DNA of 64,000 nt from Microvirga rosea (lineage in GTDB: Bacteria; Pseudomonadota; Alphaproteobacteria; Rhizobiales; Beijerinckiaceae). Under the pieces are notes generated by a model. That model saw only the letters and a list, made by a program, of their open reading frames with translations. It searched no databases and was not told where the DNA came from. The stretch is taken from positions 124,001-188,000 of the forward strand of contig NZ_JAJDOP010000005.1 in the NCBI RefSeq assembly GCF_020595095.1, read 5' to 3'. How positions within the stretch are numbered: position 1 is the stretch's first letter; each line of letters starts with the position of its first letter. Position numbers and translations under genes: made by a program. Positions 1 to 64,000 of this stretch are shown here, in pieces.

Positions 1-1488
1 ATCGACGTTATTGTCTTCATAGGCCTTGATCCAAGCAGTCGTCTTCATGTCGTTCTTGCGGATCATCGGACCTGCTTCCATGGAAGTGTGGATCTCATCT
101 CCGGTTCGATCCAGGAAGCCCGTGTTGATGAAGAAGATTCTCTCCGATGCAGCCTGAATAGCGGCCCTGAGGTTCACAGTCGTGCGCCGCTCTTCGTCCA
201 TGATTCCCATTTTGATGGTGTTTCGCGGCAGAGACAGCATCTGCTCGACGGCCGCAAAAAGATCATTGGCGAACGCGACCTCATCCGGCCCATGCATCTT
301 GGGCTTCACGATGTAGATCGAGCCCGTGCGGCTATTGCGGAAGGGTCCGGCCCCATGCAGGTCATGAAGACCTATCAGCGCCGTCACGGCCGCATCAAGA
401 ATTGTCTCCGGGATCTCCTCACCTGCACTGTCGAGAACAGCATCGGTGAACATGTGGTGCCCCACATTGCGCACAAGCATGAGGCTTCGCCCATGCAGTC
501 GGACCTCGCCTCCACCCGGGGCGGTATAGATCCGATCCGCATTGAGACGGCGCTCGATCGTCCGACCACCTTTTTCAAAGGTCTCGACAAGGTCGCCCCG
601 CATAAGTCCGAGCCAGGTTCGATAAACCTCGACCTTGTCGTCGGCATCGACAGCCGCGACACTGTCTTCCAGATCCATGATCGTCGATAGCGCAGCCTCC
701 ATAAGCACATCCGCGACGCCGGCCGGATCCTCTGCGCCGATCGGACTTGTGCGGTCGATGCGAATATCCATGTGCAGGCCGTTATGGCGCAGCAACAATC
801 CGGAAGGATGGGTTTGATCGCCCTGGTATCCGGCAAACTGCCCGGGATCGGACAGTTCCGTTGTGGTGCCGCCACGAAGCTGCACAAGAAGCGCCCCATT
901 CTCTACCGTATATGCCGCCGCATCTTTATGGCTTCCGATCTTCAGCGGCACGGCGCGATCGAGAAATTCGCGCGCCCACGCAACAACCTTGGCCCCTCGG
1001 ATCTTGTTGTATCCCGTTCCCTTTCCGGCACCCTCATCCTCGGAAATAACGTCCGTTCCATACAAGGCGTCGTAGAGGGATCCCCAGCGGGCGTTAGCGG
1101 CATTCAGGGCATACCGGGCATTGGAAACCGGTACGACGAGCTGCGGGCCAGCCGTTTCGGCGATCTCACGATCGACATTCCTGGTCGTGACCGAGAACGT
1201 CTCCGGTTCAGGTCGCAGGTAGCCGATCTCGCGCAGGAAGTTCTCGTAATGATCGCGATTGAACGCCTGCCCTGACCTTCCCCGATGATAGGCATCGATT
1301 TGCTCTTGGAGCTGGTCGCGAACTGCCAGGAGGGCGCGGTTACGCGGTGCGAAATCCCGGACGAGGCCAGCAAGTCCGCTCCAGAATGACTCCGGCGATA
1401 TGCCCGTTCCCTGAAGGGTCTCCTCAGTGATAAAGTCATGGAGAGCCGGCGCGATCTGCAGGCCATGCTTCTGGATGCGGTTCATCAT
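1..1488 (-). CDS. glcB: Malate synthase G, C-terminus cut by window edge
   Basis: Condenses glyoxylate with acetyl-CoA to malate (EC 2.3.3.9), cytosolic, glyoxylate/glycolate assimilation. Translating the minus strand from the double ATG at 1483-1488 gives 496 residues, open to the window edge. The G-isoform is normally about 720 residues, so roughly the last third is outside. Seen: the DEERRT segment that carries the Mg-binding Glu of the family, and [11 protein letters not shown] with the Mg-binding Asp (about residue 460 here). The catalytic Asp of the C-terminal part lies outside the window. A GGGAA-type Shine-Dalgarno sits just upstream of the start. The gene follows the diguanylate cyclase on the same strand with about 160 bases between them. 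Start could be either of the two adjacent ATGs. Confidence 0.95.
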
Positions 1489-1540
1489 TTCCCGTTCTTC
1501 CCGGATTCAGGTCTTCCGAGCTTATCTTAATGTCTTGCTT

Positions 1541-1623
1541 TAGAAAAAGGAGGGGCCGGATCACCAAAAGGTCGAGATGGCCGGGGGCGAGGGACTTCAC
1601 CCCATTCCGCTCGGCCTCCTTCC
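1541..1623 (-). terminator. Possible intrinsic terminator after the diguanylate cyclase
   Basis: Between the cyclase stop (1647) and glcB there are complementary arms AAGGAGG (1547-1553) and CCTCCTT (1615-1621). On the minus strand the second arm runs straight into TTTTTCT (1541-1548), as expected for a terminator. The enclosed loop is long (about 60 bases) but holds more G/C complementarity. Moderate to low support. Confidence 0.35.
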
Positions 1624-1646
1624 GTATGATGCGAGACAGGGTTCGG

Positions 1647-3149
1647 TTAGGAGCCGGCCCCCGTCGCGCGCCGGTCGCCCCCCTGCCCTTGCGCGTAATA
1701 GGCCCTTTTAGCATCGTACATCGCCAGATCCGCTCGCTTCACCACGTCCTCCAGCCTTTCGCCCGGGATCGCTGTGGCCATGCCAATGGCAAAGCTCAAC
1801 GGCTGGCTCGAGTAGAACTGATTGTTGACGGCGACGAGTTTTTCGATGCTCTCAGTAAGAACCGCGCCTTCACGTTCGTCGGTATTTGGAAGGAGGAGCG
1901 CGAACTCGTCCCCGCCGATCCGGGCTGCGGAACAAGGCCTCTGGATGGCCTTGTTGAGAACCTCGCCCGCACGCCGCAGGAGGGCATCGCCGGCGGCATG
2001 CCCGAGCTGATCGTTGGTGGCTTTCAAACCGTTGAGATCCGCCACGATGATTGTGACGGGGAACGGCCCTTTACGTTCGAGGCGATTGAGTTCATCGACA
2101 AAAAACGAGCGGTTATAGAGCTTTGTCAGGACGTCGTGCCTGCCCAGATACTCAAGATATGCCTCCGCCTTTTTCCGTGCGGTAATATCCGTCAGGGCCA
2201 CCTGAACGAGCGACCAGTCATGCTCGTGTCCCGGCAGGACCGAAAACTGCAAGTGAAGGTGCAGCTGGTCTCCCAGCAGAGAATAATTGACGACCTCACG
2301 ACGTTGGAAGATCCGCCCCTCCCAAAGATCGATGAGCTGCTCCCTGAAGTGCGGCTTCATATCGTCCCGGAAGATCTCCCTCAGATTTTTCAGGAGGGTT
2401 TCCTTGTCCGGCGCGGCGAAAAGCTCGAGGGTGTGGTGATTGACGTCGATAACCTGGATCTCATTCATGCAGCGTTCCACGAACTCCGGATGAACGTCGG
2501 TGAAGACCCGGAAGTCGGTAATCCCGTTTTCGCGCACCTCCTCCAGAAGGCGCTTGACGCTGCTGAAGTCCTCAACCCACAGGGAAATCGGTGAATGCTC
2601 GAAGAGACCGCGCGCGTATCGCTCACTTTCGGCAAGTTGCCGCCTGGCGGTTTCCCTTTCTGTCACATCCTCGACGGCGACCAGGACTCTTTCCCAGCTG
2701 CCCTCGTAACCGGGAAGGATCATGCCTTTCAGCTGGATATCGAGACGGCGCCCCGACAGACTGTAATTGACGGTATTGCTGAAGAACTCTGTTCCCCCAT
2801 CCCAAAGCTGCACCATTTCGTCGATATGCGCTTTAAGCATGTCATTCTGAAAGATGGTGGCGAGGTTCTCGACCAAATGATCGCAATCCGTGGCGTCGAA
2901 CAGTGCCAGGGTCTTGCGGTTCACCTTGATGACGCGAATGCGGCTCGAACAGGCCTCCGCTCGTCGCGGATCTTCCTCAAGATATTGGCGCAGCGATCGA
3001 ACCCCTGCGCGGCGCCATTCATCGAAGAGTATCTTGATGCCGCTATAATCCTCGAGCCACAAAGATACGGGCGCGAGATCGAACATTTCGGCATCGTCAT
3101 TCAGAGGATCGGCGATGCCAATCCCGGGATTCTCGTGAGAAGACGACAT
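1647..3149 (-). CDS. Diguanylate cyclase with two tandem related PAS domains
   Basis: Predicted to make cyclic di-GMP from two GTP in response to a signal sensed by PAS domains. Reading from ATG 3149 gives 500 residues. Two homologous sensor units come first (about 20-165 and 180-325). Each begins with a P-(V/I)-SLW-(L/V)-ED motif and contains a DVTE/DITA-type PAS end. The C-terminal GGDEF domain has an intact IGGDEF active site at about 411-416. No RxxD inhibitory site is visible five residues before it, so product inhibition may be missing. No EAL or HD-GYP domain and no membrane segment is visible, so it is likely cytosolic. A TTG at 3179 would add ten residues; the ATG is preferred. It lies downstream of the hexuronate operon, separated by a strong hairpin. 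Confidence 0.9.
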   Translation of the reverse strand: MSSSHENPGIGIADPLNDDAEMFDLAPVSLWLEDYSGIKILFDEWRRAGVRSLRQYLEEDPRRAEACSSRIRVIKVNRKTLALFDATDCDHLVENLATIFQNDMLKAHIDEMVQLWDGGTEFFSNTVNYSLSGRRLDIQLKGMILPGYEGSWERVLVAVEDVTERETARRQLAESERYARGLFEHSPISLWVEDFSSVKRLLEEVRENGITDFRVFTDVHPEFVERCMNEIQVIDVNHHTLELFAAPDKETLLKNLREIFRDDMKPHFREQLIDLWEGRIFQRREVVNYSLLGDQLHLHLQFSVLPGHEHDWSLVQVALTDITARKKAEAYLEYLGRHDVLTKLYNRSFFVDELNRLERKGPFPVTIIVADLNGLKATNDQLGHAAGDALLRRAGEVLNKAIQRPCSAARIGGDEFALLLPNTDEREGAVLTESIEKLVAVNNQFYSSQPLSFAIGMATAIPGERLEDVVKRADLAMYDAKRAYYAQGQGGDRRATGAGS

Positions 3150-3232
3150 GCAGCATCCGCAAGGCCAGCAGAAAAACAATGCAATCTGGCACCTTGCAGC
3201 GCTTTACCGCAAGTTTTCGGCTTCTTCCAGCG

Positions 3233-3266
3233 ATACTCTGCCCTGATGAGGACCAGGGCAGAGTAT
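3233..3266 (-). terminator. Perfect 13-bp inverted repeat downstream of manD
   Basis: Arms 3233-3245 (ATACTCTGCCCTG) and 3254-3266 are perfectly complementary around an 8-base loop. The repeat lies between the manD stop (3291) and the cyclase start on the same strand. It probably ends or protects the 3' end of the hexuronate operon transcript. There is no T-run after it on the minus strand, so it is not a textbook intrinsic terminator and could also be a protein-binding dyad. Confidence 0.55.
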
Positions 3267-3290
3267 ATATTCGTTATAACAGTTCGATAT

Positions 3291-4499
3291 CTACCAGTTC
3301 CACATGGTTCCGTCTTCGAGCCGCGCTACTGGAAGGTAAGCTCGCTCGTAGGGATACTTGGCGGCCAAACGCTCATCGATGTCCACCCCATGCCCTGGCA
3401 CATCACCGGGGTAAAGGAACCCGTCCGCAAAGGTATAGGCGTGAGGGAAGACTTCATCCGTTTGGTCAGTATGGCGCATGTATTCCTGGATCCCGAAATT
3501 CGGAACCCACAGGTCAAAGTGGAGGGCGGCTCCCATACATACGGGCGACAGATCCGTCGCGCCATGAGATCCGGTTTTGACTTGATACAACTCTGCGAGG
3601 GCTGCGATCTTGCGCAGCTGCGTAATGCCGCCCGCGTGCACAACAGTAGTCCGGATATAGTCGATCAGTTGGTTCTGAATGAGCTCGCGGCAGTCATGAA
3701 TGGAATTGAAGACTTCACCAATGGCAACGGGCGTTACCGTATGTTGGCGAATGAGCTTCAGCGCATCCTGGTTTTCAGCGGGCGTCGGATCTTCCATCCA
3801 GAACAGCCGGTATGGCTCGAGGCTCTTCCCGAGGCGGGCTGCCTCAATGGGTGTGAGCCGGTGATGCACGTCATGCAGGAGGTGACAATCGAATCCGTGC
3901 GTTTGGCGCAGAGCATCGAAAAGCTTCGGGGCGAAGTTGAGATACTTCTCCGTCGACCAGATCTGCTCCTCAGGGAGTCCCTTCGTAGCAGGCTCGTAGA
4001 ACAACTTTCCCCGGGCAATTCCGTAGGCTGTTTCCAAGCCTGGAACGCCAGCCTGCGCGCGTACAGCCTTGTACCCGAGGGACAGATAATGTCCGACCGC
4101 GTCCACCGTCTCGGGAATATCCCGTCCGTTCGCGTGGCCGTAGACCATGACGCCAGAGCGGCTCTTTCCACCGAGAAGCTCGTACAGCGGAAGGCCGGCA
4201 ATCTTGGCCTTGATGTCCCAGAGGGCGGTATCGACAGCAGCGATTGCCGACATTGTCACGGGACCGCGACGCCAATAAGCGCCTTTCGCCAAGTACTGCC
4301 AGATGTCCTCGATCTGCCGCGGGTCTCGTCCAATCAGACAGGGAACGACGTGTTCCTCAAGATAGGCCGCGACAGCCAGCTCGCGGCCATTGAGGGTAGC
4401 GTCACCGATCCCATAGACGCCCTGATCCGTCACAATCTTGAGCGTGACGAAGTTCCGGCCGGGACACGTTACGATGCAATAGGCTTTTTCAATCTTCAT
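3291..4499 (-). CDS. manD: D-mannonate dehydratase, enolase superfamily (ManD type)
   Basis: Dehydrates D-mannonate to 2-keto-3-deoxy-D-gluconate (EC 4.2.1.8), third step of D-glucuronate breakdown, cytosolic. The 402-residue length is that of characterised ManD proteins of the enolase superfamily, not of the unrelated UxuA. Mg ligands are present at D210, E236 and E262, with the catalytic Y159, R147 and H212 at the same numbers as in the Novosphingobium enzyme as I remember it. The [10 protein letters not shown]-terminal capping motif is also there. Last gene of the minus-strand hexuronate operon, 18 bases after the uxuB stop. Enolase-superfamily relatives without activity on mannonate exist, but the neighbourhood with uxuB and uxaC supports this call. 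Confidence 0.93.
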
Positions 4500-4517
4500 G
4501 GCAGGATCCGGATGACA

Positions 4518-6002
4518 TCACGAGAAACGGGAGACCAGGTTTTCGACAGTTGCCTTGGCGCCATCTGCGTAGAGGCTTGAGAGCGCCCTTGTAACGGGTT
4601 GGACGAAGGCAGGATCATCAGGAAGATCGCGGCCGAAAATTTCGGTGATTTGGAGGAACTGACGAGCAAGTTCCGGCGGGTTTCTCCCCACTGCGTCAGC
4701 AACGGAGCGCAAGCGTTGAGCCATCGGGTCTCGCACCTCTATGGGTGCGCCGGTCTCGTCAATTCCCGTCACATAGCGCATCCAGGCAGCAACTCCGAGC
4801 GCCAGGCGATCGATGGAACCTCCTTGGGACAGTCGATCCCGAATAGTGCCGAGGAGACGCTGCGGCAGCTTCTGCGATCCATCCATTGCGATCTGCCAGG
4901 TTCGATGCCTCAACGCGGGATTTTTGAAACGCTCGACGAGGGCACGTCGATAAGCACTGAGATCCGTGCCGGAAGGCATATGCAGCGTTGGAGAAACCTC
5001 CTGCTCCATTAACTCGCGGACCAGTCTCTCAAAGGCAGGATCGGCCATGGTGTCGGAGACGGTCTCATAGCCGGCGAGATAGCCAAGGTACGCCAGGGTC
5101 GAGTGACTGCCGTTGAGAAGCCGGAGCTTCATGTTCTCGAAAGGAGCAACGTCCGCGACGAACTCCGCACCTGCCGTTTCCCATGCGGGACGGCCTTGCG
5201 GAAAATGGTCTTCGATGACCCACTGAGTAAAGGGTTCCGTAATAACCGGCCATTCGTCCTTCACGCCAAGTGACCTGGCAATTCTCTCCCGGTCCTCGTC
5301 CGTCGTTGCGGGGACGATCCGGTCGACCATGGTCGATGGACAGGCCACTTCATTCTTGAAGAAGGCTCCAAGGTCCCGGTCCACAAGCTCTGCGTAACGG
5401 CTGAAGACTCGTTTGACCGTATGCCCGTTCGAAGGGAGGTTATCGCAGCTCATGACAGCAAAGGGAGCAATGCCCGCGCTTCTGCGACGCCTTATCGCTT
5501 CCACGATGAGACCGGGAGCTGTCCTGGGCTGTGCCGGATCCGAAAGGTCCTTGATGATGTCGGGATGGTTCTCGTTCAGCTCCCCGGTCGCGGGATCATG
5601 GCAGTATCCCTTTTCGGTCACCGTCAGCGATACGATCCGGACCCGGGGATCGCTCAGAACAGCGAGAAGCTTCTCATACCCTTCGGTTGCCACAACGACG
5701 CGCATGACCGATCCGACAACTCTCAGAGCCTCTCCCTCTTGCGAGCGGATGGACAAGGTATACAGACCGTCCTGAGGCTCGAGGGCATCCCGTGTCTCGG
5801 GGCTGCGGAGGCTTGCCGCCACAATACCCCAGCCTGGATCCTGAGCCAGAACGGCGTCCGTATAGGCGGCCTGATGAGCGCGATGAAACGCCCCGATCCC
5901 TAAATGAACGATTCCTGGAGTCAGATGTGCGCGATCATAGTCCGGACGCATGATCGTTCCGGGCAGACTGCCGATGGCAGCCTGATTCAAACGGTTCACC
6001 AT
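4518..6002 (-). CDS. uxuB: Fructuronate reductase / mannitol dehydrogenase family
   Basis: NAD-dependent polyol/uronate dehydrogenase, predicted to reduce D-fructuronate to D-mannonate (EC 1.1.1.57). 494 residues from ATG 6000-6002, preceded by a GAGG Shine-Dalgarno; the longer frame beginning at 6074 would run into the upstream permease gene and is rejected. Seen: an N-terminal Rossmann part with GIVHLGIGAFHRAH, and the family hallmark KLRLLNGSHS followed by the all-helical C-terminal domain. Placed between the ABC permease (7-base gap) and manD, matching the uxaC-uxuB-manD order of the glucuronate pathway. No separate tagaturonate reductase (uxaB) is in the window. Mannitol 2-dehydrogenase is the main alternative on sequence alone. 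Confidence 0.88.
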   Translation of the reverse strand: MVNRLNQAAIGSLPGTIMRPDYDRAHLTPGIVHLGIGAFHRAHQAAYTDAVLAQDPGWGIVAASLRSPETRDALEPQDGLYTLSIRSQEGEALRVVGSVMRVVVATEGYEKLLAVLSDPRVRIVSLTVTEKGYCHDPATGELNENHPDIIKDLSDPAQPRTAPGLIVEAIRRRRSAGIAPFAVMSCDNLPSNGHTVKRVFSRYAELVDRDLGAFFKNEVACPSTMVDRIVPATTDEDRERIARSLGVKDEWPVITEPFTQWVIEDHFPQGRPAWETAGAEFVADVAPFENMKLRLLNGSHSTLAYLGYLAGYETVSDTMADPAFERLVRELMEQEVSPTLHMPSGTDLSAYRRALVERFKNPALRHRTWQIAMDGSQKLPQRLLGTIRDRLSQGGSIDRLALGVAAWMRYVTGIDETGAPIEVRDPMAQRLRSVADAVGRNPPELARQFLQITEIFGRDLPDDPAFVQPVTRALSSLYADGAKATVENLVSRFS

Positions 6003-6009
6003 GTCTGCC

Positions 6010-6852
6010 TCAATGTGCCGGTTGTTGTTTGGCGCGAGTGACGATTTGGGTCGGATTGACGAACCGCAGGGCAATGATGAGCCAAATCAGGGTTGTCACC
6101 ATGTAGATGACCGCCATGGCGTCAATCGACTGAACAGCCCGAACACCGGCAGCGAAAACCGCGTAATACAACGCCACAACGAGAGTTTGGCTTGTAGGAC
6201 CTGCCACTAGGAACGTCAGCTCGAACATCGCAATCGTCCGAACGAGAACCAAAAGGAGCGCCGCCAGGATACCAGGCAGGAGGAGCGGCAGAAGCACATG
6301 GATAAACAGCTTGAAGGTGTTTGCGCCAAAGACCCGGGCGGCTGCTTCGAGCTTTGGATCAATCTGCTCGATGAAAGGGATCATCACGAGGATCACGAAC
6401 GGTACGGTCGGAACCAGGTTGGCTGCAACGACACCCCAGAAAGTGCCGGCCAAGCCGGTTCGATACAGGACTGTCGCAAGGGGGATGCCGAATGTGATCG
6501 GCGGGATCAGGAGCGGAAGAAGAAACAGCAGAACCAGCAGGCGCTTCCCCGGAAAGTCGCGCCGAGCCAAGGCATAGGCTGCCGTCACCCCCAGGGCACC
6601 TGAGATGAGTACGACCACGCCCACGACCTGAAATGTGACGATGAGCACGTCCCCGAGCTGAAATTCATTCCACGCGGATGAGTACCATCGCGTCGTCCAT
6701 CCGATGGGAAGCCAGGTTCCAAGCCATCGCGTCGCAAAGGAACTCGTGACCACCGTTCCGATCATGGCAAGCAGGTTAACGACGAAGAAGCCGACCATCG
6801 CCCATACGGCGGTTGCCCACAGCTTGGCTCCCAGAGTGGTATCGCGGATCAT
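6010..6852 (-). CDS. ABC transporter permease (PotC/PotI-like)
   Basis: Inner-membrane subunit of the importer encoded in the hexuronate operon. 280 residues with about six hydrophobic segments and the cytoplasmic EAA loop (KLEAAARVFGAN, about residues 166-177) that docks on the ATPase. The sequence style is of the spermidine/putrescine/iron/2-aminoethylphosphonate permease group rather than the CUT1 sugar permeases. The ATG at 6852 follows the stop of the partner permease by six bases. Substrate is inferred only from context: a uronate or uronate derivative. Confidence 0.88.
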   Translation of the reverse strand: MIRDTTLGAKLWATAVWAMVGFFVVNLLAMIGTVVTSSFATRWLGTWLPIGWTTRWYSSAWNEFQLGDVLIVTFQVVGVVVLISGALGVTAAYALARRDFPGKRLLVLLFLLPLLIPPITFGIPLATVLYRTGLAGTFWGVVAANLVPTVPFVILVMIPFIEQIDPKLEAAARVFGANTFKLFIHVLLPLLLPGILAALLLVLVRTIAMFELTFLVAGPTSQTLVVALYYAVFAAGVRAVQSIDAMAVIYMVTTLIWLIIALRFVNPTQIVTRAKQQPAH

Positions 6853-6858
6853 CGCGTC

Positions 6859-7761
6859 TTATCCTTTCGCTCCGGTCGCCGGCCCACGATAGAAGAGCCC
6901 ACGTGAGGCAAGAACGGCGATGACGATCGCCAGCTGAACAAATCCCATGATCATCGCGACGGCTGAAGCCATAGAGTAGTCGTATTCCTCAAACGCGGCC
7001 TGATAGGCCGCAATCGAGATCACACGCGTTGGCCCCGCCGGCTCGCCGAGAAGAACGGCAGACGGAAAGACCGAGAATGCTTGCACGAACGAAAGGCAAA
7101 ACGTAATGGCGAAACCAGGCATCAGCAGCGGCAGATAGATGTGTCTGAAGCGCTGCCAGGCGCTGGCGCCGAGGGTTGCTCCCGCTTGTTCAAGCGCGGG
7201 ATCGATGCCCGTCACATACGAAAGGGTGAGCAGGAAGGTAAAGGGAAAACCCGTGATGACCAGGGATGCAAAGACACCCCAGTAATTGTGCACCAGCCGG
7301 AGAGGCTGGGAGATGATGCCCAGCGTCATCAGCGTGCGGTTGAACCAGCCTTGCGGCCCAAGATAGTTCAAAAGGCCTTCCGCGACGAGAACAGTCCCGA
7401 GTGTGATCGGAAGAACCAGAATGGTCGTCAGAAGACGCTGGTGCCGCATCAGACGCACGCGGAAGGCGACAGGTACGGCGAGAACCAGATTCAGGAGCGT
7501 TACGGGGATCGCGAGGGCCAGAGTCTTGTAGATCGTGTCGTAGAGATAGGCGTCTGCAAAGAATCTCTGGTAATTGGCCAGCCAGCCGCCATTCTTCGGT
7601 TCGAACGACAAGATGAGGCCAAACGCGAATGGATAGACGAAAAGGCAAAGGCTGAAGATCGCCGCAGGAAGAACCAGCAGAGTGACGGCGTCGAAACCGC
7701 GGGCAGCCAGCTTCTGGCGTAAATTGGGCCCGCTAGCCGTTCTTGCAACAGTGGCGTGCAT
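6859..7761 (-). CDS. ABC transporter permease (PotB/PotH-like)
   Basis: Partner inner-membrane permease. 300 residues: a short cytoplasmic N-terminus, then about six membrane spans, with an EAA loop (ALEQAGATLGAS, about 187-198). Belongs to the binding-protein-dependent permease family of the polyamine/iron type. It lies 12 bases after the ATPase stop, and all four transport genes run in one direction, so co-transcription is near certain. The substrate cannot be read from the sequence. Confidence 0.88.
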   Translation of the reverse strand: MHATVARTASGPNLRQKLAARGFDAVTLLVLPAAIFSLCLFVYPFAFGLILSFEPKNGGWLANYQRFFADAYLYDTIYKTLALAIPVTLLNLVLAVPVAFRVRLMRHQRLLTTILVLPITLGTVLVAEGLLNYLGPQGWFNRTLMTLGIISQPLRLVHNYWGVFASLVITGFPFTFLLTLSYVTGIDPALEQAGATLGASAWQRFRHIYLPLLMPGFAITFCLSFVQAFSVFPSAVLLGEPAGPTRVISIAAYQAAFEEYDYSMASAVAMIMGFVQLAIVIAVLASRGLFYRGPATGAKG

Positions 7762-7773
7762 GCAATCGCTCCG

Positions 7774-8847
7774 TCAGACCGGTTCAGAGAAAACGAGCGT
7801 GTTGTCCTCGCCGGCGACCAGGTGAACGGCAGTTCCCGGCTCCACCGCTTGGAAAGAGCGGAAAACGAGTTCCAGCCCGCCTTTCGTATGAGCCGTACCG
7901 ACAAACTCCCGGCCGCGGTATTCCGCCGTATCGACGCTCACCGCCAGGGCATTGCCGCCTGGCTCCCCAATAACGAGATCATCCGGGCGAATGGCAACAT
8001 ATGCTGTCGAACCGTCGGGAATCGTCTCCCGTGTCCGACCGCTGATCCTTGCCCCTTCCACGTCGACGATTGCACGACCGTTGCTGCTGGCGACCAGCTT
8101 GCCCTTGAGTTTGTTCCGGAAGCCCATGAAATCGGCGACATCTAAATGCTCCGGCGCTTCATAGAGCTCTTTTGGGGTTCCAACCTGCCGCACAAGGCCA
8201 TCGCGAAGCACAACGATGCGATCCGCAAGGGAGAGAGCCTCATCCTGATCGTGGGTCACATAGATCGTTGTCGCGCCAAGCTCATTGTGGATGCGTCGGA
8301 TTTCTGCGCGCATTTCCAATCGAAGCTTTGCGTCGAGGTTCGACAGCGGCTCGTCCATCAGGACGAGAGGCGGCTCGATGACGATGGCGCGTGCAATGGC
8401 GACCCGTTGTTGCTGCCCGCCGGAGAGCTGACCCGGTAGTTTATGTCCCTGTCCCTGGAGCCTGACCAGATTCAAGGCTTCGTCGATTTTGCGCTCCATC
8501 TCCGCCTTCGGCGTGCCACGCATTTTCAATCCGAAGCCGATATTCTGGCGCACGTTCAGATGAGGAAAGAGCGCATAGTTCTGGAAAACCATCCCGAACC
8601 CGCGCTCTTCCGGCTTAAGAGTGTCGACCCGGCTCTTATCGAGCCAGATCGCGCCACCTGTGACCGGGAGGAGCCCCGCGATACAGTTCAAAGTCGTCGA
8701 TTTCCCGCAACCCGACGGGCCAAGCAGCGCGATGAACTCGCCCCGCTGGATCGTCAGGTTGATTTCGCGCAGTGCATTGAGAGCTCCGAAATCACGACTC
8801 ACGCGATCGAGCCGCACCTCATTGAACTGCGAAAGAGCAATCGCCAT
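7774..8847 (-). CDS. ABC transporter ATP-binding protein (PotA/FbpC-like)
   Basis: ATPase energising the importer of the hexuronate operon. 357 residues. Walker [10 protein letters not shown] at 43-51, signature LSGGQQQR at 141-148, Walker B LVLMDE at 161-166, with the usual D-loop and switch His (VTHDQDEAL). The C-terminal ~110 residues form a TOBE-like regulatory domain. All catalytic motifs are intact. It sits between the binding protein gene (21-base gap) and the first permease. Confidence 0.93.
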
Positions 8848-8868
8848 CGCGGGTTCCCTTCCTGACTC

Positions 8869-10056
8869 TTACTTACGCTTTGAACCGCCGACCTGCTCGT
8901 CCCAGATCCGGAACGCAACGACCATCTGGTCGGGCTGCAGAGGCAGTTCGATGGGATTGTCCGCAATCAGCTTCTCATATTCGGGACGTCCGAATTCCTT
9001 GATTGCAGCCTGACTGTCGGGCGGCGCCATATCGAGGGTCACGCCCTTCACGGCTGGACCTGGATAGAAATAGCCCTCGTCGTAGGTGTAGGCTTGCTGC
9101 TCTTTCGTGAGCAGGAAGTTCATCAGGTCGAGCAGTACCGCGACCTTTTCGTTGGACAACCCCTTCGGAACGCACATGTAGTGCGCGTCCGCCACCCAGT
9201 GGAAGCCTTTCAGGCTCGCGACCTTGGCTTCCTTTGGCACGACACCGAGAACACGAGGATTGATGTCCCATCCGGTCGTTGAGACCGTCATGTCCCGCGA
9301 ACCTTCGCCGAGCTCCTTCATCACGGCTCCCGTTCCAGACGGGTAATACTCGATGTACTGACCAAGCTCCTTGAGATAGGCCCAGGTCTTGTCCCAGCCC
9401 TTGGCCGGGTCCTGCGGATTGCTGTCGCCGAGAATATAGGGCAACCCCATGATGAAGGTCCGTCCCGGCCCTGAATTCGCCGGACGCGCATAGATCAACC
9501 GGTTCGGATTGGCCTTCGCCCATGCGAGGAGCTCCTCCGCCGTGGTCGGAACGTTCTTGACCTTGTCCGGCATGTACTCGAGGAGCGGGCCTGATGGATA
9601 GTAGGTCACCACCACGCCCTGCCCTTTTGCAAGCGTCTGCATCTTGGCGGCTGCCGGAAGATAGATGTCATCCAGCTTGGGAAGCGTTGCGGCGTGCGTC
9701 GGCAACAGCTCCACCCATAGCTTCTGCTCGATGCCGGCGGAGAGGGCGTCAGTGCCGGTCAGAACCAGATCGATGTCGACTCGACCCGCATCCTGCTGAG
9801 CCTTGATCTTACCGGCAAGTTCAGGAGCAGGCGCCTTGGTGAAAGTGATCCGCGAAACGAGGTTCGGCTTCGCCTTGCGATAGTTTTCGATCGCCTTCTG
9901 CGTCAGCGCCAGATTTCCCGCGACATCGATGACATTGAGCGTCACCGGGTCCTTGGGGAGCGCCAGCTGCGCCATACTTGGCCCACCGAACGCGGCCACG
10001 CCCGCGGCGCTGGCAACGCCGCCGACAAACGTTCTTCTCGTGATCAGATTTGTCAT
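8869..10056 (-). CDS. ABC transporter periplasmic solute-binding protein, Tat-type signal
   Basis: Extracellular solute-binding protein (bacterial family 1 / PotD-like), 395 residues from ATG 10056, which has a strong GGGAGGAAG Shine-Dalgarno; upstream ATGs in the frame (to 10110) overlap uxaC and are unlikely. The N-terminus reads TRRTFVGGVASAAGVAAFG..MAQ, a twin-arginine signal followed by an Ala-rich h-region and probable cleavage near residue 30. This suggests export in a folded state. First transport gene of the operon after uxaC. Ligand predicted from context to be a hexuronate or oligouronide; a polyamine-type or phosphonate-type ligand cannot be excluded. Confidence 0.88.
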   Translation of the reverse strand: MTNLITRRTFVGGVASAAGVAAFGGPSMAQLALPKDPVTLNVIDVAGNLALTQKAIENYRKAKPNLVSRITFTKAPAPELAGKIKAQQDAGRVDIDLVLTGTDALSAGIEQKLWVELLPTHAATLPKLDDIYLPAAAKMQTLAKGQGVVVTYYPSGPLLEYMPDKVKNVPTTAEELLAWAKANPNRLIYARPANSGPGRTFIMGLPYILGDSNPQDPAKGWDKTWAYLKELGQYIEYYPSGTGAVMKELGEGSRDMTVSTTGWDINPRVLGVVPKEAKVASLKGFHWVADAHYMCVPKGLSNEKVAVLLDLMNFLLTKEQQAYTYDEGYFYPGPAVKGVTLDMAPPDSQAAIKEFGRPEYEKLIADNPIELPLQPDQMVVAFRIWDEQVGGSKRK

Positions 10057-10106
10057 TATCTTCCTCCCGTTCTGTGCAGCACGGCTCTTTTCAGCCATGT
10101 TCGAGT

Positions 10107-11510
10107 TCACAGCTTGTAGGCCTCTTTCGCGAGGCGATAGGCGAGATCATGCGCGACTTCCTGCGCTTCGTCTTCATCGAGACGATGCGTTGTCACAAGA
10201 TTTGCCAGGAAGGCGCAGTCCACACGGCGCGCCATATCGTGCCGCGCCGGGATCGACAGATAGGCTCTTGTATCGTCGTTGAAGCCGACAGTGTTGTAGA
10301 ACCCGGCCGTCTCCGTCGTCATTTCCCGAAAGCGTCTCATTCCTTCAGGAGAATCGAAGAACCACCACGCCGGCCCTAGTTTCAATGCAGGATAGTGTCC
10401 CGCCAACGGCGCGAGCTCACGCGAATAGCTTGTTTCATCGAGCGTGAAGAGAATGATCGTCAGATCCGGCTCATTGCCGAAACGATCGAGCAGAGGCTTC
10501 AGAGCTCTCACATAGTCCGTGCGCGACGGAATGTCCGCTCCCATATCGCGACCAAAGCGAGCGAAGATTGCCTCGTTGTGATTGCGGAAAGATCCGGGAT
10601 GGATCTGCATCACCATTTTGTCTTCAAGGCTCATCGCCGCCATTTCGGTCAGCATTTGAGCACGGAAAAGTTCCGCTTCTTCAGGCGCCACGTCGCGTGT
10701 GGAGACTTTTCGAAACAGGGCCTCCGCCTCGCTCAAGGACAAATCCGCCGTTCTGGCTGTCGGATGTCCATGATCCGTCGACGTCGCCCCATATCCGCGA
10801 AAGAACGCACGGCGTTTGCGGTGCGCTTCGAGATAACCCTTCCAGGTCGTCGTATCGCACCCGGTTATCTCGCCAAAGCGCACCAGATTGTCACGAAAGC
10901 CCTCGAAATCCGGATCGACCACCGGGTCAGGACGGTAGGCCGTGACCACACGCCCCTTCCAGCCTGATTGGCGAACGGCCTCGTGGTACTTGAGAGGATC
11001 GAGTGGACTCTCCGTCGTCGCTATCACCTCGATCCCAAAGCGCTCGAACAAGGCCCGAGGGCGAAACTCCGGCGTTTTCAGAGCGGCGCTGATCCGATCG
11101 AAATAGTCATCGGCAGTACTCGGAGAAAGACGCTCCGTCATCCCAAACAGGGTCGCGAAGGTATGGTCCAACCACAGACGCGTCGGGGTGCCGCGGAACA
11201 GGTGATAATGAGCCGCGAACCGCCGCCAGATCGCCCGCGCATCGCTCCCGGAGGATCGACCGCCGCGCTCCGAAATGCCCAATTCCTCCAAACGAACGCC
11301 TTGGCTGTAGAGCATCCGGAAGATGTAATGATCAGGAACAACGAAAAGCGTCGCAGGATCCGGAAAGGGCTCGTTCTCGGCATACCATCGCGGATCCGTA
11401 TGTCCATGCGGCGAGATGATGGGCAGGTCGCGGACCGATGCATAGAGACGTCGCGCAACTGCACGAGCCTCTGCCTCTGCAGGAAAAAGCCGGTCCGGAT
11501 GGATCAGCAT
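10107..11510 (-). CDS. uxaC: Uronate isomerase
   Basis: Isomerises D-glucuronate to D-fructuronate and D-galacturonate to D-tagaturonate (EC 5.3.1.12). 467 residues, the usual length. The amidohydrolase-type HxH metal motif occurs near the N-terminus (SPHGHTDPRWY, H35 and H37), with the family's typical N-terminal ATLFVVPDHYIFRML segment and a C-terminal NDDTRAYLSIPARHDMAR segment. The start has an AGGGAG Shine-Dalgarno. First gene of the minus-strand hexuronate operon, divergent from the GntR regulator with a 121-base shared promoter region. Confidence 0.95.
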   Translation of the reverse strand: MLIHPDRLFPAEAEARAVARRLYASVRDLPIISPHGHTDPRWYAENEPFPDPATLFVVPDHYIFRMLYSQGVRLEELGISERGGRSSGSDARAIWRRFAAHYHLFRGTPTRLWLDHTFATLFGMTERLSPSTADDYFDRISAALKTPEFRPRALFERFGIEVIATTESPLDPLKYHEAVRQSGWKGRVVTAYRPDPVVDPDFEGFRDNLVRFGEITGCDTTTWKGYLEAHRKRRAFFRGYGATSTDHGHPTARTADLSLSEAEALFRKVSTRDVAPEEAELFRAQMLTEMAAMSLEDKMVMQIHPGSFRNHNEAIFARFGRDMGADIPSRTDYVRALKPLLDRFGNEPDLTIILFTLDETSYSRELAPLAGHYPALKLGPAWWFFDSPEGMRRFREMTTETAGFYNTVGFNDDTRAYLSIPARHDMARRVDCAFLANLVTTHRLDEDEAQEVAHDLAYRLAKEAYKL

Positions 11511-11596
11511 GGCGTACTCCCTTGGCAGCTCTTTCAGCTTGTTTCCAGCCGGTTCCGAGCGCCGAATGCCTCCACCTTAGAGCGGGTCCAAAGACT

Positions 11597-11624
11597 TTGC
11601 AATGGTCTACTAGTATGGTAGTAT
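11597..11624 (+). promoter_or_regulatory. Promoter with overlapping dyad operator for the GntR regulator
   Basis: A candidate -35 TTGCAA (11597-11602) and -10 TAGTAT (11619-11624) are 16 bases apart. The inverted repeat TACTA-N6-TAGTA (11608-11623) covers the spacer and -10, which suggests autorepression by the FCD-GntR protein. The block also contains two ATGGT half-sites (11602-11606 and 11615-11619). The ATG at 11632 lies only 7 bases after the -10. Confidence 0.5.
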
Positions 11625-11631
11625 AGCAAAT

Positions 11632-12357
11632 ATGAGTGAAAAAACGCTCCCCAAATTGACTCTGCGCTCGGAATCGATGGCCCGTCAGGTCACCCGTGCC
11701 CTCCGCCAAGCTATCGTGACAATGCAGCTTGCCCCCGGTGAAATGCTCTCGGAGCAAGATCTGGCGCGGCGCTTTGGGGTCAGCCGTTCGCCGGTGCGGG
11801 AAGCGTTGATCAAGCTGAGCGAGGCGGGTCTCGTGCGTGTTTTACCCCAGCGGGGGACCCAGGTCGTCAAGATCTCGAGAAGCGGGGTCGAGAATGCGCG
11901 CTTCATTCGCGAAGCGGTGGAAACCGCGGTCGTCCGCGAAGCCGCCCTTCGAGCAAGTCCGACGATGCTGGCCGAGTTAAGTGCCAGCATCGGGAGGCAG
12001 CGGCGAGCGCAGCGGTCGAAATCGACAGAGGAGTTTCTTTCACTCGACGAGGAGTTTCATCGTCTCCTGGCAGAGGCGGCCGGACGGCTCTCGGCCTGGG
12101 AAATGATAGAAGACGTCAAGCCTCAGATGGATCGGGTGCGCTTTCTCGATATGACTCAGGCGACACCACGCCATGTGGTCCTGGCTCAGCATGAAGTTAT
12201 CGTCAGTGCGATCCGCGAGGGTGACCCGCTGGCGGCACAAACAGCCATGCAGGCCCATTTGAGCGAGATCCTGCGCTCCTTGCCGGAATTGCAAACGCAA
12301 TATCCGGACCTGTTCGAGTGGGAAGAGGAAGCATCGTCTCCCGCTCTGAGTGCGTGA
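11632..12357 (+). CDS. GntR-family (FCD subfamily) transcriptional regulator of hexuronate genes
   Basis: Predicted repressor or activator of the divergent uxaC operon and of uxaA, comparable to UxuR/ExuR/FadR-group proteins. 241 residues: winged helix at about 15-85 (the LSEQDLARRFGVSRSPVREAL core is canonical), then an all-helical FCD effector domain from about 95 to 225 with the metal-binding D and H residues (DEEFHRLL, and H of the AQHEVI segment). No Shine-Dalgarno precedes ATG 11632 and the predicted -10 is 7 bases upstream, so the mRNA may be leaderless. An internal ATG at 11677 would remove only the N-terminal arm. Effector probably a uronate or its aldonate product. Confidence 0.88.
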   Translation: MSEKTLPKLTLRSESMARQVTRALRQAIVTMQLAPGEMLSEQDLARRFGVSRSPVREALIKLSEAGLVRVLPQRGTQVVKISRSGVENARFIREAVETAVVREAALRASPTMLAELSASIGRQRRAQRSKSTEEFLSLDEEFHRLLAEAAGRLSAWEMIEDVKPQMDRVRFLDMTQATPRHVVLAQHEVIVSAIREGDPLAAQTAMQAHLSEILRSLPELQTQYPDLFEWEEEASSPALSA

Positions 12358-12405
12358 GACAGGCATATTGTCCCGAAATACGATCGGCAACCGAGATAAA
12401 AAGGC

Positions 12406-13938
12406 ATGTTGGACAAGCACATTCCCGAACCCCGGACCATTCGCCTCCATGAGACGGACAACACCATCGTGGCCGTGGATCCTCTGGCTCCCGGCAATAT
12501 CATCCATGGAGTTGCGGTCCGGGAGCGTGTTCCTCGGGGTCATAAGCTTGCAATCACCGCCATCCCTGAAAATGCACCGGTTCTGAAATTCGGGCAGATC
12601 ATCGGATTTGCATCGCAGCCCATCGAGCCCGGTGCGTGGGTGCATGACCATAACATCAGGATGAATGAATTCTCCCGCGATTACCATCTCGCGGAGGATG
12701 CATCCTCTACCCCCATCCTGCCCGTGGAGGAGCGCGCCACCTTCGAGGGTTTTCGGCGCGCGAACGGAAAGGTCGGCACTCGAAACTACCTCGCCATCCT
12801 TACAAGCGTGAACTGCTCGGCGACCGTTGCACGTTTCATCGCACGGGAAGTGGAGCGATCCGGTATCCTTGAAGACCATCCTTCCATCGACGGCATCATC
12901 TCGCTCGTTCATGGAACGGGTTGCGGGATGGACATCAAGGGCGAGGGATCGGAAATCCTCAAGCGAACGCAATGGGGCTATGCGTCCAACCCCAATATTG
13001 CCGGTGTTCTGATGGTCGGGCTCGGCTGCGAAGTGTTCCAAATCGCGAAATGGAAGGAACTCTACGGGATTGAGGAGGGCGATAATTTCCGCACCATGAC
13101 GATCCAGGATGTGGGAGGAACCCGGAGAACCGTTGAAGCAGGGGTCGCTGCCGTAAAGGACATGATTCCGGCGGCCGCGAGAGCGCGACGTGAGACTGTT
13201 CCGGCTTCGGAGCTGATCTTGGCGCTGCAATGCGGCGGCTCGGACGGTTACTCCGGCATTACGGCCAATCCCGCCCTTGGTGCGGCAGCGGACCTGCTCG
13301 TCCGCAATGGCGGCACGGCCATTCTCTCCGAAACACCTGAAATCTACGGAGCAGAGCATTTGCTCACACGGCGCGCAGCAACGCGCGAGGTTGGCGAGAC
13401 CCTTCTGAAACGTATTGCCTGGTGGGAAGATTATACCTCCCGAAATCGCGGCGAGATGAACAACAATCCGTCACCCGGCAATAAGGCCGGCGGCCTCAGC
13501 ACGATTTTGGAAAAGTCGCTCGGTGCTGCCGCAAAAGGCGGGACGACAACGTTGAATGCCGTTTATGAATATGCGGAACCGGTGACGGCCAAGGGTTTCG
13601 TCTTCATGGACACCCCCGGCTACGACCCGGTATCGGCGACCGGCCAAGTGGCCGGAGGCGCGAATATTCTCTGCTTCACCACAGGCCGTGGTTCCGCCTA
13701 TGGCTGCAAGCCGACGCCATCCATCAAACTCGCCACCAATAGCGATATCTACCGCCGCATGATCGACGATATGGACATCAACTGTGGAGATGTCCTCGAC
13801 GGGGTTTCCATTGAGGAGAAAGGCCGGGAAATCTTCGAGACTGTCCTGCAGGTCGCCTCCGGACGTCGAAGCAAGTCAGAGGAACTCGGATATGGTGATG
13901 CGGAGTTCCTTCCATGGCAGGTCGGAGCAACGATGTAG
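12406..13938 (+). CDS. uxaA: Altronate dehydratase (UxaA family)
   Basis: Predicted to dehydrate D-altronate to 2-keto-3-deoxy-D-gluconate (EC 4.2.1.7), galacturonate branch. 510 residues. N-terminal SAF domain (about 10-95) followed by the large UxaA/GarD C-terminal domain (about 110-500) with conserved HGTGCGM, GLGCE, QCGGSDGYSGI and MDTPGYDPVSATGQ motifs that hold the Fe-binding cysteines. Lies 48 bases after the GntR gene on the same strand, so the two are probably co-transcribed. Galactarate dehydratase is a close relative; the uxaC context favours altronate. The window lacks uxaB, kdgK and eda. Confidence 0.9.
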   Translation: MLDKHIPEPRTIRLHETDNTIVAVDPLAPGNIIHGVAVRERVPRGHKLAITAIPENAPVLKFGQIIGFASQPIEPGAWVHDHNIRMNEFSRDYHLAEDASSTPILPVEERATFEGFRRANGKVGTRNYLAILTSVNCSATVARFIAREVERSGILEDHPSIDGIISLVHGTGCGMDIKGEGSEILKRTQWGYASNPNIAGVLMVGLGCEVFQIAKWKELYGIEEGDNFRTMTIQDVGGTRRTVEAGVAAVKDMIPAAARARRETVPASELILALQCGGSDGYSGITANPALGAAADLLVRNGGTAILSETPEIYGAEHLLTRRAATREVGETLLKRIAWWEDYTSRNRGEMNNNPSPGNKAGGLSTILEKSLGAAAKGGTTTLNAVYEYAEPVTAKGFVFMDTPGYDPVSATGQVAGGANILCFTTGRGSAYGCKPTPSIKLATNSDIYRRMIDDMDINCGDVLDGVSIEEKGREIFETVLQVASGRRSKSEELGYGDAEFLPWQVGATM

Positions 13939-14176
13939 CGCAAGCTCAGGCAGTCGACGAGCAGGCGCGTAAGATGGGCGGAGCCGTCCGTTGCGCATCA
14001 AGTGCCACCCGGGAGGTTGACATCCCCCATCCGGTTTCACCCGGTTAACGCTAAACGCCATTTGTTTTTCAGCATCGGCATTCGGCCGGTAAAATCGCAT
14101 CTGAACCATTCCGCTGCCCCAGCAAGACACAAAAAGTCCGCATTCTTGCCGCTGTTGGGAAAACGAGGAGTGATGG

Positions 14177-16162
14177 ATGCATTTGTGGCCTTGGCGCGGC
14201 GCCGCTTCTTTGTTGACCTGCGTTGTCATCGGCACCCTCGCGGTGCCCTCTCATGATGCGCGAGCTTTTGATTTCTTTGGTCTTTTTGGCTCAAACGACA
14301 AGCCCCCGGCCGCATCCCCAAATTCCCTCCCCTATGCGCTGACCTTCGATATCGATGGCGACCGCAAGGCCGTTGAACAGCCGCTTAAGGACGCCTCCGA
14401 GCTCTACAGACTCCGTCAGGACCCACCCCTCGAGGGCGACTCTCTGGCTCGCCGCGCCGAGGCTGACTTCGGGCCGATGCTCGACGCTCTTTGGGGGACA
14501 GGATATTACAACGCCACACTCGTCTTCGAAATCGGCGGAACGCCTCTGACAATCGGCGGCAGTTCAACCGCAGCCGCACGGGCGGCCGAGGCTTATCGGG
14601 GCCGCGAGCCGGTTCCCATCCGGGTTGCGGTAAATACCGGGCCGCTCTTCACACTCCGTCAGATCGAGGTGGACGACGCTCGGAGCCGGCGACCTTTCAC
14701 GCCCCAGGAACTTCCGAGCAAAATCATCGGCCTCAATCCAGGAGATCCCGCACGCGCGGCGGATCTGCGGGCAGCAAGGGCCCGGATCGTGGACTATTTT
14801 CGTAGTCAGTCCCGCCCTTTGGCAAAGGCCGTCTCCACTGAGCCCGTTGTTTTCCACCCGGCCCGGATCATGGATGTCGCCTATGGCATCGACCCGGGTC
14901 CCGTTGCGCCTTTTGGCGCGATCTCGGTTTCCGGAACACAAGCGGTGGATCCCGCGGTCGTCCGCTCGTTCATCTATCTCGAACCTGGCGATCCTTATTC
15001 GCCCAAGGCACTGGCTGACACGCGTAAATCCATCAGCACCATTCAGGCCCTCGGGTCAGTACGGATCCGAGAGGCCGAAGCGCTCGATTCCGAGGGTCGT
15101 CTCCCGATCTTCGTGGAGGTCACGGAGCGCAAGCCTCGCGTCGTGGGTTTCTCGGCCCGTTATTCCACCATCGATGGCCCCGCGCTTCATGGCTATTGGG
15201 AGCATCGTAACCTATTTGGTGGCGCCGAAAGGCTTCGCCTTGAGTCGGATCTCTTTCTGGCCCCCCGCAACGACGGAACGCGGATCAAGCGTGTTGAAGA
15301 CTTGGAGCCTTCGGACCTCGGCGGCCGCTTCAGCGCAAGCTTCCTCAAACCTGCTCTCGGAGGAACGCGCAACGATCTCTTGATCGACGGCCTTGTCGAG
15401 AGGAACCGGACCGGAGGAGATCGCTATGGCGGCTACACCAGCCGCTTCATCGATGGCCGCGCCGCCATCCGGCACCGTTTCAGCGAGACCTTCTCGGTAC
15501 AATTCGGCACACAATTGCAGAAGGGTCAAACCAGCGATGTTCTCGGCAAGATCGACTATTTCGTTGTCGGTCTCCCCGCATCCTTGACCTACGATTCAAC
15601 CGACCGGCCTCTGGATCCGACACGCGGAGCCCGTATTAACGCCTCCCTTACTCCCTATCCGAGCTTTCTCGGATCGACAGTCGGCATGACGATCGGAAGA
15701 CTTGAAGCATCGACCTATTACGCGCTCGATGAAGATGCGCGTTATGTATTGGCAGGACGAATTGGCCTTGGCTCTATCCTTGGGGCCGATCTGGATGAGA
15801 TCCCGGCCAACTTTCGCTTCTTCGCCGGCGGGGGCGGTTCCGTACGTGGCTATCGCTATCGCAGTCTCGGCCCCCAAGGTCCGTTCGGATATGTCGTGGG
15901 CGGCCGCAGCCTTCTGGAAGGCTCGCTCGAGGCGCGCATCAAGATTACCGATACGATCGGGCTGGTTCCTTTTATCGATGCCGGCAACGCCTTCGACTCG
16001 GGCTATCCTGACTTCCGAGAGAAATTGCAGCTCTCTGCCGGACTGGGGCTTCGTTATTACACGGCCATCGGACCGATCAGGCTCGATGTCGCGACACCTC
16101 TCAATCCAAGATCGGGCGACAGACCGGTCTCCCTTTACGTGAGCATCGGGCAAGCTTTCTGA
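14177..16162 (+). CDS. tamA: TamA-like outer-membrane assembly factor (BamA/Omp85 superfamily)
   Basis: Outer-membrane half of the translocation and assembly module, helping insert some outer-membrane proteins and, with TamB, moving phospholipid. 661 residues: signal peptide ending near ARA (about residue 29), POTRA repeats at about 50-330, then a 16-stranded surface-antigen barrel ending in a terminal Phe (SIGQAF), as outer-membrane barrels do. ARYSTIDGPALHGYWEHRN and FFAGGGGSVRGYRYRSLGP are family hallmarks, the latter carrying the VRGYRY loop. The start has AGGAG 6 bases upstream. The preceding 238 bases (13939-14176) hold no gene I can support. Confidence 0.93.
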   Translation: MHLWPWRGAASLLTCVVIGTLAVPSHDARAFDFFGLFGSNDKPPAASPNSLPYALTFDIDGDRKAVEQPLKDASELYRLRQDPPLEGDSLARRAEADFGPMLDALWGTGYYNATLVFEIGGTPLTIGGSSTAAARAAEAYRGREPVPIRVAVNTGPLFTLRQIEVDDARSRRPFTPQELPSKIIGLNPGDPARAADLRAARARIVDYFRSQSRPLAKAVSTEPVVFHPARIMDVAYGIDPGPVAPFGAISVSGTQAVDPAVVRSFIYLEPGDPYSPKALADTRKSISTIQALGSVRIREAEALDSEGRLPIFVEVTERKPRVVGFSARYSTIDGPALHGYWEHRNLFGGAERLRLESDLFLAPRNDGTRIKRVEDLEPSDLGGRFSASFLKPALGGTRNDLLIDGLVERNRTGGDRYGGYTSRFIDGRAAIRHRFSETFSVQFGTQLQKGQTSDVLGKIDYFVVGLPASLTYDSTDRPLDPTRGARINASLTPYPSFLGSTVGMTIGRLEASTYYALDEDARYVLAGRIGLGSILGADLDEIPANFRFFAGGGGSVRGYRYRSLGPQGPFGYVVGGRSLLEGSLEARIKITDTIGLVPFIDAGNAFDSGYPDFREKLQLSAGLGLRYYTAIGPIRLDVATPLNPRSGDRPVSLYVSIGQAF

Positions 16163-19100
16163 TGATGGTGATGCGCCGCCTTCTCATCCCTACGGTTCTG
16201 CTGCTCGCAGGAGTCATCCTGCTGGCGCTGGCGCCCTCATCCCGCAGCGATGAGGCCGATCGCGGGTTCCTGTCCGGCTTGATCTCTCGCGCCCTCTCGA
16301 CGCCAACCACGAGAGTTTCCATCGGCGCTGTGGAAGGTGCTTTGTCGTCCGACGCCACGATCCGCAATATCACGATCGCGGATCGCGACGGAGTTTGGCT
16401 CAGGCTCGATAGCGCTCGTCTCGTCTGGCGTCGGTTGGCACTCCTCTCACGGCGATTGGAAATCGACCGTCTCGAGATCGGTCAGCTGGAAGTCCTTCGC
16501 AGACCGCTTCCCTCGGAAGAGCCCGTTCCCGATGCGGATCAGCCTCTTCTGCCGGAGCCGCCCGTTCGGATTCAAATTCAGGATTTCGCTTTACGAGAGC
16601 TATCTCTCGGACAGCAGCTTCTCGGAGTTCCGGCGCGGCTGACGGCAACCGGCTCAGCGTCTCTTGGCAATCCGTCCGAGGGTTTGAATTTACGGTTCGA
16701 TGCACGGCGCCTGGACGCTCCTGGGCAGCTGATCGCGCGGTTGCTCTACGCAACGGAGAATCTCCAGCTCACCCTCTCCCTCGACGAGCCCGCAGGGGGC
16801 GTTCTCGCCAGAGCCGCAAACATCCCCGGCCTTCCACCGGTCAAGCTCGATCTGGCAGGATCCGGAACTCTTGACGCCTTCAACGCCCAACTGACGTTCG
16901 ATGCAGGACCCTCTATCGGGGCCAGGGGGCAGGCTTCCCTGCGGCGCACCGGGGCCGCGCGGCTTCTCGATATCGACACCAAGGCGACGATCGAAGGGCT
17001 GCTCCCATCTCCAGTTGCTCCGATCTTTGCTGGCACGACGGAGCTGAGGGCGCAAACATCCTTTGGCGATGACGGAACCGTCGACATCTCTGGATTGTCG
17101 GTGGTGTCGCAAACGGCCAGGCTTGATGCATCCGGTCGTGTGACGAAGGACAGCAATGTCGATCTTTCCGTTTCGGCGCGCGCCGTTCCGACGACGGAGG
17201 GCAAAACCGTCGCCGGAAGGGCGGAAATCCGAAAGCTCGCCTTTGATGGCAAGGTCGTCGGCCCATTGGCCTCACCCCAAGTTGAAGGGAAACTTGATGC
17301 GGAAGATGCGCGACTGCCTGCCGGACATCTCGCGAAACTCTCGGCGACGTTCTCGGCAAAGCCGGACGGCTCCCTTTCGGAAAAGACAACCCGCATCGCT
17401 CTCACGGCCGATGCCGCTGCGAGCGGCGTCACATTGACCGATGAAGCCCTTGCAAAGGCTGTCGGCTCCGAGTTCAAGCTGACATTGCGAGGCTCGGCGG
17501 CCCGAGAGGGTGCAACCGACGTCGATACGGCTCGCCTGACGACGCAGACCGTCGAGGCGATCTATACGGGGCAAGTCGGGACGCAGAATGCAGCCGGAAA
17601 GCTCTCTCTCAAGGCACCCGATCTTTCCCGGTTTGCCGATGCTGCTTCTCTGGCACTGAAGGGAGAACTCAATCTCACCGCAAGCACCGGGGGATTGCTG
17701 TCGAGAGGACCGCTGGTCGCGGTTGTCGATGGAGCCGCCACACGCTTCGCAACGGGGCTTTCAACTCTCGATAAGTTGGTCGGAAACCGCGTAACCTTAT
17801 CGGGCGGTGTTCAAACCCTTCCGAACGGCGGACTCGGATTTCGGGAGCTTGCCGTAAACGGCCACTATCTCAACATCGGTCTATCGGGAGACGCCGCACC
17901 TGAAAAAGTGACGGTGAGTGCTTCGGCACGACTTCCAGATCTCTCGCAGGCCGACAGCCGACTGGCCGGACGCGCAGAGATTGCGGCACAACTCACAGGA
18001 TCCCTCGCTCAACTCAACGCTCAGGCGAATGTTCAGCTGCATAATGCAACAGCTCTCGGCCGACCTGTTTCACGCTTGTCGCTTGATGCGGCGATCAAGG
18101 ATCTCACCGGAAATCCGGAAACCGAGGCAAAACTGTCCGGCGTCATTGACGGCAAGACCGTTGAAGGGGCGTTGCATCTAACCCGGATCGCCGAAGGCGG
18201 CTGGATCCTGGCTCCGCTCGATCTCAAAATTGGGACCGCGACGATTGCAGGACAGCTCTCGCTCAGTTCCAACAATCTCGCTGCCGGGCGCCTCATGATC
18301 GATGCCCGCAACCTCGACGATCTCTCTCCTCTTGTCCTGACACGCCTTTCCGGAGACGTCGCCGCAACCCTTGTCTTGAACGCCGACGGCAACCGGCAGG
18401 GCGCGAACCTTGATGCAACGGGCAGCAGGTTGAGGTTGCCCAACATCTCCATCGATCGTTTCGAGGCCAAACTCTCGACCGAAGATCTTTACGGAAAGCC
18501 CGTTATCGACGGCTCGCTTAACGTGGACCGGGCCGTTCTATCCGGTCAGGAAGTTTCCCAGATCCGATTTCTCGCGCGCGGAAGCAAGAGCGCAAGCGAT
18601 ATCACCCTCACAGCACAGGCCTATAACTTCGATCTCTCCACGACAGCGCGACTAGTGCCCGATACACCTGTTCGACTGGAGCTTTCGACTCTGACGGCTC
18701 GCCGTGATCGCCGGCAGATTTCCCTGGTACAGCCTTCCGTCCTCGTATTCGTGGACGATGCGGTCGATGTACGCCGTCTGTCGCTTGCCGTTGACCGTGG
18801 TTCGCTAACCTTGAATGGACGGGTTGGATCGAATCTGGATCTCGCGCTCGATGCCCGATCCGTACCGCTTTCCGCAGCGAGCATATTCTCGCCCGGGCTC
18901 AATATTTCCGGAATTCTGGACGGCGGCGCTCAAGTCCGCGGACCTCTCAGTCGGCCTGACGGCAATTGGCGCCTGCAGATCTCTGATCTCGCTACGCCTC
19001 AGACACGCAGCTTCGGCCTTCCCGCAACAGACGTTGCAGCAAATGGCCAGCTGCGCAATGGGCGGACGAGCCTTGCGGCAAGCGTCAGAGCCGGCAGCGC

Positions 19101-20454
19101 CGGAACACTCAAGATCAGCGGGGATCTCCCGTTGTCAGCGACGGGCGACATCGACCTGTCCGTGCAAGGACGCCTCGACCTGAATGTCGCAAACAACTAT
19201 CTGTCCATTTCAGGACGGAGTGTCACCGGTGCCGTTGACATCGATGCACGCGTCACAGGAAGCACGATAAATCCGCTCGTGACGGGAAGTGCCAATCTTT
19301 CCCGCGGCAGCTTCACGGATGCCGAGCAGGGGATTCGGCTGTCCGACATCCGCGGACGTGTAGTAGCCCGGGGAACCGATATCGCGATCGAGCAGATGAC
19401 CGCCTCGACTCGAAACGGCGGAAGCCTGACGGCGAGCGGCCGCATTCGTATCGATCCTGCGGCAGGCTTTCCTGGTGACATTCGAATTTCAGGATCTCGT
19501 GCTGAACTTGCATCGAATGATATCGTGACGACGACTGCGGATCTTTCGATCTTCCTCTCAGGCCCCTTGGCTCAAAATCCCCGCATCAACGGGGAAATCC
19601 GGATTTTGTCTATGGAGGTCTCAATTCCGGAAAGACTAGCGACCACGATCCGTCCACTTGAAGGCACGAAGCATGTGCGCCCCACGCCGACCGCAGCCGC
19701 AAGACTTGCCCTTGCGGCTCGCGCCAAGGCCAGCACGCGTCGGACGACGCCATTCAACGCGGCGCTTGACCTCACCGTGTCGGCCCCGAGCCGCATCTTC
19801 GTGAGGGGTCGGGGGATCCAGGCTGAGCTCGGAGGCAGTTTGCGCCTGACAGGGACGCTTGCGGACCCCGTCGCGATCGGAGCATTCGACCTACGCAATG
19901 GCCGGTTTACGATCGTGGGAACACGCCTCGATCTGACCCGCGGGCGTCTCACCTTTACAGGCGATCTTACGCCCGAAACTGATTTTGCGGCGGAAACCCG
20001 AGCCGGCGATGTCACCGCACAGGTTTTTGTCACCGGCTCGGCCCGCGAGCCCCGCTTCGCCTTCTCATCCGATCCTGCTTTGCCGCAAGATGAGGTTCTC
20101 TCGCGCATTCTCTTCTCGAAAGCATCAGGTGGCCTCTCAGTCGGGCAGGCCGTCCAGTTGGCGCAGGTTGCCGCACAATTTGCCGGCGGTGGCGGCGACG
20201 ATGTCTTCGAGACCCTTCGCCGCTCGCTCGGCGTGGAGGGCCTCGACCTCTCGTTCGGGGCGGACGGCGGACCCACTATCGGCATTTCCAAGGCCCTCAG
20301 CGATCGGATCAGCGTGGGCGTCCGAGCCGGCGCGTCCGCCGAGCAAAGCGGCGTGAGCGTTGACATCGATGTCACACGGCGCATCCGTGTTCAGGGAGAA
20401 GTGGGGGCGAATGGCAACACCTCGGTCGGCATCGGAGCGGAGTGGGAATACTGA
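16162..20454 (+). CDS. tamB: TamB-like inner-membrane-anchored translocation/assembly protein
   Basis: Bridge protein of the TamA-TamB system, thought to form a long hydrophobic beta-taco that carries lipid between membranes. 1430 residues: one N-terminal membrane anchor (about 5-25), a very long low-cysteine beta-rich periplasmic region full of G/S/T/A/D/L, and the conserved C-terminal TamB (DUF490) domain (about 1080-1430) ending in GIGAEWEY. The ATG overlaps the TGA of tamA by one base, a translational coupling seen in most tamAB pairs. Length is typical for alphaproteobacterial TamB. Confidence 0.95.
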   Translation: MMVMRRLLIPTVLLLAGVILLALAPSSRSDEADRGFLSGLISRALSTPTTRVSIGAVEGALSSDATIRNITIADRDGVWLRLDSARLVWRRLALLSRRLEIDRLEIGQLEVLRRPLPSEEPVPDADQPLLPEPPVRIQIQDFALRELSLGQQLLGVPARLTATGSASLGNPSEGLNLRFDARRLDAPGQLIARLLYATENLQLTLSLDEPAGGVLARAANIPGLPPVKLDLAGSGTLDAFNAQLTFDAGPSIGARGQASLRRTGAARLLDIDTKATIEGLLPSPVAPIFAGTTELRAQTSFGDDGTVDISGLSVVSQTARLDASGRVTKDSNVDLSVSARAVPTTEGKTVAGRAEIRKLAFDGKVVGPLASPQVEGKLDAEDARLPAGHLAKLSATFSAKPDGSLSEKTTRIALTADAAASGVTLTDEALAKAVGSEFKLTLRGSAAREGATDVDTARLTTQTVEAIYTGQVGTQNAAGKLSLKAPDLSRFADAASLALKGELNLTASTGGLLSRGPLVAVVDGAATRFATGLSTLDKLVGNRVTLSGGVQTLPNGGLGFRELAVNGHYLNIGLSGDAAPEKVTVSASARLPDLSQADSRLAGRAEIAAQLTGSLAQLNAQANVQLHNATALGRPVSRLSLDAAIKDLTGNPETEAKLSGVIDGKTVEGALHLTRIAEGGWILAPLDLKIGTATIAGQLSLSSNNLAAGRLMIDARNLDDLSPLVLTRLSGDVAATLVLNADGNRQGANLDATGSRLRLPNISIDRFEAKLSTEDLYGKPVIDGSLNVDRAVLSGQEVSQIRFLARGSKSASDITLTAQAYNFDLSTTARLVPDTPVRLELSTLTARRDRRQISLVQPSVLVFVDDAVDVRRLSLAVDRGSLTLNGRVGSNLDLALDARSVPLSAASIFSPGLNISGILDGGAQVRGPLSRPDGNWRLQISDLATPQTRSFGLPATDVAANGQLRNGRTSLAASVRAGSAGTLKISGDLPLSATGDIDLSVQGRLDLNVANNYLSISGRSVTGAVDIDARVTGSTINPLVTGSANLSRGSFTDAEQGIRLSDIRGRVVARGTDIAIEQMTASTRNGGSLTASGRIRIDPAAGFPGDIRISGSRAELASNDIVTTTADLSIFLSGPLAQNPRINGEIRILSMEVSIPERLATTIRPLEGTKHVRPTPTAAARLALAARAKASTRRTTPFNAALDLTVSAPSRIFVRGRGIQAELGGSLRLTGTLADPVAIGAFDLRNGRFTIVGTRLDLTRGRLTFTGDLTPETDFAAETRAGDVTAQVFVTGSAREPRFAFSSDPALPQDEVLSRILFSKASGGLSVGQAVQLAQVAAQFAGGGGDDVFETLRRSLGVEGLDLSFGADGGPTIGISKALSDRISVGVRAGASAEQSGVSVDIDVTRRIRVQGEVGANGNTSVGIGAEWEY

Positions 20455-20575
20455 CCAAGCATGCCACCTAGAAGGCAGGTGTGGTTGCGATCAAGGCCTG
20501 CATCTGGTTGAAAGGGGGCCAGGAATGCATTCTGAGCATTTCTGCCGCCGAACAAAAAGAGGCTAAAGAAACGTC

Positions 20576-21466
20576 GTGGATTGGGACAAGATCAGGCTGT
20601 TCTACGAGGTCGCTGAAGCGGGGAGCTTCACGCGTGCCGGAGAGCATCTCGGCCTCAACCAGTCATCGGTTAGCCGCCAGATCAGCGCCCTTGAGCAGGA
20701 ACTTAAGGTCCCGCTCTTCCACCGCCATGCGCGGGGCCTCTTGCTGACCGAACAGGGGGATGTGCTCTTTCAGGCCGCCCAGGAAATGTTGTTGCGTCTG
20801 GAAACCACCCGCAGCAGGCTGACGGAAACCAGCGAACTACCGGCAGGAAATCTCAAGGTTACCGCCACGGTTGGTCTCGGGGCGATATGGTTGGCCCAAA
20901 GGGTTTCGGAATTCATCGAGCTCTATCCGGACGTTCATATCCAGCTCATCGTGACCAACGAAGAACTCGATCTCGCGATGCGAGAAGCGGATGTCGCCAT
21001 TCGCCTGAGACGGCCTGCGCAACCCGATCTTATCCAGCGACGCCTGTTTACGGTACATTATCACGCCTACGCATCGGTGGCTTATCTTGAGCGTTTTGGC
21101 GAGCCGAAGACCCCCGAAGACCTCGACAATCATCGGATCCTGTGTCTGGGCGGCAACCAGCCACCTTTCGTGCTTGCCGTCCATCAACTCGCGATCCTTG
21201 GAAGAGACACGAAGGATCCACGCCCAAGGCATTTGGTCGTCAACGACAGCCTTGCCCTCAGGCACGCGATCGAGTTCGGGGCCGGAATCGGCATGGCGCC
21301 AGCCTATGCCATGGAGGGAAAGCCGAACGTCGTTCAGATCCTGCGTGATATCGAGATGCCGTCTTTGGATACCTACCTGGTTTATCCGGAAGAAATGCGG
21401 TCGGTCGCCCGGGTGCAGGTCTTCCGCGATTTCCTTGTTTCAAAAGCACAAGGCTGGGCTTTTTAA
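20576..21466 (+). CDS. LysR-family transcriptional regulator
   Basis: 296 residues from a GTG start at 20576. Winged helix-turn-helix at about 1-60 (AGSFTRAGEHLGLNQSSVSR is canonical) and a PBP2-type effector domain from about 90. The overall style is of the GcvA/CrgA-like group. It follows tamB by 121 bases on the same strand and converges on the Nramp-like gene. No adjacent divergent target gene is present, so its regulon cannot be guessed. A short CACCT-N7-AGGTG dyad (20465-20481) lies upstream and could be a binding site; weak. Confidence 0.9.
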   Translation: MDWDKIRLFYEVAEAGSFTRAGEHLGLNQSSVSRQISALEQELKVPLFHRHARGLLLTEQGDVLFQAAQEMLLRLETTRSRLTETSELPAGNLKVTATVGLGAIWLAQRVSEFIELYPDVHIQLIVTNEELDLAMREADVAIRLRRPAQPDLIQRRLFTVHYHAYASVAYLERFGEPKTPEDLDNHRILCLGGNQPPFVLAVHQLAILGRDTKDPRPRHLVVNDSLALRHAIEFGAGIGMAPAYAMEGKPNVVQILRDIEMPSLDTYLVYPEEMRSVARVQVFRDFLVSKAQGWAF

Positions 21467-21521
21467 GGATCCCGAAGACGGACAAAGAAACAGGGTCTCG
21501 GTCACGCTCTTCAGATGGACC

Positions 21522-21540
21522 TCTTGATGAAACATCAAGA
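21522..21540. terminator. Hairpin between convergent LysR and Nramp-like genes
   Basis: TCTTGATG-AAA-CATCAAGA is a perfect 8-bp stem with a 3-base loop, placed in the 100-base gap between two convergent genes. No long T-run follows on either strand. Probable bidirectional transcript end. Confidence 0.45.
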
Positions 21541-21566
21541 AGAACGAGCCTTGAACCGGGCCCACT

Positions 21567-22871
21567 TTAGAATGAGGTAACGACCATCCCGGCAACCGCG
21601 AGCATCATGACGAAGGTCGAGAACCATCCCCATCGACCGAGCCAACCTCTCACGGCGAACTGGCCCATAATATCGGTCCGTGACGCAACCAGCATCATCG
21701 TCACCATCACGGGAACAGCGATGATGCCGTTAAGAACTGCGCTCCAAAACAATGCCCTGATGGGATTGATCGCGGTGAAGTTCAACGCCATCCCGACCAG
21801 CGTTGCCAGGGCGACTGTCCCGTAGAAAGCCTTTGCCTCCTGCCACCGGCGGGAAAAGCCGATCGGCCAACGTCGTGCTTCGCCGATCGCATAGGCGGCC
21901 GATCCCGCCAGCACCGGAACCGCCAGGAGACCCGTGCCGACGATTCCAATCGTAAAGACCCAGAAAGCGAAACGGCCCGCAATCGGCTCCAGGGCCTCGG
22001 CGGCCTGGGCCGATGTCTCGATGCTGAAGATGCCGCGTGAATGAAGAGTGGCAGCCGTTGTCACCAGAATCGCCAAGGCCACCAGATTGGATAGGGCCAT
22101 TCCGACGATCGTGTCGACCTCGATGCGATGCAGCGCTGCCCTACCCTGCTCGGGTGCATCGATCAGGTCTTTCCGTTTTGGGTAAGCCGCGAGATCCTCG
22201 ACTTCCTCTGCCGATTGCCAAAAGAACAGATATGGACTGATCGTCGTACCCAGAACGGCGACGATGGTGGTCAGGAAATCCGTTCGCCAGATGATCTGAG
22301 GCACGATCAGGTCGAAAGCCAGTCGGCTCCAATCCACATGAATGGCGATAAGAGTGGCGAAATACGAAAAGAGCGCCAATGTGAGCCACTTCAGGACCAT
22401 GACATAGCGCGCATACTGCATGAACACCTGCATGTAGATGCACACGCCCGCAAAGATGAGGATATAGGCCGGCTTCGGACCGGGCAGCAACAGGTTGGCC
22501 GCATCCGCCATGGCGCCCAGGTCAGCACCCAGGTTGATGGTGTTGGCGACAAGCAGCAGCATGACGATGGTCTGGAGCAGCCAGTTCGGATAGTGCTGTC
22601 GCAAAACTCCGGCAATGCCATGACCTGTCGTCCGGCCAATACGTGCGCTGATCATCTGCGCCGCCGTCATGAGCGGAAAGCTAAAGAGCATCATCCAGGA
22701 CAAGCCGTAGCCGAACTGCGCGCCCGCCTGGCTGTATGTCGCGATCCCGCTGGGATCGTCGTCGGAGGCGCCGGTGATGAGTCCCGGCCCAAGCACCTTG
22801 AGAATCCGAGGCTTGCTGGGAGAAACGGCCGGACTCAATCCTTCTGGATCGATATTTTCTTCAGAAGCCAT
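21567..22871 (-). CDS. Nramp-related divalent metal transporter with DPSG motif
   Basis: Inner-membrane transporter of the LeuT fold, 434 residues, about 11 hydrophobic helices. The first helix carries DDDPSGIATYSQ instead of the Nramp DPGN, and the sixth carries GTTISPYLFFWQ, lacking the Met of the MPH motif that makes canonical Nramp select Mn2+/Fe2+. This pattern marks a distinct Nramp-related branch common in proteobacteria, some relatives of which move Mg2+ or Mn2+. Substrate here is unknown. The N-terminal 35 residues are polar and cytosolic. It stands alone between a convergent LysR gene and the NRPS-like gene, with about 130 bases to the latter. Confidence 0.85.
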   Translation of the reverse strand: MASEENIDPEGLSPAVSPSKPRILKVLGPGLITGASDDDPSGIATYSQAGAQFGYGLSWMMLFSFPLMTAAQMISARIGRTTGHGIAGVLRQHYPNWLLQTIVMLLLVANTINLGADLGAMADAANLLLPGPKPAYILIFAGVCIYMQVFMQYARYVMVLKWLTLALFSYFATLIAIHVDWSRLAFDLIVPQIIWRTDFLTTIVAVLGTTISPYLFFWQSAEEVEDLAAYPKRKDLIDAPEQGRAALHRIEVDTIVGMALSNLVALAILVTTAATLHSRGIFSIETSAQAAEALEPIAGRFAFWVFTIGIVGTGLLAVPVLAGSAAYAIGEARRWPIGFSRRWQEAKAFYGTVALATLVGMALNFTAINPIRALFWSAVLNGIIAVPVMVTMMLVASRTDIMGQFAVRGWLGRWGWFSTFVMMLAVAGMVVTSF

Positions 22872-22999
22872 TGCAGGCGAACCCCAGGCCGCCGGAACAG
22901 GTTAGCCGCATCGGCTCGGCATGAAAATAGCCGAGCCAATGCCCGGGCTCCGTTTCACGAGAGGCCGTTGTATCTCTCCATGCGCCCGCCGGAAGAGCG

Positions 23000-25900
23000 T
23001 CAGGCAATCTCTTTTTCAACGACCGCGCTTCTGCTGTCGGCTCCGCGGGCCAGCACTTGCGCCGGAGACCCGCACCACTCACCGCCAGCCGGAATGGACT
23101 CGCCCTTCATGACAAGCGTGAGCGGACCAAGCTTTGAAAAGTCTCCAAGCTGCGTGTCATAAAGAACGGTGGAGCCTGAGCCGACCGTGACGCCCTCTCC
23201 CACCTGAACGCAACCGACCTTCATGAGGCGATCTTCATAGAGGTGTGTCTGAAGGCACGCATTGGCATTGATCGTCGAGTAACTACCGATCGTCACGCAA
23301 TCGAACTCGGTAATGTCGGTCGTATCCATGTAAATGCCCTTGCCGGTCTTTGTCCCAAAGAGGCGAAGAGCCCAAGGGAGGAACGGCGTTCCACGGAAAT
23401 GATCGAGGATGCCTTTTCCGGCCATGCCCCAATACATGACCGCGACAGCCTCCGTGCGCAGGGCCCACCAAGACCACATGGGGCGCATCGTGGGCTTGTA
23501 CACGCCCATCAACAGCCACTTGTACGCGGCAGCCGTCAGGAGCTGACCGACGGCGATCACGACGCTGGCAACCACGCAGAGAATGAAAGCCGTGCCCCAC
23601 TGCCCCTGAATGACCGATGGCGCAAGAACCTCCATCGCCATGGTGGCAAAGGTGATGAACAGAGCCGTCGGCAAGGTTATGTTGAAACCCTCGAACAGCG
23701 CCCGGATGATCTTGAGGCGTTTCGGCGGCTCGTAAGTGTCGGTGACGGACGCGTTGAACCGTTGTCTGACCGGAAGTTGAATCGGCGGAGATCCGAACCA
23801 CGTCTCGTCCGCCCCCACGTTGCCCCCCTCCGGCGGCTTTGACTTCACGCCGATCAGCGCACCGTTGGCGATGGCATAGCCCGGAGGAACCACCGCGTCA
23901 TTCCCGATGAACACGCGCGATCCCGTCTTGACCGTTCCAAGGGTCATCCACCCGCGGCGCATCTCTTCATCTCCGAGCACCACGTCATCGGCAATGAAGT
24001 TCTGATCTCCGAGGTCGATCAGATCGAAACGCCCCGCAAGGTTTGTGGAAATCTCGGAGCCTTTTCCGATCTTTGCCCCCATGAGGCGATACCATGCGCG
24101 CATGTAGACCGTCGCAAACAGGGACGACAGGACATCGAGCATGACTTCGGTCGCCAAGCCGACGACCCACTTACGCGCATAAAGACCGCTGTAGACGGAA
24201 TAAACTCCGGCCTGCAACCGCGGAAGCACGATCCAACGAATGGCGGCGATCAGCAGCACGGTCGCGAAGATCATGATCGCGGCCGCTGGCATTGCCAGAA
24301 ACGGCATATAGTAGAGATAGTGGATACCGATGATCGGGTTGATGATGGCATCGACCTTCTCCATCAGGTGGAAGGCCGGGACGATCGGCACGAGTGCGAT
24401 CGGAGGCGCAATCACCAGCATGGCAATGAAGAAAGCAGCCAGGGACAAGCGACGTGCCTTGCTGGCTTCAGCAGGCTTCGGGAGATGAGCAGGGTCGAGA
24501 TCCGCCACCTTCTTGCCTGGAGATCCGCGCCATGCCTCCCAGGCACCGACGCGGGTGCCGGAGGTGAGTGCCGACAGATCCGCGAGCTCCGCGCCCTCAC
24601 CGATGACGACATCATTTTCGATCACGCAGGATGAGCCGATGGAAACATCCTGGCCGATCTCCACGGGACCGATGATGAGCTCATGACCCACGACGCGAGC
24701 ATTGGAGATCGTCACCTTTCCACCGACGCTTGCGTGATCACCGATGGTGAGAAGGTCGACCGCTCCGGCGTCGATCTCCGCGATCAGCGCATCTTTGCCG
24801 ATCTTGGCGCCGAGGAGACGCAGATAGATCCGAATGGCAGGTGACCCCTGGAACCATTTCATGTGGACCAGGCTCAGGAGACGCTGAACGAGCCACAGGC
24901 GGTAATAATACACACCCCACAACGGGTACCGGCCGGGCTTGACGCGGCCGATGATGAGCCACTTGCCGGCGATTGCCAGAAATGTCGTGACGACGTTCAC
25001 CATCATATAGGCAGCGAAGATCAAGCTCGTATCAAGGAAGAACGATGCATCGTCACCGGTAATGAGAGAATAGCTGATGAAGATGCACAACCAGGGTGCC
25101 GACATCAGTGTGAGAAGGAACGGAAGAGCTGCGGCCTGTGCCATTCCGCAGAGGATTCGTCGGAGCAGCGGCGGCGGCGGCTCGAACCCTGCTACGGCAG
25201 CGCCCGCCTTCTCATCGGAAAGGCGCAGGTCGAGCCGTGCCGCGATCTCGCGCAGAGATCGGCCGGTATAAATGTCCTGCAGGGTGATCGAGGACAGCCG
25301 CGCGTTCTCTCGCACGAACGACACGAACCTTGCCGCGAGCAACGAATGACCGCCGAGGTCGAGGAAGAAATCGGCTTCCATCGGAACGGCCTGATTGGGG
25401 AAAACCCGCTTTGCCGCCGCGAGCAAAGCCTCTTCCGTCGGGGTCGCCGGTTCATCCTGGTCAAGGGCCACGATGGGAGCAGTCAGGGGCAGGACCTTGA
25501 GCGCCTTGCGATCGACCTTCCCGGAGGCCGCAAGGCGCGGCAGATCCGTCACCGTCTCGAAATGCGCCGGCACCATGTAGGGTGGGAGGCGCTCATGGAG
25601 CGCCAGACGCAGCTGCGTCGGATCAGGATCGATCCCGCGCTGAGGCAAGAGGAAGGCAACGAGGCGATCCAGACCATCGTCCTCTCGCAGGACTACAGCG
25701 GCCTGTGAGATGCCCGGAAAGCTCGTCAGAACGCTTTCGATCTCCCCAAGCTCGACTCGGAACCCGCGAATCTTCACCTGGTCGTCGATACGGCCCTGGA
25801 AGACGATACGCCCGTTTTCATCGATGCTGACCGCATCGCCAGACCGGTAGAGAACCGGATCGGACCCATCTGACGGGAACGGGTTGGCAATGAACTTTTC

Positions 25901-27007
25901 CGCCGTCAAATCGGCCCGGCCGACATAGCCTGTTGCGATGCCGGGACCACCGATCAGGAGTTCTCCCTGAGTGCCTGTCGGCACGAGCGACATCGTCTCG
26001 TCGACGACATAGCAGGTATAGTTCGGGATCGGCTGGCCGATGGTTACCGGATCGCCGGGCTTCAGTTCGGCCATGCTGGCCACGACGGTGGCCTCGGTCG
26101 GCCCATAGCTATTGAAGAGACGCCGGCCATTTACGGCAAAGCGCGACACCAGAGCCGGCGGGCAAGCCTCGCCCCCGAGGATCACCAGACGGAGCGAGGG
26201 AAGATCATCGCCGAGCATGGCGAGCAGGGTCGGAACGGTGTCGATAACGGAAACCCCGGCCTCCCGCATGGCTCGGGCAAGAGCCTCCGTGTCGCTCAGC
26301 AGTTCCTGACGTGCGACCCAGAGGCATGCCCCGGCAAGGTAGGGAACCCAAATCTCTTCCATCGAGAGATCGAAGGCGGCCGAACATCCCTGAAAAACGA
26401 TATCGTTCCCATGGATGCCGTAGAGCGCATTCGCAGCCCGCAAAAAGTGACAAATGTTCCGGTGCGTGATGGTGATGCCCTTGGGCTTCCCGGTCGATCC
26501 GGAAGTATAGATCACGTAGGCCGGGTGATCGGCCGTCAGTCCGGAGGCGCGAACCTCTGTTACCGGTGCCGCGGCCTTCGCGCTCAGCGCCTTGGACGTA
26601 TGGACCGGAATCCCGAGGGACTTGACCCGCTCTTGCCAGCCCTCGAGGACGAGGATCCCTTTGGCTCCGACATCCTGAAGACAGGCGCCAATGCGCTCCA
26701 CCGGAGCCTCGGCGTCGAAGGGGAGCCACGCAGCCCCCGCCATGGTGATGGCGATCTGCGCGGTCAAGAGATCGGACCCGCGCGGGAACCAGAGGCCCAG
26801 AACATCTCCAGGCCCGATCCCAGCTGCAACGAGGCCTCCGGCGATTGCACCGGCTCGTTCGTGCAAAGCCCGATAGGTCAGCCGGATATCACCGTCGACG
26901 ATAGCAAGCTGCTCGGGCGAGCTTTGAACGGTCGCCTCGAAAATTTCGGCGAGGACCTCGTCGCGCAGGAATTCGGGACGAGCTGAGCCGCGAAGGAGAT
27001 TGGACAT
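23000..27007 (-). CDS. Pls/PosA-family NRPS-like synthetase (A-PCP-membrane-hexapeptide)
   Basis: Single-module, membrane-embedded enzyme related to the poly-lysine synthetase family. 1335 residues. Adenylation domain 1-510 with intact core motifs: YTSGSTGKPKG at 167-177, FDLSMEEIW, YGPTE at 301-305, YRSGD at 387-391, ASGKVDRKAL at 494-503. Carrier domain at about 525-595 with the phosphopantetheine Ser in LGGHSLLAAR (S555). The rest has several membrane segments alternating with two or three left-handed beta-helix hexapeptide stretches (IGKDALIAEIDAG, VVIGEGAELADL, GKGSEISTNLAGRF, VGEGVTVGSGS). No condensation or thioesterase domain. The phosphopantetheinyl transferase gene lies 18 bases upstream in the same operon. 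Product unknown: amino acid homopolymer or peptide tag. Confidence 0.88.
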   Translation of the reverse strand: MSNLLRGSARPEFLRDEVLAEIFEATVQSSPEQLAIVDGDIRLTYRALHERAGAIAGGLVAAGIGPGDVLGLWFPRGSDLLTAQIAITMAGAAWLPFDAEAPVERIGACLQDVGAKGILVLEGWQERVKSLGIPVHTSKALSAKAAAPVTEVRASGLTADHPAYVIYTSGSTGKPKGITITHRNICHFLRAANALYGIHGNDIVFQGCSAAFDLSMEEIWVPYLAGACLWVARQELLSDTEALARAMREAGVSVIDTVPTLLAMLGDDLPSLRLVILGGEACPPALVSRFAVNGRRLFNSYGPTEATVVASMAELKPGDPVTIGQPIPNYTCYVVDETMSLVPTGTQGELLIGGPGIATGYVGRADLTAEKFIANPFPSDGSDPVLYRSGDAVSIDENGRIVFQGRIDDQVKIRGFRVELGEIESVLTSFPGISQAAVVLREDDGLDRLVAFLLPQRGIDPDPTQLRLALHERLPPYMVPAHFETVTDLPRLAASGKVDRKALKVLPLTAPIVALDQDEPATPTEEALLAAAKRVFPNQAVPMEADFFLDLGGHSLLAARFVSFVRENARLSSITLQDIYTGRSLREIAARLDLRLSDEKAGAAVAGFEPPPPLLRRILCGMAQAAALPFLLTLMSAPWLCIFISYSLITGDDASFFLDTSLIFAAYMMVNVVTTFLAIAGKWLIIGRVKPGRYPLWGVYYYRLWLVQRLLSLVHMKWFQGSPAIRIYLRLLGAKIGKDALIAEIDAGAVDLLTIGDHASVGGKVTISNARVVGHELIIGPVEIGQDVSIGSSCVIENDVVIGEGAELADLSALTSGTRVGAWEAWRGSPGKKVADLDPAHLPKPAEASKARRLSLAAFFIAMLVIAPPIALVPIVPAFHLMEKVDAIINPIIGIHYLYYMPFLAMPAAAIMIFATVLLIAAIRWIVLPRLQAGVYSVYSGLYARKWVVGLATEVMLDVLSSLFATVYMRAWYRLMGAKIGKGSEISTNLAGRFDLIDLGDQNFIADDVVLGDEEMRRGWMTLGTVKTGSRVFIGNDAVVPPGYAIANGALIGVKSKPPEGGNVGADETWFGSPPIQLPVRQRFNASVTDTYEPPKRLKIIRALFEGFNITLPTALFITFATMAMEVLAPSVIQGQWGTAFILCVVASVVIAVGQLLTAAAYKWLLMGVYKPTMRPMWSWWALRTEAVAVMYWGMAGKGILDHFRGTPFLPWALRLFGTKTGKGIYMDTTDITEFDCVTIGSYSTINANACLQTHLYEDRLMKVGCVQVGEGVTVGSGSTVLYDTQLGDFSKLGPLTLVMKGESIPAGGEWCGSPAQVLARGADSRSAVVEKEIA

Positions 27008-27025
27008 GGAAGTATGTTTCGGTTC

Positions 27026-27784
27026 TTAAAGATGAAAATCAAGAAAGGATGGAGATCGCTGCTCAACCCTCGCCTGGATATTGGGACCGGGGGGACCATG
27101 CCAGCATTCGGGGGAGACGGTGATTTGCGAGGCCGGAACCGGCTCATAGGTCGCCAGGGAAAGCACGTGCGTGTCACCGAGCCGAACCTGCCGAACAAAC
27201 GCGTCGTGGAAGGGAGCCCTCGCGGCCCTTGACGGACTGACGTGAAACAGCCCGTCGCGGCGACGCCGAACCGCCATATGGCCCGGGTCGGTCATGACCT
27301 CGCCGGTGAGCTTCAGGGCGGCTTCCTTGATCGACCAGAGCATTGTCTCGGCCTGTTCGCGCCGCCGGTCCAGCAGAGGCAGCACACCCTCGTCTTCCGC
27401 GGCGACCGCCATGGGAACCCGATGGACCTGGGCTCCCGTGGCAGCCACAGCTTCAACATCAAGCCCGACATCCCTCGACGAGGATACGGCTACCGCAATC
27501 CAATCGGCCGTATGACTCATATTGAAAAACGGCCCACCCGGGCAGATGGGTTTGCCGTTCGCCGAAACGGAGAGCCTAAGTTCCTCCGGGTCGCACCCGG
27601 CTTCTTGCGCCAGGACATGGCGGAGGAACCCGTGGGCCAGCTGATATGAGAGACGATCCAGCTGTCGGCCGAAACGTTCAGCTCTCTTCCGTTCTGTGGC
27701 TCCCGCGACGTCGAACGCTGCCAGATACGCGGATTGCGCCTGTGCCGACACTGTCGCAAGAGCAAGGGTGGAGAGCAGGATCAT
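27026..27784 (-). CDS. 4'-phosphopantetheinyl transferase (Sfp type)
   Basis: Transfers phosphopantetheine from CoA to the carrier-domain Ser, here most likely of the adjacent synthetase. About 252 residues from ATG 27784. Sfp-family motifs are present: GKP, FFNMSHT, GLDVEAV (the Mg-binding D and E) and WSIKEAALK. A GTG at 27823 in the same frame would add 13 residues, and no convincing Shine-Dalgarno decides between them. First gene of a two-gene minus-strand operon with the NRPS-like gene. Confidence 0.88.
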   Translation of the reverse strand: MILLSTLALATVSAQAQSAYLAAFDVAGATERKRAERFGRQLDRLSYQLAHGFLRHVLAQEAGCDPEELRLSVSANGKPICPGGPFFNMSHTADWIAVAVSSSRDVGLDVEAVAATGAQVHRVPMAVAAEDEGVLPLLDRRREQAETMLWSIKEAALKLTGEVMTDPGHMAVRRRRDGLFHVSPSRAARAPFHDAFVRQVRLGDTHVLSLATYEPVPASQITVSPECWHGPPGPNIQARVEQRSPSFLDFHL

Positions 27785-27855
27785 GACCGGAGACGCCACT
27801 TCCTCAACGATATATGGAAGCACACTGAACCTAGACCTATCATCATGAAGGAGCG

Positions 27856-28125
27856 ATGAACATAACCCGCGACAAAAGACCTGACCGAAGCAACGGCAGT
27901 TCCAAAGTCACTAAGCCGAAGATTTTCCGAAGCTCTTATCAGATCTCGATCTTCTTTGCTAAAGACCTGTGCGAGAATGACGCAGCTGGAACCCCTGTCG
28001 GTGACACGGCGCACCTGAAGCACGTTTCGGCCTGGGTCATGAGGCCAAGCTTCCAGGCCCATCCGCCGCTAACACGGCCCGATGGGTTTTCTGAGCCCAC
28101 AGAGGCTGTTAAAGCACCCCGATGA
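27856..28125 (+). CDS. Doubtful small ORF upstream of trhO
   Basis: 89 codons with a well-placed AAGGAG in front of the ATG and an ATGA overlap with trhO (start 28122), the arrangement of a real coupled gene. The product is polar, rich in S, P, K and R, with no domain I recognise. Third-position GC (about 60 percent by eye) is lower than in the neighbours. It may be just the trhO leader. Otherwise the roughly 300 bases between the transferase gene and trhO show nothing I can name. Confidence 0.2.
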   Translation: MNITRDKRPDRSNGSSKVTKPKIFRSSYQISIFFAKDLCENDAAGTPVGDTAHLKHVSAWVMRPSFQAHPPLTRPDGFSEPTEAVKAPR

Positions 28126-28892
28126 CCTTCAAAGTTGCAGCCCTTTATCAGTTTGCCTCGCTCCAAGACTATGTGGAGCTCAAGGAGCCTTTGAAAGCGC
28201 TTTGCGTGGGGCTGGGCCTCAAGGGGACCCTTTTGCTCGCCCCCGAGGGAATCAACGGCACCATCGCGGGCGAACGAGACGCCATTGACGCCTTCATCGA
28301 GGAGCTGCGCAATGGCTCCCTCTTCGGCGGGCGGCTCGATCATCTCGAGCTGAAATTCTCGACCGCTGTTGCGATGCCGTTCCAGCGTCTCAAGGTTCGG
28401 CTTAAAAAAGAGATCGTTACGATCGGGGACACCTCGATCGATCCGACCCGGCAGGTCGGATCCTATGTGGAGGCGCAGGACTGGAACAGCCTTCTCGATG
28501 ACCCCGATGTGGTGGTGCTCGATACCCGCAATCAATTCGAAGTCGAGATGGGAACATTTGAAGGCGCCCTCGACCCCCAGATTGCACGCTTCAGTGAGTT
28601 CCGTGACTTCGTCCGGCGTCGGCTCGATCCGAAAACCCATAAGAAAATCGCCATGTTCTGCACCGGAGGAATCCGCTGCGAGAAGGCGAGCGCTTTCATG
28701 CTGTCGGAGGGTTTTGAGGAGGTCTACCACCTCAAGGGGGGCATTCTGAAGTACTTGGAGGCAGTTCCCGAGAAGGAGAGCCTCTGGAACGGCTCCTGCT
28801 TTGTCTTCGATGAACGTGTCGCTCTGGGCCACGGACTGGCGGAAGTCCCTGACGCCATGGGAACACTCGCAGAAAGGGCTGACGATGAGTGA
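28122..28892 (+). CDS. trhO: tRNA uridine(34) hydroxylase, rhodanese-like (TrhO/YceA)
   Basis: Oxygen-dependent formation of 5-hydroxyuridine at tRNA position 34. 256 residues: N-terminal acylphosphatase-like domain (about 1-95, with LLLAPEGINGTI, a family hallmark), then a rhodanese domain with the active-site loop CTGGIRCEKA, C180 and C186. Shorter than the E. coli protein at its C-terminus but complete in the core. Its TGA overlaps the slyX start by 8 bases, so the two are translationally coupled. Confidence 0.93.
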   Translation: MTFKVAALYQFASLQDYVELKEPLKALCVGLGLKGTLLLAPEGINGTIAGERDAIDAFIEELRNGSLFGGRLDHLELKFSTAVAMPFQRLKVRLKKEIVTIGDTSIDPTRQVGSYVEAQDWNSLLDDPDVVVLDTRNQFEVEMGTFEGALDPQIARFSEFRDFVRRRLDPKTHKKIAMFCTGGIRCEKASAFMLSEGFEEVYHLKGGILKYLEAVPEKESLWNGSCFVFDERVALGHGLAEVPDAMGTLAERADDE

Positions 28893-29106
28893 TATCAATG
28901 ACCCACAGGCCCGTATCGATGCGCTCGAGGTAAGGATCGCCCACCAGGATCGTATCATCGAAGACCTGAACAAGGCCGTTGTCGCCCAATGGAAGCAGAT
29001 CGACAGCCTGACTCGTCAGTTTGCGAATCTCGTCGATCAGGTTAGGGAGGCCGAAGAAAGGGCCGGTACTCCTCGCGGGTCGGAGCCGCCGCCGCCTCAC
29101 TACTGA
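28885..29106 (+). CDS. slyX: SlyX family protein
   Basis: Small protein of 73 residues from ATG 28885; the frame is open further upstream (28801) but that part overlaps trhO. Residues about 8-52 form a heptad-patterned coiled coil (IDALEVRIAHQDRIIEDL), followed by a Pro-rich tail ending PPPHY, the SlyX signature end. Molecular role is unknown in the family. Coupled to trhO. Confidence 0.9.
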   Translation: MSDINDPQARIDALEVRIAHQDRIIEDLNKAVVAQWKQIDSLTRQFANLVDQVREAEERAGTPRGSEPPPPHY

Positions 29107-29162
29107 ATGCCCCAAAGCTCCCTTCCCAGGCGTCGGACGCCGCTCTCGACGGAAACAGCCTC

Positions 29163-29612
29163 ATGAACATGTCCATCATGCTCCCGATTCTGGGCATCGT
29201 TGCCGGCGGCGTGATGCTGGCTGCGCAAGCACCCGTCAATGCCGCCCTCGCCCGCGCCATGGGAGATACCCTGCTCGCCGCGTGCATTTCTTTCGGCATC
29301 GGCTTCCTGGTGCTGTGCATCGCCAGCTTGGCCCGCGGAGCATGGCCGACCGGATCCGCAGCCGCAGCGGCCCCGTGGTGGGCGTGGCTCGGAGGCCTGC
29401 TCGGCGCCTTTTACGTTGCGGTGGTTATCTGGGGCGTCCCGCAGCTGGGCGCCGTCAGCACGATCGCGGCACTCGTCTTCGGACAATTGGCGGCCGCTTT
29501 GCTTCTGGACGCCATCGGAGCCTTCGGACTGCCGGTCCAAGGGATCTCCTGGCAAAGAGTGCTGGCAGCGGCCTTGATCTTCAGCGGGCTGATCCTGTCG
29601 CGGGCAGGTTGA
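29163..29612 (+). CDS. DMT-superfamily membrane protein (YdcZ/DUF606-like)
   Basis: 149 residues with five hydrophobic helices and very few charges, the length and pattern of the short DUF606 members of the drug/metabolite transporter superfamily. The conserved N-terminal QAPVNAALAR and the WGVPQLGAVSTIA segments support the family. Probably works as a dimer in the inner membrane; substrate unknown. Its stop codon lies in the loop of a 10-bp terminator hairpin shared with the convergent lpd gene. Confidence 0.82.
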   Translation: MNMSIMLPILGIVAGGVMLAAQAPVNAALARAMGDTLLAACISFGIGFLVLCIASLARGAWPTGSAAAAAPWWAWLGGLLGAFYVAVVIWGVPQLGAVSTIAALVFGQLAAALLLDAIGAFGLPVQGISWQRVLAAALIFSGLILSRAG

Positions 29613-29625
29613 GATCCTGCCCGCG
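29599..29625. terminator. Bidirectional hairpin between DMT gene and bkd operon
   Basis: CGCGGGCAGG (29599-29608) and CCTGCCCGCG (29616-29625) form a perfect 10-bp GC-rich stem with a 7-base loop containing the TGA of the DMT gene. Convergent genes end on both sides (29612 and 29640). No T-run follows. Confidence 0.6.
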
Positions 29626-29639
29626 CAAGGCCGTCGCGT

Positions 29640-31037
29640 TCAGATATGAAGGCCGTGACCGAGCGCCTTGAGAGCTGCCTCCTGAAAACCCTCGCCCTGG
29701 GTCGGATGGGCATGGATCGTGCCGGCAATGTCCTCCAGCCGCGCTCCCATCTCGATCGCCAGAGAGAAGGCAGCCGCCATCTCCGAGATGCCTTGCCCGA
29801 CGGCCTGCACGCCAAGAACCAGATGGTTGTCCGCACGAGCTACGACGCGCACGAAGCCCTGCTCGCCTAGCTTCGTCATGGCGCGTCCATTGGCCGAGAA
29901 GGGGAAAATCCCGACCTTGGTCTCGACACCCTTTTCCCGTGCCTCGTCCGGTCCGATCCCGACAGCCACGATCTCGGGATCCGTAAAGCAGACGGCCGGA
30001 ATTGTCCGTTTATCCCAGGATCGCGGATGACCGGCGACGATTTCGGCAACCATCTCACCCTGCGCCATCGCCCGATGAGCCAGCATGGGTTCACCGGTCA
30101 CATCACCGATAGCATAGATTCCCCGCATTGAGGTTCGGCACTTGTCGTCGATCCGGATGAAGCGTCCATCCATGTCGAGGACAAGTTGGTCGAGACCCCA
30201 ACCATCCGTGACCGGCCTTCTGCCGACGGTCACGAGGATCTTATCGGCGGGAAGACGTGCTTCCTTGCTCTCGGAGGTTTTTATCACCAGGGCAGAATTC
30301 ACCTGATCGAGCCCGGCCGCCGCGGCCCCCGTCAGGACCTCCACACCAAGCTGGCGCAGCCTTTTTGCTACCGGTTGCGTCAGTTCCGTGTCGTATTGGG
30401 GAAGAATCCGCGCCTGCGCTTCCACGACGGTGACCTTCGCGCCCAACTTTGCGAAAGCCGTTCCGAGTTCAAGACCAATATAGCCGCCACCGACGACCAC
30501 GAGCCGATCAGGCACCTCCGACAACGAGAGCGCTTCCGCGGAAGAAATCACGGGGCCGCCGAACGGCAAGGTGGGAAGCATGACCGGGGCCGACCCCGTC
30601 GCGATAACCACATTCTCGGCCCGGATCACCTGCAGGCCGGTTTCCGTCTCGACCTCAACGGTTTTGCCGTCGCGGAATTTTGCCCATCCCTGAACGACCT
30701 TCACGTGGGCCTTCTTCAGAAGTCCGGAAACGCCGCCATTCAACCGGCCTACGATTCCATCCTTCCATGCGACCGTTTTGGCGAAGTCGAGGACAGGTTT
30801 AGCGGTCGCGATGCCAAGGGGGCTCTGATGCTCGGCCCAATGAGCGATCTTCTCATACTCTTCGGCCGCATGTATCAAAGCCTTGGACGGAATGCATCCG
30901 ATATTCAGGCAGGTTCCACCGGGCTTCCCAGCCTCGACGATCACCGTGTCGATACCCAGCTGTCCGGCCCGGATCGCGCAAACATAGCCACCCGGCCCGG
31001 CACCGATGACGAGCAACTTGCAGGAAATGTCCTTCAT
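29640..31037 (-). CDS. lpdA: Dihydrolipoyl dehydrogenase, E3 of branched-chain 2-oxoacid dehydrogenase
   Basis: FAD/NAD enzyme reoxidising the lipoyl arms of the complex (EC 1.8.1.4). 465 residues. N-terminal FAD motif [15 protein letters not shown], redox disulfide in [10 protein letters not shown] (C43 and C48), NAD motif [13 protein letters not shown], second FAD motif [17 protein letters not shown], and a dimerisation domain with catalytic HAHPT near the C-terminus. [18 protein letters not shown] resembles the LPD-Val isoform of Pseudomonas, matching its place as the last gene of the bkd operon, 4 bases after the E2 stop. Confidence 0.94.
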
Positions 31038-31041
31038 CGGG

Positions 31042-32370
31042 TCAGCCTTCTACGAAGATCAGCGCGGGGGTTTCCAGGAGCGTCTTGATACGCTGGACGA
31101 AAACGGCTGCGTCCCAACCGTCCACCACGCGATGATCGAAACTTGAGGACAGGTTCATCATCTTCCGGGGGACAAAGGATGATCCATCCCAGACGGGTCT
31201 CACCATGATCTTGTTGACGCCCACAATGGCAACCTCGGGATAGTTGATCACCGGCGTCGTCGCGACACCCCCCATGGCCCCCAGGGACGTAATGGTGATG
31301 GTCGAGCCCGAGAGTTCGTCCCGGGTGGCCGTGCCTGCCTTCGCGGCTTCTGCCAGACGGTTGACCTCGGCGCCGCAACTCCAGAGATCACGCGCCTCGG
31401 CGTGCTTGACCACAGGCACCACGAGCCCTGCGCTCGTCTGTGCCGCGATCCCGATATGCACGCCCCCATGCTGGTGAACGACACCTGCCTCGTCGTCGAA
31501 GAGAGCATTCAGGTTCGGCTGCTCAGCAACAGCCTTGACCATCGCCCGCATCAGGAACGGGAGGATGGTCAGTTTGGGCTGTTCCGCACGCTTCTGCTGA
31601 TTGAGAACGCTTCGCAGATCTTCCAGCGCGGTGACGTCGACTTCCTCGACATAGGTGATGTGGGGAATGCGCGATTTCGACAGCGCCATTTTCTCGGCGA
31701 TTTTACGCCGAAGGCCGACGACCTTGATGTCGTGAACGGATGTGTTGGGGGCAAGGCCCCGCCCCGCCGGCGCTCGTCGGCCATGGGTCATGAAGTCGTC
31801 GAGATCGTCATGGGTTATTCGGCCCGCCGGCCCGGAGCCCGGCACTTGCCGCAAATCCACGCCCGCTTCCTTTGCGCGCAGCCGAACCGCTGGCGACGCC
31901 AAGGGGCTTTCCCCTTCGCTTCGAAGAGAAGGGGAAAGGGTGCGCTCTCTCGTCGGATGAGGCGCCACGGGAGCGGTGGGCGCCGGAACCTCGCGTTGGA
32001 GGACGGGAGAAGTTGAGGCCTCTGGCGATCGAGGAGCAGATTGAGGGATCGGCGTTGCGGAGGGAACACCGCCATTCGCGTCTGCTGACTTGGCTTCCCG
32101 GGACGAGACGGGTTGAGCATTACCCTCCCCCTCCACCTCCAGGCGGATGATCGGAGAGCCGATCGCCACCACATCGCCGATGTCGGCCCCAAGCCATAGA
32201 ATCCTCCCTTCCACAGGGGACGGAATCTCGACGGTCGCCTTGTCGGTCATCACTGCGGCAAGAAGTGTATCCTCGCGCACGAGATCGCCGACCTTGACGT
32301 GCCACTCCACGAGTTCGGCTTCAGCGATGCCCTCGCCGACATCAGGCATCTTGATGATATGCTCACCCAT
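31042..32370 (-). CDS. bkdB: Branched-chain 2-oxoacid dehydrogenase E2 (lipoyl acyltransferase)
   Basis: Core acyltransferase (EC 2.3.1.168) of the complex that degrades the oxoacids of Val, Leu and Ile. 442 residues from ATG 32370; an upstream in-frame extension to 32508 overlaps E1-beta and is rejected. Lipoyl domain 1-80 with the modified Lys in [11 protein letters not shown], a flexible Pro/Ala linker, a peripheral-subunit-binding domain ([24 protein letters not shown]), and the catalytic domain ending in [14 protein letters not shown] (HxxxDG). The linker is partly encoded by a palindromic DNA element (31907-31938). Three bases after the E1-beta stop. Confidence 0.94.
31903..31942. repeat. 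Palindromic element inserted in frame in the E2 linker
   Basis: Arms CTTTCCCCTTC (31907-31917) and GAAGGGGAAAG (31928-31938) are perfectly complementary and enclose a TTCGAA core. The element encodes the odd [14 protein letters not shown] stretch in the E2 linker, which differs from the Pro/Ala sequence around it. Similar palindromes that read as SPS-RGEGE-like peptides are scattered through many proteobacterial genomes. No second copy is seen in this window. Confidence 0.55.
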
Positions 32371-32372
32371 CT

Positions 32373-33386
32373 TCAGCCCTCCATCACGTCGACAAGAGCA
32401 CGCCCGACCCGGGACGGCCCGGGGAAGTAGTCCCATTCCTGCGCGTGCGGATAAGGTGTGTCCCATCCGGTCACCCGCGCAATCGGCGCCTCGAGATGGA
32501 AGAAGCATGCTTCTTGAACGAGCGCTGCGAGTTCAGCGCCGAACCCGGACGTCAGAGTGGCTTCGTGCACAACCACGCACCGGCCGGTCTTGCGGACGGA
32601 CGCCACGATCGTTTCCATATCGAGGGGCAGAAGGGTTCTCAGGTCGATGATCTCCGCGTCGATGCTCATCTCGGCTGCCGCGGCCTGAGCCACGTAGACC
32701 ATGGTCCCATAAGTCAGGACGGTCACGGCAGCCCCTTCCCGGACAACCGTTGCCTTGCCCAATGGGACTGTAAAGTAGCCATTCGGCACTTCGCTCAGAT
32801 CATGCTTCGACCATGGCGTAACCGGACGATCGTGGTGGCCGTCGAAGGGACCGTTATAAAGGCGCTTCGGCTCCAGGAAAATCACCGGATCGGGATCCTC
32901 GAGCGCTGCAATCAGGAGACCCTTTGCGTCATAAGGATTCGAGGGAACCACGGTCTTAAGTCCCGAAACATGCGTGAACAGGGCTTCAGGGCTTTGACTG
33001 TGTGTCTGCCCTCCAAAGATGCCGCCGCCAGTCGGCATGCGCACGACCATCGGACAAGTGAACTGGCCGTTCGAACGGTATCTCAGGCGAGCCGCTTCGG
33101 AGACGATCTGGTCATAGGCAGGATACATGTAGTCGGCGAACTGGATTTCGACGCAGGGCTTGAGCCCGTAGGCGGCCATCCCGATCGCCGTTCCGACAAT
33201 TCCGGCCTCGCTGATCGGCGTATCGAAACACCGCGTCTTTCCGTATTTCTGCTGGAGTCCTTGCGTGGTGCGGAAGACGCCGCCGAAATATCCGACATCC
33301 TCACCGAACACGACAACACTGTCGTCACGTCCCATCATCACGTCTATCGCGTCGCGGATCGCTTCGACCATCGTCATTTTCGCCAT
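32373..33386 (-). CDS. bkdA2: Branched-chain 2-oxoacid dehydrogenase E1 beta subunit
   Basis: Beta subunit of the thiamine-diphosphate decarboxylase (EC 1.2.4.4). 337 residues from ATG 33386, with GGGAG upstream; the TTG at 33392 is less likely. The N-terminal VFGEDVGYFGGVFRTTQGL and the FDTPISEAGIVGTAIG motifs belong to the 2-oxoacid E1-beta family. The C-terminal transketolase domain (VVVHEA) is complete. Starts 2 bases after the E1-alpha stop, so the pair is translated together. Confidence 0.93.
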   Translation of the reverse strand: MAKMTMVEAIRDAIDVMMGRDDSVVVFGEDVGYFGGVFRTTQGLQQKYGKTRCFDTPISEAGIVGTAIGMAAYGLKPCVEIQFADYMYPAYDQIVSEAARLRYRSNGQFTCPMVVRMPTGGGIFGGQTHSQSPEALFTHVSGLKTVVPSNPYDAKGLLIAALEDPDPVIFLEPKRLYNGPFDGHHDRPVTPWSKHDLSEVPNGYFTVPLGKATVVREGAAVTVLTYGTMVYVAQAAAAEMSIDAEIIDLRTLLPLDMETIVASVRKTGRCVVVHEATLTSGFGAELAALVQEACFFHLEAPIARVTGWDTPYPHAQEWDYFPGPSRVGRALVDVMEG

Positions 33387-33388
33387 GG

Positions 33389-34639
<1,251 letters not shown>

Positions 34640-34876
34640 TCAGGAAAACTAGTGGCCAGAGCCGGTTCGACCATAGGACTCGGTGCAGGCACCTGAGAAT
34701 ATGAACCTCTGGCAGTCATGAGAGCGGAAATTCCTCGGCCGGCATGTTCTTGAATATTGGGCGAGATTTTCACGTCGGACCGGCCCATTCTGCAAGCTCA
34801 TTGAAGGCCGGGCAACAAGGAACATGTTTGCAGCTTGGCCGTTGTTACGAAACTCCGTTCCAGAACGCGAGAGCCT

Positions 34877-35851
34877 ATGGTGATCCGGCTCATTCCTGTC
34901 ATCGTCTACCTGGTTCTTTGCTGGCCCGCCCATGCGGCGGAAGCGAAGGCGATCCGTCTTGGCCTGCTCAAATTCGGGACGGTTTCCTGGGAAATGGACA
35001 CGATCAAGGCCCACCGACTGGACGAACGGAACGGTTTTCACCTCAAAGCCATGGAATTCGCAACCAACGAGGCCGCCAAAGTCGCTCTCCTGGCGGGAGC
35101 CGTCGACCTCATCGTGACCGACTGGCCGTGGGTGACCCGCCAACGTGCGGAAGGTGCGCGCTTCAGTTTTGCTCCCTACTCCAAAGCCACCGGAGCGCTC
35201 GTCGTTCCCGCAGGTTCTTCTGTTACGCGTCTGGCGGATCTGAAAGGCAAGCGTGTTGGGGTTGCAGGGGGCCCCCTCGACAAGAGTTGGCTTCTTCTGA
35301 GGGCCTACAACCGTCGCGAGACGGGAAGCGATCTCGCCACGCTGGTCCAACTCGTCTTCGGTGCTCCCCCTCTGCTGAGTGAGGAACTCGCCCAAGGGCG
35401 GATCGACGCCGTTCTCACCTACTGGCATTACGCAGCAAGGTTGCAGGCAGTTGGCGCAACGGTGCTCCTGCCGGTCGCCGATGTGGTCAAAGGCCTGAGT
35501 GGCGGTTCGGATATTCCCATGCTCGGCTATGCGTTCCTCGAGACATGGGCATCCCAGCACCCGGAAGAACTGGAGAGTTTCCTGCAGGCTTCGAGAGAGG
35601 CAAAGGTGCTTCTGGCCGAGTCCGACGCGGAATGGCTGCGCCTAAGGCCTCTCCTCGGCACGTCAGACCCCAAGGTTCAGGCATCCCTCAGGGAGGGTTA
35701 CCGTGCCGGTATCATCAATCGCTGGACCGAAGAGGAACGTCACTCTGCTGCGCGCCTGTATCAGGTTCTCGTGGACGTCGGCGGCGAACAGCTTGTCGGC
35801 CGGGCCACAAAGCTCGAGCCCGGAACATTCTGGCCGCCGAGCGAGCGATAA
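34877..35851 (+). CDS. ABC transporter substrate-binding protein (TauA/SsuA/NMT1-like)
   Basis: Periplasmic binding protein, 324 residues from ATG 34877. Sec signal peptide (VIRLIPVIVYLVLCWPAHAAEA, cleaved near residue 21). The fold is of the nitrate/taurine/thiamine-precursor group: LGLLKFGTVSWEMD at the start, VDLIVTDWPWVTRQR and LKGKRVGVAGGPLDKSW later. First gene of the long operon that continues through xoxF to the oxidase. With the next two genes it makes a complete importer. Ligand unknown; given the neighbours, a cofactor, PQQ-related compound or metal chelate is plausible but unproven. An upstream ATG-containing frame (from 34835) would put polar residues before the signal. Confidence 0.85.
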   Translation: MVIRLIPVIVYLVLCWPAHAAEAKAIRLGLLKFGTVSWEMDTIKAHRLDERNGFHLKAMEFATNEAAKVALLAGAVDLIVTDWPWVTRQRAEGARFSFAPYSKATGALVVPAGSSVTRLADLKGKRVGVAGGPLDKSWLLLRAYNRRETGSDLATLVQLVFGAPPLLSEELAQGRIDAVLTYWHYAARLQAVGATVLLPVADVVKGLSGGSDIPMLGYAFLETWASQHPEELESFLQASREAKVLLAESDAEWLRLRPLLGTSDPKVQASLREGYRAGIINRWTEEERHSAARLYQVLVDVGGEQLVGRATKLEPGTFWPPSER

Positions 35852-35860
35852 AGGCGAGCG

Positions 35861-36613
35861 GTGGTGACAACGAGTCTTCGTCAATGGCAGAACCTGACCT
35901 CGATCGCCCTGCTCCTTGTTCTATGGCAAGTGGGAGCGTATTTTGCAGGCAGCCGCCTCCTGCCTGGTCCCGTGATCGTTTCGTCGGCGCTCCTGCAGGA
36001 GATCACGAACGGTACGCTCATGTGGGATCTTGGAATATCCCTGGCCCGGGTCGGAGTGTCCTTCGTCGTTGCGATGTTTCTCGGCACGACCCTTGGGCTT
36101 GTCCTCGGCCGCCATAAGCAAGCGGACGGCTGGTTTCACCCCTGGCTCGTCGTCTTTCTCAATATTCCGGCGCTGGTCGTCATTATCCTCACCTATATCT
36201 GGCTGGGTCTGACCGAGTCTGCGCTTCTTCTGGCTGTGGCGGCGAACAAGATCCCCAGCGTTGCCGTGACTCTCAGGGAGGGTGCCCGCACTTTGGACCG
36301 TGATCTGGCGGAGGTCGCCGAGGTCTATCGGTTCGGCCTCTTCAAGAGATTGCGCGAGATCATCCTCCCACAGCTTGCTCCCTATCTTCTCGCCGCGGCG
36401 CGGAACGGCTTGTCCCTGGTCTGGAAAATCGTCCTTGTCGCCGAGCTGCTGGGAAGGTCGGATGGCGTTGGATTTCAACTGCAAACATATTTCCAGCTTT
36501 TCGATGTCCCACGTGTCATCGCGTACGCGCTTGCTTTCGTCCTTTGCGTATTGGCAATCGAGGCGATGCTGTTCATGCCGATGGAACGTGCTGTCGAACG
36601 GTGGCGGCGGTGA
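35861..36613 (+). CDS. ABC transporter permease (TauC/SsuC-like)
   Basis: Inner-membrane channel of the importer. About 250 residues from a GTG at 35861 (GTG 35864 is an equal alternative). Six hydrophobic segments and an EAA-type loop (LAEVAEVYRFGLF) before the fifth. VWKIVLVAELLGRSDGVGFQL near the C-terminus is a hallmark of sulfonate/nitrate permeases. Nine bases after the binding-protein stop; its own TGA overlaps a possible GTG start of the ATPase. Confidence 0.87.
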   Translation: MVTTSLRQWQNLTSIALLLVLWQVGAYFAGSRLLPGPVIVSSALLQEITNGTLMWDLGISLARVGVSFVVAMFLGTTLGLVLGRHKQADGWFHPWLVVFLNIPALVVIILTYIWLGLTESALLLAVAANKIPSVAVTLREGARTLDRDLAEVAEVYRFGLFKRLREIILPQLAPYLLAAARNGLSLVWKIVLVAELLGRSDGVGFQLQTYFQLFDVPRVIAYALAFVLCVLAIEAMLFMPMERAVERWRR

Positions 36614-36615
36614 CG

Positions 36616-37239
36616 ATGCGCATCACGATCAGGCGAAAGGAATTCACCGGGAGGTGCATTCTGCGGGACGTCGACATCCGACTCGAACCAGGGGAAATGT
36701 GCGCAATCATAGGTCCGACGGGAATCGGCAAGTCGAGCCTTCTTCAGATTGCCGCCGGTTTGGACAAGGACTTCGACGGAACTGTCAGCGGCGCCAGGGA
36801 ACCACTCGGCTATCTCTTTCAGGGGCATCGCCTGCTTCCATGGAAGACCGCCCTGCAGAACATTCAGCTTGTCCTGCCGCATGCTCCCGATATCGCCAAG
36901 GAATGGCTCTCGAAAGTAGGTCTCGAAGAAGCAGCCGACACTTATCCGGCCCACCTCTCCATCGGCATGGCGCGCCGGGTCGCACTTGCACGAGCGCTTA
37001 GCGTCAACCCGCGCCTCCTCCTTCTCGACGAGCCCTTCTCATCACTCGACCAGGAAACGGCCCGATCCATGCAAGCCTTGGTTCGCGAAGAAGTCTCGCG
37101 GCTTCAGGCGACCCTGCTGGTCGTCACCCATTCCTGGAGCGACATTGCGGCGCTCGTCGACAGAACCGTGACCCTCGGCGGTTCGCCTGCCACGATCGTC
37201 AGCGACACGCCCGTCCTGAGAAAGAAGGCAGCCGAATGA
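36616..37239 (+). CDS. ABC transporter ATP-binding protein with non-standard signature motif
   Basis: ATPase of the TauB/SsuB type, 207 residues. Walker A GPTGIGKSS at 33-41, Q-loop FQGHRLLPW, Walker B LLLLDEP, D-loop SSLDQE and switch His in VVTHSW are intact. The ABC signature reads LSIGMARRVALARAL rather than LSGGQ/M, so the second Gly is replaced by Ile. A GTG at 36610 overlapping the permease stop is an alternative start that adds two residues. Short for the family, lacking a C-terminal extension. Overlaps the next gene by 4 bases. Confidence 0.87.
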   Translation: MRITIRRKEFTGRCILRDVDIRLEPGEMCAIIGPTGIGKSSLLQIAAGLDKDFDGTVSGAREPLGYLFQGHRLLPWKTALQNIQLVLPHAPDIAKEWLSKVGLEEAADTYPAHLSIGMARRVALARALSVNPRLLLLDEPFSSLDQETARSMQALVREEVSRLQATLLVVTHSWSDIAALVDRTVTLGGSPATIVSDTPVLRKKAAE

Positions 37240-38408
37240 GAATTCTCATCCTTCTTCCGGCCCTTCTTTGCATGTCGCCCGCCGTGGCCCAGCAGAATGT
37301 CCTGTCGATTGCCGTCATCAAACAAGATCGGGAAGAGGCCCAGCCTGTATCTCCCTTAGACGACGTTATCACGGATGAAGGCCTTGCCGGCGCGCGGCTT
37401 GGCCTCTCCGACACGGCGACGACAGGGCGCTTTACGGGTCAACGTTTCCAACTTGTCGAGCGTCGTTACAAGGCGGGCACGGATCCCACGGAGATCGTGC
37501 GCTCGGCAACGCAAGACGGGATCCGGTTCATTGTTTCCCTCGCGGACGCTCCGGAAACCACAGCGATCGCGAAAGCGGCGGAGCCGACCGACACGCTGGT
37601 CCTCAACGCACAGGCGCCGGACGACAGCCTCCGCAACGAGGCTTGCCGACGAAACCTCCTCCACACCATTGCGAGCCGCGCGATGATTGCCGACGCGCTT
37701 GCTCAATACCTCGTCCTGAAGCACTGGAAACAATGGTTTCTCGTTGTCGGGAAAGGCTCGGGCGACAAGCTTCTGGCGGAGGCGCTCCGGCGCTCGGCTC
37801 GCAAGTTCGGGGCCGAGATCGGCACGGAGAAAGAGTGGACGTTCGCGCAGGGAAATGCGCGCGCCGATACGGGACATGTCGCTCTGCAGACGGAGATCCC
37901 ATCCTTCACGCAGGTGAAAGACTATGACGTCCTCATCGTCGCGGACGAAACCGATGAGTTCGGCGACTATCTCGACGGCCGGACAGCCCGCCCCCGCCCG
38001 GTTGCTGGGACGCAGGGATTGAAGGCGACCGGTTGGTCGCCCGTCAGCGAGCAATGGGGTGCGACGCAGCTCCAGACCCGGTTCGCCAAGCAGACGAAGC
38101 GCCGCATGACCACTATCGACTATGCGGCCTGGTCCGCAGTTCGGGCGGTGGGCGAAGCTGCAATCAGATCGGGATCGCAAGACCCAGAAAGAATATCCAC
38201 CTACATGCGTGGACCGGACTTTCTGTTGTCGGGTTTTAAAGGTCAGGGACAGAGTTTTCGTCCCTGGGACGGGCAAATGCGTCAACCCATTCTGATCGCG
38301 GGGCCGCGATTGCTCGTCTCGGTATCGCCACAGCCGGGGTTCCTTCATCAGCGTTCCGAACTCGACACTCTCGGTCAAGACAAGGGGGAAAGCCGATGCA
38401 CATACTAA
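37236..38408 (+). CDS. PQQ-dehydrogenase-associated ABC substrate-binding protein
   Basis: Periplasmic protein of 390 residues with a Sec signal (ILILLPALLCMSPAVAQQ). It has the type-I (LivJ-like) binding-protein layout: VLSIAVIKQDREEA start, a stretch of GLADAPETT... comparison loops and a C-terminal MRRPDF-like MRGPDFLLSGFKGQ. It matches the protein family found next to PQQ alcohol dehydrogenases together with a beta-propeller and a two-component ABC transporter. Counterparts are needed for lanthanide use in Pseudomonas (pedA1A2BC) and Methylorubrum (lut genes); identity with those is an inference. ATGA overlaps on both flanks. Confidence 0.82.
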   Translation: MRILILLPALLCMSPAVAQQNVLSIAVIKQDREEAQPVSPLDDVITDEGLAGARLGLSDTATTGRFTGQRFQLVERRYKAGTDPTEIVRSATQDGIRFIVSLADAPETTAIAKAAEPTDTLVLNAQAPDDSLRNEACRRNLLHTIASRAMIADALAQYLVLKHWKQWFLVVGKGSGDKLLAEALRRSARKFGAEIGTEKEWTFAQGNARADTGHVALQTEIPSFTQVKDYDVLIVADETDEFGDYLDGRTARPRPVAGTQGLKATGWSPVSEQWGATQLQTRFAKQTKRRMTTIDYAAWSAVRAVGEAAIRSGSQDPERISTYMRGPDFLLSGFKGQGQSFRPWDGQMRQPILIAGPRLLVSVSPQPGFLHQRSELDTLGQDKGESRCTY

Positions 38409-39361
38409 GAGCGTCCTGTGTGTTGTGCTGGTTGATGCTCCCTGCCATGGCCCAAGCCGAAACGGTTTACGTGACCAATGAGCAGGACAACACGGTTTCC
38501 GTCATCGATGGAAAGACCCTGTCGCTCGCGGCAACCATTCCGGTCGGACGTCGGCCGAGGGGCCTGGTTCTCAGCCGTGACCTAAAGAAGCTCTACGTCG
38601 CTGTCGGAGACGACAACCGCATTGATATCGTGGACTTGGAAACCCGGAAGGTCGCGGGGGAAATTTCCTCGGGAAGCGATCCCGAATTTTTCGCTCTCCA
38701 TCCCGATGGGCAACGGCTTTTCATCGCCAACGAGGACGATAACCAAGTGTCGGTTGTCGATCTCCCGCAAAACAAGATCATCCAGGAGATAGACGTCGGA
38801 GTCGAACCGGAGGGCGTCGGGATCAGCCCAGATGGGAGAACGGCTGTCGCGACGTCCGAAACGACGAGCATGATCCACCTCATTGACACGCAGAGCCTTG
38901 AGCTGATCGACAACATCCTTGTCGACACTCGACCCCGTGTGGTGCAATTCTCGTCCGACAACAAACAGATATGGGTGTCATCGGAGCTGCGCGGCACCGT
39001 ATCGGTCTTCGACGCTGCCAGTCGAGAGCTTCTGGCCAAACTCCATTTCGAAATTCCGGGAGTTCCTCGCGAACTTGTTCAGGCCGTCGGGATTCAACTG
39101 TCGAGGGATGGATCGAAAGCCTACGTGGCTTTGGGTCCGGCCAACCGTGTCGCCGAAATCGATGCCAAATCGTTCCAGGTTCTGCGCATATATCTCGTGG
39201 GCCAGCGGGTCTGGCATATCGCGCTGTCACCGGACGAGAAACGACTTTACACGGCCAATGGAAATTCGAGCGATGTTTCCCTCATTGACCTGGAGCAGCA
39301 GCAAACCGTGAAAAGCATCGGAGTCGGTCGATCCCCCTGGGGCGTTGTGGTGGCGCCGTGA
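38396..39361 (+). CDS. YVTN-type beta-propeller, PQQ-catabolism-associated
   Basis: Exported beta-propeller of 321 residues. Signal peptide LRASCVLCWLMLPAMAQA, then repeats of about 42 residues each carrying VYVTNEQDNTVSVID, LYVAVGDDNRIDIVD, LFIANEDDNQVSVVD, and later LYTANGNSSDVSLID. The regular DDN/D-loops could bind metal ions. Its place between a binding protein and an ABC-2-type transporter is the conserved order in PQQ alcohol dehydrogenase clusters. Role is unproven: ligand delivery or sensing in the periplasm. Strong GGGGGA Shine-Dalgarno; stop overlaps the GTG of the next gene. Confidence 0.87.
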   Translation: MHILRASCVLCWLMLPAMAQAETVYVTNEQDNTVSVIDGKTLSLAATIPVGRRPRGLVLSRDLKKLYVAVGDDNRIDIVDLETRKVAGEISSGSDPEFFALHPDGQRLFIANEDDNQVSVVDLPQNKIIQEIDVGVEPEGVGISPDGRTAVATSETTSMIHLIDTQSLELIDNILVDTRPRVVQFSSDNKQIWVSSELRGTVSVFDAASRELLAKLHFEIPGVPRELVQAVGIQLSRDGSKAYVALGPANRVAEIDAKSFQVLRIYLVGQRVWHIALSPDEKRLYTANGNSSDVSLIDLEQQQTVKSIGVGRSPWGVVVAP

Positions 39362-40080
39362 AGGCTCTTGCGGTCACACGACTGAGCCATGTTTTCGGAC
39401 GGCGACAGGCGCTGCAGGAAGTCAGTCTGTGCGTTGAGGCGGGATCGTTCACGGTTCTCCTCGGTCCCAACGGAGCCGGAAAGACGACCTTGATTTCTCT
39501 GATCACCGGACTTTACGCTCCGCAGTTCGGGGAGATCCGGATCTTTCGCCATGACGCGCGCCGCGAGCCCCTGGCGGCGCTGGCAGAACTCGGTGTCGTC
39601 TTTCAGGCGCAGACGTTGGACCTCGATCTCAGCGTGATGGAAAACCTTCGCTATCACGCCGCCCTGAGAGGTCTCTCGCGCAAGGACGCCGACACGCGCA
39701 TCAGGATCGAGCTCGATCATCTCCAACTGACGGACCGCTCATCGGACAAGGTCCGCACCTTGTCCGGAGGAATGCGCAGAAGGGTCGAAATCGCCCGGGC
39801 TCTCATTCATGAGCCACGTCTTCTGATCGTGGATGAGGCCACGGCCGGTCTGGATGTCGCGGCACGACGCCTTCTGCTGGCTTATGTCCGGGAGCTATGC
39901 CGGAGCCGTCAGCTTGGCGTTTTATGGGCCACTCACCTTCTTGATGAGATCGAACCGGACGATCCCTTGGTCCTTTTGCATGCCGGCAAGATCCGCTGGC
40001 AAGGACAAGCTGCCGCAATGACGCGCGAAGAGGAAGATCTGTCGAAGGCGTTTCTGAGACTGACGGAGCACTCTTCGTGA
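39358..40080 (+). CDS. ABC-2-type ATP-binding protein, PQQ-catabolism-associated
   Basis: Cytosolic ATPase of 240 residues from a GTG start overlapping the propeller's TGA. Walker A GPNGAGKTT at 36-44, signature LSGGMRRR, Walker B LLIVDEATAGLD, switch His in WATHLLDEI. The dual C-terminal shape is of the CcmA/NodI/DrrA group that partners ABC-2 permeases. Works with the next gene. Corresponds in position to pedB/lutE-type genes. Confidence 0.9.
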   Translation: MKALAVTRLSHVFGRRQALQEVSLCVEAGSFTVLLGPNGAGKTTLISLITGLYAPQFGEIRIFRHDARREPLAALAELGVVFQAQTLDLDLSVMENLRYHAALRGLSRKDADTRIRIELDHLQLTDRSSDKVRTLSGGMRRRVEIARALIHEPRLLIVDEATAGLDVAARRLLLAYVRELCRSRQLGVLWATHLLDEIEPDDPLVLLHAGKIRWQGQAAAMTREEEDLSKAFLRLTEHSS

Positions 40081-40880
40081 GACTCTTGCACGCGTTCCGC
40101 GCGCTCGGCGGCATCACGCGGCGCGAGTGCTTTAAAATCCTCAATCAGCGGGGACGTCTGGCGTCGGCCATCGTGCGGCCCCTTGTTTGGCTCGGCCTCT
40201 TTGCGGCCGGGTTCCGCTCCATCCTTGGATTGTCGATCATCCCCCCCTATGAAACCTATATTCTCTACGAGGTCTATATTGTGCCCGGCCTCGCCGCCAT
40301 GATGCTCCTCTTCCATGGCCTTCAGAGCTCGCTCTCCATGGTCTACGACCGGGAAATGGGCTCGATGCGCGTTCTCCTGACGGCGCCTCTTCCACGGTGG
40401 TGGCTTCTGACCGCCCGCCTCATCGCCAACACCCTCGCGGTCATTCCGCTTGTTTACCTTTTCCTTTTGCTTGCCCGGTTCTGGAACATTCGGCCTCCTA
40501 CGCTCGGTTACGCTTCGGCGCTTCCGGCTTTGGTTCTGGCAGGTCTGATGCTGGGGGCGTTCGGCTTGTTCATATCGTCCCTCATCCGTCAGCTTGAGAA
40601 CTTTGCCGGTGTGATGAACTTCGTCATCTTCCCGATGTTTTTCGCATCGACGGCGCTTTATCCCTTGTGGCGCCTGGACGACGTGAATCCTCTGCTGGGA
40701 TGGCTTGCGCGCCTGAATCCGTTCACTCATGCCGTAGAGTTAATCCGCTTCTCGCTCTACCTCCAATTTGCCCCCGTCTCGGCCCTGGTATGCGCCGCGC
40801 TGCTGCTTTTCTTTCTGGGGCTGGCGGCTTGGAGCTATGATCCCGGTCGAGGCTTTTGGGCTCAAAGGACAGTCGCATAA
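40077..40880 (+). CDS. ABC-2-type permease, PQQ-alcohol-dehydrogenase-associated
   Basis: Integral membrane protein of 267 residues from GTG 40077, six hydrophobic helices. ITRRECFKILNQRGRLAS at the N-terminus and the RPLVWLGLFAAGF and NFVIFPMFFASTALYPLWRL segments mark the ABC-2 exporter-type family (NodJ/DrrB), the same family as PedC. ABC-2 systems usually export, yet the PedABC/Lut systems have been tied to lanthanide acquisition, so direction of transport is open. A 79-base gap follows before xoxF, the largest in the operon, and could hold an internal promoter; I see no clear one. Confidence 0.88.
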   Translation: MRLLHAFRALGGITRRECFKILNQRGRLASAIVRPLVWLGLFAAGFRSILGLSIIPPYETYILYEVYIVPGLAAMMLLFHGLQSSLSMVYDREMGSMRVLLTAPLPRWWLLTARLIANTLAVIPLVYLFLLLARFWNIRPPTLGYASALPALVLAGLMLGAFGLFISSLIRQLENFAGVMNFVIFPMFFASTALYPLWRLDDVNPLLGWLARLNPFTHAVELIRFSLYLQFAPVSALVCAALLLFFLGLAAWSYDPGRGFWAQRTVA

Positions 40881-40959
40881 AATGTGACCTTGGAACTTCT
40901 GAGAAGCGAAGCCGTTGAGTCACGCCGACCCAAGACTCCGATCGTTCAGGGGTGCGTTG

Positions 40960-42762
40960 ATGTGCCGTTTCGTTGGTCTGATTTTTGGCGTAACTTTTGC
41001 TTTGTCAGGCCTCATAACTTCGGCAACCGCCCAAACAGCCCAGCCCGCTCCTCCGGTAGCTGCGGCCCCGTCCGAGGATGGCCAATGGGTGATGCCCACC
41101 AAGAATTTCGCAGGAACGCGCTATAGCGAATTGTCCGAGATCAACACGGACAACGTCAAGAACCTGCAGGTCGCCTTCACGTTCTCCACCGGAGTCAACA
41201 AAGGGCAGGAATCGTCGCCGATCGTTGTCGGCTCCACCATGTATATCCTGTCTCCCTACCCCAACATTCTCTATGCGCTCGATCTCTCCCGGCCGGGCGC
41301 GCCGCTGAAGTGGCAGTACAATCCGAAACCCGATTCAGCGGCTCAAGGCGTCGCCTGCTGCGATGTGGTCAACCGGGGTCCGACTTTCGCCAACGGCCGG
41401 ATCTACTTCACCACCCTCGATGCGAACGTGGTCGCGGTCAATGCCGACACGGGCGAGGAAGTCTGGAAGACGAAAATCGGTGACATCAACAAGGGCGAGA
41501 CCATGACCATGGCGCCCTTGGTGGCCAAGGACAAGGTCGTCGTCGGAATCTCGGGCGGCGAGTACGGCGTGCGTGGCTGGATCGAGGCGCTGGATGCGGC
41601 CTCCGGCAAGAGCGTCTGGAAAGCCTACAGCACCGGTCCCGATCAGGATGTGAAGATCGGCAGTGCATTCAAGGCATTCTACGATTCGGAGAAAGGCAAG
41701 GATCTCGGTGTGACGACCTGGCCGCCGGACGCCTGGCAGCAGGGCGGCGGCACGGTATGGGGTTTCATCACGTACGATCCCGACCTCAACCTCATCTTTT
41801 ACGGCCCCGGCAATCCAGGCCCATGGAATCCGAACCAGCGGCCCGGCGACAACAAATGGACCAATGGGGTCTTCGCGCGCAATCTCGATACCGGAGAAGC
41901 TCACTGGTTTTATCAGTGGAACCCGCACGATCTTTTCGATTGGGACGGGATCAACGAGAACGTTCTCCTCGATCTCGATTGGAAGGGGCAGAGACGCAAG
42001 GTTCTCGTCCACCCGGACCGCAACGGACTTCTCTATGTCGTCGACCGCACCACGGGCGAGGTGCTGTCCGCCAGTTTCTACCATGCGGTCAATGCGCACC
42101 AAGGCGTCGATCTGGCAACTGGCCGGATCAAAATCAATCAGGACAAATACCCGCTCCAGAACAAGGTCATTCGAGACATCTGCCCTACGGCGCCCGGAGC
42201 CAAGGATTGGAGCCCCTCCGCGTTCTCGAACAAAACCGGATATCTCTATATTCCCCATAACAACCTATGCATGGATTGGGAGAGCGTCGAGCCCAACTAC
42301 GTCGCCGGAACCCCTTATATCGGCGCAGAAGTCAGGATGATCCCCGGCCCGGGCGGGCATATGGGTGAATTCTCCGCCTGGGATATCGTGGCAGGCAAGG
42401 AGGTGTGGACCATCAAGGAGCGTTTCCCGGCGTGGGGCGGCGCAATGGCGACTGCCGGAGATGTCGTCTTTTACGGGACGATGGAAGGATGGTTCAAGGC
42501 TGTTCACGCCCGGACCGGTGAAGTGCTTTGGCAGTTCAAAACCGACTCCGGGATCATCGGGCAGCCGACGACCTATCGGGGTCCCGACGGCAAGCAGTAC
42601 GTGGCGATCATTTCCGGCGTCGGCGGATGGGCGGGCGCCATCGTCTCCAACGATCTCGATCCGCGCGATGGAACGGCGGCCAAAGGCTTCGTCAACGCCA
42701 TGCGGGACTTGAAAAATGTCACCACGAAGGGAGGAACGCTCTATGTGTTCAAGCTTCCCTAG
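40960..42762 (+). CDS. xoxF: PQQ-dependent methanol dehydrogenase, lanthanide (XoxF) type
   Basis: Periplasmic quinoprotein oxidising methanol and other small alcohols. 600 residues from ATG 40960 (AGGGG Shine-Dalgarno); a TTG at 40915 only adds residues before the signal peptide (VGLIFGVTFALSGLITSATAQ). Eight-bladed propeller with repeated tryptophan-docking motifs, the vicinal disulfide CC at 133-134 over PQQ, and the active-site DWDG, with the catalytic Asp at 327 and an Asp at 329. The second Asp is the residue that marks lanthanide-binding XoxF; calcium-type MxaF has Ala there. No mxaI small subunit in the window. Followed by xoxJ (20-base overlap) and a cytochrome c gene. Confidence 0.93.
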   Translation: MCRFVGLIFGVTFALSGLITSATAQTAQPAPPVAAAPSEDGQWVMPTKNFAGTRYSELSEINTDNVKNLQVAFTFSTGVNKGQESSPIVVGSTMYILSPYPNILYALDLSRPGAPLKWQYNPKPDSAAQGVACCDVVNRGPTFANGRIYFTTLDANVVAVNADTGEEVWKTKIGDINKGETMTMAPLVAKDKVVVGISGGEYGVRGWIEALDAASGKSVWKAYSTGPDQDVKIGSAFKAFYDSEKGKDLGVTTWPPDAWQQGGGTVWGFITYDPDLNLIFYGPGNPGPWNPNQRPGDNKWTNGVFARNLDTGEAHWFYQWNPHDLFDWDGINENVLLDLDWKGQRRKVLVHPDRNGLLYVVDRTTGEVLSASFYHAVNAHQGVDLATGRIKINQDKYPLQNKVIRDICPTAPGAKDWSPSAFSNKTGYLYIPHNNLCMDWESVEPNYVAGTPYIGAEVRMIPGPGGHMGEFSAWDIVAGKEVWTIKERFPAWGGAMATAGDVVFYGTMEGWFKAVHARTGEVLWQFKTDSGIIGQPTTYRGPDGKQYVAIISGVGGWAGAIVSNDLDPRDGTAAKGFVNAMRDLKNVTTKGGTLYVFKLP

Positions 42763-43564
42763 AATTCTCGTGGCGGCGGCCTTGCTTGTCGGCGGCCAGG
42801 TTCAGGCGCGGGAGCTGCGCGTGTGTGCCGATCCCAACAACCTCCCCTTTTCCAATGCCGCGAAAGAAGGTTTCGAAAACCGGATTGTGGATCTTATCGC
42901 CCGCTCCCTCGAGGCGGACGTGACGTATGTCTGGCGTGCGCAACGCCGTGGGTTCCTGCGCGAAACCCTGAAGGCCGAGCAATGTGACCTCGTGCCAGGA
43001 TTGCCGAGCAATCTGGAAGGTGTGCGCACGACGGCCCCCTATTACCGGTCAAGCTACGTTTTCGTCGTTCGGTCAGGGGAACCCTTGCCGAAATCCTATA
43101 ACGACCCGCTACTGCGTGAGCGCCGTATCGGCGTCCAGCTCGTCGGCGACGATGGATGGAACACGCCGCCTGCCCATGCCCTCGCGCGACGGGGCATTAC
43201 CGACAATGTTCGGGGTTACACTCTTTACGGAGATTATCGGGAACCGGATCCGCCCGCTCGCATCATCAGGGCGGTTGCGGACGGAGAGATCGATATCGCC
43301 GTCGCCTGGGGGCCTCTCGCAGGATATTTCGCATCGCGACAGAAAGTGGCCCTCGACCTTGCGAAGGTCAGCCCCGCTTTCGACGGTCCGCAACTTCCCA
43401 TGGTCTGGGACATCTCCCTCGCCGTGCGAAAGGACGATGATGCCTTGCGCCGTGAGCTCGACGACTTCCTGCAGCAGCATCGTGGCGAGATCGACATGAT
43501 TCTGGCGGATTACGGCGTTCCGCGCCTCGATGCCGTTGCTCATCATGCGGCAGGTTTCCCATGA
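42743..43564 (+). CDS. xoxJ: XoxJ/MxaJ-like periplasmic binding protein
   Basis: Quinoprotein-dehydrogenase-associated protein of the substrate-binding fold, 273 residues. Signal peptide (PRILVAAALLVGGQVQA), then LRVCADPNNLPFSN, the hallmark of this group. The ATG at 42743 lies inside the xoxF 3' end with GGGAGG 8 bases upstream. XoxJ is thought to help maturation or partner interaction of the dehydrogenase. Its TGA overlaps the next gene's ATG. Confidence 0.9.
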   Translation: MCSSFPRILVAAALLVGGQVQARELRVCADPNNLPFSNAAKEGFENRIVDLIARSLEADVTYVWRAQRRGFLRETLKAEQCDLVPGLPSNLEGVRTTAPYYRSSYVFVVRSGEPLPKSYNDPLLRERRIGVQLVGDDGWNTPPAHALARRGITDNVRGYTLYGDYREPDPPARIIRAVADGEIDIAVAWGPLAGYFASRQKVALDLAKVSPAFDGPQLPMVWDISLAVRKDDDALRRELDDFLQQHRGEIDMILADYGVPRLDAVAHHAAGFP

Positions 43565-44121
43565 AGCTGTTACCGTTCATCATCTGCCTTGGCTTTTCTC
43601 TCGCAGCATGTGAGCGGGAGAAGAGGGATTTCCGCACAGCGCCCGTTTCGGAAGAGAGCCAGGAAAAGACAGCGCTTGTATCCCTATCCCCCGGAAGTTC
43701 TCCGCCCGAACAGGAGGTTTCGGGAAAGGCCCGCTCCTTTGAAGGCAATGCTTATCACCTGAGTCAGGGAAAGCGCCTCTATGCATGGTTCAACTGCAAT
43801 GGTTGCCATGCCAACGGCGGCGGCGATTCCGGACCTCCGTTGATGGACGATCGATGGATTTACGGCAGCTCCCTGGAGAACATCGTTCAGACGATCCGGG
43901 AAGGTCGCCCCAACGGCATGCCGTCGTTCCGCGGCAAGCTTCCCGATGATCAGATCTGGGAGCTTGCGGTCTATGTTCGCTCCATGAGCGGCCTCGAGCC
44001 GAAAGCGGCGGCGCCCAGCCGGAACGACGATATGCATCCGCTTCCATCCGAGAACCGGATGCCGCCAAGTTCGCCGGTGCCGGGTGGCAGCGCCTCGCCA
44101 TCGGCCACAGCCCCTCAATAG
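43561..44121 (+). CDS. Lipoprotein c-type cytochrome, predicted XoxF electron acceptor
   Basis: 186 residues. The N-terminus ends in a lipobox SLAAC (C17), so the protein is predicted to be lipid-anchored in the periplasm rather than soluble as classical XoxG. One haem site CNGCH (C79, C82, H83) and a probable axial Met at M120 (NGMPSF). A disordered Pro/Ser-rich tail of ~45 residues follows. Its position right after xoxF-xoxJ and eight bases before the oxidase subunit II gene suggests that it carries electrons between the two. The best name is XoxG-like. Confidence 0.88.
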   Translation: MKLLPFIICLGFSLAACEREKRDFRTAPVSEESQEKTALVSLSPGSSPPEQEVSGKARSFEGNAYHLSQGKRLYAWFNCNGCHANGGGDSGPPLMDDRWIYGSSLENIVQTIREGRPNGMPSFRGKLPDDQIWELAVYVRSMSGLEPKAAAPSRNDDMHPLPSENRMPPSSPVPGGSASPSATAPQ

Positions 44122-44129
44122 GAGGGCAC

Positions 44130-45131
44130 ATGCGTCTCCGCATCGTCAGTATCGCATCTCTGGTCCCCCTGGCAGGTTGCAAGGGATGGCAATCGGCTCT
44201 CGACACTCATGGGCCAGGCGCGACATCCCTTGAAAAGCTCTTCTGGATTTTCCTTTTCATCCTGACGGTCGTGTGGATCCTGACGATGCTGGGCTTGCTT
44301 GTGGCCCTGCGAGCAAGGCGCGACGCGGCCACAGACCCTCTGGCGGTCGATGCCACCAGGGAGCGGACGATGACCCGCACGGTCGCGACGCTTGTGGGCC
44401 TGACGGCGGTCACCGTGCTGGCCTTGACCGGCTTTAGCTACGCTTATCAGAAGCGTCTTTTCGATCGGACGGAGAACGTTCTCACGATCAAGGTGACGGG
44501 ACATCAATGGTGGTGGCAGGTCGATTATGAAGACGAGCAGCCGAACCGAACCTTCACCACAGCCAACGAGATTCACATCCCGGTCGGAGAGCCTGTCCGC
44601 CTCAAGCTTGAGGCGAGCGACGTCATCCACTCGTTCTGGGTTCCAAGCCTCATGGGCAAGATGGACAATATTCCCGGCCGTCAGAACGTCATTGAACTGC
44701 AGGCAGACCGTGAAGGCGTGTATCGCGGTCAATGCGCGGAATTCTGCGGCTGGCAACACGCCCATATGGCGATGCTGATTGTCGCCAAGCCCAAAGCCGA
44801 ATTCGAGAACTGGAAAAACCAGCAGATCGCATCAGCCTCGCCTCCGTCCGACGATGCGCAAAAGCGCGGCGAGCAGGTCTTTTTCACGAGCCCCTGCGTC
44901 ATGTGCCATTCGGTGCGCGGCACTTCGGCCGGTGGAAGAGTCGGGCCGGATCTGACCCATGTCGGAAGTCGCCTGACCCTCGCTGCCGGCACGCTTCAGA
45001 ACACGAGAGGCAATCTGGCCGCATGGATCGTTGATCCTCAGAGGATCAAGCCGGGGACCAATATGCCGCTCATGCAGATCAATCCTCAGGATCTCGACCT
45101 GCTCGTCAGCTATCTGGAGGGCCTGAAATGA
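44130..45131 (+). CDS. coxB: Cytochrome c oxidase subunit II with fused cytochrome c (caa3 type)
   Basis: 333 residues. Lipobox-like LAGC at 14-17 predicts a lipoprotein N-terminus. Two membrane helices (about 36-60, 84-103), a cupredoxin domain with the complete CuA set C202-C206-H210-M213 (CAEFCGWQHAHM), then a fused C-terminal haem c domain with CVMCH (C256, C259, H260) and axial M312. The fused haem receives electrons directly from donor cytochromes. ATG with AGGAGG, and an ATGA overlap with ctaD. Confidence 0.95.
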   Translation: MRLRIVSIASLVPLAGCKGWQSALDTHGPGATSLEKLFWIFLFILTVVWILTMLGLLVALRARRDAATDPLAVDATRERTMTRTVATLVGLTAVTVLALTGFSYAYQKRLFDRTENVLTIKVTGHQWWWQVDYEDEQPNRTFTTANEIHIPVGEPVRLKLEASDVIHSFWVPSLMGKMDNIPGRQNVIELQADREGVYRGQCAEFCGWQHAHMAMLIVAKPKAEFENWKNQQIASASPPSDDAQKRGEQVFFTSPCVMCHSVRGTSAGGRVGPDLTHVGSRLTLAAGTLQNTRGNLAAWIVDPQRIKPGTNMPLMQINPQDLDLLVSYLEGLK

Positions 45132-47050
45132 GCGAAGCCTATGCGGCGCCGGACCCCAAGGAGCTGCGCGATCATCAGATCGGCGGGCCCGAGCTGACGG
45201 CTCGGCTGGCAAAGACATGGGGTACGGAGAAAGGTCTGCTGGGAGCCCTTTCCACCGTCGATCATAAGATCATCGGCCGGCGATACATCATCACCGCATT
45301 CCTGTTTCTCTTTCTCGCCGGTCTGGCCGCGGTCGCCATGCGCCTGCAGCTGGCGCGTCCGGAGAGCAGGCTGATTGGACCTGACCTCTACAACCAGCTC
45401 TTCACCATGCACGGGACAACCATGATGTTCCTGTTCGCCGTGCCGGTGATGGAAGCGTTCGCCGTTTATCTCGTGCCTCTCATGGTCGGCACGCGCAACA
45501 TCGCATTTCCGCGCCTGAACGCCTTCAGCTACTATGTTTATGTCTTCGGCGGTCTCATGATCTGGGTCGCCTTCATGCTCAACATCGGCGCGGATGTCGG
45601 CTGGTTCGCCTATGTGCCGCTCTCCGGCCCGGAATTCTCCCCGGGCAAGCGGGCCGACATATGGGCGCAGATGATCACCTTCACGGAAGTTTCCGCTCTG
45701 GCCGTCGCGGTTGAAATCGTCGTGACCGTGCTCAAGCAGCGCGCGCCAGGAATGACCCTCGACAGGATACCGCTCTTCGTCTGGTCCGTCTTCATTACGT
45801 CCTTTCTCATCATCTTCGCCATGCCGGCGGTGATGATCGCCTCGACGTTCCTGATCCTCGACCGCCTGATCGGCACCCATATTTTCAACCCCGCCGAAGG
45901 GGGCGATGCGCTTCTTTGGCAGCACCTCTTCTGGTTTTTCGGGCATCCCGAGGTCTATATCATTTTCCTGCCCGCGACCGGGATGGTGTCGGCCATCATC
46001 ACGACGTTCTCGCGCCGCAGAACATTCGGCTACCTTGCCCTCGTGCTCTCTTTGATTGCCACGGGTTTCCTATCGTTCGGCCTGTGGGTGCACCACATGT
46101 TCACGACGGGACTTCCCCAGCTCGGCGCGAGTTTCTTCACGGCATCCAGCATGCTGATCGCCATTCCCAACGGCATCCAGATCTTCTGCTGGATCGCCAC
46201 ATTATGGGACGGACGGCCCATTTTCCGTACACCGCTTCTCTTCGTCCTTGGCTTCTTCTTTATTTTCGTGGCAGGCGGCCTCTCGGGACTTATCCTCGCC
46301 TCGGTTCCTCTCGATACTCAGGTTCACGATACCTACTTCGTGGTGGCGCACTTTCACTATGTGTTGATCGGCGGCGCCGTCTTTCCGCTGCTCGGCGCCG
46401 TTTACTACTGGTATCCGAAGATCGTCGGCCGCCTCTTGGACGAACGTATCGGGAAATGGCACTTCTGGCTTGCGTTCGTCGGCTTCAACGTGGGCTTCTT
46501 CCCCATGCATATCACCGGCCTGATGGGCATGCCCCGGCGGATCTACACCTATCTTCCCGAAATGGGCTGGGGCAATCTGAACCTTCTTTCGTCCGTCGGC
46601 ACCCTCGTCTTTTTCTTCAGCTTCGTCGTGTTTCTCTGGAATGTGGTCTCCAGCGCCAAATCGGGAGCCGTGGCCGGAGACAATCCGTGGGATGCAGGGA
46701 CCCTGGAATGGGCGACATCGTCGCCTCCACCGCCGCAGAACTTCGACCGCATTCCCGTTGTCACCAACCGTGAACCGTTATGGGCCGAGCGTGAAAAACT
46801 GCCCGTGGCGACAGGTCTAAGCGTCGAGAATCGTGAGCTGATCGTCTCGACCGTCACCGAAGCCCGCGCCGATATCCGCGAAACATCGCCCGAGCCTTCG
46901 ATCTGGCCCCTCCTAGCCGCCATTGCGACAGGGGTGACGTTCATTGCCTCGATCTTCACGCCATGGGCCGTGGTGTGGGGCAGCGCGATCGTCGGCGTCG
47001 CACTCATTGCATGGTTCTGGCCCAAGGGCGCGAAAGAGGACGAAGCATGA
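45128..47050 (+). CDS. ctaD: Cytochrome c oxidase subunit I, A1-type haem-copper oxidase
   Basis: Catalytic subunit reducing O2 to water and pumping protons. 640 residues, 12 core helices plus a C-terminal extension with about two more, as in caa3 oxidases. Ligands seen: H95 and H410 for the low-spin haem, H408 for the high-spin haem, H273, H322 and H323 for CuB. The Tyr cross-link partner Y277 and the A1-type proton-gate Glu E275 are in GHPEVY. Start overlaps coxB and stop overlaps coxC by ATGA. Confidence 0.96.
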   Translation: MSEAYAAPDPKELRDHQIGGPELTARLAKTWGTEKGLLGALSTVDHKIIGRRYIITAFLFLFLAGLAAVAMRLQLARPESRLIGPDLYNQLFTMHGTTMMFLFAVPVMEAFAVYLVPLMVGTRNIAFPRLNAFSYYVYVFGGLMIWVAFMLNIGADVGWFAYVPLSGPEFSPGKRADIWAQMITFTEVSALAVAVEIVVTVLKQRAPGMTLDRIPLFVWSVFITSFLIIFAMPAVMIASTFLILDRLIGTHIFNPAEGGDALLWQHLFWFFGHPEVYIIFLPATGMVSAIITTFSRRRTFGYLALVLSLIATGFLSFGLWVHHMFTTGLPQLGASFFTASSMLIAIPNGIQIFCWIATLWDGRPIFRTPLLFVLGFFFIFVAGGLSGLILASVPLDTQVHDTYFVVAHFHYVLIGGAVFPLLGAVYYWYPKIVGRLLDERIGKWHFWLAFVGFNVGFFPMHITGLMGMPRRIYTYLPEMGWGNLNLLSSVGTLVFFFSFVVFLWNVVSSAKSGAVAGDNPWDAGTLEWATSSPPPPQNFDRIPVVTNREPLWAEREKLPVATGLSVENRELIVSTVTEARADIRETSPEPSIWPLLAAIATGVTFIASIFTPWAVVWGSAIVGVALIAWFWPKGAKEDEA

Positions 47051-47646
47051 GGCACGACCCCGTTCTCGACGTTTCAAAGCTGCCCACCTATGGCTTCGGG
47101 CACCGCAGCCCGATGTGGTGGGGAACGCTGGGCTTCTGCACGCTGGAGGGGATGGGCTTCGCGATTGCGATCGGCGCGTATCTCTACCTTTCCTTTCTCA
47201 ATCCCCAATGGCCCTTGAGCGTACCGCCTCCCGACCTGATTTGGGCGAGTCTGCTGACGATCCTGCTCATCATCAGCATCATCCCGAACTATCTCACTCA
47301 GAAATTCGGCGAAGAGGAAAACCTCGCCAAGGTTCGTGTCTATCTCGTTGTCATGTCGGTTCTGGGCTTCGTGGCCATCGGAATTCGCTTTCTGGAGTTC
47401 GGACGCCTCCATGTGAAGTGGGACCAGAACGCCTATGGCTCCCTGCTGTGGGCCCTGCTGGGTCTACACACCACCCATATCATTACCGATGTCGTCGATA
47501 CCCTCGTGCTCACGGCCCTGATGTTCACCCGGCATGGCCACGGCAAGAGATTCAGCGATGTCGGAGACAATGCCTTCTACTGGAACTTCGTCGTTCTGTC
47601 GTGGCTTCCCATGTATGCCCTGCTCTACTGGGGCCCGAGGCTATGA
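47047..47646 (+). CDS. coxC: Cytochrome c oxidase subunit III
   Basis: 199 residues from ATG 47047 (ATGA with ctaD); the frame extends upstream to 46963 but that lies inside ctaD. Five hydrophobic helices and the conserved GSLLWALLGLHTTHIITDVVDT core, the short five-helix form of subunit III. Stabilises subunit I during turnover. Confidence 0.92.
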   Translation: MRHDPVLDVSKLPTYGFGHRSPMWWGTLGFCTLEGMGFAIAIGAYLYLSFLNPQWPLSVPPPDLIWASLLTILLIISIIPNYLTQKFGEEENLAKVRVYLVVMSVLGFVAIGIRFLEFGRLHVKWDQNAYGSLLWALLGLHTTHIITDVVDTLVLTALMFTRHGHGKRFSDVGDNAFYWNFVVLSWLPMYALLYWGPRL

Positions 47647-47653
47647 GGCGCCT

Positions 47654-48004
47654 ATGATCTCGTATCTGCGCAGCGGTATTCCGTCTGCCGGCATTTTTGC
47701 CGGTCCTTCTGCTTGGCTTCTCAATACGCAGATCAACTACGCACTCGTACCCTGGATTTGCGCTCACCATATGCGCCTCGTGCCGCTTGTGGCTTGCGTG
47801 ATGGCGGCCTTAAGCCTCTTCGGCGGATTTCTCTCGTGGCGCGCCTATGACCGCGCGAGCATCACACCCCAGCCCGACAGCTCCGGAGCGGGACGACCCC
47901 ACCGGTTTACGGCGGCGACAGGCATCGGAATGGCGCTTCTGTTCGCGCTCGTGATCATTGTTCAAGGGACCGCGGGCATAGTCTTTCACGGATGCGAGCG
48001 ATGA
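47654..48004 (+). CDS. Small membrane protein of the oxidase operon
   Basis: 116 residues from ATG 47654. Three hydrophobic stretches (about 10-30, 42-62, 88-108), with GPSAWLLNTQINYALVPWICAHH near the N-terminus. I know no function for it; proteins of this shape occur beside CtaG-type genes in alphaproteobacterial caa3 operons. It may be a fourth structural subunit or an assembly factor. Seven bases after coxC, ATGA overlap with ctaG. Earlier starts in the frame overlap coxC. Confidence 0.8.
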   Translation: MISYLRSGIPSAGIFAGPSAWLLNTQINYALVPWICAHHMRLVPLVACVMAALSLFGGFLSWRAYDRASITPQPDSSGAGRPHRFTAATGIGMALLFALVIIVQGTAGIVFHGCER

Positions 48005-48909
48005 GACGCGTTCTGATCCTGACTGCCGTTCTGGCTCCTCTTCCGGCCTTGGCACATGGGGGTAGCCACGATCCGGCATCCCCATGGTCGCTCGAAGCAT
48101 GGGTGGCGGCCCCCCTTCTTGCATCCGCCGCTCTTTATACCTGTGGCGTGATACGCCTTTGGCGAAAGCTGCAGCCCGGTCGCGGTGTCCGTGGCTGGCA
48201 GGCCGTGAGCTTCGCCTGTGGATGGATACTTCTCGCCATAGCCCTTGTTTCTCCGATGCACGAACTCGGCGAGCGTCTCTTTGCGGCCCACATGCTGGAG
48301 CACGAAATCCTGATGACCGTGGCGGCCCCTCTTCTGGTGATCGCCCGTCCCGTCGGAGGAATGTTGTGGGCTCTGCCCCCCGCCCTGCGGCGCAGCATCG
48401 GCGGCATCAGCCGGCACAAAGGGGTGGCCCGGTTGTGGCGTGTTCTGATCGATCCGCTCGTCGCGACGGTCCTTCATGGAGCTGCCGTCTGGATCTGGCA
48501 CATCCCGGTCCTTTTCAACGCTGCGCTCGCCAATCCCGCAATTCATGGCCTTCAGCATGTCAGCTTCTTCGGAACCGCTCTCCTGTTCTGGTGGTCGCTC
48601 CTGAGAGGCCGGGCCCGCGTGAGAGGGTATGGGGTGGCCGCGCTCTACCTGTTCCTCACGGCTCTTCACTCCGGCTTTCTCGGCATTCTGCTGTCGATTG
48701 CGCGCGCGCCGATCTATCCGGGCCAATCAGCGGCCGCTCCGCAATGGGGACTGATGCCTTTGGAAGACCAACAGCTGGCCGGCCTCATTATGTGGGTGCC
48801 CGCAGGGGTAGTTTACGCCGCAGCGACGCTTGTCATGCTGGGGATCTGGATCCGCCAATCCAGCATTCCGTCACTCTCAGGAGGAGGTCATGCGCCCCTA
48901 CCGCGCTAA
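48001..48909 (+). CDS. ctaG: CtaG-family (caa3-type) oxidase assembly protein
   Basis: 302 residues from ATG 48001 overlapping the preceding TGA. N-terminal hydrophobic signal ending ALAHGG, then about seven membrane helices. The HMLEHEILM and TALHSGFLG segments with conserved His are typical of the caa3_CtaG family, linked to copper site assembly of caa3 oxidases. Not the Cox11-type protein of the same name. Overlaps the next gene's start by 20 bases. Confidence 0.9.
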   Translation: MRRVLILTAVLAPLPALAHGGSHDPASPWSLEAWVAAPLLASAALYTCGVIRLWRKLQPGRGVRGWQAVSFACGWILLAIALVSPMHELGERLFAAHMLEHEILMTVAAPLLVIARPVGGMLWALPPALRRSIGGISRHKGVARLWRVLIDPLVATVLHGAAVWIWHIPVLFNAALANPAIHGLQHVSFFGTALLFWWSLLRGRARVRGYGVAALYLFLTALHSGFLGILLSIARAPIYPGQSAAAPQWGLMPLEDQQLAGLIMWVPAGVVYAAATLVMLGIWIRQSSIPSLSGGGHAPLPR

Positions 48910-49456
48910 CCCGCCTTTCATGGCGCTTGGAGCTGTCCTGGTTGCCTGGGCGCTGGCGAAGCGTCGAGGGGGTCGTGACACTCGAAAAGCGAAGGCTTCG
49001 CCCGACCCTCAAGACATATACGCAGCTCCCGCTTTACCGCAGCTCTCTCGACGCACCGCCCTTTGGAAAAGCCTGGGCTTAGGAGCTCTTGCGGCCATAT
49101 TGATCGCAGGCGGGTATCTCGGCGTTTATTACCAGTCGCTCCAGGATCGACGGGATCACGCAGAGCGCCTTGTCGGCGGACGCGCGCACCAGGGACAGAT
49201 TGCGATTGCCCGTTATGGCTGCTCCGGCTGTCATACGATCCCCGGCATATCGCGAGCAGACGGCCTCGTGGGACCGCCCCTCACCTCTCTGCCACGGCGC
49301 GTCTACATCGCCGGAGTCCTGAAGAATTCGCCCGACAATCTCGTGCGATGGATTGTCGACCCTCGTCAAATCAACCCGCAGACTGCAATGCCCCGCACAG
49401 GCATTTCGCAAGCCGAAGCGCGTGACGTCGTTGCCTATCTTTATACGATTGACTAG
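48890..49456 (+). CDS. Membrane-anchored c-type cytochrome
   Basis: 188 residues from ATG 48890, with AGGAGG 3-4 bases upstream. Two hydrophobic segments (about 8-24 and 62-80) flank a basic loop; the C-terminal domain is periplasmic with haem site CSGCH (C111, C114, H115) and likely axial M167 (TAMPRTG). Its WIVDPRQINPQTAMP stretch resembles the haem domain of the operon's subunit II (WIVDPQRIKPGTNMP), which suggests common descent. Last gene of the operon. Could be an extra electron donor or an oxidase subunit. Confidence 0.88.
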   Translation: MRPYRANPPFMALGAVLVAWALAKRRGGRDTRKAKASPDPQDIYAAPALPQLSRRTALWKSLGLGALAAILIAGGYLGVYYQSLQDRRDHAERLVGGRAHQGQIAIARYGCSGCHTIPGISRADGLVGPPLTSLPRRVYIAGVLKNSPDNLVRWIVDPRQINPQTAMPRTGISQAEARDVVAYLYTID

Positions 49457-49471
49457 ACACGCCGAACAAGC

Positions 49472-49490
49472 GTCACATTAAAAATGTGAC
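49472..49490. terminator. Hairpin ending the xox/oxidase operon
   Basis: GTCACATT-AAA-AATGTGAC, a perfect 8-bp stem with a 3-base loop 15 bases after the last cytochrome stop. It also contains the TAA of the convergent minus-strand gene (49478-49480). No T-run. Confidence 0.5.
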
Positions 49491-49735
49491 TTCATCGCCG
49501 CGATCAGCTCATCCTTGATGCGCTCCGCTTCGGCGCTGAAGGCCAAGCGGGATCCGTCGGTTGTCGCAAGACCGCGTTCCACCAGCTCCTTTACGGCGTT
49601 TTCATTAGCCTTATGACCTGCGCCGTCATCCAAGACGACATGCGACACGGGTTCTCCACTGTCGAGCTGATGGAAGATGGCGAAGGCGAATACCGCAATG
49701 GCTTCGTTGCTGAGGCTGTCCGGTCTGCTGGTCAT
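49478..49735 (-). CDS. Small hypothetical protein
   Basis: 85 residues from ATG 49735, ending SHF with its stop inside the shared hairpin. Acidic, helical-looking, no signal or membrane segment. The pattern NENAVKELVERGLATTDGSRLAFSAEAERIKDELI suggests a winged-helix-like fold, but I recognise no family. The open frame continues to 50308, yet that extension is antisense to the P-loop gene at 49916 and is rejected. Weak GGAAAA upstream. Confidence 0.6.
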   Translation of the reverse strand: MTSRPDSLSNEAIAVFAFAIFHQLDSGEPVSHVVLDDGAGHKANENAVKELVERGLATTDGSRLAFSAEAERIKDELIAAMKSHF

Positions 49736-49915
49736 GAGGCTTTTCCATTGGCAAATGAAACGTCGGTTGATCACCAACGCGATGGGACGCGGTCCCTTCG
49801 GACGCTTGATCGTCAACCTTGACAATGGGAGACCTGAAAGCCCAACGTCCTGGCGTTCGGCTGATCCGAGCAGCGCCGTGGCGGCCTTGTTGCATGAACC
49901 TTTGGAAGCGTTTCC

Positions 49916-50410
49916 ATGTTGACGATCATTCACGTTAATGGCCCCATCAACAGCGGCAAGACGAGCGTCGGGAAGGCCTTGGCCGATCTCTTGCCGAACG
50001 CGGCCTTCATCGATGGCGACGATCATGATGCTCCGGATGACGCGCCTCTTGCCATTCGGGTAGAGGCCGCCCTCGCCCGAATAGAGAACGAAATTGCCAA
50101 GGCATGGGGGTCTTTTCTGGTTGTCGCTTATCCCTTGGAGATCCAGGATTACGAGCGTCTCCGCAACAAGGCCGATAAAAGGGGTTCGCGCTTTTTCGTT
50201 TTGACGTTGGCTCCCCCTCTTGAGGTGGCCCTGATGAATCGCGGCGAACGAACGCTCGCCGCCTCGGAGAGGCAGCGCATCCTGGAGATGTATAGGGAAG
50301 GATATCATACGCGCCCGTTCAGCGACGCCAGCCTGGATACAACGGGCCTCACTCCTCTCGAGAGTGCTGCGCGCGCGGTGGATCTCATCCGACGAGCACC
50401 TGCATCATGA
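49916..50410 (+). CDS. P-loop kinase-like protein (shikimate/gluconate-kinase style)
   Basis: 164 residues. Walker A GPINSGKTSVGKAL near the N-terminus, then a short FIDGDDHDAPDD stretch where small-molecule kinases bind their acceptor, and a possible LID with several Arg (NRGERTLAASERQR). Resembles AAA/shikimate-kinase-like proteins annotated only as ATP-binding. Substrate unknown. Divergent from the small hypothetical gene (180 bases between, no clear promoter) and convergent on the HTH gene. Confidence 0.75.
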   Translation: MLTIIHVNGPINSGKTSVGKALADLLPNAAFIDGDDHDAPDDAPLAIRVEAALARIENEIAKAWGSFLVVAYPLEIQDYERLRNKADKRGSRFFVLTLAPPLEVALMNRGERTLAASERQRILEMYREGYHTRPFSDASLDTTGLTPLESAARAVDLIRRAPAS

Positions 50411-50458
50411 TCCACCAAAAGAACGGAGCCGGATGCTCTTTCGGCGGTCTGGCGCCTC

Positions 50459-50926
50459 TCAGGGCTTCGTCGAAGCGCCGATCAAGTCCTCAAGCGACAG
50501 CTGATCCGGATTGCGCTTGGATTTTCGTGACTGTCCCGTATCGGCGCGTGCCGCGGGACGCACGCGAGCGGTGATGGGCCTTTCCGTTTTCGCCCTTTCC
50601 ATTCTGGCCAGCGCCTTATCCCGAGCGATTGCCTCGGGAGCTTCAGGATCGTCCTGGAGCCATCGTCGTCTTTTGACGACCTCGTTGACCCGGCCCTGAT
50701 TGACTCCAAGCTGGAAGGCGATTTCCTGTTGGGTCATATCCGTCGTTGCGTGCAGTTCCAGGATCTTGTGCGCCAATTCCGGCGTCATTTTCCGACCCGA
50801 CACGCGCCTTGCGGGAGCGATAGTGCGCTTTTCCTTATCCTGCTGTCGGAGCCTCTCCAGGATTGCCAAGGCCATATGCATTCCCTGCTCACGCAAGGCT
50901 TCCTCAAACTGCTTGAGCGTGGTCAA
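50459..50926 (-). CDS. Small helix-turn-helix protein, TTG start
   Basis: 155 residues if translation begins at TTG 50926, which has a GAGGAG Shine-Dalgarno 8 bases upstream; an internal ATG at about 50881 and upstream frame (to 51052) are alternatives. The middle (TQQEIAFQLGVNQGRVNEVVKRRRW, two halves of a resolvase/sigma-like HTH) is a clear DNA-binding helix pair. The flanks are basic with a C-terminal NPDQLSLEDLIG. Probably a regulator. Convergent with the P-loop gene. Confidence 0.7.
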   Translation of the reverse strand: MTTLKQFEEALREQGMHMALAILERLRQQDKEKRTIAPARRVSGRKMTPELAHKILELHATTDMTQQEIAFQLGVNQGRVNEVVKRRRWLQDDPEAPEAIARDKALARMERAKTERPITARVRPAARADTGQSRKSKRNPDQLSLEDLIGASTKP

Positions 50927-51243
50927 TAGGCGAACTCCTCGAAAGCCTACCCGAATACGCAGGCGTGGCATGGATCCCTTTGACAATGCGAAATGGGCAG
51001 ATGTCCCGAGCCTTTGCACCCTCAGGCGCGCGACCGAACTCATCCGAACCATAGTCGTTGAAGAAGAAATTGGGTCAAAGATGCAGGTATTTCAAGCGGC
51101 CTGACAGAATTGGGCCAAGCCTGATCCCGTGCGTTCAATGAACGGAGGCATGTCTGGAAATGGAATCGTTGTAATATTAAAGGCGGTTCCGCGGGCTGAA
51201 GCCCTCGCTGTGCCGCTGCCGCCGCGTTTGTTGCTTCCTCTGG
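50927..51243. other. Gene-free stretch between HTH and EamA genes
   Basis: 317 bases upstream of the HTH gene and downstream of the EamA gene. It contains a GGGC-TTCA-GCCC hairpin on the minus strand (about 51197-51208) followed further on by a T/A-rich TTTAATATT, which may end EamA transcription. A TTGGGCCAA near-palindrome lies near 51108. No gene or convincing promoter seen. Confidence 0.4.
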
Positions 51244-52107
51244 TCAGCGAGCAAATTTTCTTGCCGCAGCGACGCACAACACAACTGCGAGAGTGACGGC
51301 GAGCATACCCGGACTCACGTGTTCGTTCAGGAGCGTGGCCGCCAGTGCGAGGCCGAAGAAGGGCTGGAGCAACTGCAATTGGCCCACCGCCGCGATCCCG
51401 CCCAAGGCGAGACCCCGGTACCAGAATACGAATCCGATCAGCATGCTGAAGAGTGACACATAAACGAGGCCCAGCCATGCAGCATCGCCGATCCCCATGA
51501 AAGTCGGAGGCATCGTCCAGAGACTGAGACCCAGCATCAATGGCAGGGACAACACGAGTGCCCAGGAGATGACCTGCCACCCACCGAGCCTTCGGGAGAG
51601 CTTGGCACCTTCGGCATAGCCGAGGCCGCAGACGATGACGGCCGCCAGCATCAGGAGATCTCCAATCGGTGCGGCCGAAAGTCCTTGCGCTGCAGCAAAG
51701 CCGATCACCAGGGCACTACCGGCGCACGAGAACAGCCAGAAGATCGGCCGAGGTCTCTCCCCACCACGGATAACCCCGAAGATCGCTGTTGCGAGGGGCA
51801 GCAGTCCGATGAAGACGATCGAATGGGCGGACGTGACATGCCGGAGCGCCAGGGCGGTGAGCAGCGGAAATCCGACCACGACCCCCAATGCAACGATGAT
51901 CAGCGACCCGAGATCACCGCGTTCAGGATATTTCTGGCGAAAAGCAGCCAGAGCGCAGATGGCGAGAAGCCCTGCGATCGCCGCGCGCGCAGCCGTCAGG
52001 AAAACCGGATCGAAGTCCATCACCGCGACGCGGGTTGCCGGAAGAGAGCCGCTGAAAATCAGAACCCCTACGAGACCACTGATCCATCCACTGGTGGTTT
52101 TACTCAT
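51244..52107 (-). CDS. EamA/DMT-family transporter
   Basis: Inner-membrane exporter-like protein, 287 residues from ATG 52107 (GGGGG upstream); nine more residues are possible from 52134. Ten hydrophobic helices in two EamA repeats, with the PATRVAVMDFDP and GLLPLATAIFG segments typical of RhaT/EamA proteins. Divergent from the MocR regulator with 114 bases between, a common pairing that suggests the transporter is its target. Substrate unknown, perhaps an amino acid or amine. Confidence 0.88.
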   Translation of the reverse strand: MSKTTSGWISGLVGVLIFSGSLPATRVAVMDFDPVFLTAARAAIAGLLAICALAAFRQKYPERGDLGSLIIVALGVVVGFPLLTALALRHVTSAHSIVFIGLLPLATAIFGVIRGGERPRPIFWLFSCAGSALVIGFAAAQGLSAAPIGDLLMLAAVIVCGLGYAEGAKLSRRLGGWQVISWALVLSLPLMLGLSLWTMPPTFMGIGDAAWLGLVYVSLFSMLIGFVFWYRGLALGGIAAVGQLQLLQPFFGLALAATLLNEHVSPGMLAVTLAVVLCVAAARKFAR

Positions 52108-52167
52108 CGTGCCCCCATTCCTCGCATCTGTCATGAACCGGGGGCTATGGCGTTTCCAGGGACAATC

Positions 52168-52194
52168 CCATACAGTTTCCCCAAACTGTTATGG
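52168..52194. promoter_or_regulatory. Dyad operator between EamA and MocR genes
   Basis: ACAGTTT (52172-52178), CCCC, AAACTGT (52183-52189) is a perfect 18-base inverted repeat. It extends with CCAT (52168-52171) and ATGG (52191-52194) apart from one unpaired base. The only strong dyad in the divergent region, so a probable MocR binding site. Confidence 0.6.
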
Positions 52195-52221
52195 TCGATA
52201 GGACAATACGGTCTGCTGGAA

Positions 52222-53667
52222 ATGCTTGCACGGAAAGAAGGAACGCTTGTCTCCAGCCTTATGGCGACCGTTCGCCAACGAATTGCGGCGCGCAGCCTGA
52301 CGCCGGGGGCACGGCTCCCGTCGATCCGAGCCTTCGCCAAAGCCATGCAGGTATCGACCTCGACCGTTGTCGAAGCCTACGAGCGCCTGGCTGCGGAAGG
52401 CATCATTCGCCCGCGCCCAGGCTCCGGCTTCTATGTCTCGAGCCCCCTTGCTCCCCTCTCCCTGACGGAGATCGGCCCGAAGCTCGATCGGGAGGTGGAT
52501 CCCTTCTGGGTGTCCCGTCAATCCCTGGCAGCGGGACCGGATATGCTCAAGCCTGGATGCGGCTGGCTTCCTGCATCCTGGATGCGGGAGACGGGGCTGC
52601 GACGTGCATTGCGGGCTTTGGCGCGGGCCGATGACGCGACACTGACCGATTACGGCTCGCCTCTCGGCTCGCCAGCGCTGCGGCAACTTCTGACGCGGCG
52701 AATGGAGGAACACGGCATAGAGGCTTCCCCTGACCAGATCATCCTGACCGAGTCGGGAACGCAGGCAATCGACCTTCTTTGCCGTTTTCTTCTCGAACCC
52801 GGTGACACGGTTCTGGTGGACGACCCCTGCTACTTCAACTTTCATGCGCTCTTGCGCGCACATCGTGTCAACGTCGTTTGTATTCCCTTCACACCCGTCG
52901 GGCCGGATATCGACCTGTTCGGGAAAGCCCTGGTCGAACACAGTCCCCGTCTTTACGTCACGAACTCCGCCATTCACAATCCGACAGGGGCGGTCCTCTC
53001 GCCTGTCGTTGCGCACCGTCTCCTGAAACTTGCCGAGCCGGCGGGCTTGACCATCATCGAAGACGACATCTTTGCGGACTTCGAGCAAACCCCGGCACCA
53101 AGGCTGGCCGCCTTCGATGGTTTCGAGCGCGTGGTGCATATCGGCAGCTTTTCCAAAACGCTTTCCGCATCCGTCCGCTGCGGTTTCATTGCGGCGCCGC
53201 GCAGCTGGATCGAGGACCTCACCAATCTCAAGATTGCGACCGCCTTTGGGGGCGGAAGGCTTTCCGCCGAATTGGTTCTCGCCCTTCTCAGGGACGGAAG
53301 CTACCGCAAGCACATGGAGGAGTTGCGTCTCCGCCTTTCACGGGCCATGAACGAGACGACCGCTCGGCTTCAGGCACTGGGCTTCGAGCCCTGGATCAAG
53401 CCGCAGGCCGGCATGTTCCTCTGGTGTCGCCTTCCCGAAGGATTGGACGCCAGCGAGCTGGCCCGCCGAGCGTTGGCACAGAACGTCATCCTGGCACCAG
53501 GAAATGCGTTTAGCCTCTCACGCTCCGCAAACGGCTTTATGCGCTTCAACGTCGCTCAATGCCTGGATGATCGTATCTTCGACGTTCTGCAGGCTGCGAT
53601 GCGGGAATGCAGCAGCGCGTTGTGGCTAGACCGTCTCCCAGGCATTGGAGGTTTCGGAACGCCGTAG
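52222..53667 (+). CDS. MocR-type regulator (GntR HTH fused to aminotransferase)
   Basis: 481 residues from ATG 52222. Winged helix at about 8-72 (LPSIRAFAKAMQVSTSTVVEAY) joined to a class-I aminotransferase-fold domain with PLP-binding K312 in GSFSKTLSASVRCGF and NPTG (253-256). MocR proteins sense PLP adducts and regulate neighbouring genes; divergent EamA is the likely target. An upstream ATG at 52147 exists but lies across the dyad. The 3' end overlaps the convergent Gfo/Idh gene by 42 bases. Confidence 0.92.
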   Translation: MLARKEGTLVSSLMATVRQRIAARSLTPGARLPSIRAFAKAMQVSTSTVVEAYERLAAEGIIRPRPGSGFYVSSPLAPLSLTEIGPKLDREVDPFWVSRQSLAAGPDMLKPGCGWLPASWMRETGLRRALRALARADDATLTDYGSPLGSPALRQLLTRRMEEHGIEASPDQIILTESGTQAIDLLCRFLLEPGDTVLVDDPCYFNFHALLRAHRVNVVCIPFTPVGPDIDLFGKALVEHSPRLYVTNSAIHNPTGAVLSPVVAHRLLKLAEPAGLTIIEDDIFADFEQTPAPRLAAFDGFERVVHIGSFSKTLSASVRCGFIAAPRSWIEDLTNLKIATAFGGGRLSAELVLALLRDGSYRKHMEELRLRLSRAMNETTARLQALGFEPWIKPQAGMFLWCRLPEGLDASELARRALAQNVILAPGNAFSLSRSANGFMRFNVAQCLDDRIFDVLQAAMRECSSALWLDRLPGIGGFGTP

Positions 53668-54621
53668 CGCATCCAGGATCCGCATGTTCTGGCACGCATC
53701 GTCAATGCCGTATGCGGGCGCTTCCAAGCCTCGCACCGCGCGGCCGAAAGCTTCCGCCTGAAGCTGGTATTGGTCGCTGGCAGGACATTCTACGGTCCTT
53801 ACGGAGTTTCCACCCGAACCAGGGATATCCACGAGGATATGCGTTGGATGGTCGCTTGGCGCATTAAAGGGAAGCTCGATCTCGATCCGACCTCGAGTGC
53901 CGAGAACGTTGACCCGTTGGAACGGCACGGCTTGAGTGGATACCGAGAACGTCAATTGCCGGCCTTGGCCGAAATCCATGATCGCGCTGGCCGTCCGGTC
54001 CACGTCGAACGCCGGGTCCCGCTCGATCAGCGAGATGACCCGAAGCGGTTCGGCATCGAAGAAATATCGTCCGGCAACCACAGCATAGCAACCTATATCG
54101 AGCAGGCCGCCGCCACCGATATCAGGCTTGTTGCGGATGTTCTGCGGATCCGCGTTGAAATATGAGAACGCAACCTGAATCATGCGAAGGTCACCGATGT
54201 CACCGCCCCGGATCATGTCGCGAGCGCGCTGCCACCGTGGTTGATGACGAACCATGAAAGCCTCGGCGATCAGAATCCCGGAAGGCGCCTCACGGAGCTG
54301 CTCCGCTTCCGAGGCCGTGATGGCAATGGGCTTCTCGCAAAGAACATGCTTGCCCGCACGAGCCGCCGCAAGAGTCATCGGAACATGAAGATGATTGGGC
54401 AACGGGTTGTAGATCACCTCGACATCCGGATCGGCGAGCAGCTCCTCATACGAAGCGTAAGCTCTCGCAATTCCGAACTCTTCGGCCATCTGCCGCGCCG
54501 CGTTTCCATTCCGGGACGCGACCGCGGCAATCGTGCAGAGCGGACTTTTCTGAATTCCTGGAACGACCCTGACACGGCCAATTCGCGCCGTGCTTAAAAT
54601 TCCCCAACGAACCGGCTCCAT
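53626..54621 (-). CDS. Gfo/Idh/MocA-family oxidoreductase
   Basis: 331 residues from ATG 54621 (GAGAGG upstream). N-terminal Rossmann domain with GILSTARIGRVRVV and the EKP motif (VLCEKPIA), then a C-terminal beta domain. NAD(P)-dependent sugar or cyclitol oxidoreductase; substrate unknown, similar to glucose-fructose-oxidoreductase-like proteins. Lies 23 bases after the LacI stop on the same strand, so probably co-transcribed with the regulator. Overlaps MocR 3' end tail to tail. Confidence 0.87.
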   Translation of the reverse strand: MEPVRWGILSTARIGRVRVVPGIQKSPLCTIAAVASRNGNAARQMAEEFGIARAYASYEELLADPDVEVIYNPLPNHLHVPMTLAAARAGKHVLCEKPIAITASEAEQLREAPSGILIAEAFMVRHQPRWQRARDMIRGGDIGDLRMIQVAFSYFNADPQNIRNKPDIGGGGLLDIGCYAVVAGRYFFDAEPLRVISLIERDPAFDVDRTASAIMDFGQGRQLTFSVSTQAVPFQRVNVLGTRGRIEIELPFNAPSDHPTHILVDIPGSGGNSVRTVECPASDQYQLQAEAFGRAVRGLEAPAYGIDDACQNMRILDALRRSETSNAWETV

Positions 54622-54644
54622 AGACCTCTCCCATGCAGTGACGA

Positions 54645-55712
54645 TCATGCTTCAGACATGCGCCGCCGACGCACCCCGGCTGACACGGGCCCGGTCGTAT
54701 CACGAGCAAGGAGCGTAAGCGGCAACCTCACGTTCCAATCCTCGGGCCTCATCTCGCCGCGCATCATATTCAGGAGTACGTGCCCCCCTGCTCTGCCGAG
54801 CTCATGCAGCGGCTGGCGAAATGTCGTCAGGGTCGGCTCGGTGTAGTCCGCGAATTCGATCCCGTCGAAGCCGACAATGGAAACATCCTCCGGAACGCGC
54901 ACGCCGTTGGCGCGCACGGTTTTCAGAAAGCCGATCGCACTCTCGTCACATGTGGCGAAAATGCCGGTCGGGCGGTTCTTCAGGCGCAGGAAGTTCTCTG
55001 CCGCGGAAACGCCCGCCGCAAAAATGAAACGACCTTCCCAGCGGACGAAATCCTGTTGACCGAGTCCTGCATCGGCAAGTCCTTCGAGAAAACCCGCAAA
55101 GCGCTCCCCCTCGATGACATTGCCCAACGGCCCCGAAATATAGCCGAGCCTTTTATGACCCAGGGACGCCAGATGATGCACGGCAGCACGTGACGCTTCA
55201 CGATCCTGAACGACGACGTTCGGTATTCTTCCGTCGGGAATCGCCGCACACATGGCGACTATGGGAAGACCCGCCTCTCCCATGTGACGGGTTCCATCTC
55301 CAGGAAGGCGGCCGGTCATCAAGAGGATACCGTCAACTTGGCGGGAGCGGACGAGATCCACATAGCGCGCCTCCCGTTCGGTACAATTGTCGAGATTGCC
55401 TATGACAAGACCGTAACCGGACTGGGTCAGCTCATCATCGATCCCGCGTAAGATCTGCGCGAAGACTGGGTTGGCAAGGTTCGGCACCACGACCAGCACG
55501 GTCATCGTGCGGCGCGTCCGGAGGTTGCGTGCGACACTGTTCGGTGTGTAGCCGCTTCGGCGCACCGCATCCATCACGAGATCGTGCGTTTTCGATCGGA
55601 CCATGTCGGGATTGGCCAATACGCGGCTCACGGTAGCGGTCGAGACTCCGGCAAGTCGAGCCACATCGGCGATGCGTATCTCCTTAACTGTACGCCATCG
55701 CTTTCGGCTCAT
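54645..55712 (-). CDS. LacI-family transcriptional regulator
   Basis: 355 residues from ATG 55712 with GGGGAG upstream. N-terminal HTH IADVARLAGVSTATVSRVLAN with hinge region following, then a periplasmic-binding-type effector domain (LVVVPNLANPVFAQILRGIDD). Divergent from the CUT1 transporter operon with a perfect palindrome between. In layout it recalls ThuR of Sinorhizobium. Probably a repressor relieved by the transported sugar. Confidence 0.92.
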   Translation of the reverse strand: MSRKRWRTVKEIRIADVARLAGVSTATVSRVLANPDMVRSKTHDLVMDAVRRSGYTPNSVARNLRTRRTMTVLVVVPNLANPVFAQILRGIDDELTQSGYGLVIGNLDNCTEREARYVDLVRSRQVDGILLMTGRLPGDGTRHMGEAGLPIVAMCAAIPDGRIPNVVVQDREASRAAVHHLASLGHKRLGYISGPLGNVIEGERFAGFLEGLADAGLGQQDFVRWEGRFIFAAGVSAAENFLRLKNRPTGIFATCDESAIGFLKTVRANGVRVPEDVSIVGFDGIEFADYTEPTLTTFRQPLHELGRAGGHVLLNMMRGEMRPEDWNVRLPLTLLARDTTGPVSAGVRRRRMSEA

Positions 55713-55826
55713 TCGTGTTACTCCCCTTCGCCACATAAGAAAGTCGTCTCTATGTTATCAAGAAACGCCCGACGTCAACTTGGTGCTTGACTTATTCTCA
55801 AGCCGATTTCAACCTACACCTAAAGA

Positions 55827-55840
55827 TGTAATCGATTACA
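55827..55840. promoter_or_regulatory. LacI-type operator, 14-bp perfect palindrome
   Basis: TGTAATCGATTACA, perfect and with the central CG usual for LacI/GalR operators, 31 bases before the binding-protein start. A TTGACT (55787-55792) further upstream could be a -35, but no good -10 is seen. Confidence 0.75.
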
Positions 55841-55871
55841 AAGTCGATCAAAACGCTTCTGGGAGGAAGCC

Positions 55872-57116
55872 ATGAGCCTGAAGACACGCATTTCTGCGTA
55901 TACCCTTGCTGTTGCCGTTGTCTGGAGTCCGGGAGCGTTTGCCCAACAAATGAAGGCTGAGGTCCTGCATTGGTGGACCTCGGCCGGAGAGTCGGCGGCG
56001 GTCAAAGTCTTCGCCGATCAGTTCACCAAAGCCGGCGGCACCTGGGTCGACAATGCCATCGCAGGCGGCGCCAATGCCAGAACGGCCGGGATCAACCGGA
56101 TGGTCGGCGGCAACCCACCGACCATGATGCAGTTCAACACCGGCAAGCAATTCGACGAACTCGTCAGCAATGATCTCCTGCGTGACATGGAAAGTCAGGC
56201 AAAAGCGGGAAAATGGCGTGAGTTGATGCCGAAGCCGATCGTCGACGCGACCGTGCGCAACGGAAAATTCTATGCCGTTCCGGTCAATATTCATGGACAG
56301 AACTGGCTCTTCTACAACACAAAGGTCTTCGCCGACGCTGGACTTGAGCCACCAAAGACGTTTCCGGAGCTGATCCAGTCCGGCGAGAAGCTGAAAGCCA
56401 AAGGGATCATCCCGATTGCCCTCGGCGGCCAGCCGAACTGGGAGCACAATCTGTTTCGTGCCGTGCTCGTAGGCCATGGCGGAGCCGATCTCTTCCGCAA
56501 GGTCTATGGATCCCGCGATCAAGCGGCGGCCAAAAGCCCCAAGATGAAGGAAACCGTCGAACTGTTCGGGAAGATGCGGGCTCTTGTCGACCCTGGAAGC
56601 CCCGGACGGAATTGGAATGATGCCACGGCCCTGGTGATCACCAACAAGGCAGCCATGCATTTCAACGGCGACTGGGCCAAAGGTGAATTCCTCGCCGCCG
56701 GCCAGACTCCTGGCAAGGAGTATGGGTGTACGCTGGTCGGCGAAGGGGGCGGAAAGCTCGTGATCGGCGGCGATGTTTTCGTCTTCCCGGCCACTAAAGA
56801 CAAGGCGATGCTCGCCACCCAGGACAAACTCGCCGAGATTCTCCTGGATCCGGCAACTCAGATCGCGTTCAACAACAAGAAAGGATCCATTCCGGTTCGA
56901 ATGGATGTGGACGTGTCCTCCATGGATGTCTGCGCCCAGAAATCCCATGCGGTTCTCAGCGATCCCGCCAATCAGGTGGAGGCCATGGAGCTTCTGAGCA
57001 CGCCGAACTTCTCCGGCGCGATGCAGGACGCCGTCACGCAGTTCTGGAACAACCCCAACATGTCGGCCGATGCTTTCATCGAGAAGATCACCGCCGCCAT
57101 GCGTGACGCCAGCTGA
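55872..57116 (+). CDS. Carbohydrate ABC transporter substrate-binding protein (CUT1)
   Basis: 414 residues with a Sec signal ending GAFAQQ (about residue 25). The start of the mature protein, VLHWWTSAGESAAVKVFADQF, and GNPPTMMQFNTG resemble glucose/mannose-type binding proteins such as GtsA. GGGAGGA Shine-Dalgarno. First gene of the operon under the LacI dyad. Ligand not certain: a hexose or disaccharide, or given kduI/kdgF nearby a uronide. Confidence 0.9.
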   Translation: MSLKTRISAYTLAVAVVWSPGAFAQQMKAEVLHWWTSAGESAAVKVFADQFTKAGGTWVDNAIAGGANARTAGINRMVGGNPPTMMQFNTGKQFDELVSNDLLRDMESQAKAGKWRELMPKPIVDATVRNGKFYAVPVNIHGQNWLFYNTKVFADAGLEPPKTFPELIQSGEKLKAKGIIPIALGGQPNWEHNLFRAVLVGHGGADLFRKVYGSRDQAAAKSPKMKETVELFGKMRALVDPGSPGRNWNDATALVITNKAAMHFNGDWAKGEFLAAGQTPGKEYGCTLVGEGGGKLVIGGDVFVFPATKDKAMLATQDKLAEILLDPATQIAFNNKKGSIPVRMDVDVSSMDVCAQKSHAVLSDPANQVEAMELLSTPNFSGAMQDAVTQFWNNPNMSADAFIEKITAAMRDAS

Positions 57117-57137
57117 CGCCGCAGCACAGCGATCGGG

Positions 57138-57169
57138 ATCCGGCCGGTGAACTCCATCACCGACCGGAT
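57138..57169 (+). other. Intercistronic hairpin after the binding-protein gene
   Basis: ATCCGG-C-CGGTG, an 8-base loop, CACCG-A-CCGGAT: 11 paired bases with one C/A mismatch, between binding-protein and permease genes. Such stems often stabilise or partly terminate transcripts so that binding protein is made in excess. Confidence 0.6.
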
Positions 57170-57196
57170 TTACCTCTCTCCTGAAAAGGGTGTGCG

Positions 57197-58132
57197 ATGA
57201 GTACGGTCTCGATTTCCACCCCGGCCGTTACGGCGCCGAACTCTCACGGCAGGCGCCTCTTCAGAAAACGCCTGCCCGCGGCGATGGCGCTCTTGCCGAC
57301 GGCTCTCGTGGTTCTCGTCGTCTATATCGGCTGCATGGTATGGACGGTGCGCCTGTCCTTTACGAGTTCCACGCTTTTGCCGAAGCTCGATTGGGTCGGA
57401 ATGACGCAATACACGCGGCTTTTCGCCAATGACCGGTTCGTCACATCGGCGGAGAATATTGTCATCTTCGGCATCCTGTTCATCGCCGGATGTCTCATTC
57501 TCGGCTTTCTTCTCGCTGTCTTCATCGATCAGAACGTTCGTGCGGAAGGCATTTTCCGCACCGTATTTCTTTACCCCTATGCCATGTCCTTCGTGGTTAC
57601 GGGCGTTGCTTGGCAGTGGTTCCTCAATCCCGGCCTCGGATTGCAGAAAGTCGTCCGGGACCTTGGCTTCGAATCCTTCACCTTCGATTGGATCGTCAGC
57701 CAGGACATGGCGATCTACACCATCGTCATTGCCGGCCTCTGGCATGGATCGGGCCTCACGATGGCCATTCTTCTGGCAGGCCTTCGTGGTGTCGACGAGG
57801 ACCTTTGGAAGGCCGCGAAGGTCGACGGGATCCCGACTTGGCGGGTTTACACATCCATCGTCCTGCCGCTTCTCAGGCCAATGGTCGTGACGGCAACGGT
57901 GCTCCTCGCGACAGGCGTCGTGAAACTCTACGACCTGGTCGTGGCCATGACCATGGGCGGGCCCGGCATCGCAACCGAGGTGCCGGCGAAATTCGTGATG
58001 GATCACCTCTTCGAGCGAAACAACATCGCGCTTGGAACCGCGGCCGCGACCATCATGCTGATCTGCGTCGTGTCCATCCTGGCGCCCTGGGTCTATGCCC
58101 GCTATGTGCGGCCGCAGGGGAGGCATGCATGA
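57197..58132 (+). CDS. CUT1 ABC transporter permease (MalF-like)
   Basis: 311 residues, cytoplasmic N-terminus of ~25 residues then six helices. EAA-type loop DLWKAAKVDGIPTWRVY before the last helices. Together with the next gene forms the channel. Its TGA overlaps the next ATG. Confidence 0.92.
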   Translation: MSTVSISTPAVTAPNSHGRRLFRKRLPAAMALLPTALVVLVVYIGCMVWTVRLSFTSSTLLPKLDWVGMTQYTRLFANDRFVTSAENIVIFGILFIAGCLILGFLLAVFIDQNVRAEGIFRTVFLYPYAMSFVVTGVAWQWFLNPGLGLQKVVRDLGFESFTFDWIVSQDMAIYTIVIAGLWHGSGLTMAILLAGLRGVDEDLWKAAKVDGIPTWRVYTSIVLPLLRPMVVTATVLLATGVVKLYDLVVAMTMGGPGIATEVPAKFVMDHLFERNNIALGTAAATIMLICVVSILAPWVYARYVRPQGRHA

Positions 58133-59013
58133 ACACGGCCGAGCCTCAAGGCAGGCGCCCTCGCCGCCTCACAGCCGGGCGAATGGGTGTGTACGCCCTT
58201 CTCATCTCGGCGGCCCTGTTCTTCCTGCTGCCGCTCTGGATCATGATCGTCACATCCTTGAAGCCGATGGAAGAAATCCGGCTCGGAAACATTCTGGCCC
58301 TGCCGGTAGCGTTTACCCTGGAGGCTTGGACGAAAGCCTGGTCGTCCGCATGCACCGGACTCGAATGCAATGGAATCAGCGTCGGATTCTGGAACTCCGT
58401 TCGAATTCTGATCCCGTCGGTCGTGCTTTCCATCGCCTTCGGAGCGGTCAATGGCTATGCCTTGTCGTTCTGGCGCGTCAAGGGTGCCAACGTCCTGTTC
58501 GGCATTCTTCTCCTCGGAGCTTTCATCCCCTACCAGGTCTTTCTTTATCCGCTGGTGCGTATCTTCTCGATGACGGGCATTTATAATTCTCTGCCTTGCA
58601 TCGTGATCGTCCATGTCATTTTCGGGTTGCCGACGATGACGCTGCTCTTCAGAAACTACTATGCCGGTCTGCCGCTCGAACTCTTCAAAGCCGCGCGCAT
58701 CGATGGCGGAGGGTTCTGGACGATCTTCCTGCGCGTGATGCTTCCGATGTCGATTCCGATGCTCGTCGTCGCGACCATCCTGCAGGTCACCGGGATCTGG
58801 AACGACTTCATCTTCGGACTGACGTTTGCTGGCCGCGAGAATCTTCCCATGACGGTCCAGCTCAACAACATCGTCCATTCCACCCAGGGGGAGCGAGCCT
58901 ACAACGTGGACATGGCTGCCACCATGCTCGCCGCTCTGGTTCCTCTCGTCGTGTACTTCGTCTCGGGACGTTGGTTTGTCCGCGGCATCGCCGCAGGTGC
59001 TGTGAAAGGGTAG
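58129..59013 (+). CDS. CUT1 ABC transporter permease (MalG-like)
   Basis: 294 residues from ATG 58129 (ATGA overlap); the frame is open upstream to 57490 but that is inside the partner gene. Six helices, with the MalG-type loop LPLELFKAARIDGGGFWTIF. A Cys-containing extension (SACTGLECNG) sits in the periplasmic loop after the first helix, as in other GtsC-like permeases. Confidence 0.92.
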   Translation: MNTAEPQGRRPRRLTAGRMGVYALLISAALFFLLPLWIMIVTSLKPMEEIRLGNILALPVAFTLEAWTKAWSSACTGLECNGISVGFWNSVRILIPSVVLSIAFGAVNGYALSFWRVKGANVLFGILLLGAFIPYQVFLYPLVRIFSMTGIYNSLPCIVIVHVIFGLPTMTLLFRNYYAGLPLELFKAARIDGGGFWTIFLRVMLPMSIPMLVVATILQVTGIWNDFIFGLTFAGRENLPMTVQLNNIVHSTQGERAYNVDMAATMLAALVPLVVYFVSGRWFVRGIAAGAVKG

Positions 59014-59016
59014 AGC

Positions 59017-60096
59017 ATGGGCGCAGTCTCGGTTCGCGACGTCACCGTCGCATTCGAAGCGTTCCGAGTTTTCGACGGCTTGAACCTGGACATCGAGGAG
59101 GGAGAATTCATCGTTCTTCTCGGTCCGTCGGGATGCGGGAAGTCGACTCTGCTCAATGCTATTGCGGGCCTCCTTGACGTCGCTTCCGGACAAATCTGGA
59201 TCGGCGGCAAGAATGTCACCTGGGAAGAGCCCAAGGATCGCGGCATCGCGATGGTCTTCCAGTCTTACGCTCTTTATCCCCGGATGAGCGTCCGTGAGAA
59301 CATGTCCTTCGGCCTCAGAATGGCCAAAACGCCGAAGATGGAAATCGAAAAGCGTGTCAAGCACGCCGCTGAACTCCTGCAGATTACGCATCTGCTTGAC
59401 AGGCGTCCCGACCAGCTATCGGGCGGACAGCGCCAGCGCGTGGCGATCGGCCGGGCTCTCGTGCGCGATGCTGCCGTGTTCTTGTTCGACGAGCCGCTTT
59501 CAAACCTCGATGCCAAGTTGAGAAATGAACTTCGGGTCGAGATCAAGAGGCTCCACGCCCGCTTGGGGAAGACCACCATGGTCTATGTCACCCATGACCA
59601 GATCGAGGCGATGACCTTGGCGGACCGCATCGTCGTGATGAAGGAACAGAAGGTGCAGCAGATCGGCACGCCCGACGAAATCTATCGTCGGCCCTCGAAC
59701 CTGTTCGTCGCCGGTTTTGTCGGTTCTCCCCAGATGAACTTCATCAAGGGCCGCATCGAGTACAACGACCACATTCCCGAGTTTGTAATCGGTCAACGTC
59801 GTCTGCCGCTGTCTGACTATCTCTTCCACGACGGGCGGCCGGCGGCCCAGGACGTCATTCTCGGTGTCCGCCCTGAACATCTCGACATCGTGAATGATGG
59901 AACATGGGCCGACTTCACCATCGATATTGTGGAGCCGATGGGTGCGGACACCGTGTTGTGGTGTAGCGACCGCGAAGGCTCCCTGCAGATCCGCACCAAT
60001 GGAAGTCGAAAAGCAGCGCCGGGCCACCGTTTGTCGCTGACGGTCGACGCCGCCCAGGTTTCCCTCTTTGCCGCCGAGACAGGCGAGCGGCTGTGA
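59017..60096 (+). CDS. CUT1 ABC transporter ATP-binding protein (MalK/UgpC-like)
   Basis: 359 residues. Walker [10 protein letters not shown] at 36-44, signature LSGGQRQR at 134-141, Walker B VFLFDE at 154-159, switch His in VTHDQIEAM, C-terminal OB/TOBE domain from about 235 (LGVRPEHLDIV). All motifs intact. Three bases after the permease stop. Confidence 0.94.
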   Translation: MGAVSVRDVTVAFEAFRVFDGLNLDIEEGEFIVLLGPSGCGKSTLLNAIAGLLDVASGQIWIGGKNVTWEEPKDRGIAMVFQSYALYPRMSVRENMSFGLRMAKTPKMEIEKRVKHAAELLQITHLLDRRPDQLSGGQRQRVAIGRALVRDAAVFLFDEPLSNLDAKLRNELRVEIKRLHARLGKTTMVYVTHDQIEAMTLADRIVVMKEQKVQQIGTPDEIYRRPSNLFVAGFVGSPQMNFIKGRIEYNDHIPEFVIGQRRLPLSDYLFHDGRPAAQDVILGVRPEHLDIVNDGTWADFTIDIVEPMGADTVLWCSDREGSLQIRTNGSRKAAPGHRLSLTVDAAQVSLFAAETGERL

Positions 60097-60157
60097 AGCA
60101 CCGGTCGTCCCGTTCTCTTTATATGCCGCCTCTCACTTTCTCTTCATGAGGACTCCT

Positions 60158-60925
60158 ATGAGCGTCACGGACATTCTCTCGATCCAGCTATATACGTTGC
60201 GGGCGATGGACAACCTGGACCGCATTCTCGACACGGTCGCGGACGCGGGATATCGCAACGTCGAAATGGTTGGGTCGCACCTTGATGACGCCGCCACCAT
60301 AAAGTCAAAGCTTGACGCCAGAGGCCTCAAGGCGTCTTCGAGCCATGTCAGCTTGGCGGCCCTGCGTGAAAAGCCGGAGGCGGTTCTCGGCGCCTGCGAG
60401 ACGCTGGGCTTCAAGGATCTTTTCATGCCGGCTGTCCCACCTGAGCAACGGGACATGGATGCGACGGGGTGGCGATCGCTCGGGAAGGAGCTCGGAAAGA
60501 TTGCGGAACACTTCCAAGGTCGCGGTGTTCGCCTCGGCTACCACAATCACCACTGGGAGCTGAAGCCGAAGGATGGAGAGAAAACCGCCCTCGAGCTGAT
60601 CTTCGAAGCCGCCGGAGGAAGCCCGTTGACATGGCAGGTGGACGTCGCCTGGCTCGTTCGTGGCGGCGCTGATCCGGAGCACTGGATTGATCGCTACCGC
60701 GACCGGATCACGGCCGCCCACGTGAAGGACATCGCTCCTACCGGACAAAACGAGGATCAGGACGGTTGGGCCGATGTCGGCTCCGGCGTTCTCGACTGGC
60801 GCGATCTCTGGAAGGTTTGCCGCGAGGCGGGAGCCGAATGGATGGTGGTCGAGCACGACAAGCCGGCGGACCCCGCTCGAACAGCCCGCAACAGCTTTGC
60901 TTTCCTGCGTGGAATTGAGGATTGA
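60158..60925 (+). CDS. Sugar phosphate isomerase/epimerase family (TIM barrel)
   Basis: 255 residues from ATG 60158 with GAGG upstream; earlier in-frame starts overlap the ATPase. AP-endonuclease-2-like TIM barrel with metal-site candidates E (NVEMVG), H (LGYHNHHWEL), D (WQVDVAW), H (AAHVKD) and E (MVVEHDK). Such enzymes act on sugars, inososes or keto-sugars; here probably works with the adjacent oxidoreductase. Confidence 0.87.
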   Translation: MSVTDILSIQLYTLRAMDNLDRILDTVADAGYRNVEMVGSHLDDAATIKSKLDARGLKASSSHVSLAALREKPEAVLGACETLGFKDLFMPAVPPEQRDMDATGWRSLGKELGKIAEHFQGRGVRLGYHNHHWELKPKDGEKTALELIFEAAGGSPLTWQVDVAWLVRGGADPEHWIDRYRDRITAAHVKDIAPTGQNEDQDGWADVGSGVLDWRDLWKVCREAGAEWMVVEHDKPADPARTARNSFAFLRGIED

Positions 60926-60930
60926 CGATC

Positions 60931-62106
60931 ATGAACTCTTTGAATGTCGGCATCATCGGATGCGGCAACATCTCTGGAATCTATCTCCAGAACATCCCGG
61001 CTTATCACGGCCTGACTTTGCGTGCCTGCGCAGATATGCGCCCTGAGGCAGCCCAAGCCCAGGCGACCCGCTTTGGGATCGAGGCTCTTGGCGTCGACGA
61101 GCTTCTGGCGCGAGACGATATCGACCTCGTGGTCAATCTGACGATACCGAGCGCTCATTTCGGGGTCTCTCTCGCGGCGCTCAGTGCCGGCAAGCACGTG
61201 TTTTCGGAAAAGCCCCTGTCGGTGGATTTCGAGCAGGGCCGTCGACTGGTCGACGAGGCCGAGATGCGAGGCGTCCTTCTCGGGTGCGCTCCGGATACGT
61301 TCCTCGGCGCCGGCGGACGGCTTGCGCGCAAGCTCGTGGACGATGGGGCCGTGGGCCGCGTTCTTTCCGGCAGTGCATTCCTGATGTCTCACGGCATGGA
61401 ACACTGGCATCCGGATCCGGAGTTCTTCTTCAAGCCGGGTGGAGGGCCGATCCTCGACATGGCTCCCTACTATCTCAGCGCTCTCGTCAACCTCGTCGGC
61501 CCGGTCAAGCGCGTCCTCTCCATGTCGAGCATTGGATTTCCCGAGCGCGTGGTGACCGCCGAATCACCTCGCAAGGGCCATCGAATCGCGGTTGAAACAC
61601 CGACCCACGTGACGGCCCTACTGGAATTCGCCTCCGGAGCACAGGTCAGCTTCTGCATGAGCTGGGACGTCTGGAAACATGGACATCCGGCGATCGAGCT
61701 TTACGGCACCGAAGGCTCGCTGCGCGTTCCTGACCCGAACTTCTTCGGCGGACATGTGGAAGTCACCGAACGCGGCGGCGATTGGCGCGTGGTCGATTCC
61801 AGCGAAATGCCGCTGGGCGCGCCGAACTGGCGCTCTCCGAACTGGGCGCCCGATGCGCCGTCGCGGGCCAACTATCGTGCCTTGGGGTTGGCCGAACTTG
61901 CGAGCGCCGCGCTGCAGGGAACCCCCCATCGCTCCACGGGGCGCCTCGCCCTCCATGTGCTCGAGGTCATGCACAGTATTCTGGAGGGCGCCGCGACCGG
62001 TCAGCCCAAGGCCATTACGACGACGCTCGAGCGGCCTCCCGTTCTGGAGGACGCGGATGCAGCCGCGCTCTGGAAAGGTGTGCCGCAGACCGCTTCAGCC
62101 GCTTAA
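60931..62106 (+). CDS. Gfo/Idh/MocA-family oxidoreductase (ThuB-like)
   Basis: 391 residues from ATG 60931, GAGG ten bases upstream; a TTG at 60922 is too close to it. Rossmann motif [15 protein letters not shown] motif (VFSEKPLS), and a large beta domain. Context with a ThuA-like protein and CUT1 transporter matches the thu pattern in which sugars are handled through 3-keto intermediates. Precise substrate unknown. Confidence 0.9.
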
Positions 62107-62128
62107 AGCCAGGGAACACGGTTCGATC

Positions 62129-62779
62129 ATGAGCGAAGCATTGATCGTATGGGGCGGTTGGACGGGCCACGAGCCGGAACAATGCGCCACTATCGTTGCG
62201 GATATGCTGAAGTCCGAAGGGTTCAAAGTGACATTGGAGAACTCGACGGCAGCGTTCGCGGATCCGAGGCTTTCAGAGCTGAGCCTGATCGTTCCGATCT
62301 TCACCATGTCGAAGATCGAGAAGAGCGAGGTCGAAAATCTGTCCCGTGCGGTGAAAGGCGGCGTCGGCCTTGCAGGCTATCACGGCGGGATGGGGGATGC
62401 ATTCCGCGAGGCGGTCGAGTATCAGTTCATGTGTGGCGGCCAGTGGGTGGCGCACCCGGGAAACATCATCGATTATCGGGTGAACATTACCCGCCACGAC
62501 GATCCGATTATGCACGGCATCGATGATTTCGACTATCGCTCGGAACAATACTACATGCATGTGGACCCATCGAATGACGTTCTCGCCACAACGACATTCT
62601 CAGGCGAGCACGCTTCTTGGATCGACGGGGTCGTCATGCCTGTCGTGTGGAAGCGGCATCATGGTCAAGGGCGGGTCTTCTACAGCTCCCTTGGGCATGT
62701 CGCCAAGGAGTTCGACGTCCCGCAGATGCGCACGATCTTCAAGCGCGGGATGCTCTGGGCGGCCCGGGCGGCGTCCTGA
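62129..62779 (+). CDS. ThuA-like domain protein
   Basis: 216 residues from ATG 62129. Glutamine-amidotransferase-like fold of the ThuA family: [14 protein letters not shown] at the start, [14 protein letters not shown] and FSSLGH-type [11 protein letters not shown] at the end. Family role in sugar use (trehalose in rhizobia) is known only loosely. Twenty-two bases after the oxidoreductase gene, last of the plus-strand operon. Confidence 0.9.
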
Positions 62780-62827
62780 CACCTCGCAGCACGCCGTCCA
62801 CGAAGTTCGATCCTCCATGACGCGGGG

Positions 62828-62851
62828 CCGAGCGCGCAGCTCGCGCTCCGG
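62828..62851. terminator. Hairpin between the thu-like operon and kdgF
   Basis: GAGCGCG (62830-62836), 5-base loop, CGCGCTC (62842-62848), extended by CC/GG with one bulge. Lies between convergent gene ends. No T-run. Confidence 0.55.
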
Positions 62852-63193
62852 TCAGCTCACGAAGTCTTCACGCATCGGGGTGAAGACATCCAGAAGTGTG
62901 CCCGCCTCGATCGCGACGGCCCCATGCACGGCGTTCGAAGGAACGAGAAAGCTGTCTCCTTCCTTCAGACGCTCGGTCCGCCCCGATATGGTGATGTCAA
63001 AAACGCCTTTCTCGACCAGGCTGCATTGAATGTGCGGATGCGTGTGCGCGGCGCCGACGGCTCCGGCCTCGAAGGAAACACGGACCATCATCACCTGCAG
63101 GTCATAGGTCAGGACCTTGCGTCGAATGCCCTCGCCCGCGGGCTCCCATTGGAGTTCGCTGTCGAGCGCGAAGTTCTCGCCTTTGCGGTTCAT
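62852..63193 (-). CDS. kdgF: KdgF-like cupin, unsaturated uronate linearisation
   Basis: Small cupin of 113 residues. KdgF enzymes open 4,5-unsaturated monouronates from pectin or alginate to linear ketoacids. Probable metal ligands H50, H52, Q56 and H90, and the family end DVFTPMREDF. GGAGGA lies against a double ATG; the second (63193) has better spacing, and 63196 is possible. 32 bases after kduI, same strand. Confidence 0.88.
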   Translation of the reverse strand: MNRKGENFALDSELQWEPAGEGIRRKVLTYDLQVMMVRVSFEAGAVGAAHTHPHIQCSLVEKGVFDITISGRTERLKEGDSFLVPSNAVHGAVAIEAGTLLDVFTPMREDFVS

Positions 63194-63225
63194 CATTCCT
63201 CCAGATCCTGTCAGGGCGATCCGTC

Positions 63226-64000
63226 TCAGCGCAGCGCGTCCATCGGCACCATGTCCATATCGGCGAAATCCTGGTTGTCTCCACCCATCGCCCATACGAA
63301 TGCATAGTTGCTCGTGCCGACACCAGAGTGGATCGACCAGCCGGGAGACAGGATGGCTTGCTCGTTGGCGACGACCAGATGCTTGGTTTCGTCCGGCTCA
63401 CCCATGAAATGGAACACGCGCGCATCCGGTTGCAGGTCGAAATAGACGTAGACCTCGGATCGTCTGTCGTGCACGTGCGCCGGCATGGTATTCCACATGC
63501 TGCCCGGCTTGAGCTGCGTCATGCCGAGAACCAATTGCGCGGACCGGCAGACTTCCGGGTGAATCATCTGAAAGATCGTCCGGACATTGCCGTTCGCAGC
63601 GTCACCGAGGTCGAGGCGCCGCGCTCGGTCGAGACCGATCTTGGTCGTCTCGAAGCGTGCGTGGGCCGGCGTGCTGACCAGATAGAACTTTGCCGGGGCA
63701 TTTGCATCATCGGACTCGAAACGCACATCCTTGGTGCCCATGGCCATGTAGAGCGCATCGCGCGGGCCCAGCTCGTAGGTCACGCCGTCCGCCTGAACGC
63801 GGCCTGCGCCGCCCAGGTTCACCACACCGAGTTCGCGCCGATCAAGAAAATTCGGCGATCCGATCTGCTTATGGGATTCCAGGACGATCGACTGGGATGT
63901 CGGTGTTGCGCCGCCGACCACCAGACGGTCGATATGGCTGTAATGAAGCGTGATCCGACCCGGCACGAACAGCGATTCGATGAGGAAGTGACGGCGCAGT
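63226..64000 (-). CDS. kduI: 5-dehydro-4-deoxy-D-glucuronate isomerase, N-terminus outside window
   Basis: Isomerises 5-keto-4-deoxyuronate to 2,5-diketo-3-deoxygluconate (EC 5.3.1.17). The frame continues past the edge: the bases up to 64000 read LRRHFLIESLFVPGRITL, homologous to the family's N-terminal part, so the GTG at 63966 is not the start. About 258 of ~278 residues are present. Zinc site MPAHVHDRRSEVYVYF (H, H, E) plus the His in SPGWSIHSGVGTSNY are intact. Confidence 0.95.
   Translation of the reverse strand, partial: LRRHFLIESLFVPGRITLHYSHIDRLVVGGATPTSQSIVLESHKQIGSPNFLDRRELGVVNLGGAGRVQADGVTYELGPRDALYMAMGTKDVRFESDDANAPAKFYLVSTPAHARFETTKIGLDRARRLDLGDAANGNVRTIFQMIHPEVCRSAQLVLGMTQLKPGSMWNTMPAHVHDRRSEVYVYFDLQPDARVFHFMGEPDETKHLVVANEQAILSPGWSIHSGVGTSNYAFVWAMGGDNQDFADMDMVPMDALR

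Follow-up and report, generated by a model that had tools for sequence, protein, structure and literature searches.

A putative stress-induced, PQQ-scavenging alcohol respiration module linked to a caa3-type oxidase in Microvirga rosea

We examined a 64,000-nucleotide stretch of DNA (the window) from Microvirga rosea, a soil bacterium, in which sixteen contiguous genes run from two ABC systems through the alcohol dehydrogenase XoxF to a caa3-type oxidase. Our favored reading, which we consider reasonably probable, is that these genes form two co-regulated units that together constitute a stress-induced, PQQ-scavenging alcohol respiration module. Under this scheme, two adjacent transcription units would both be controlled by EcfG, the alphaproteobacterial general stress sigma factor. 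Unit 1 (genes 1-7) would gather cofactors, with a PqqT-type ABC system capturing PQQ from outside, because PQQ is apparently not made by the cell itself, and the Lut-type ABC genes handling lanthanides. Unit 2 (genes 8-16) would be an alcohol-oxidizing respiratory chain, in which periplasmic XoxF, equipped with scavenged PQQ and a lanthanide, would oxidize an alcohol. A lipid-anchored cytochrome c and subunit II, with its haem c and CuA, would then relay the electrons to the caa3 oxidase, itself assembled with the help of CtaG. The identities, order and conservation of the genes, the promoter motifs, the states of key residues and the lack of matches to pqqC, pqqE, Fae and RuBisCO were read from the sequence, and from these we infer PQQ import, lanthanide use, the electron path, stress induction and the substrate. 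The features are as follows; all gene assignments are backed by Pfam or NCBIfam matches, with the exception of gene 14.

34819..34843, + strand: predicted EcfG-type promoter motif GGAAC-N16-CGTT, ending 33 nt ahead of gene 1
34877..35851, + strand: gene 1, putative PqqT-like periplasmic PQQ-binding protein, 324 aa (match to the PqqT structure with PQQ)
35861..36613, + strand: gene 2, ABC permease, SsuC-like (PF00528; NCBIfam matches below cut-off)
36616..37239, + strand: gene 3, ABC ATPase, SsuB-like (PF00005; NCBIfam matches shown all below cut-off)
37236..38408, + strand: gene 4, LutA/PedA-type substrate-binding protein (TIGR03863 above cut-off)
38396..39361, + strand: gene 5, LutD-type beta-propeller (TIGR03866 above cut-off)
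39358..40080, + strand: gene 6, LutE-type ABC ATPase (TIGR03864 above cut-off)
40077..40880, + strand: gene 7, LutF/PedC-type ABC-2 permease (TIGR03861 above cut-off; PF01061)
40892..40916, + strand: predicted EcfG-type promoter motif GGAAC-N16-CGTT, inside the 79-nt gap and 43 nt ahead of xoxF
40960..42762, + strand: gene 8, XoxF, lanthanide-type PQQ alcohol dehydrogenase (TIGR03075 above cut-off; best PDB match 4mae)
42743..43564, + strand: gene 9, XoxJ-like periplasmic protein (TIGR03871 above cut-off)
43561..44121, + strand: gene 10, cytochrome c, predicted lipoprotein (LAAC lipobox, by eye; PF13442; MoxG model TIGR03872 below cut-off)
44130..45131, + strand: gene 11, oxidase subunit II with CuA domain and C-terminal haem c (TIGR02866 above cut-off; PF00116, PF00034; one CxxCH)
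45128..47050, + strand: gene 12, oxidase subunit I (TIGR02891 above cut-off)
47047..47646, + strand: gene 13, oxidase subunit III (PF00510 above cut-off)
47654..48004, + strand: gene 14, 116-aa protein with three long predicted helices and no known family (no Pfam or NCBIfam match)
47992..48909, + strand: gene 15, CtaG oxidase assembly factor (PF09678; NCBIfam caa3_CtaG below cut-off)
48890..49456, + strand: gene 16, membrane-anchored cytochrome c (PF00034; one N-terminal hydrophobic stretch, by eye)

Gene order, conservation and predicted promoters

All sixteen open frames proposed in the sequence-only reading were found on the + strand at 34877-49456. Genes 1-7 are joined, in order, by gaps of 9 and 2 nt and overlaps of 4, 13, 4 and 4 nt; a gap of 79 nt (40881-40959) separates gene 7 from xoxF; and the joints of genes 8-16 are, in order, overlaps of 20 and 4 nt, a gap of 8 nt, overlaps of 4 and 4 nt, a gap of 7 nt, and overlaps of 13 and 20 nt, with the longer overlaps depending on the chosen starts. 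Within the genus, this subunit I (COX1) occurs at 79% identity or more in 20 of the 48 genomes searched, the host's own included, and all 20 have a XoxF gene upstream of it within that cluster (the window, 13 loci and 6 further loci). When 37 genomes were searched for both genes, the same 14 carried both, with thresholds of 74% for XoxF and 79% for COX1, and the other 23 carried neither at these levels. Given this linkage, the gene order is not due to chance. The check for the same order elsewhere, suggested at the outset, found all 16 genes so arranged, for example in Microvirga sesbaniae (locus L012) and in loci L147-L150 and L152, and linkage of XoxF to the oxidase extends outside the genus (L013, L015, L022, L024, L025, L027, L029, L030). 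A class-wide COX1 search at E<=1e-190 recovered the host's own genome and 7 of 384 genomes, with identities of 69% (G337), 64% (G131), 54% (G155) and 48-51% (four others). XoxF, cytochrome, caa3 oxidase and CtaG, earlier read as one chain, indeed form a conserved linked set in the genus loci and in other taxa.

The sequence-only reading knew of no described example of the full gene set. The core of this set, XoxF with a caa3 oxidase, belongs to a cluster type already in the literature, xoxF3-cox-ctaG, reported from several phyla including Acidobacteria and Gemmatimonadetes (PMC10875860); xoxF with cox/ctaG also appears in a legend in PMC11845868, and among the papers we consulted in the open-licence literature only these two describe the combination. 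Like the block, the XoxF3 systems comprise XoxF, XoxG, XoxJ, CoxI-II-III, CtaG, CytC and a YncE propeller, together with a protein of ~110 aa between CoxIII and CtaG, but the neighbors named for them are NRAMP, MscS and TonB genes, whereas the block has ABC systems of the PqqT and Lut types. The portions of PMC10875860 available to us mention neither such importers nor EcfG motifs, a host lacking pqqC and pqqE, or the oxidase channel residues.

The notion of one continuous block likewise holds in part: the genes are contiguous, but may be two co-regulated transcription units, because one perfect EcfG-type motif (consensus from PMC7083833) lies in the 79-nt gap and a second before gene 1. Separate promoters, which the earlier reading had named, together with unlinked expression of the oxidase genes, as evidence against its proposal, are partly indicated by the predicted motif in front of xoxF. 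The window holds no perfect copy besides these two; at least two arise in 7 of 100 shuffled windows, and the case for EcfG is carried by motif position and conservation. A looser site, GGAAC-N16/17-GTT, begins 54-60 nt ahead of where the PqqT-like gene starts in all nine block loci for which this start and its upstream DNA were covered (the window, L127, L128, L131, L147-L150 and L152). In 16 of 19 other genus loci the 200 nt preceding the xoxF match contain such a site, where 0.015 per locus would be expected; the remaining three have a spacing of 18 (L122), the ending GATT (L126) or no site (L151). No perfect motif precedes L136, a 44% relative next to another XoxF. Among other Alphaproteobacteria, loci L017, L019, L022 and L023 have no site nearby, and none lies just upstream in any of nine non-alphaproteobacterial loci. 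In the host genome phyR, nepR and an ECF sigma gene sit together, and the 9-kb stretch that holds them contains six perfect motifs. Both sequence marks of an EcfG regulon, an upstream GGAAC-N16-CGTT motif and a genomic phyR-nepR-ECF sigma set, are present. The gene block is apparently switched on by the general stress system. Scans for sigma-70 promoters and terminators gave results at chance. We weighed a palindrome, GTCACAT...ATGTGAC, which occurs close to xoxF and again behind the block, as a possible operator but rejected it, the pattern being absent from the 15 relative loci L122-L136.

Candidate cofactor uptake and the absence of PQQ synthesis

Sequence matches agree with the earlier proposal of two ABC systems, genes 1-3 being cofactor (PQQ)-like and genes 4-7 lanthanide-type. 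Gene 1 is close in both sequence and fold to PqqT with bound PQQ (9b1u; 42% identity, TM 0.88/0.95, sequence match at E 4e-66), and its residues Y182 and K136 are invariant among ten sequences; the Tyr varied in 9ooz, one of the PqqT structures of the same fold (PDB 9b1u, 9b1v, 9ooz), is conserved. We take the source of these structures to be Methylorubrum extorquens. The known PqqT host makes PQQ, whereas here neither pqqC nor pqqE was found. Because gene 1 closely resembles a protein crystallized with PQQ, genes 1-3 are probably a PQQ importer. That they import another substrate, such as a sulfonate or a thiamine precursor, with their position incidental, is highly improbable: NCBIfam offers SsuA-type models only, all below cut-off, but the match of gene 1 to the SsuA entry 3e4r (E 3e-5) is far weaker than that to PqqT, and the loss pattern of genes 1-3 tracks the cofactor residues of XoxF. 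Against import, XoxF is periplasmic, which gives PQQ no evident reason to cross the inner membrane; the PqqT-like protein may merely bind or deliver it.

Genes 4-7 match all four models of the Lut/Ped ABC set above cut-off (TIGR03863, TIGR03866, TIGR03864 and TIGR03861), which we take to represent LutA, LutD, LutE and LutF. The permease LutF belongs to the ABC-2 type, in many cases an exporter fold, which counts against our favored reading. In Methylorubrum extorquens AM1, lutE and lutF mutants did not grow on methanol with La (Table 2), with suppressors arising later (PMC7391723). The lut cluster of AM1, as far as the available parts of that paper describe it, shares the LutA, LutE and LutF types with the block, whereas no LutH-type TonB receptor is encoded among the block's 16 genes; the word 'oxidase' is absent from the paper.

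The chain was earlier taken to be self-contained. This is not borne out, since pqqC and pqqE were not found in the host genome, which is 100% complete. The search for these genes covered 14 of the 20 block-bearing genomes, 12 of which (the host, G000, and 11 of 13 sister genomes) have neither above cut-off. Within the ~20 kb covered at each locus, a PqqT system is present in 8 of 9 non-producers with intact XoxF, in none of the three non-producers with ligand-less XoxF, and in neither of the two producers at this locus. XoxF is intact in G025, which lacks pqqC/E and, against our scheme, shows no PqqT match over ~59 kb. PQQ scavenging is not tied to the block, as the block-less G030 has a XoxF-type gene and no pqqC/E. 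In the accessible parts of a published survey, Alphaproteobacteria are taken as mainly PQQ producers, and PqqU, an outer-membrane TonB receptor, is reported to be largely absent from them (PMC12124388). PqqU scavenging resembles the situation here in pairing PQQ-dependent enzymes with a lack of PQQ synthesis, but the candidate in the block is an inner-membrane ABC system.

Neither Fae nor RuBisCO has a match in the host genome. On these two markers among the formaldehyde/C1 routes, growth of the host on methanol is doubtful, and it is probably not a methanol-growing methylotroph. The lack of Fae, RuBisCO, pqqC and pqqE, together with the stress-type promoter motifs, argues against an ordinary XoxF3 methanol-oxidation cluster that is linked to growth, induced by methanol or lanthanide, and feeds the general respiratory chain, with its adjacency to the oxidase reflecting shared regulation only. 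We regard this alternative as unlikely, even with such clusters known in several phyla (PMC10875860) and five other full-length COX1-family genes in the host genome. The earlier idea that the chain would bypass the general cytochrome pool is tentative in a genome with these further COX1 genes. For the stress-induced module that we favor, harvesting electrons or removing alcohols under stress is the more likely role.

XoxF, the oxidase and its proton channels

Gene 8 scores 643 bits against TIGR03075 (cut-off 480), which places it in the PQQ alcohol dehydrogenase family. It conserves the vicinal Cys pair and the Glu, Asn, Asp and Asp at positions 172, 256, 299 and 301 of 4mae, presumably the Ln ligands, from which we infer a lanthanide-dependent XoxF enzyme. 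Gene 10 reaches 29 bits against the NCBIfam MoxG model (TIGR03872; cut-off 147.8) and is called only a cytochrome c. In a XoxF tree that contains no labelled XoxF3 reference and leaves aside the short loci L093-L105 (duplicates of L122-L134) and L147-L152, the block XoxF clusters among sequences from Gemmatimonadota, Rokubacteria and Massilia and is separate from L106-L111 and L136. The ligands are intact in 17 of the 20 genus genomes. In three sister species (L132-L134), a ligand-less XoxF adjoins the oxidase, with no importer genes nearby, and evolves under purifying selection (dN/dS 0.087-0.127). Because dN/dS is lower in intact XoxF pairs (0.050-0.064), the ligand-less copies may be partly relaxed, although COX1 values are also raised in those species (0.086-0.107 versus 0.036-0.070). 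Ligand-less relatives also occur in L017 and L023, whose genomes do have pqqE, which argues against a simple link between ligand loss and PQQ loss.

The caa3-type assignment follows from a subunit II with CuA and haem c, subunits I and III, and CtaG. Between subunit III and CtaG, gene 14 is alignable over 15 loci and was modelled at a pLDDT of 85.6, and a fold search returned no PDB match at E<=0.001. The residues checked in subunit I were two haem-ligand His columns together with the active-site Tyr and the Glu of GHPEV. That Glu is retained, but the usual proton-channel residues of A-type haem-copper oxidases are missing: N124 occupies the D-channel Asp position, Q351 the K-channel Lys position, and the helix-II Glu/Trp-Thr motif is absent from subunit II. 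At position 187 of subunit I, Glu is found in all 19 clade rows (omitting L026, which keeps the Asp, the incomplete L053 and L068, and L006, the host's own copy) and in 39 of 41 Asp+Gln rows, whereas 20 of 21 canonical rows have Gly. This gained Glu makes a rerouted proton path possible and, lying in the same region, kept us from concluding that the oxidase is non-pumping.

In a COX1 tree of 45 chosen rows among the loci, a supported clade of 29 rows unites XoxF-linked and unlinked members, such as L018, where a FdhF/YdeP gene adjoins the oxidase. The Bradyrhizobium loci L013 and L015 carry related oxidase and XoxF genes; CoxMNOP, the alternative oxidase of Bradyrhizobium, has a caa3-like gene set, as does the block. 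This mixed clade, the FdhF/YdeP neighbor, the persistence of ligand-less XoxF beside the oxidase and its ligand-less relatives elsewhere would fit an oxidase that is itself the conserved unit, with XoxF as one of several interchangeable or structural partners, acting in some lineages without PQQ or metal. We find this quite improbable, as the predominance of intact ligands in the genus argues for selection on catalysis and the intact pairs show the stronger constraint. A more elaborate version of our favored module, in which a Ln alcohol dehydrogenase on imported PQQ passes electrons to an oxidase of its own whose proton path is rebuilt and possibly non-pumping, and XoxF is kept in some lineages as a cofactor-free partner after catalysis was lost, is tentative and, we think, rather doubtful.

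Lanthanide enzymes, the sharing of PQQ among bacteria and the general stress response, usually studied apart, meet in this block. In one genus group, 12 of 14 examined block-bearing genomes look like PQQ scavengers, and most of these carry candidate uptake genes within the cluster itself. The three species with ligand-less XoxF provide a natural experiment on the role that XoxF plays for the oxidase. Members of the oxidase clade, in turn, can be used to test how far haem-copper oxidases may dispense with the classical proton-channel residues.

The XoxF-caa3 gene block and its conservation

Translation of the + strand recovered the gene block proposed in the sequence-only reading, namely, sixteen open frames with short gaps or overlaps and a single 79-nt gap, 5' of xoxF. 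The genome carrying it (G000; G and L numbers denote genomes and loci of relatives) comprises 38 contigs totalling 5.0 Mb, with a completeness of 100 and a contamination of 1.15.

Features of the block and its surroundings (window coordinates; genes 1-13, 15 and 16 assigned by family searches)
21570-22871, -: Nramp-family transporter gene, ~12 kb upstream of the block
29640-34621, -: branched-chain 2-oxoacid dehydrogenase type genes (E1 alpha, E1 beta, E2, E3), oriented divergently to the block
34877-49456, +: the sixteen-gene block, as follows
Genes 1-3, +: SsuA-like ABC set
Genes 4-7, +: TIGR03863, TIGR03866, TIGR03864, TIGR03861, all above cut-off, labelled as a 'PQQ-dependent alcohol dehydrogenase' ABC set
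Gene 8, +: XoxF
Gene 9, +: XoxJ-like
Gene 10, +: cytochrome c
Genes 11-13 and 15, +: caa3 oxidase with CtaG
Gene 14, 47654-48004, +: conserved 116-aa protein between subunit III and CtaG, with three long helices in the predicted structure
Gene 16, +: cytochrome c

We take the ABC set of genes 4-7 to be equivalent to the Lut/Ped systems. The lut genes are covered in PMC7391723. Gene 14 gave no match in family searches, and a PDB fold search with its predicted structure returned nothing at E<=0.001. With regard to the upstream Nramp-family gene, PMC10875860 reports NRAMP genes as neighbours of the xoxF3 systems of Acidobacteria and Gemmatimonadetes.

The COX1 search identified this oxidase at >=79% identity in 20 of 48 genus genomes, own counted, and XoxF lies upstream of COX1 in the same cluster in all 20 (the window plus 13 and 6 loci). 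In a set of 37 genomes screened for XoxF as well as COX1, the same 14 carry XoxF at >=74% and this COX1, and the other 23 carry neither at those levels; these 23 include three with COX1 at 49-56% (G024, G004, G022) and one with a XoxF-type gene at 49% (G030). The closest named COX1 locus, from Microvirga sesbaniae (L012, 80%), encodes a XoxF identical to that of G009, in line with our treating the genus as Microvirga. Counting XoxF matches at >=45% identity, a XoxF-type gene adjoins the oxidase in 11 of 80 named loci, from Alphaproteobacteria (Microvirga L012, Bradyrhizobium L013 and L015, Pseudoroseomonas L017, Sphingomonas MAGs L022 and L024, Rhodospirillales MAG L023) and other groups (Gemmatimonadales MAG L025, Massilia L027, Methylobacillus caricis L029, Rokubacteria MAG L030). 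On a COX1 tree of 45 rows, the linkage label requires 8 changes, compared with a shuffled mean of 15.3. Thus, the XoxF-oxidase linkage is clustered in the COX1 tree, yet has been gained or lost repeatedly. In G036, a second, different XoxF (55-57%) adjoins a different caa3 oxidase (L135, contig C1), which belongs to another subclade and has Ala at the K-channel Lys position. Separately, some members of the clade to which the block's oxidase belongs lack XoxF and have FdhF/YdeP-type molybdopterin oxidoreductase genes beside them, as shown by a family match in L018 (5954-8368) and judged by eye in L020, L031, L033 and L014.

PQQ supply and the probable PqqT-like importer

A genome search of G000 found neither pqqC (TIGR02111) nor pqqE (TIGR02109) above cut-off. 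Across the 19 genomes examined, which took in 14 of the 20 block-bearing genus genomes, both genes are present in six (G007, G036, G038, G040, G046, G060) and both absent in 13. Neither was found in 12 of the 14 block-bearing genomes; of the five block-less ones, four have both and G030 has neither. Of the genomes behind the 11 named loci that have XoxF linked to the oxidase, six have pqqE; it was not found in M. sesbaniae (= G009), Massilia sp. 9I (5.5 Mb, the same size as its contig), two ~2 Mb Sphingomonas MAGs and a 2.8-Mb MAG, although incompleteness may explain its absence from the small MAGs. The Massilia cluster (L027) retains the checked XoxF ligands. In the XoxF of the window, and likewise in that of 16 out of 19 other genomes of the genus, the lanthanide (Ln) ligands and those PQQ-site residues that were checked are all intact. 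Because these residues are kept while pqqC and pqqE are missing, XoxF most likely uses PQQ from outside the cell. G000 also encodes a second PQQ-type protein in an 884-aa open frame (C12:654653-656515).

The structure predicted for gene 1 (mean pLDDT 90.1) matched three PQQ-bound PqqT crystal structures with E values no higher than 2e-34, TM 0.88/0.95 and 41-42% identity, followed by a SsuA-type match (E 1e-16, 20%); sequence search alone gave E 4e-66 to PqqT. The Tyr altered in the PqqT Y161W variant and the LDK lysine, presumably a contact residue, are invariant in ten aligned sequences. Within the fetched 20 kb, a PqqT system was found in eight of nine examined non-producers with intact XoxF, in none of three with ligand-less XoxF and at the locus in neither of two PQQ producers, counts that come from related genomes and form a pattern rather than a test. 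The remaining non-producer, G025, has none in the 20 kb or in 39 kb of further flank. The producer G007 carries a relative (L136) beside its other XoxF, near pqqC and pqqE.

The three ligand-less XoxF proteins (G017, L133; G021, L132; G035, L134) share replacement of the Ln Glu by Gln, the catalytic Asp by Gly or Ala and a PQQ-site Arg by Gln. Ser has further replaced the second Asp and the stacking Trp in two of them, and the Ln Asn in the remaining one. Their frames are open, with pairwise dN/dS of 0.087-0.127, close to the 0.086-0.107 of COX1 in the same species and above the 0.050-0.064 of intact XoxF pairs. No PqqT, lutA/D/F, xoxJ or ctaG match was found in the fetched 20 kb of these clusters. 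This joint loss of importer genes and ligands supports a role of the importers in loading XoxF, and retention of the ligand-less protein hints at a second role for XoxF. More distant ligand-less relatives, below the NCBIfam cut-off, accompany the same oxidase in L017 and L023, in genomes with pqqE.

EcfG promoter motifs

The conventional EcfG promoter motif is given as GGAAC-N16-CGTT in PMC7083833. Perfect copies occur twice in the window, one at 34819, 33 nt upstream of gene 1, and one at 40892, 43 nt upstream of xoxF; shuffled windows average 0.46, with >=2 copies in 7 of 100. Within the 200 nt that precede the xoxF match, 16 of 19 other genus loci have a looser GGAAC-N16/17-GTT with diverged spacers, compared with 0.015 expected per locus; L122, L126 and L151 have none in this interval. 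In all nine block loci that cover the region (window, L127, L128, L131, L147-L150, L152), a site begins 54-60 nt ahead of the PqqT-like start. Sites are also present in two Bradyrhizobium loci, where their starts precede the subunit II match by 103-113 nt and the xoxF match by 103-112 nt; there is none close by in L017, L019, L022 and L023, and none just upstream in nine non-alphaproteobacterial loci (L021, L025-L027, L029, L030, L032-L034). In this genome, phyR and nepR lie with an ECF sigma gene in one 9-kb stretch, which has six perfect motifs.

A perfect inverted repeat, GTCACATTAAAAATGTGAC (49472-49490), directly follows the block. A related but imperfect repeat, GTCGCATAAAATGTGAC (40872-40888), directly precedes the xoxF promoter motif; the pattern is absent from relative loci L122-L136.

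Oxidase channel residues and possible physiological role

Compared with mycobacterial CtaD, COX1 carries Asn for the D-channel Asp (N124) and Gln for the K-channel Lys (Q351). All COX1 rows at >=59% have Asn or Ser plus Gln at these positions, save L026 (Asp kept) and L053 (first column missing); Asp is kept together with Gln in L026, L028, L029 and L153. Subunit II, too, lacks the motif that surrounds the K-path Glu. COX1 keeps two checked His columns, the active-site Tyr and the GHPEV Glu, and has gained Glu at position 187; at position 196, Asn is replaced by Glu in 12 of 19 clade rows. Proton uptake is thus probably altered, and the enzyme may or may not pump.

The core xoxF3-cox-ctaG cluster is already described in PMC10875860; as far as literature searches show, the variant seen here, with PQQ scavenging, a link to EcfG and both PqqT and Lut systems, is new. 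The sequence-only reading had proposed a self-contained chain that would let methanol or other alcohols be respired. G000 has no match to Fae or RuBisCO and has five further full-length COX1-family genes; we therefore adopt neither the self-contained chain nor growth on methanol, and favour a role in which the system would harvest electrons or remove alcohols in the stress phase.
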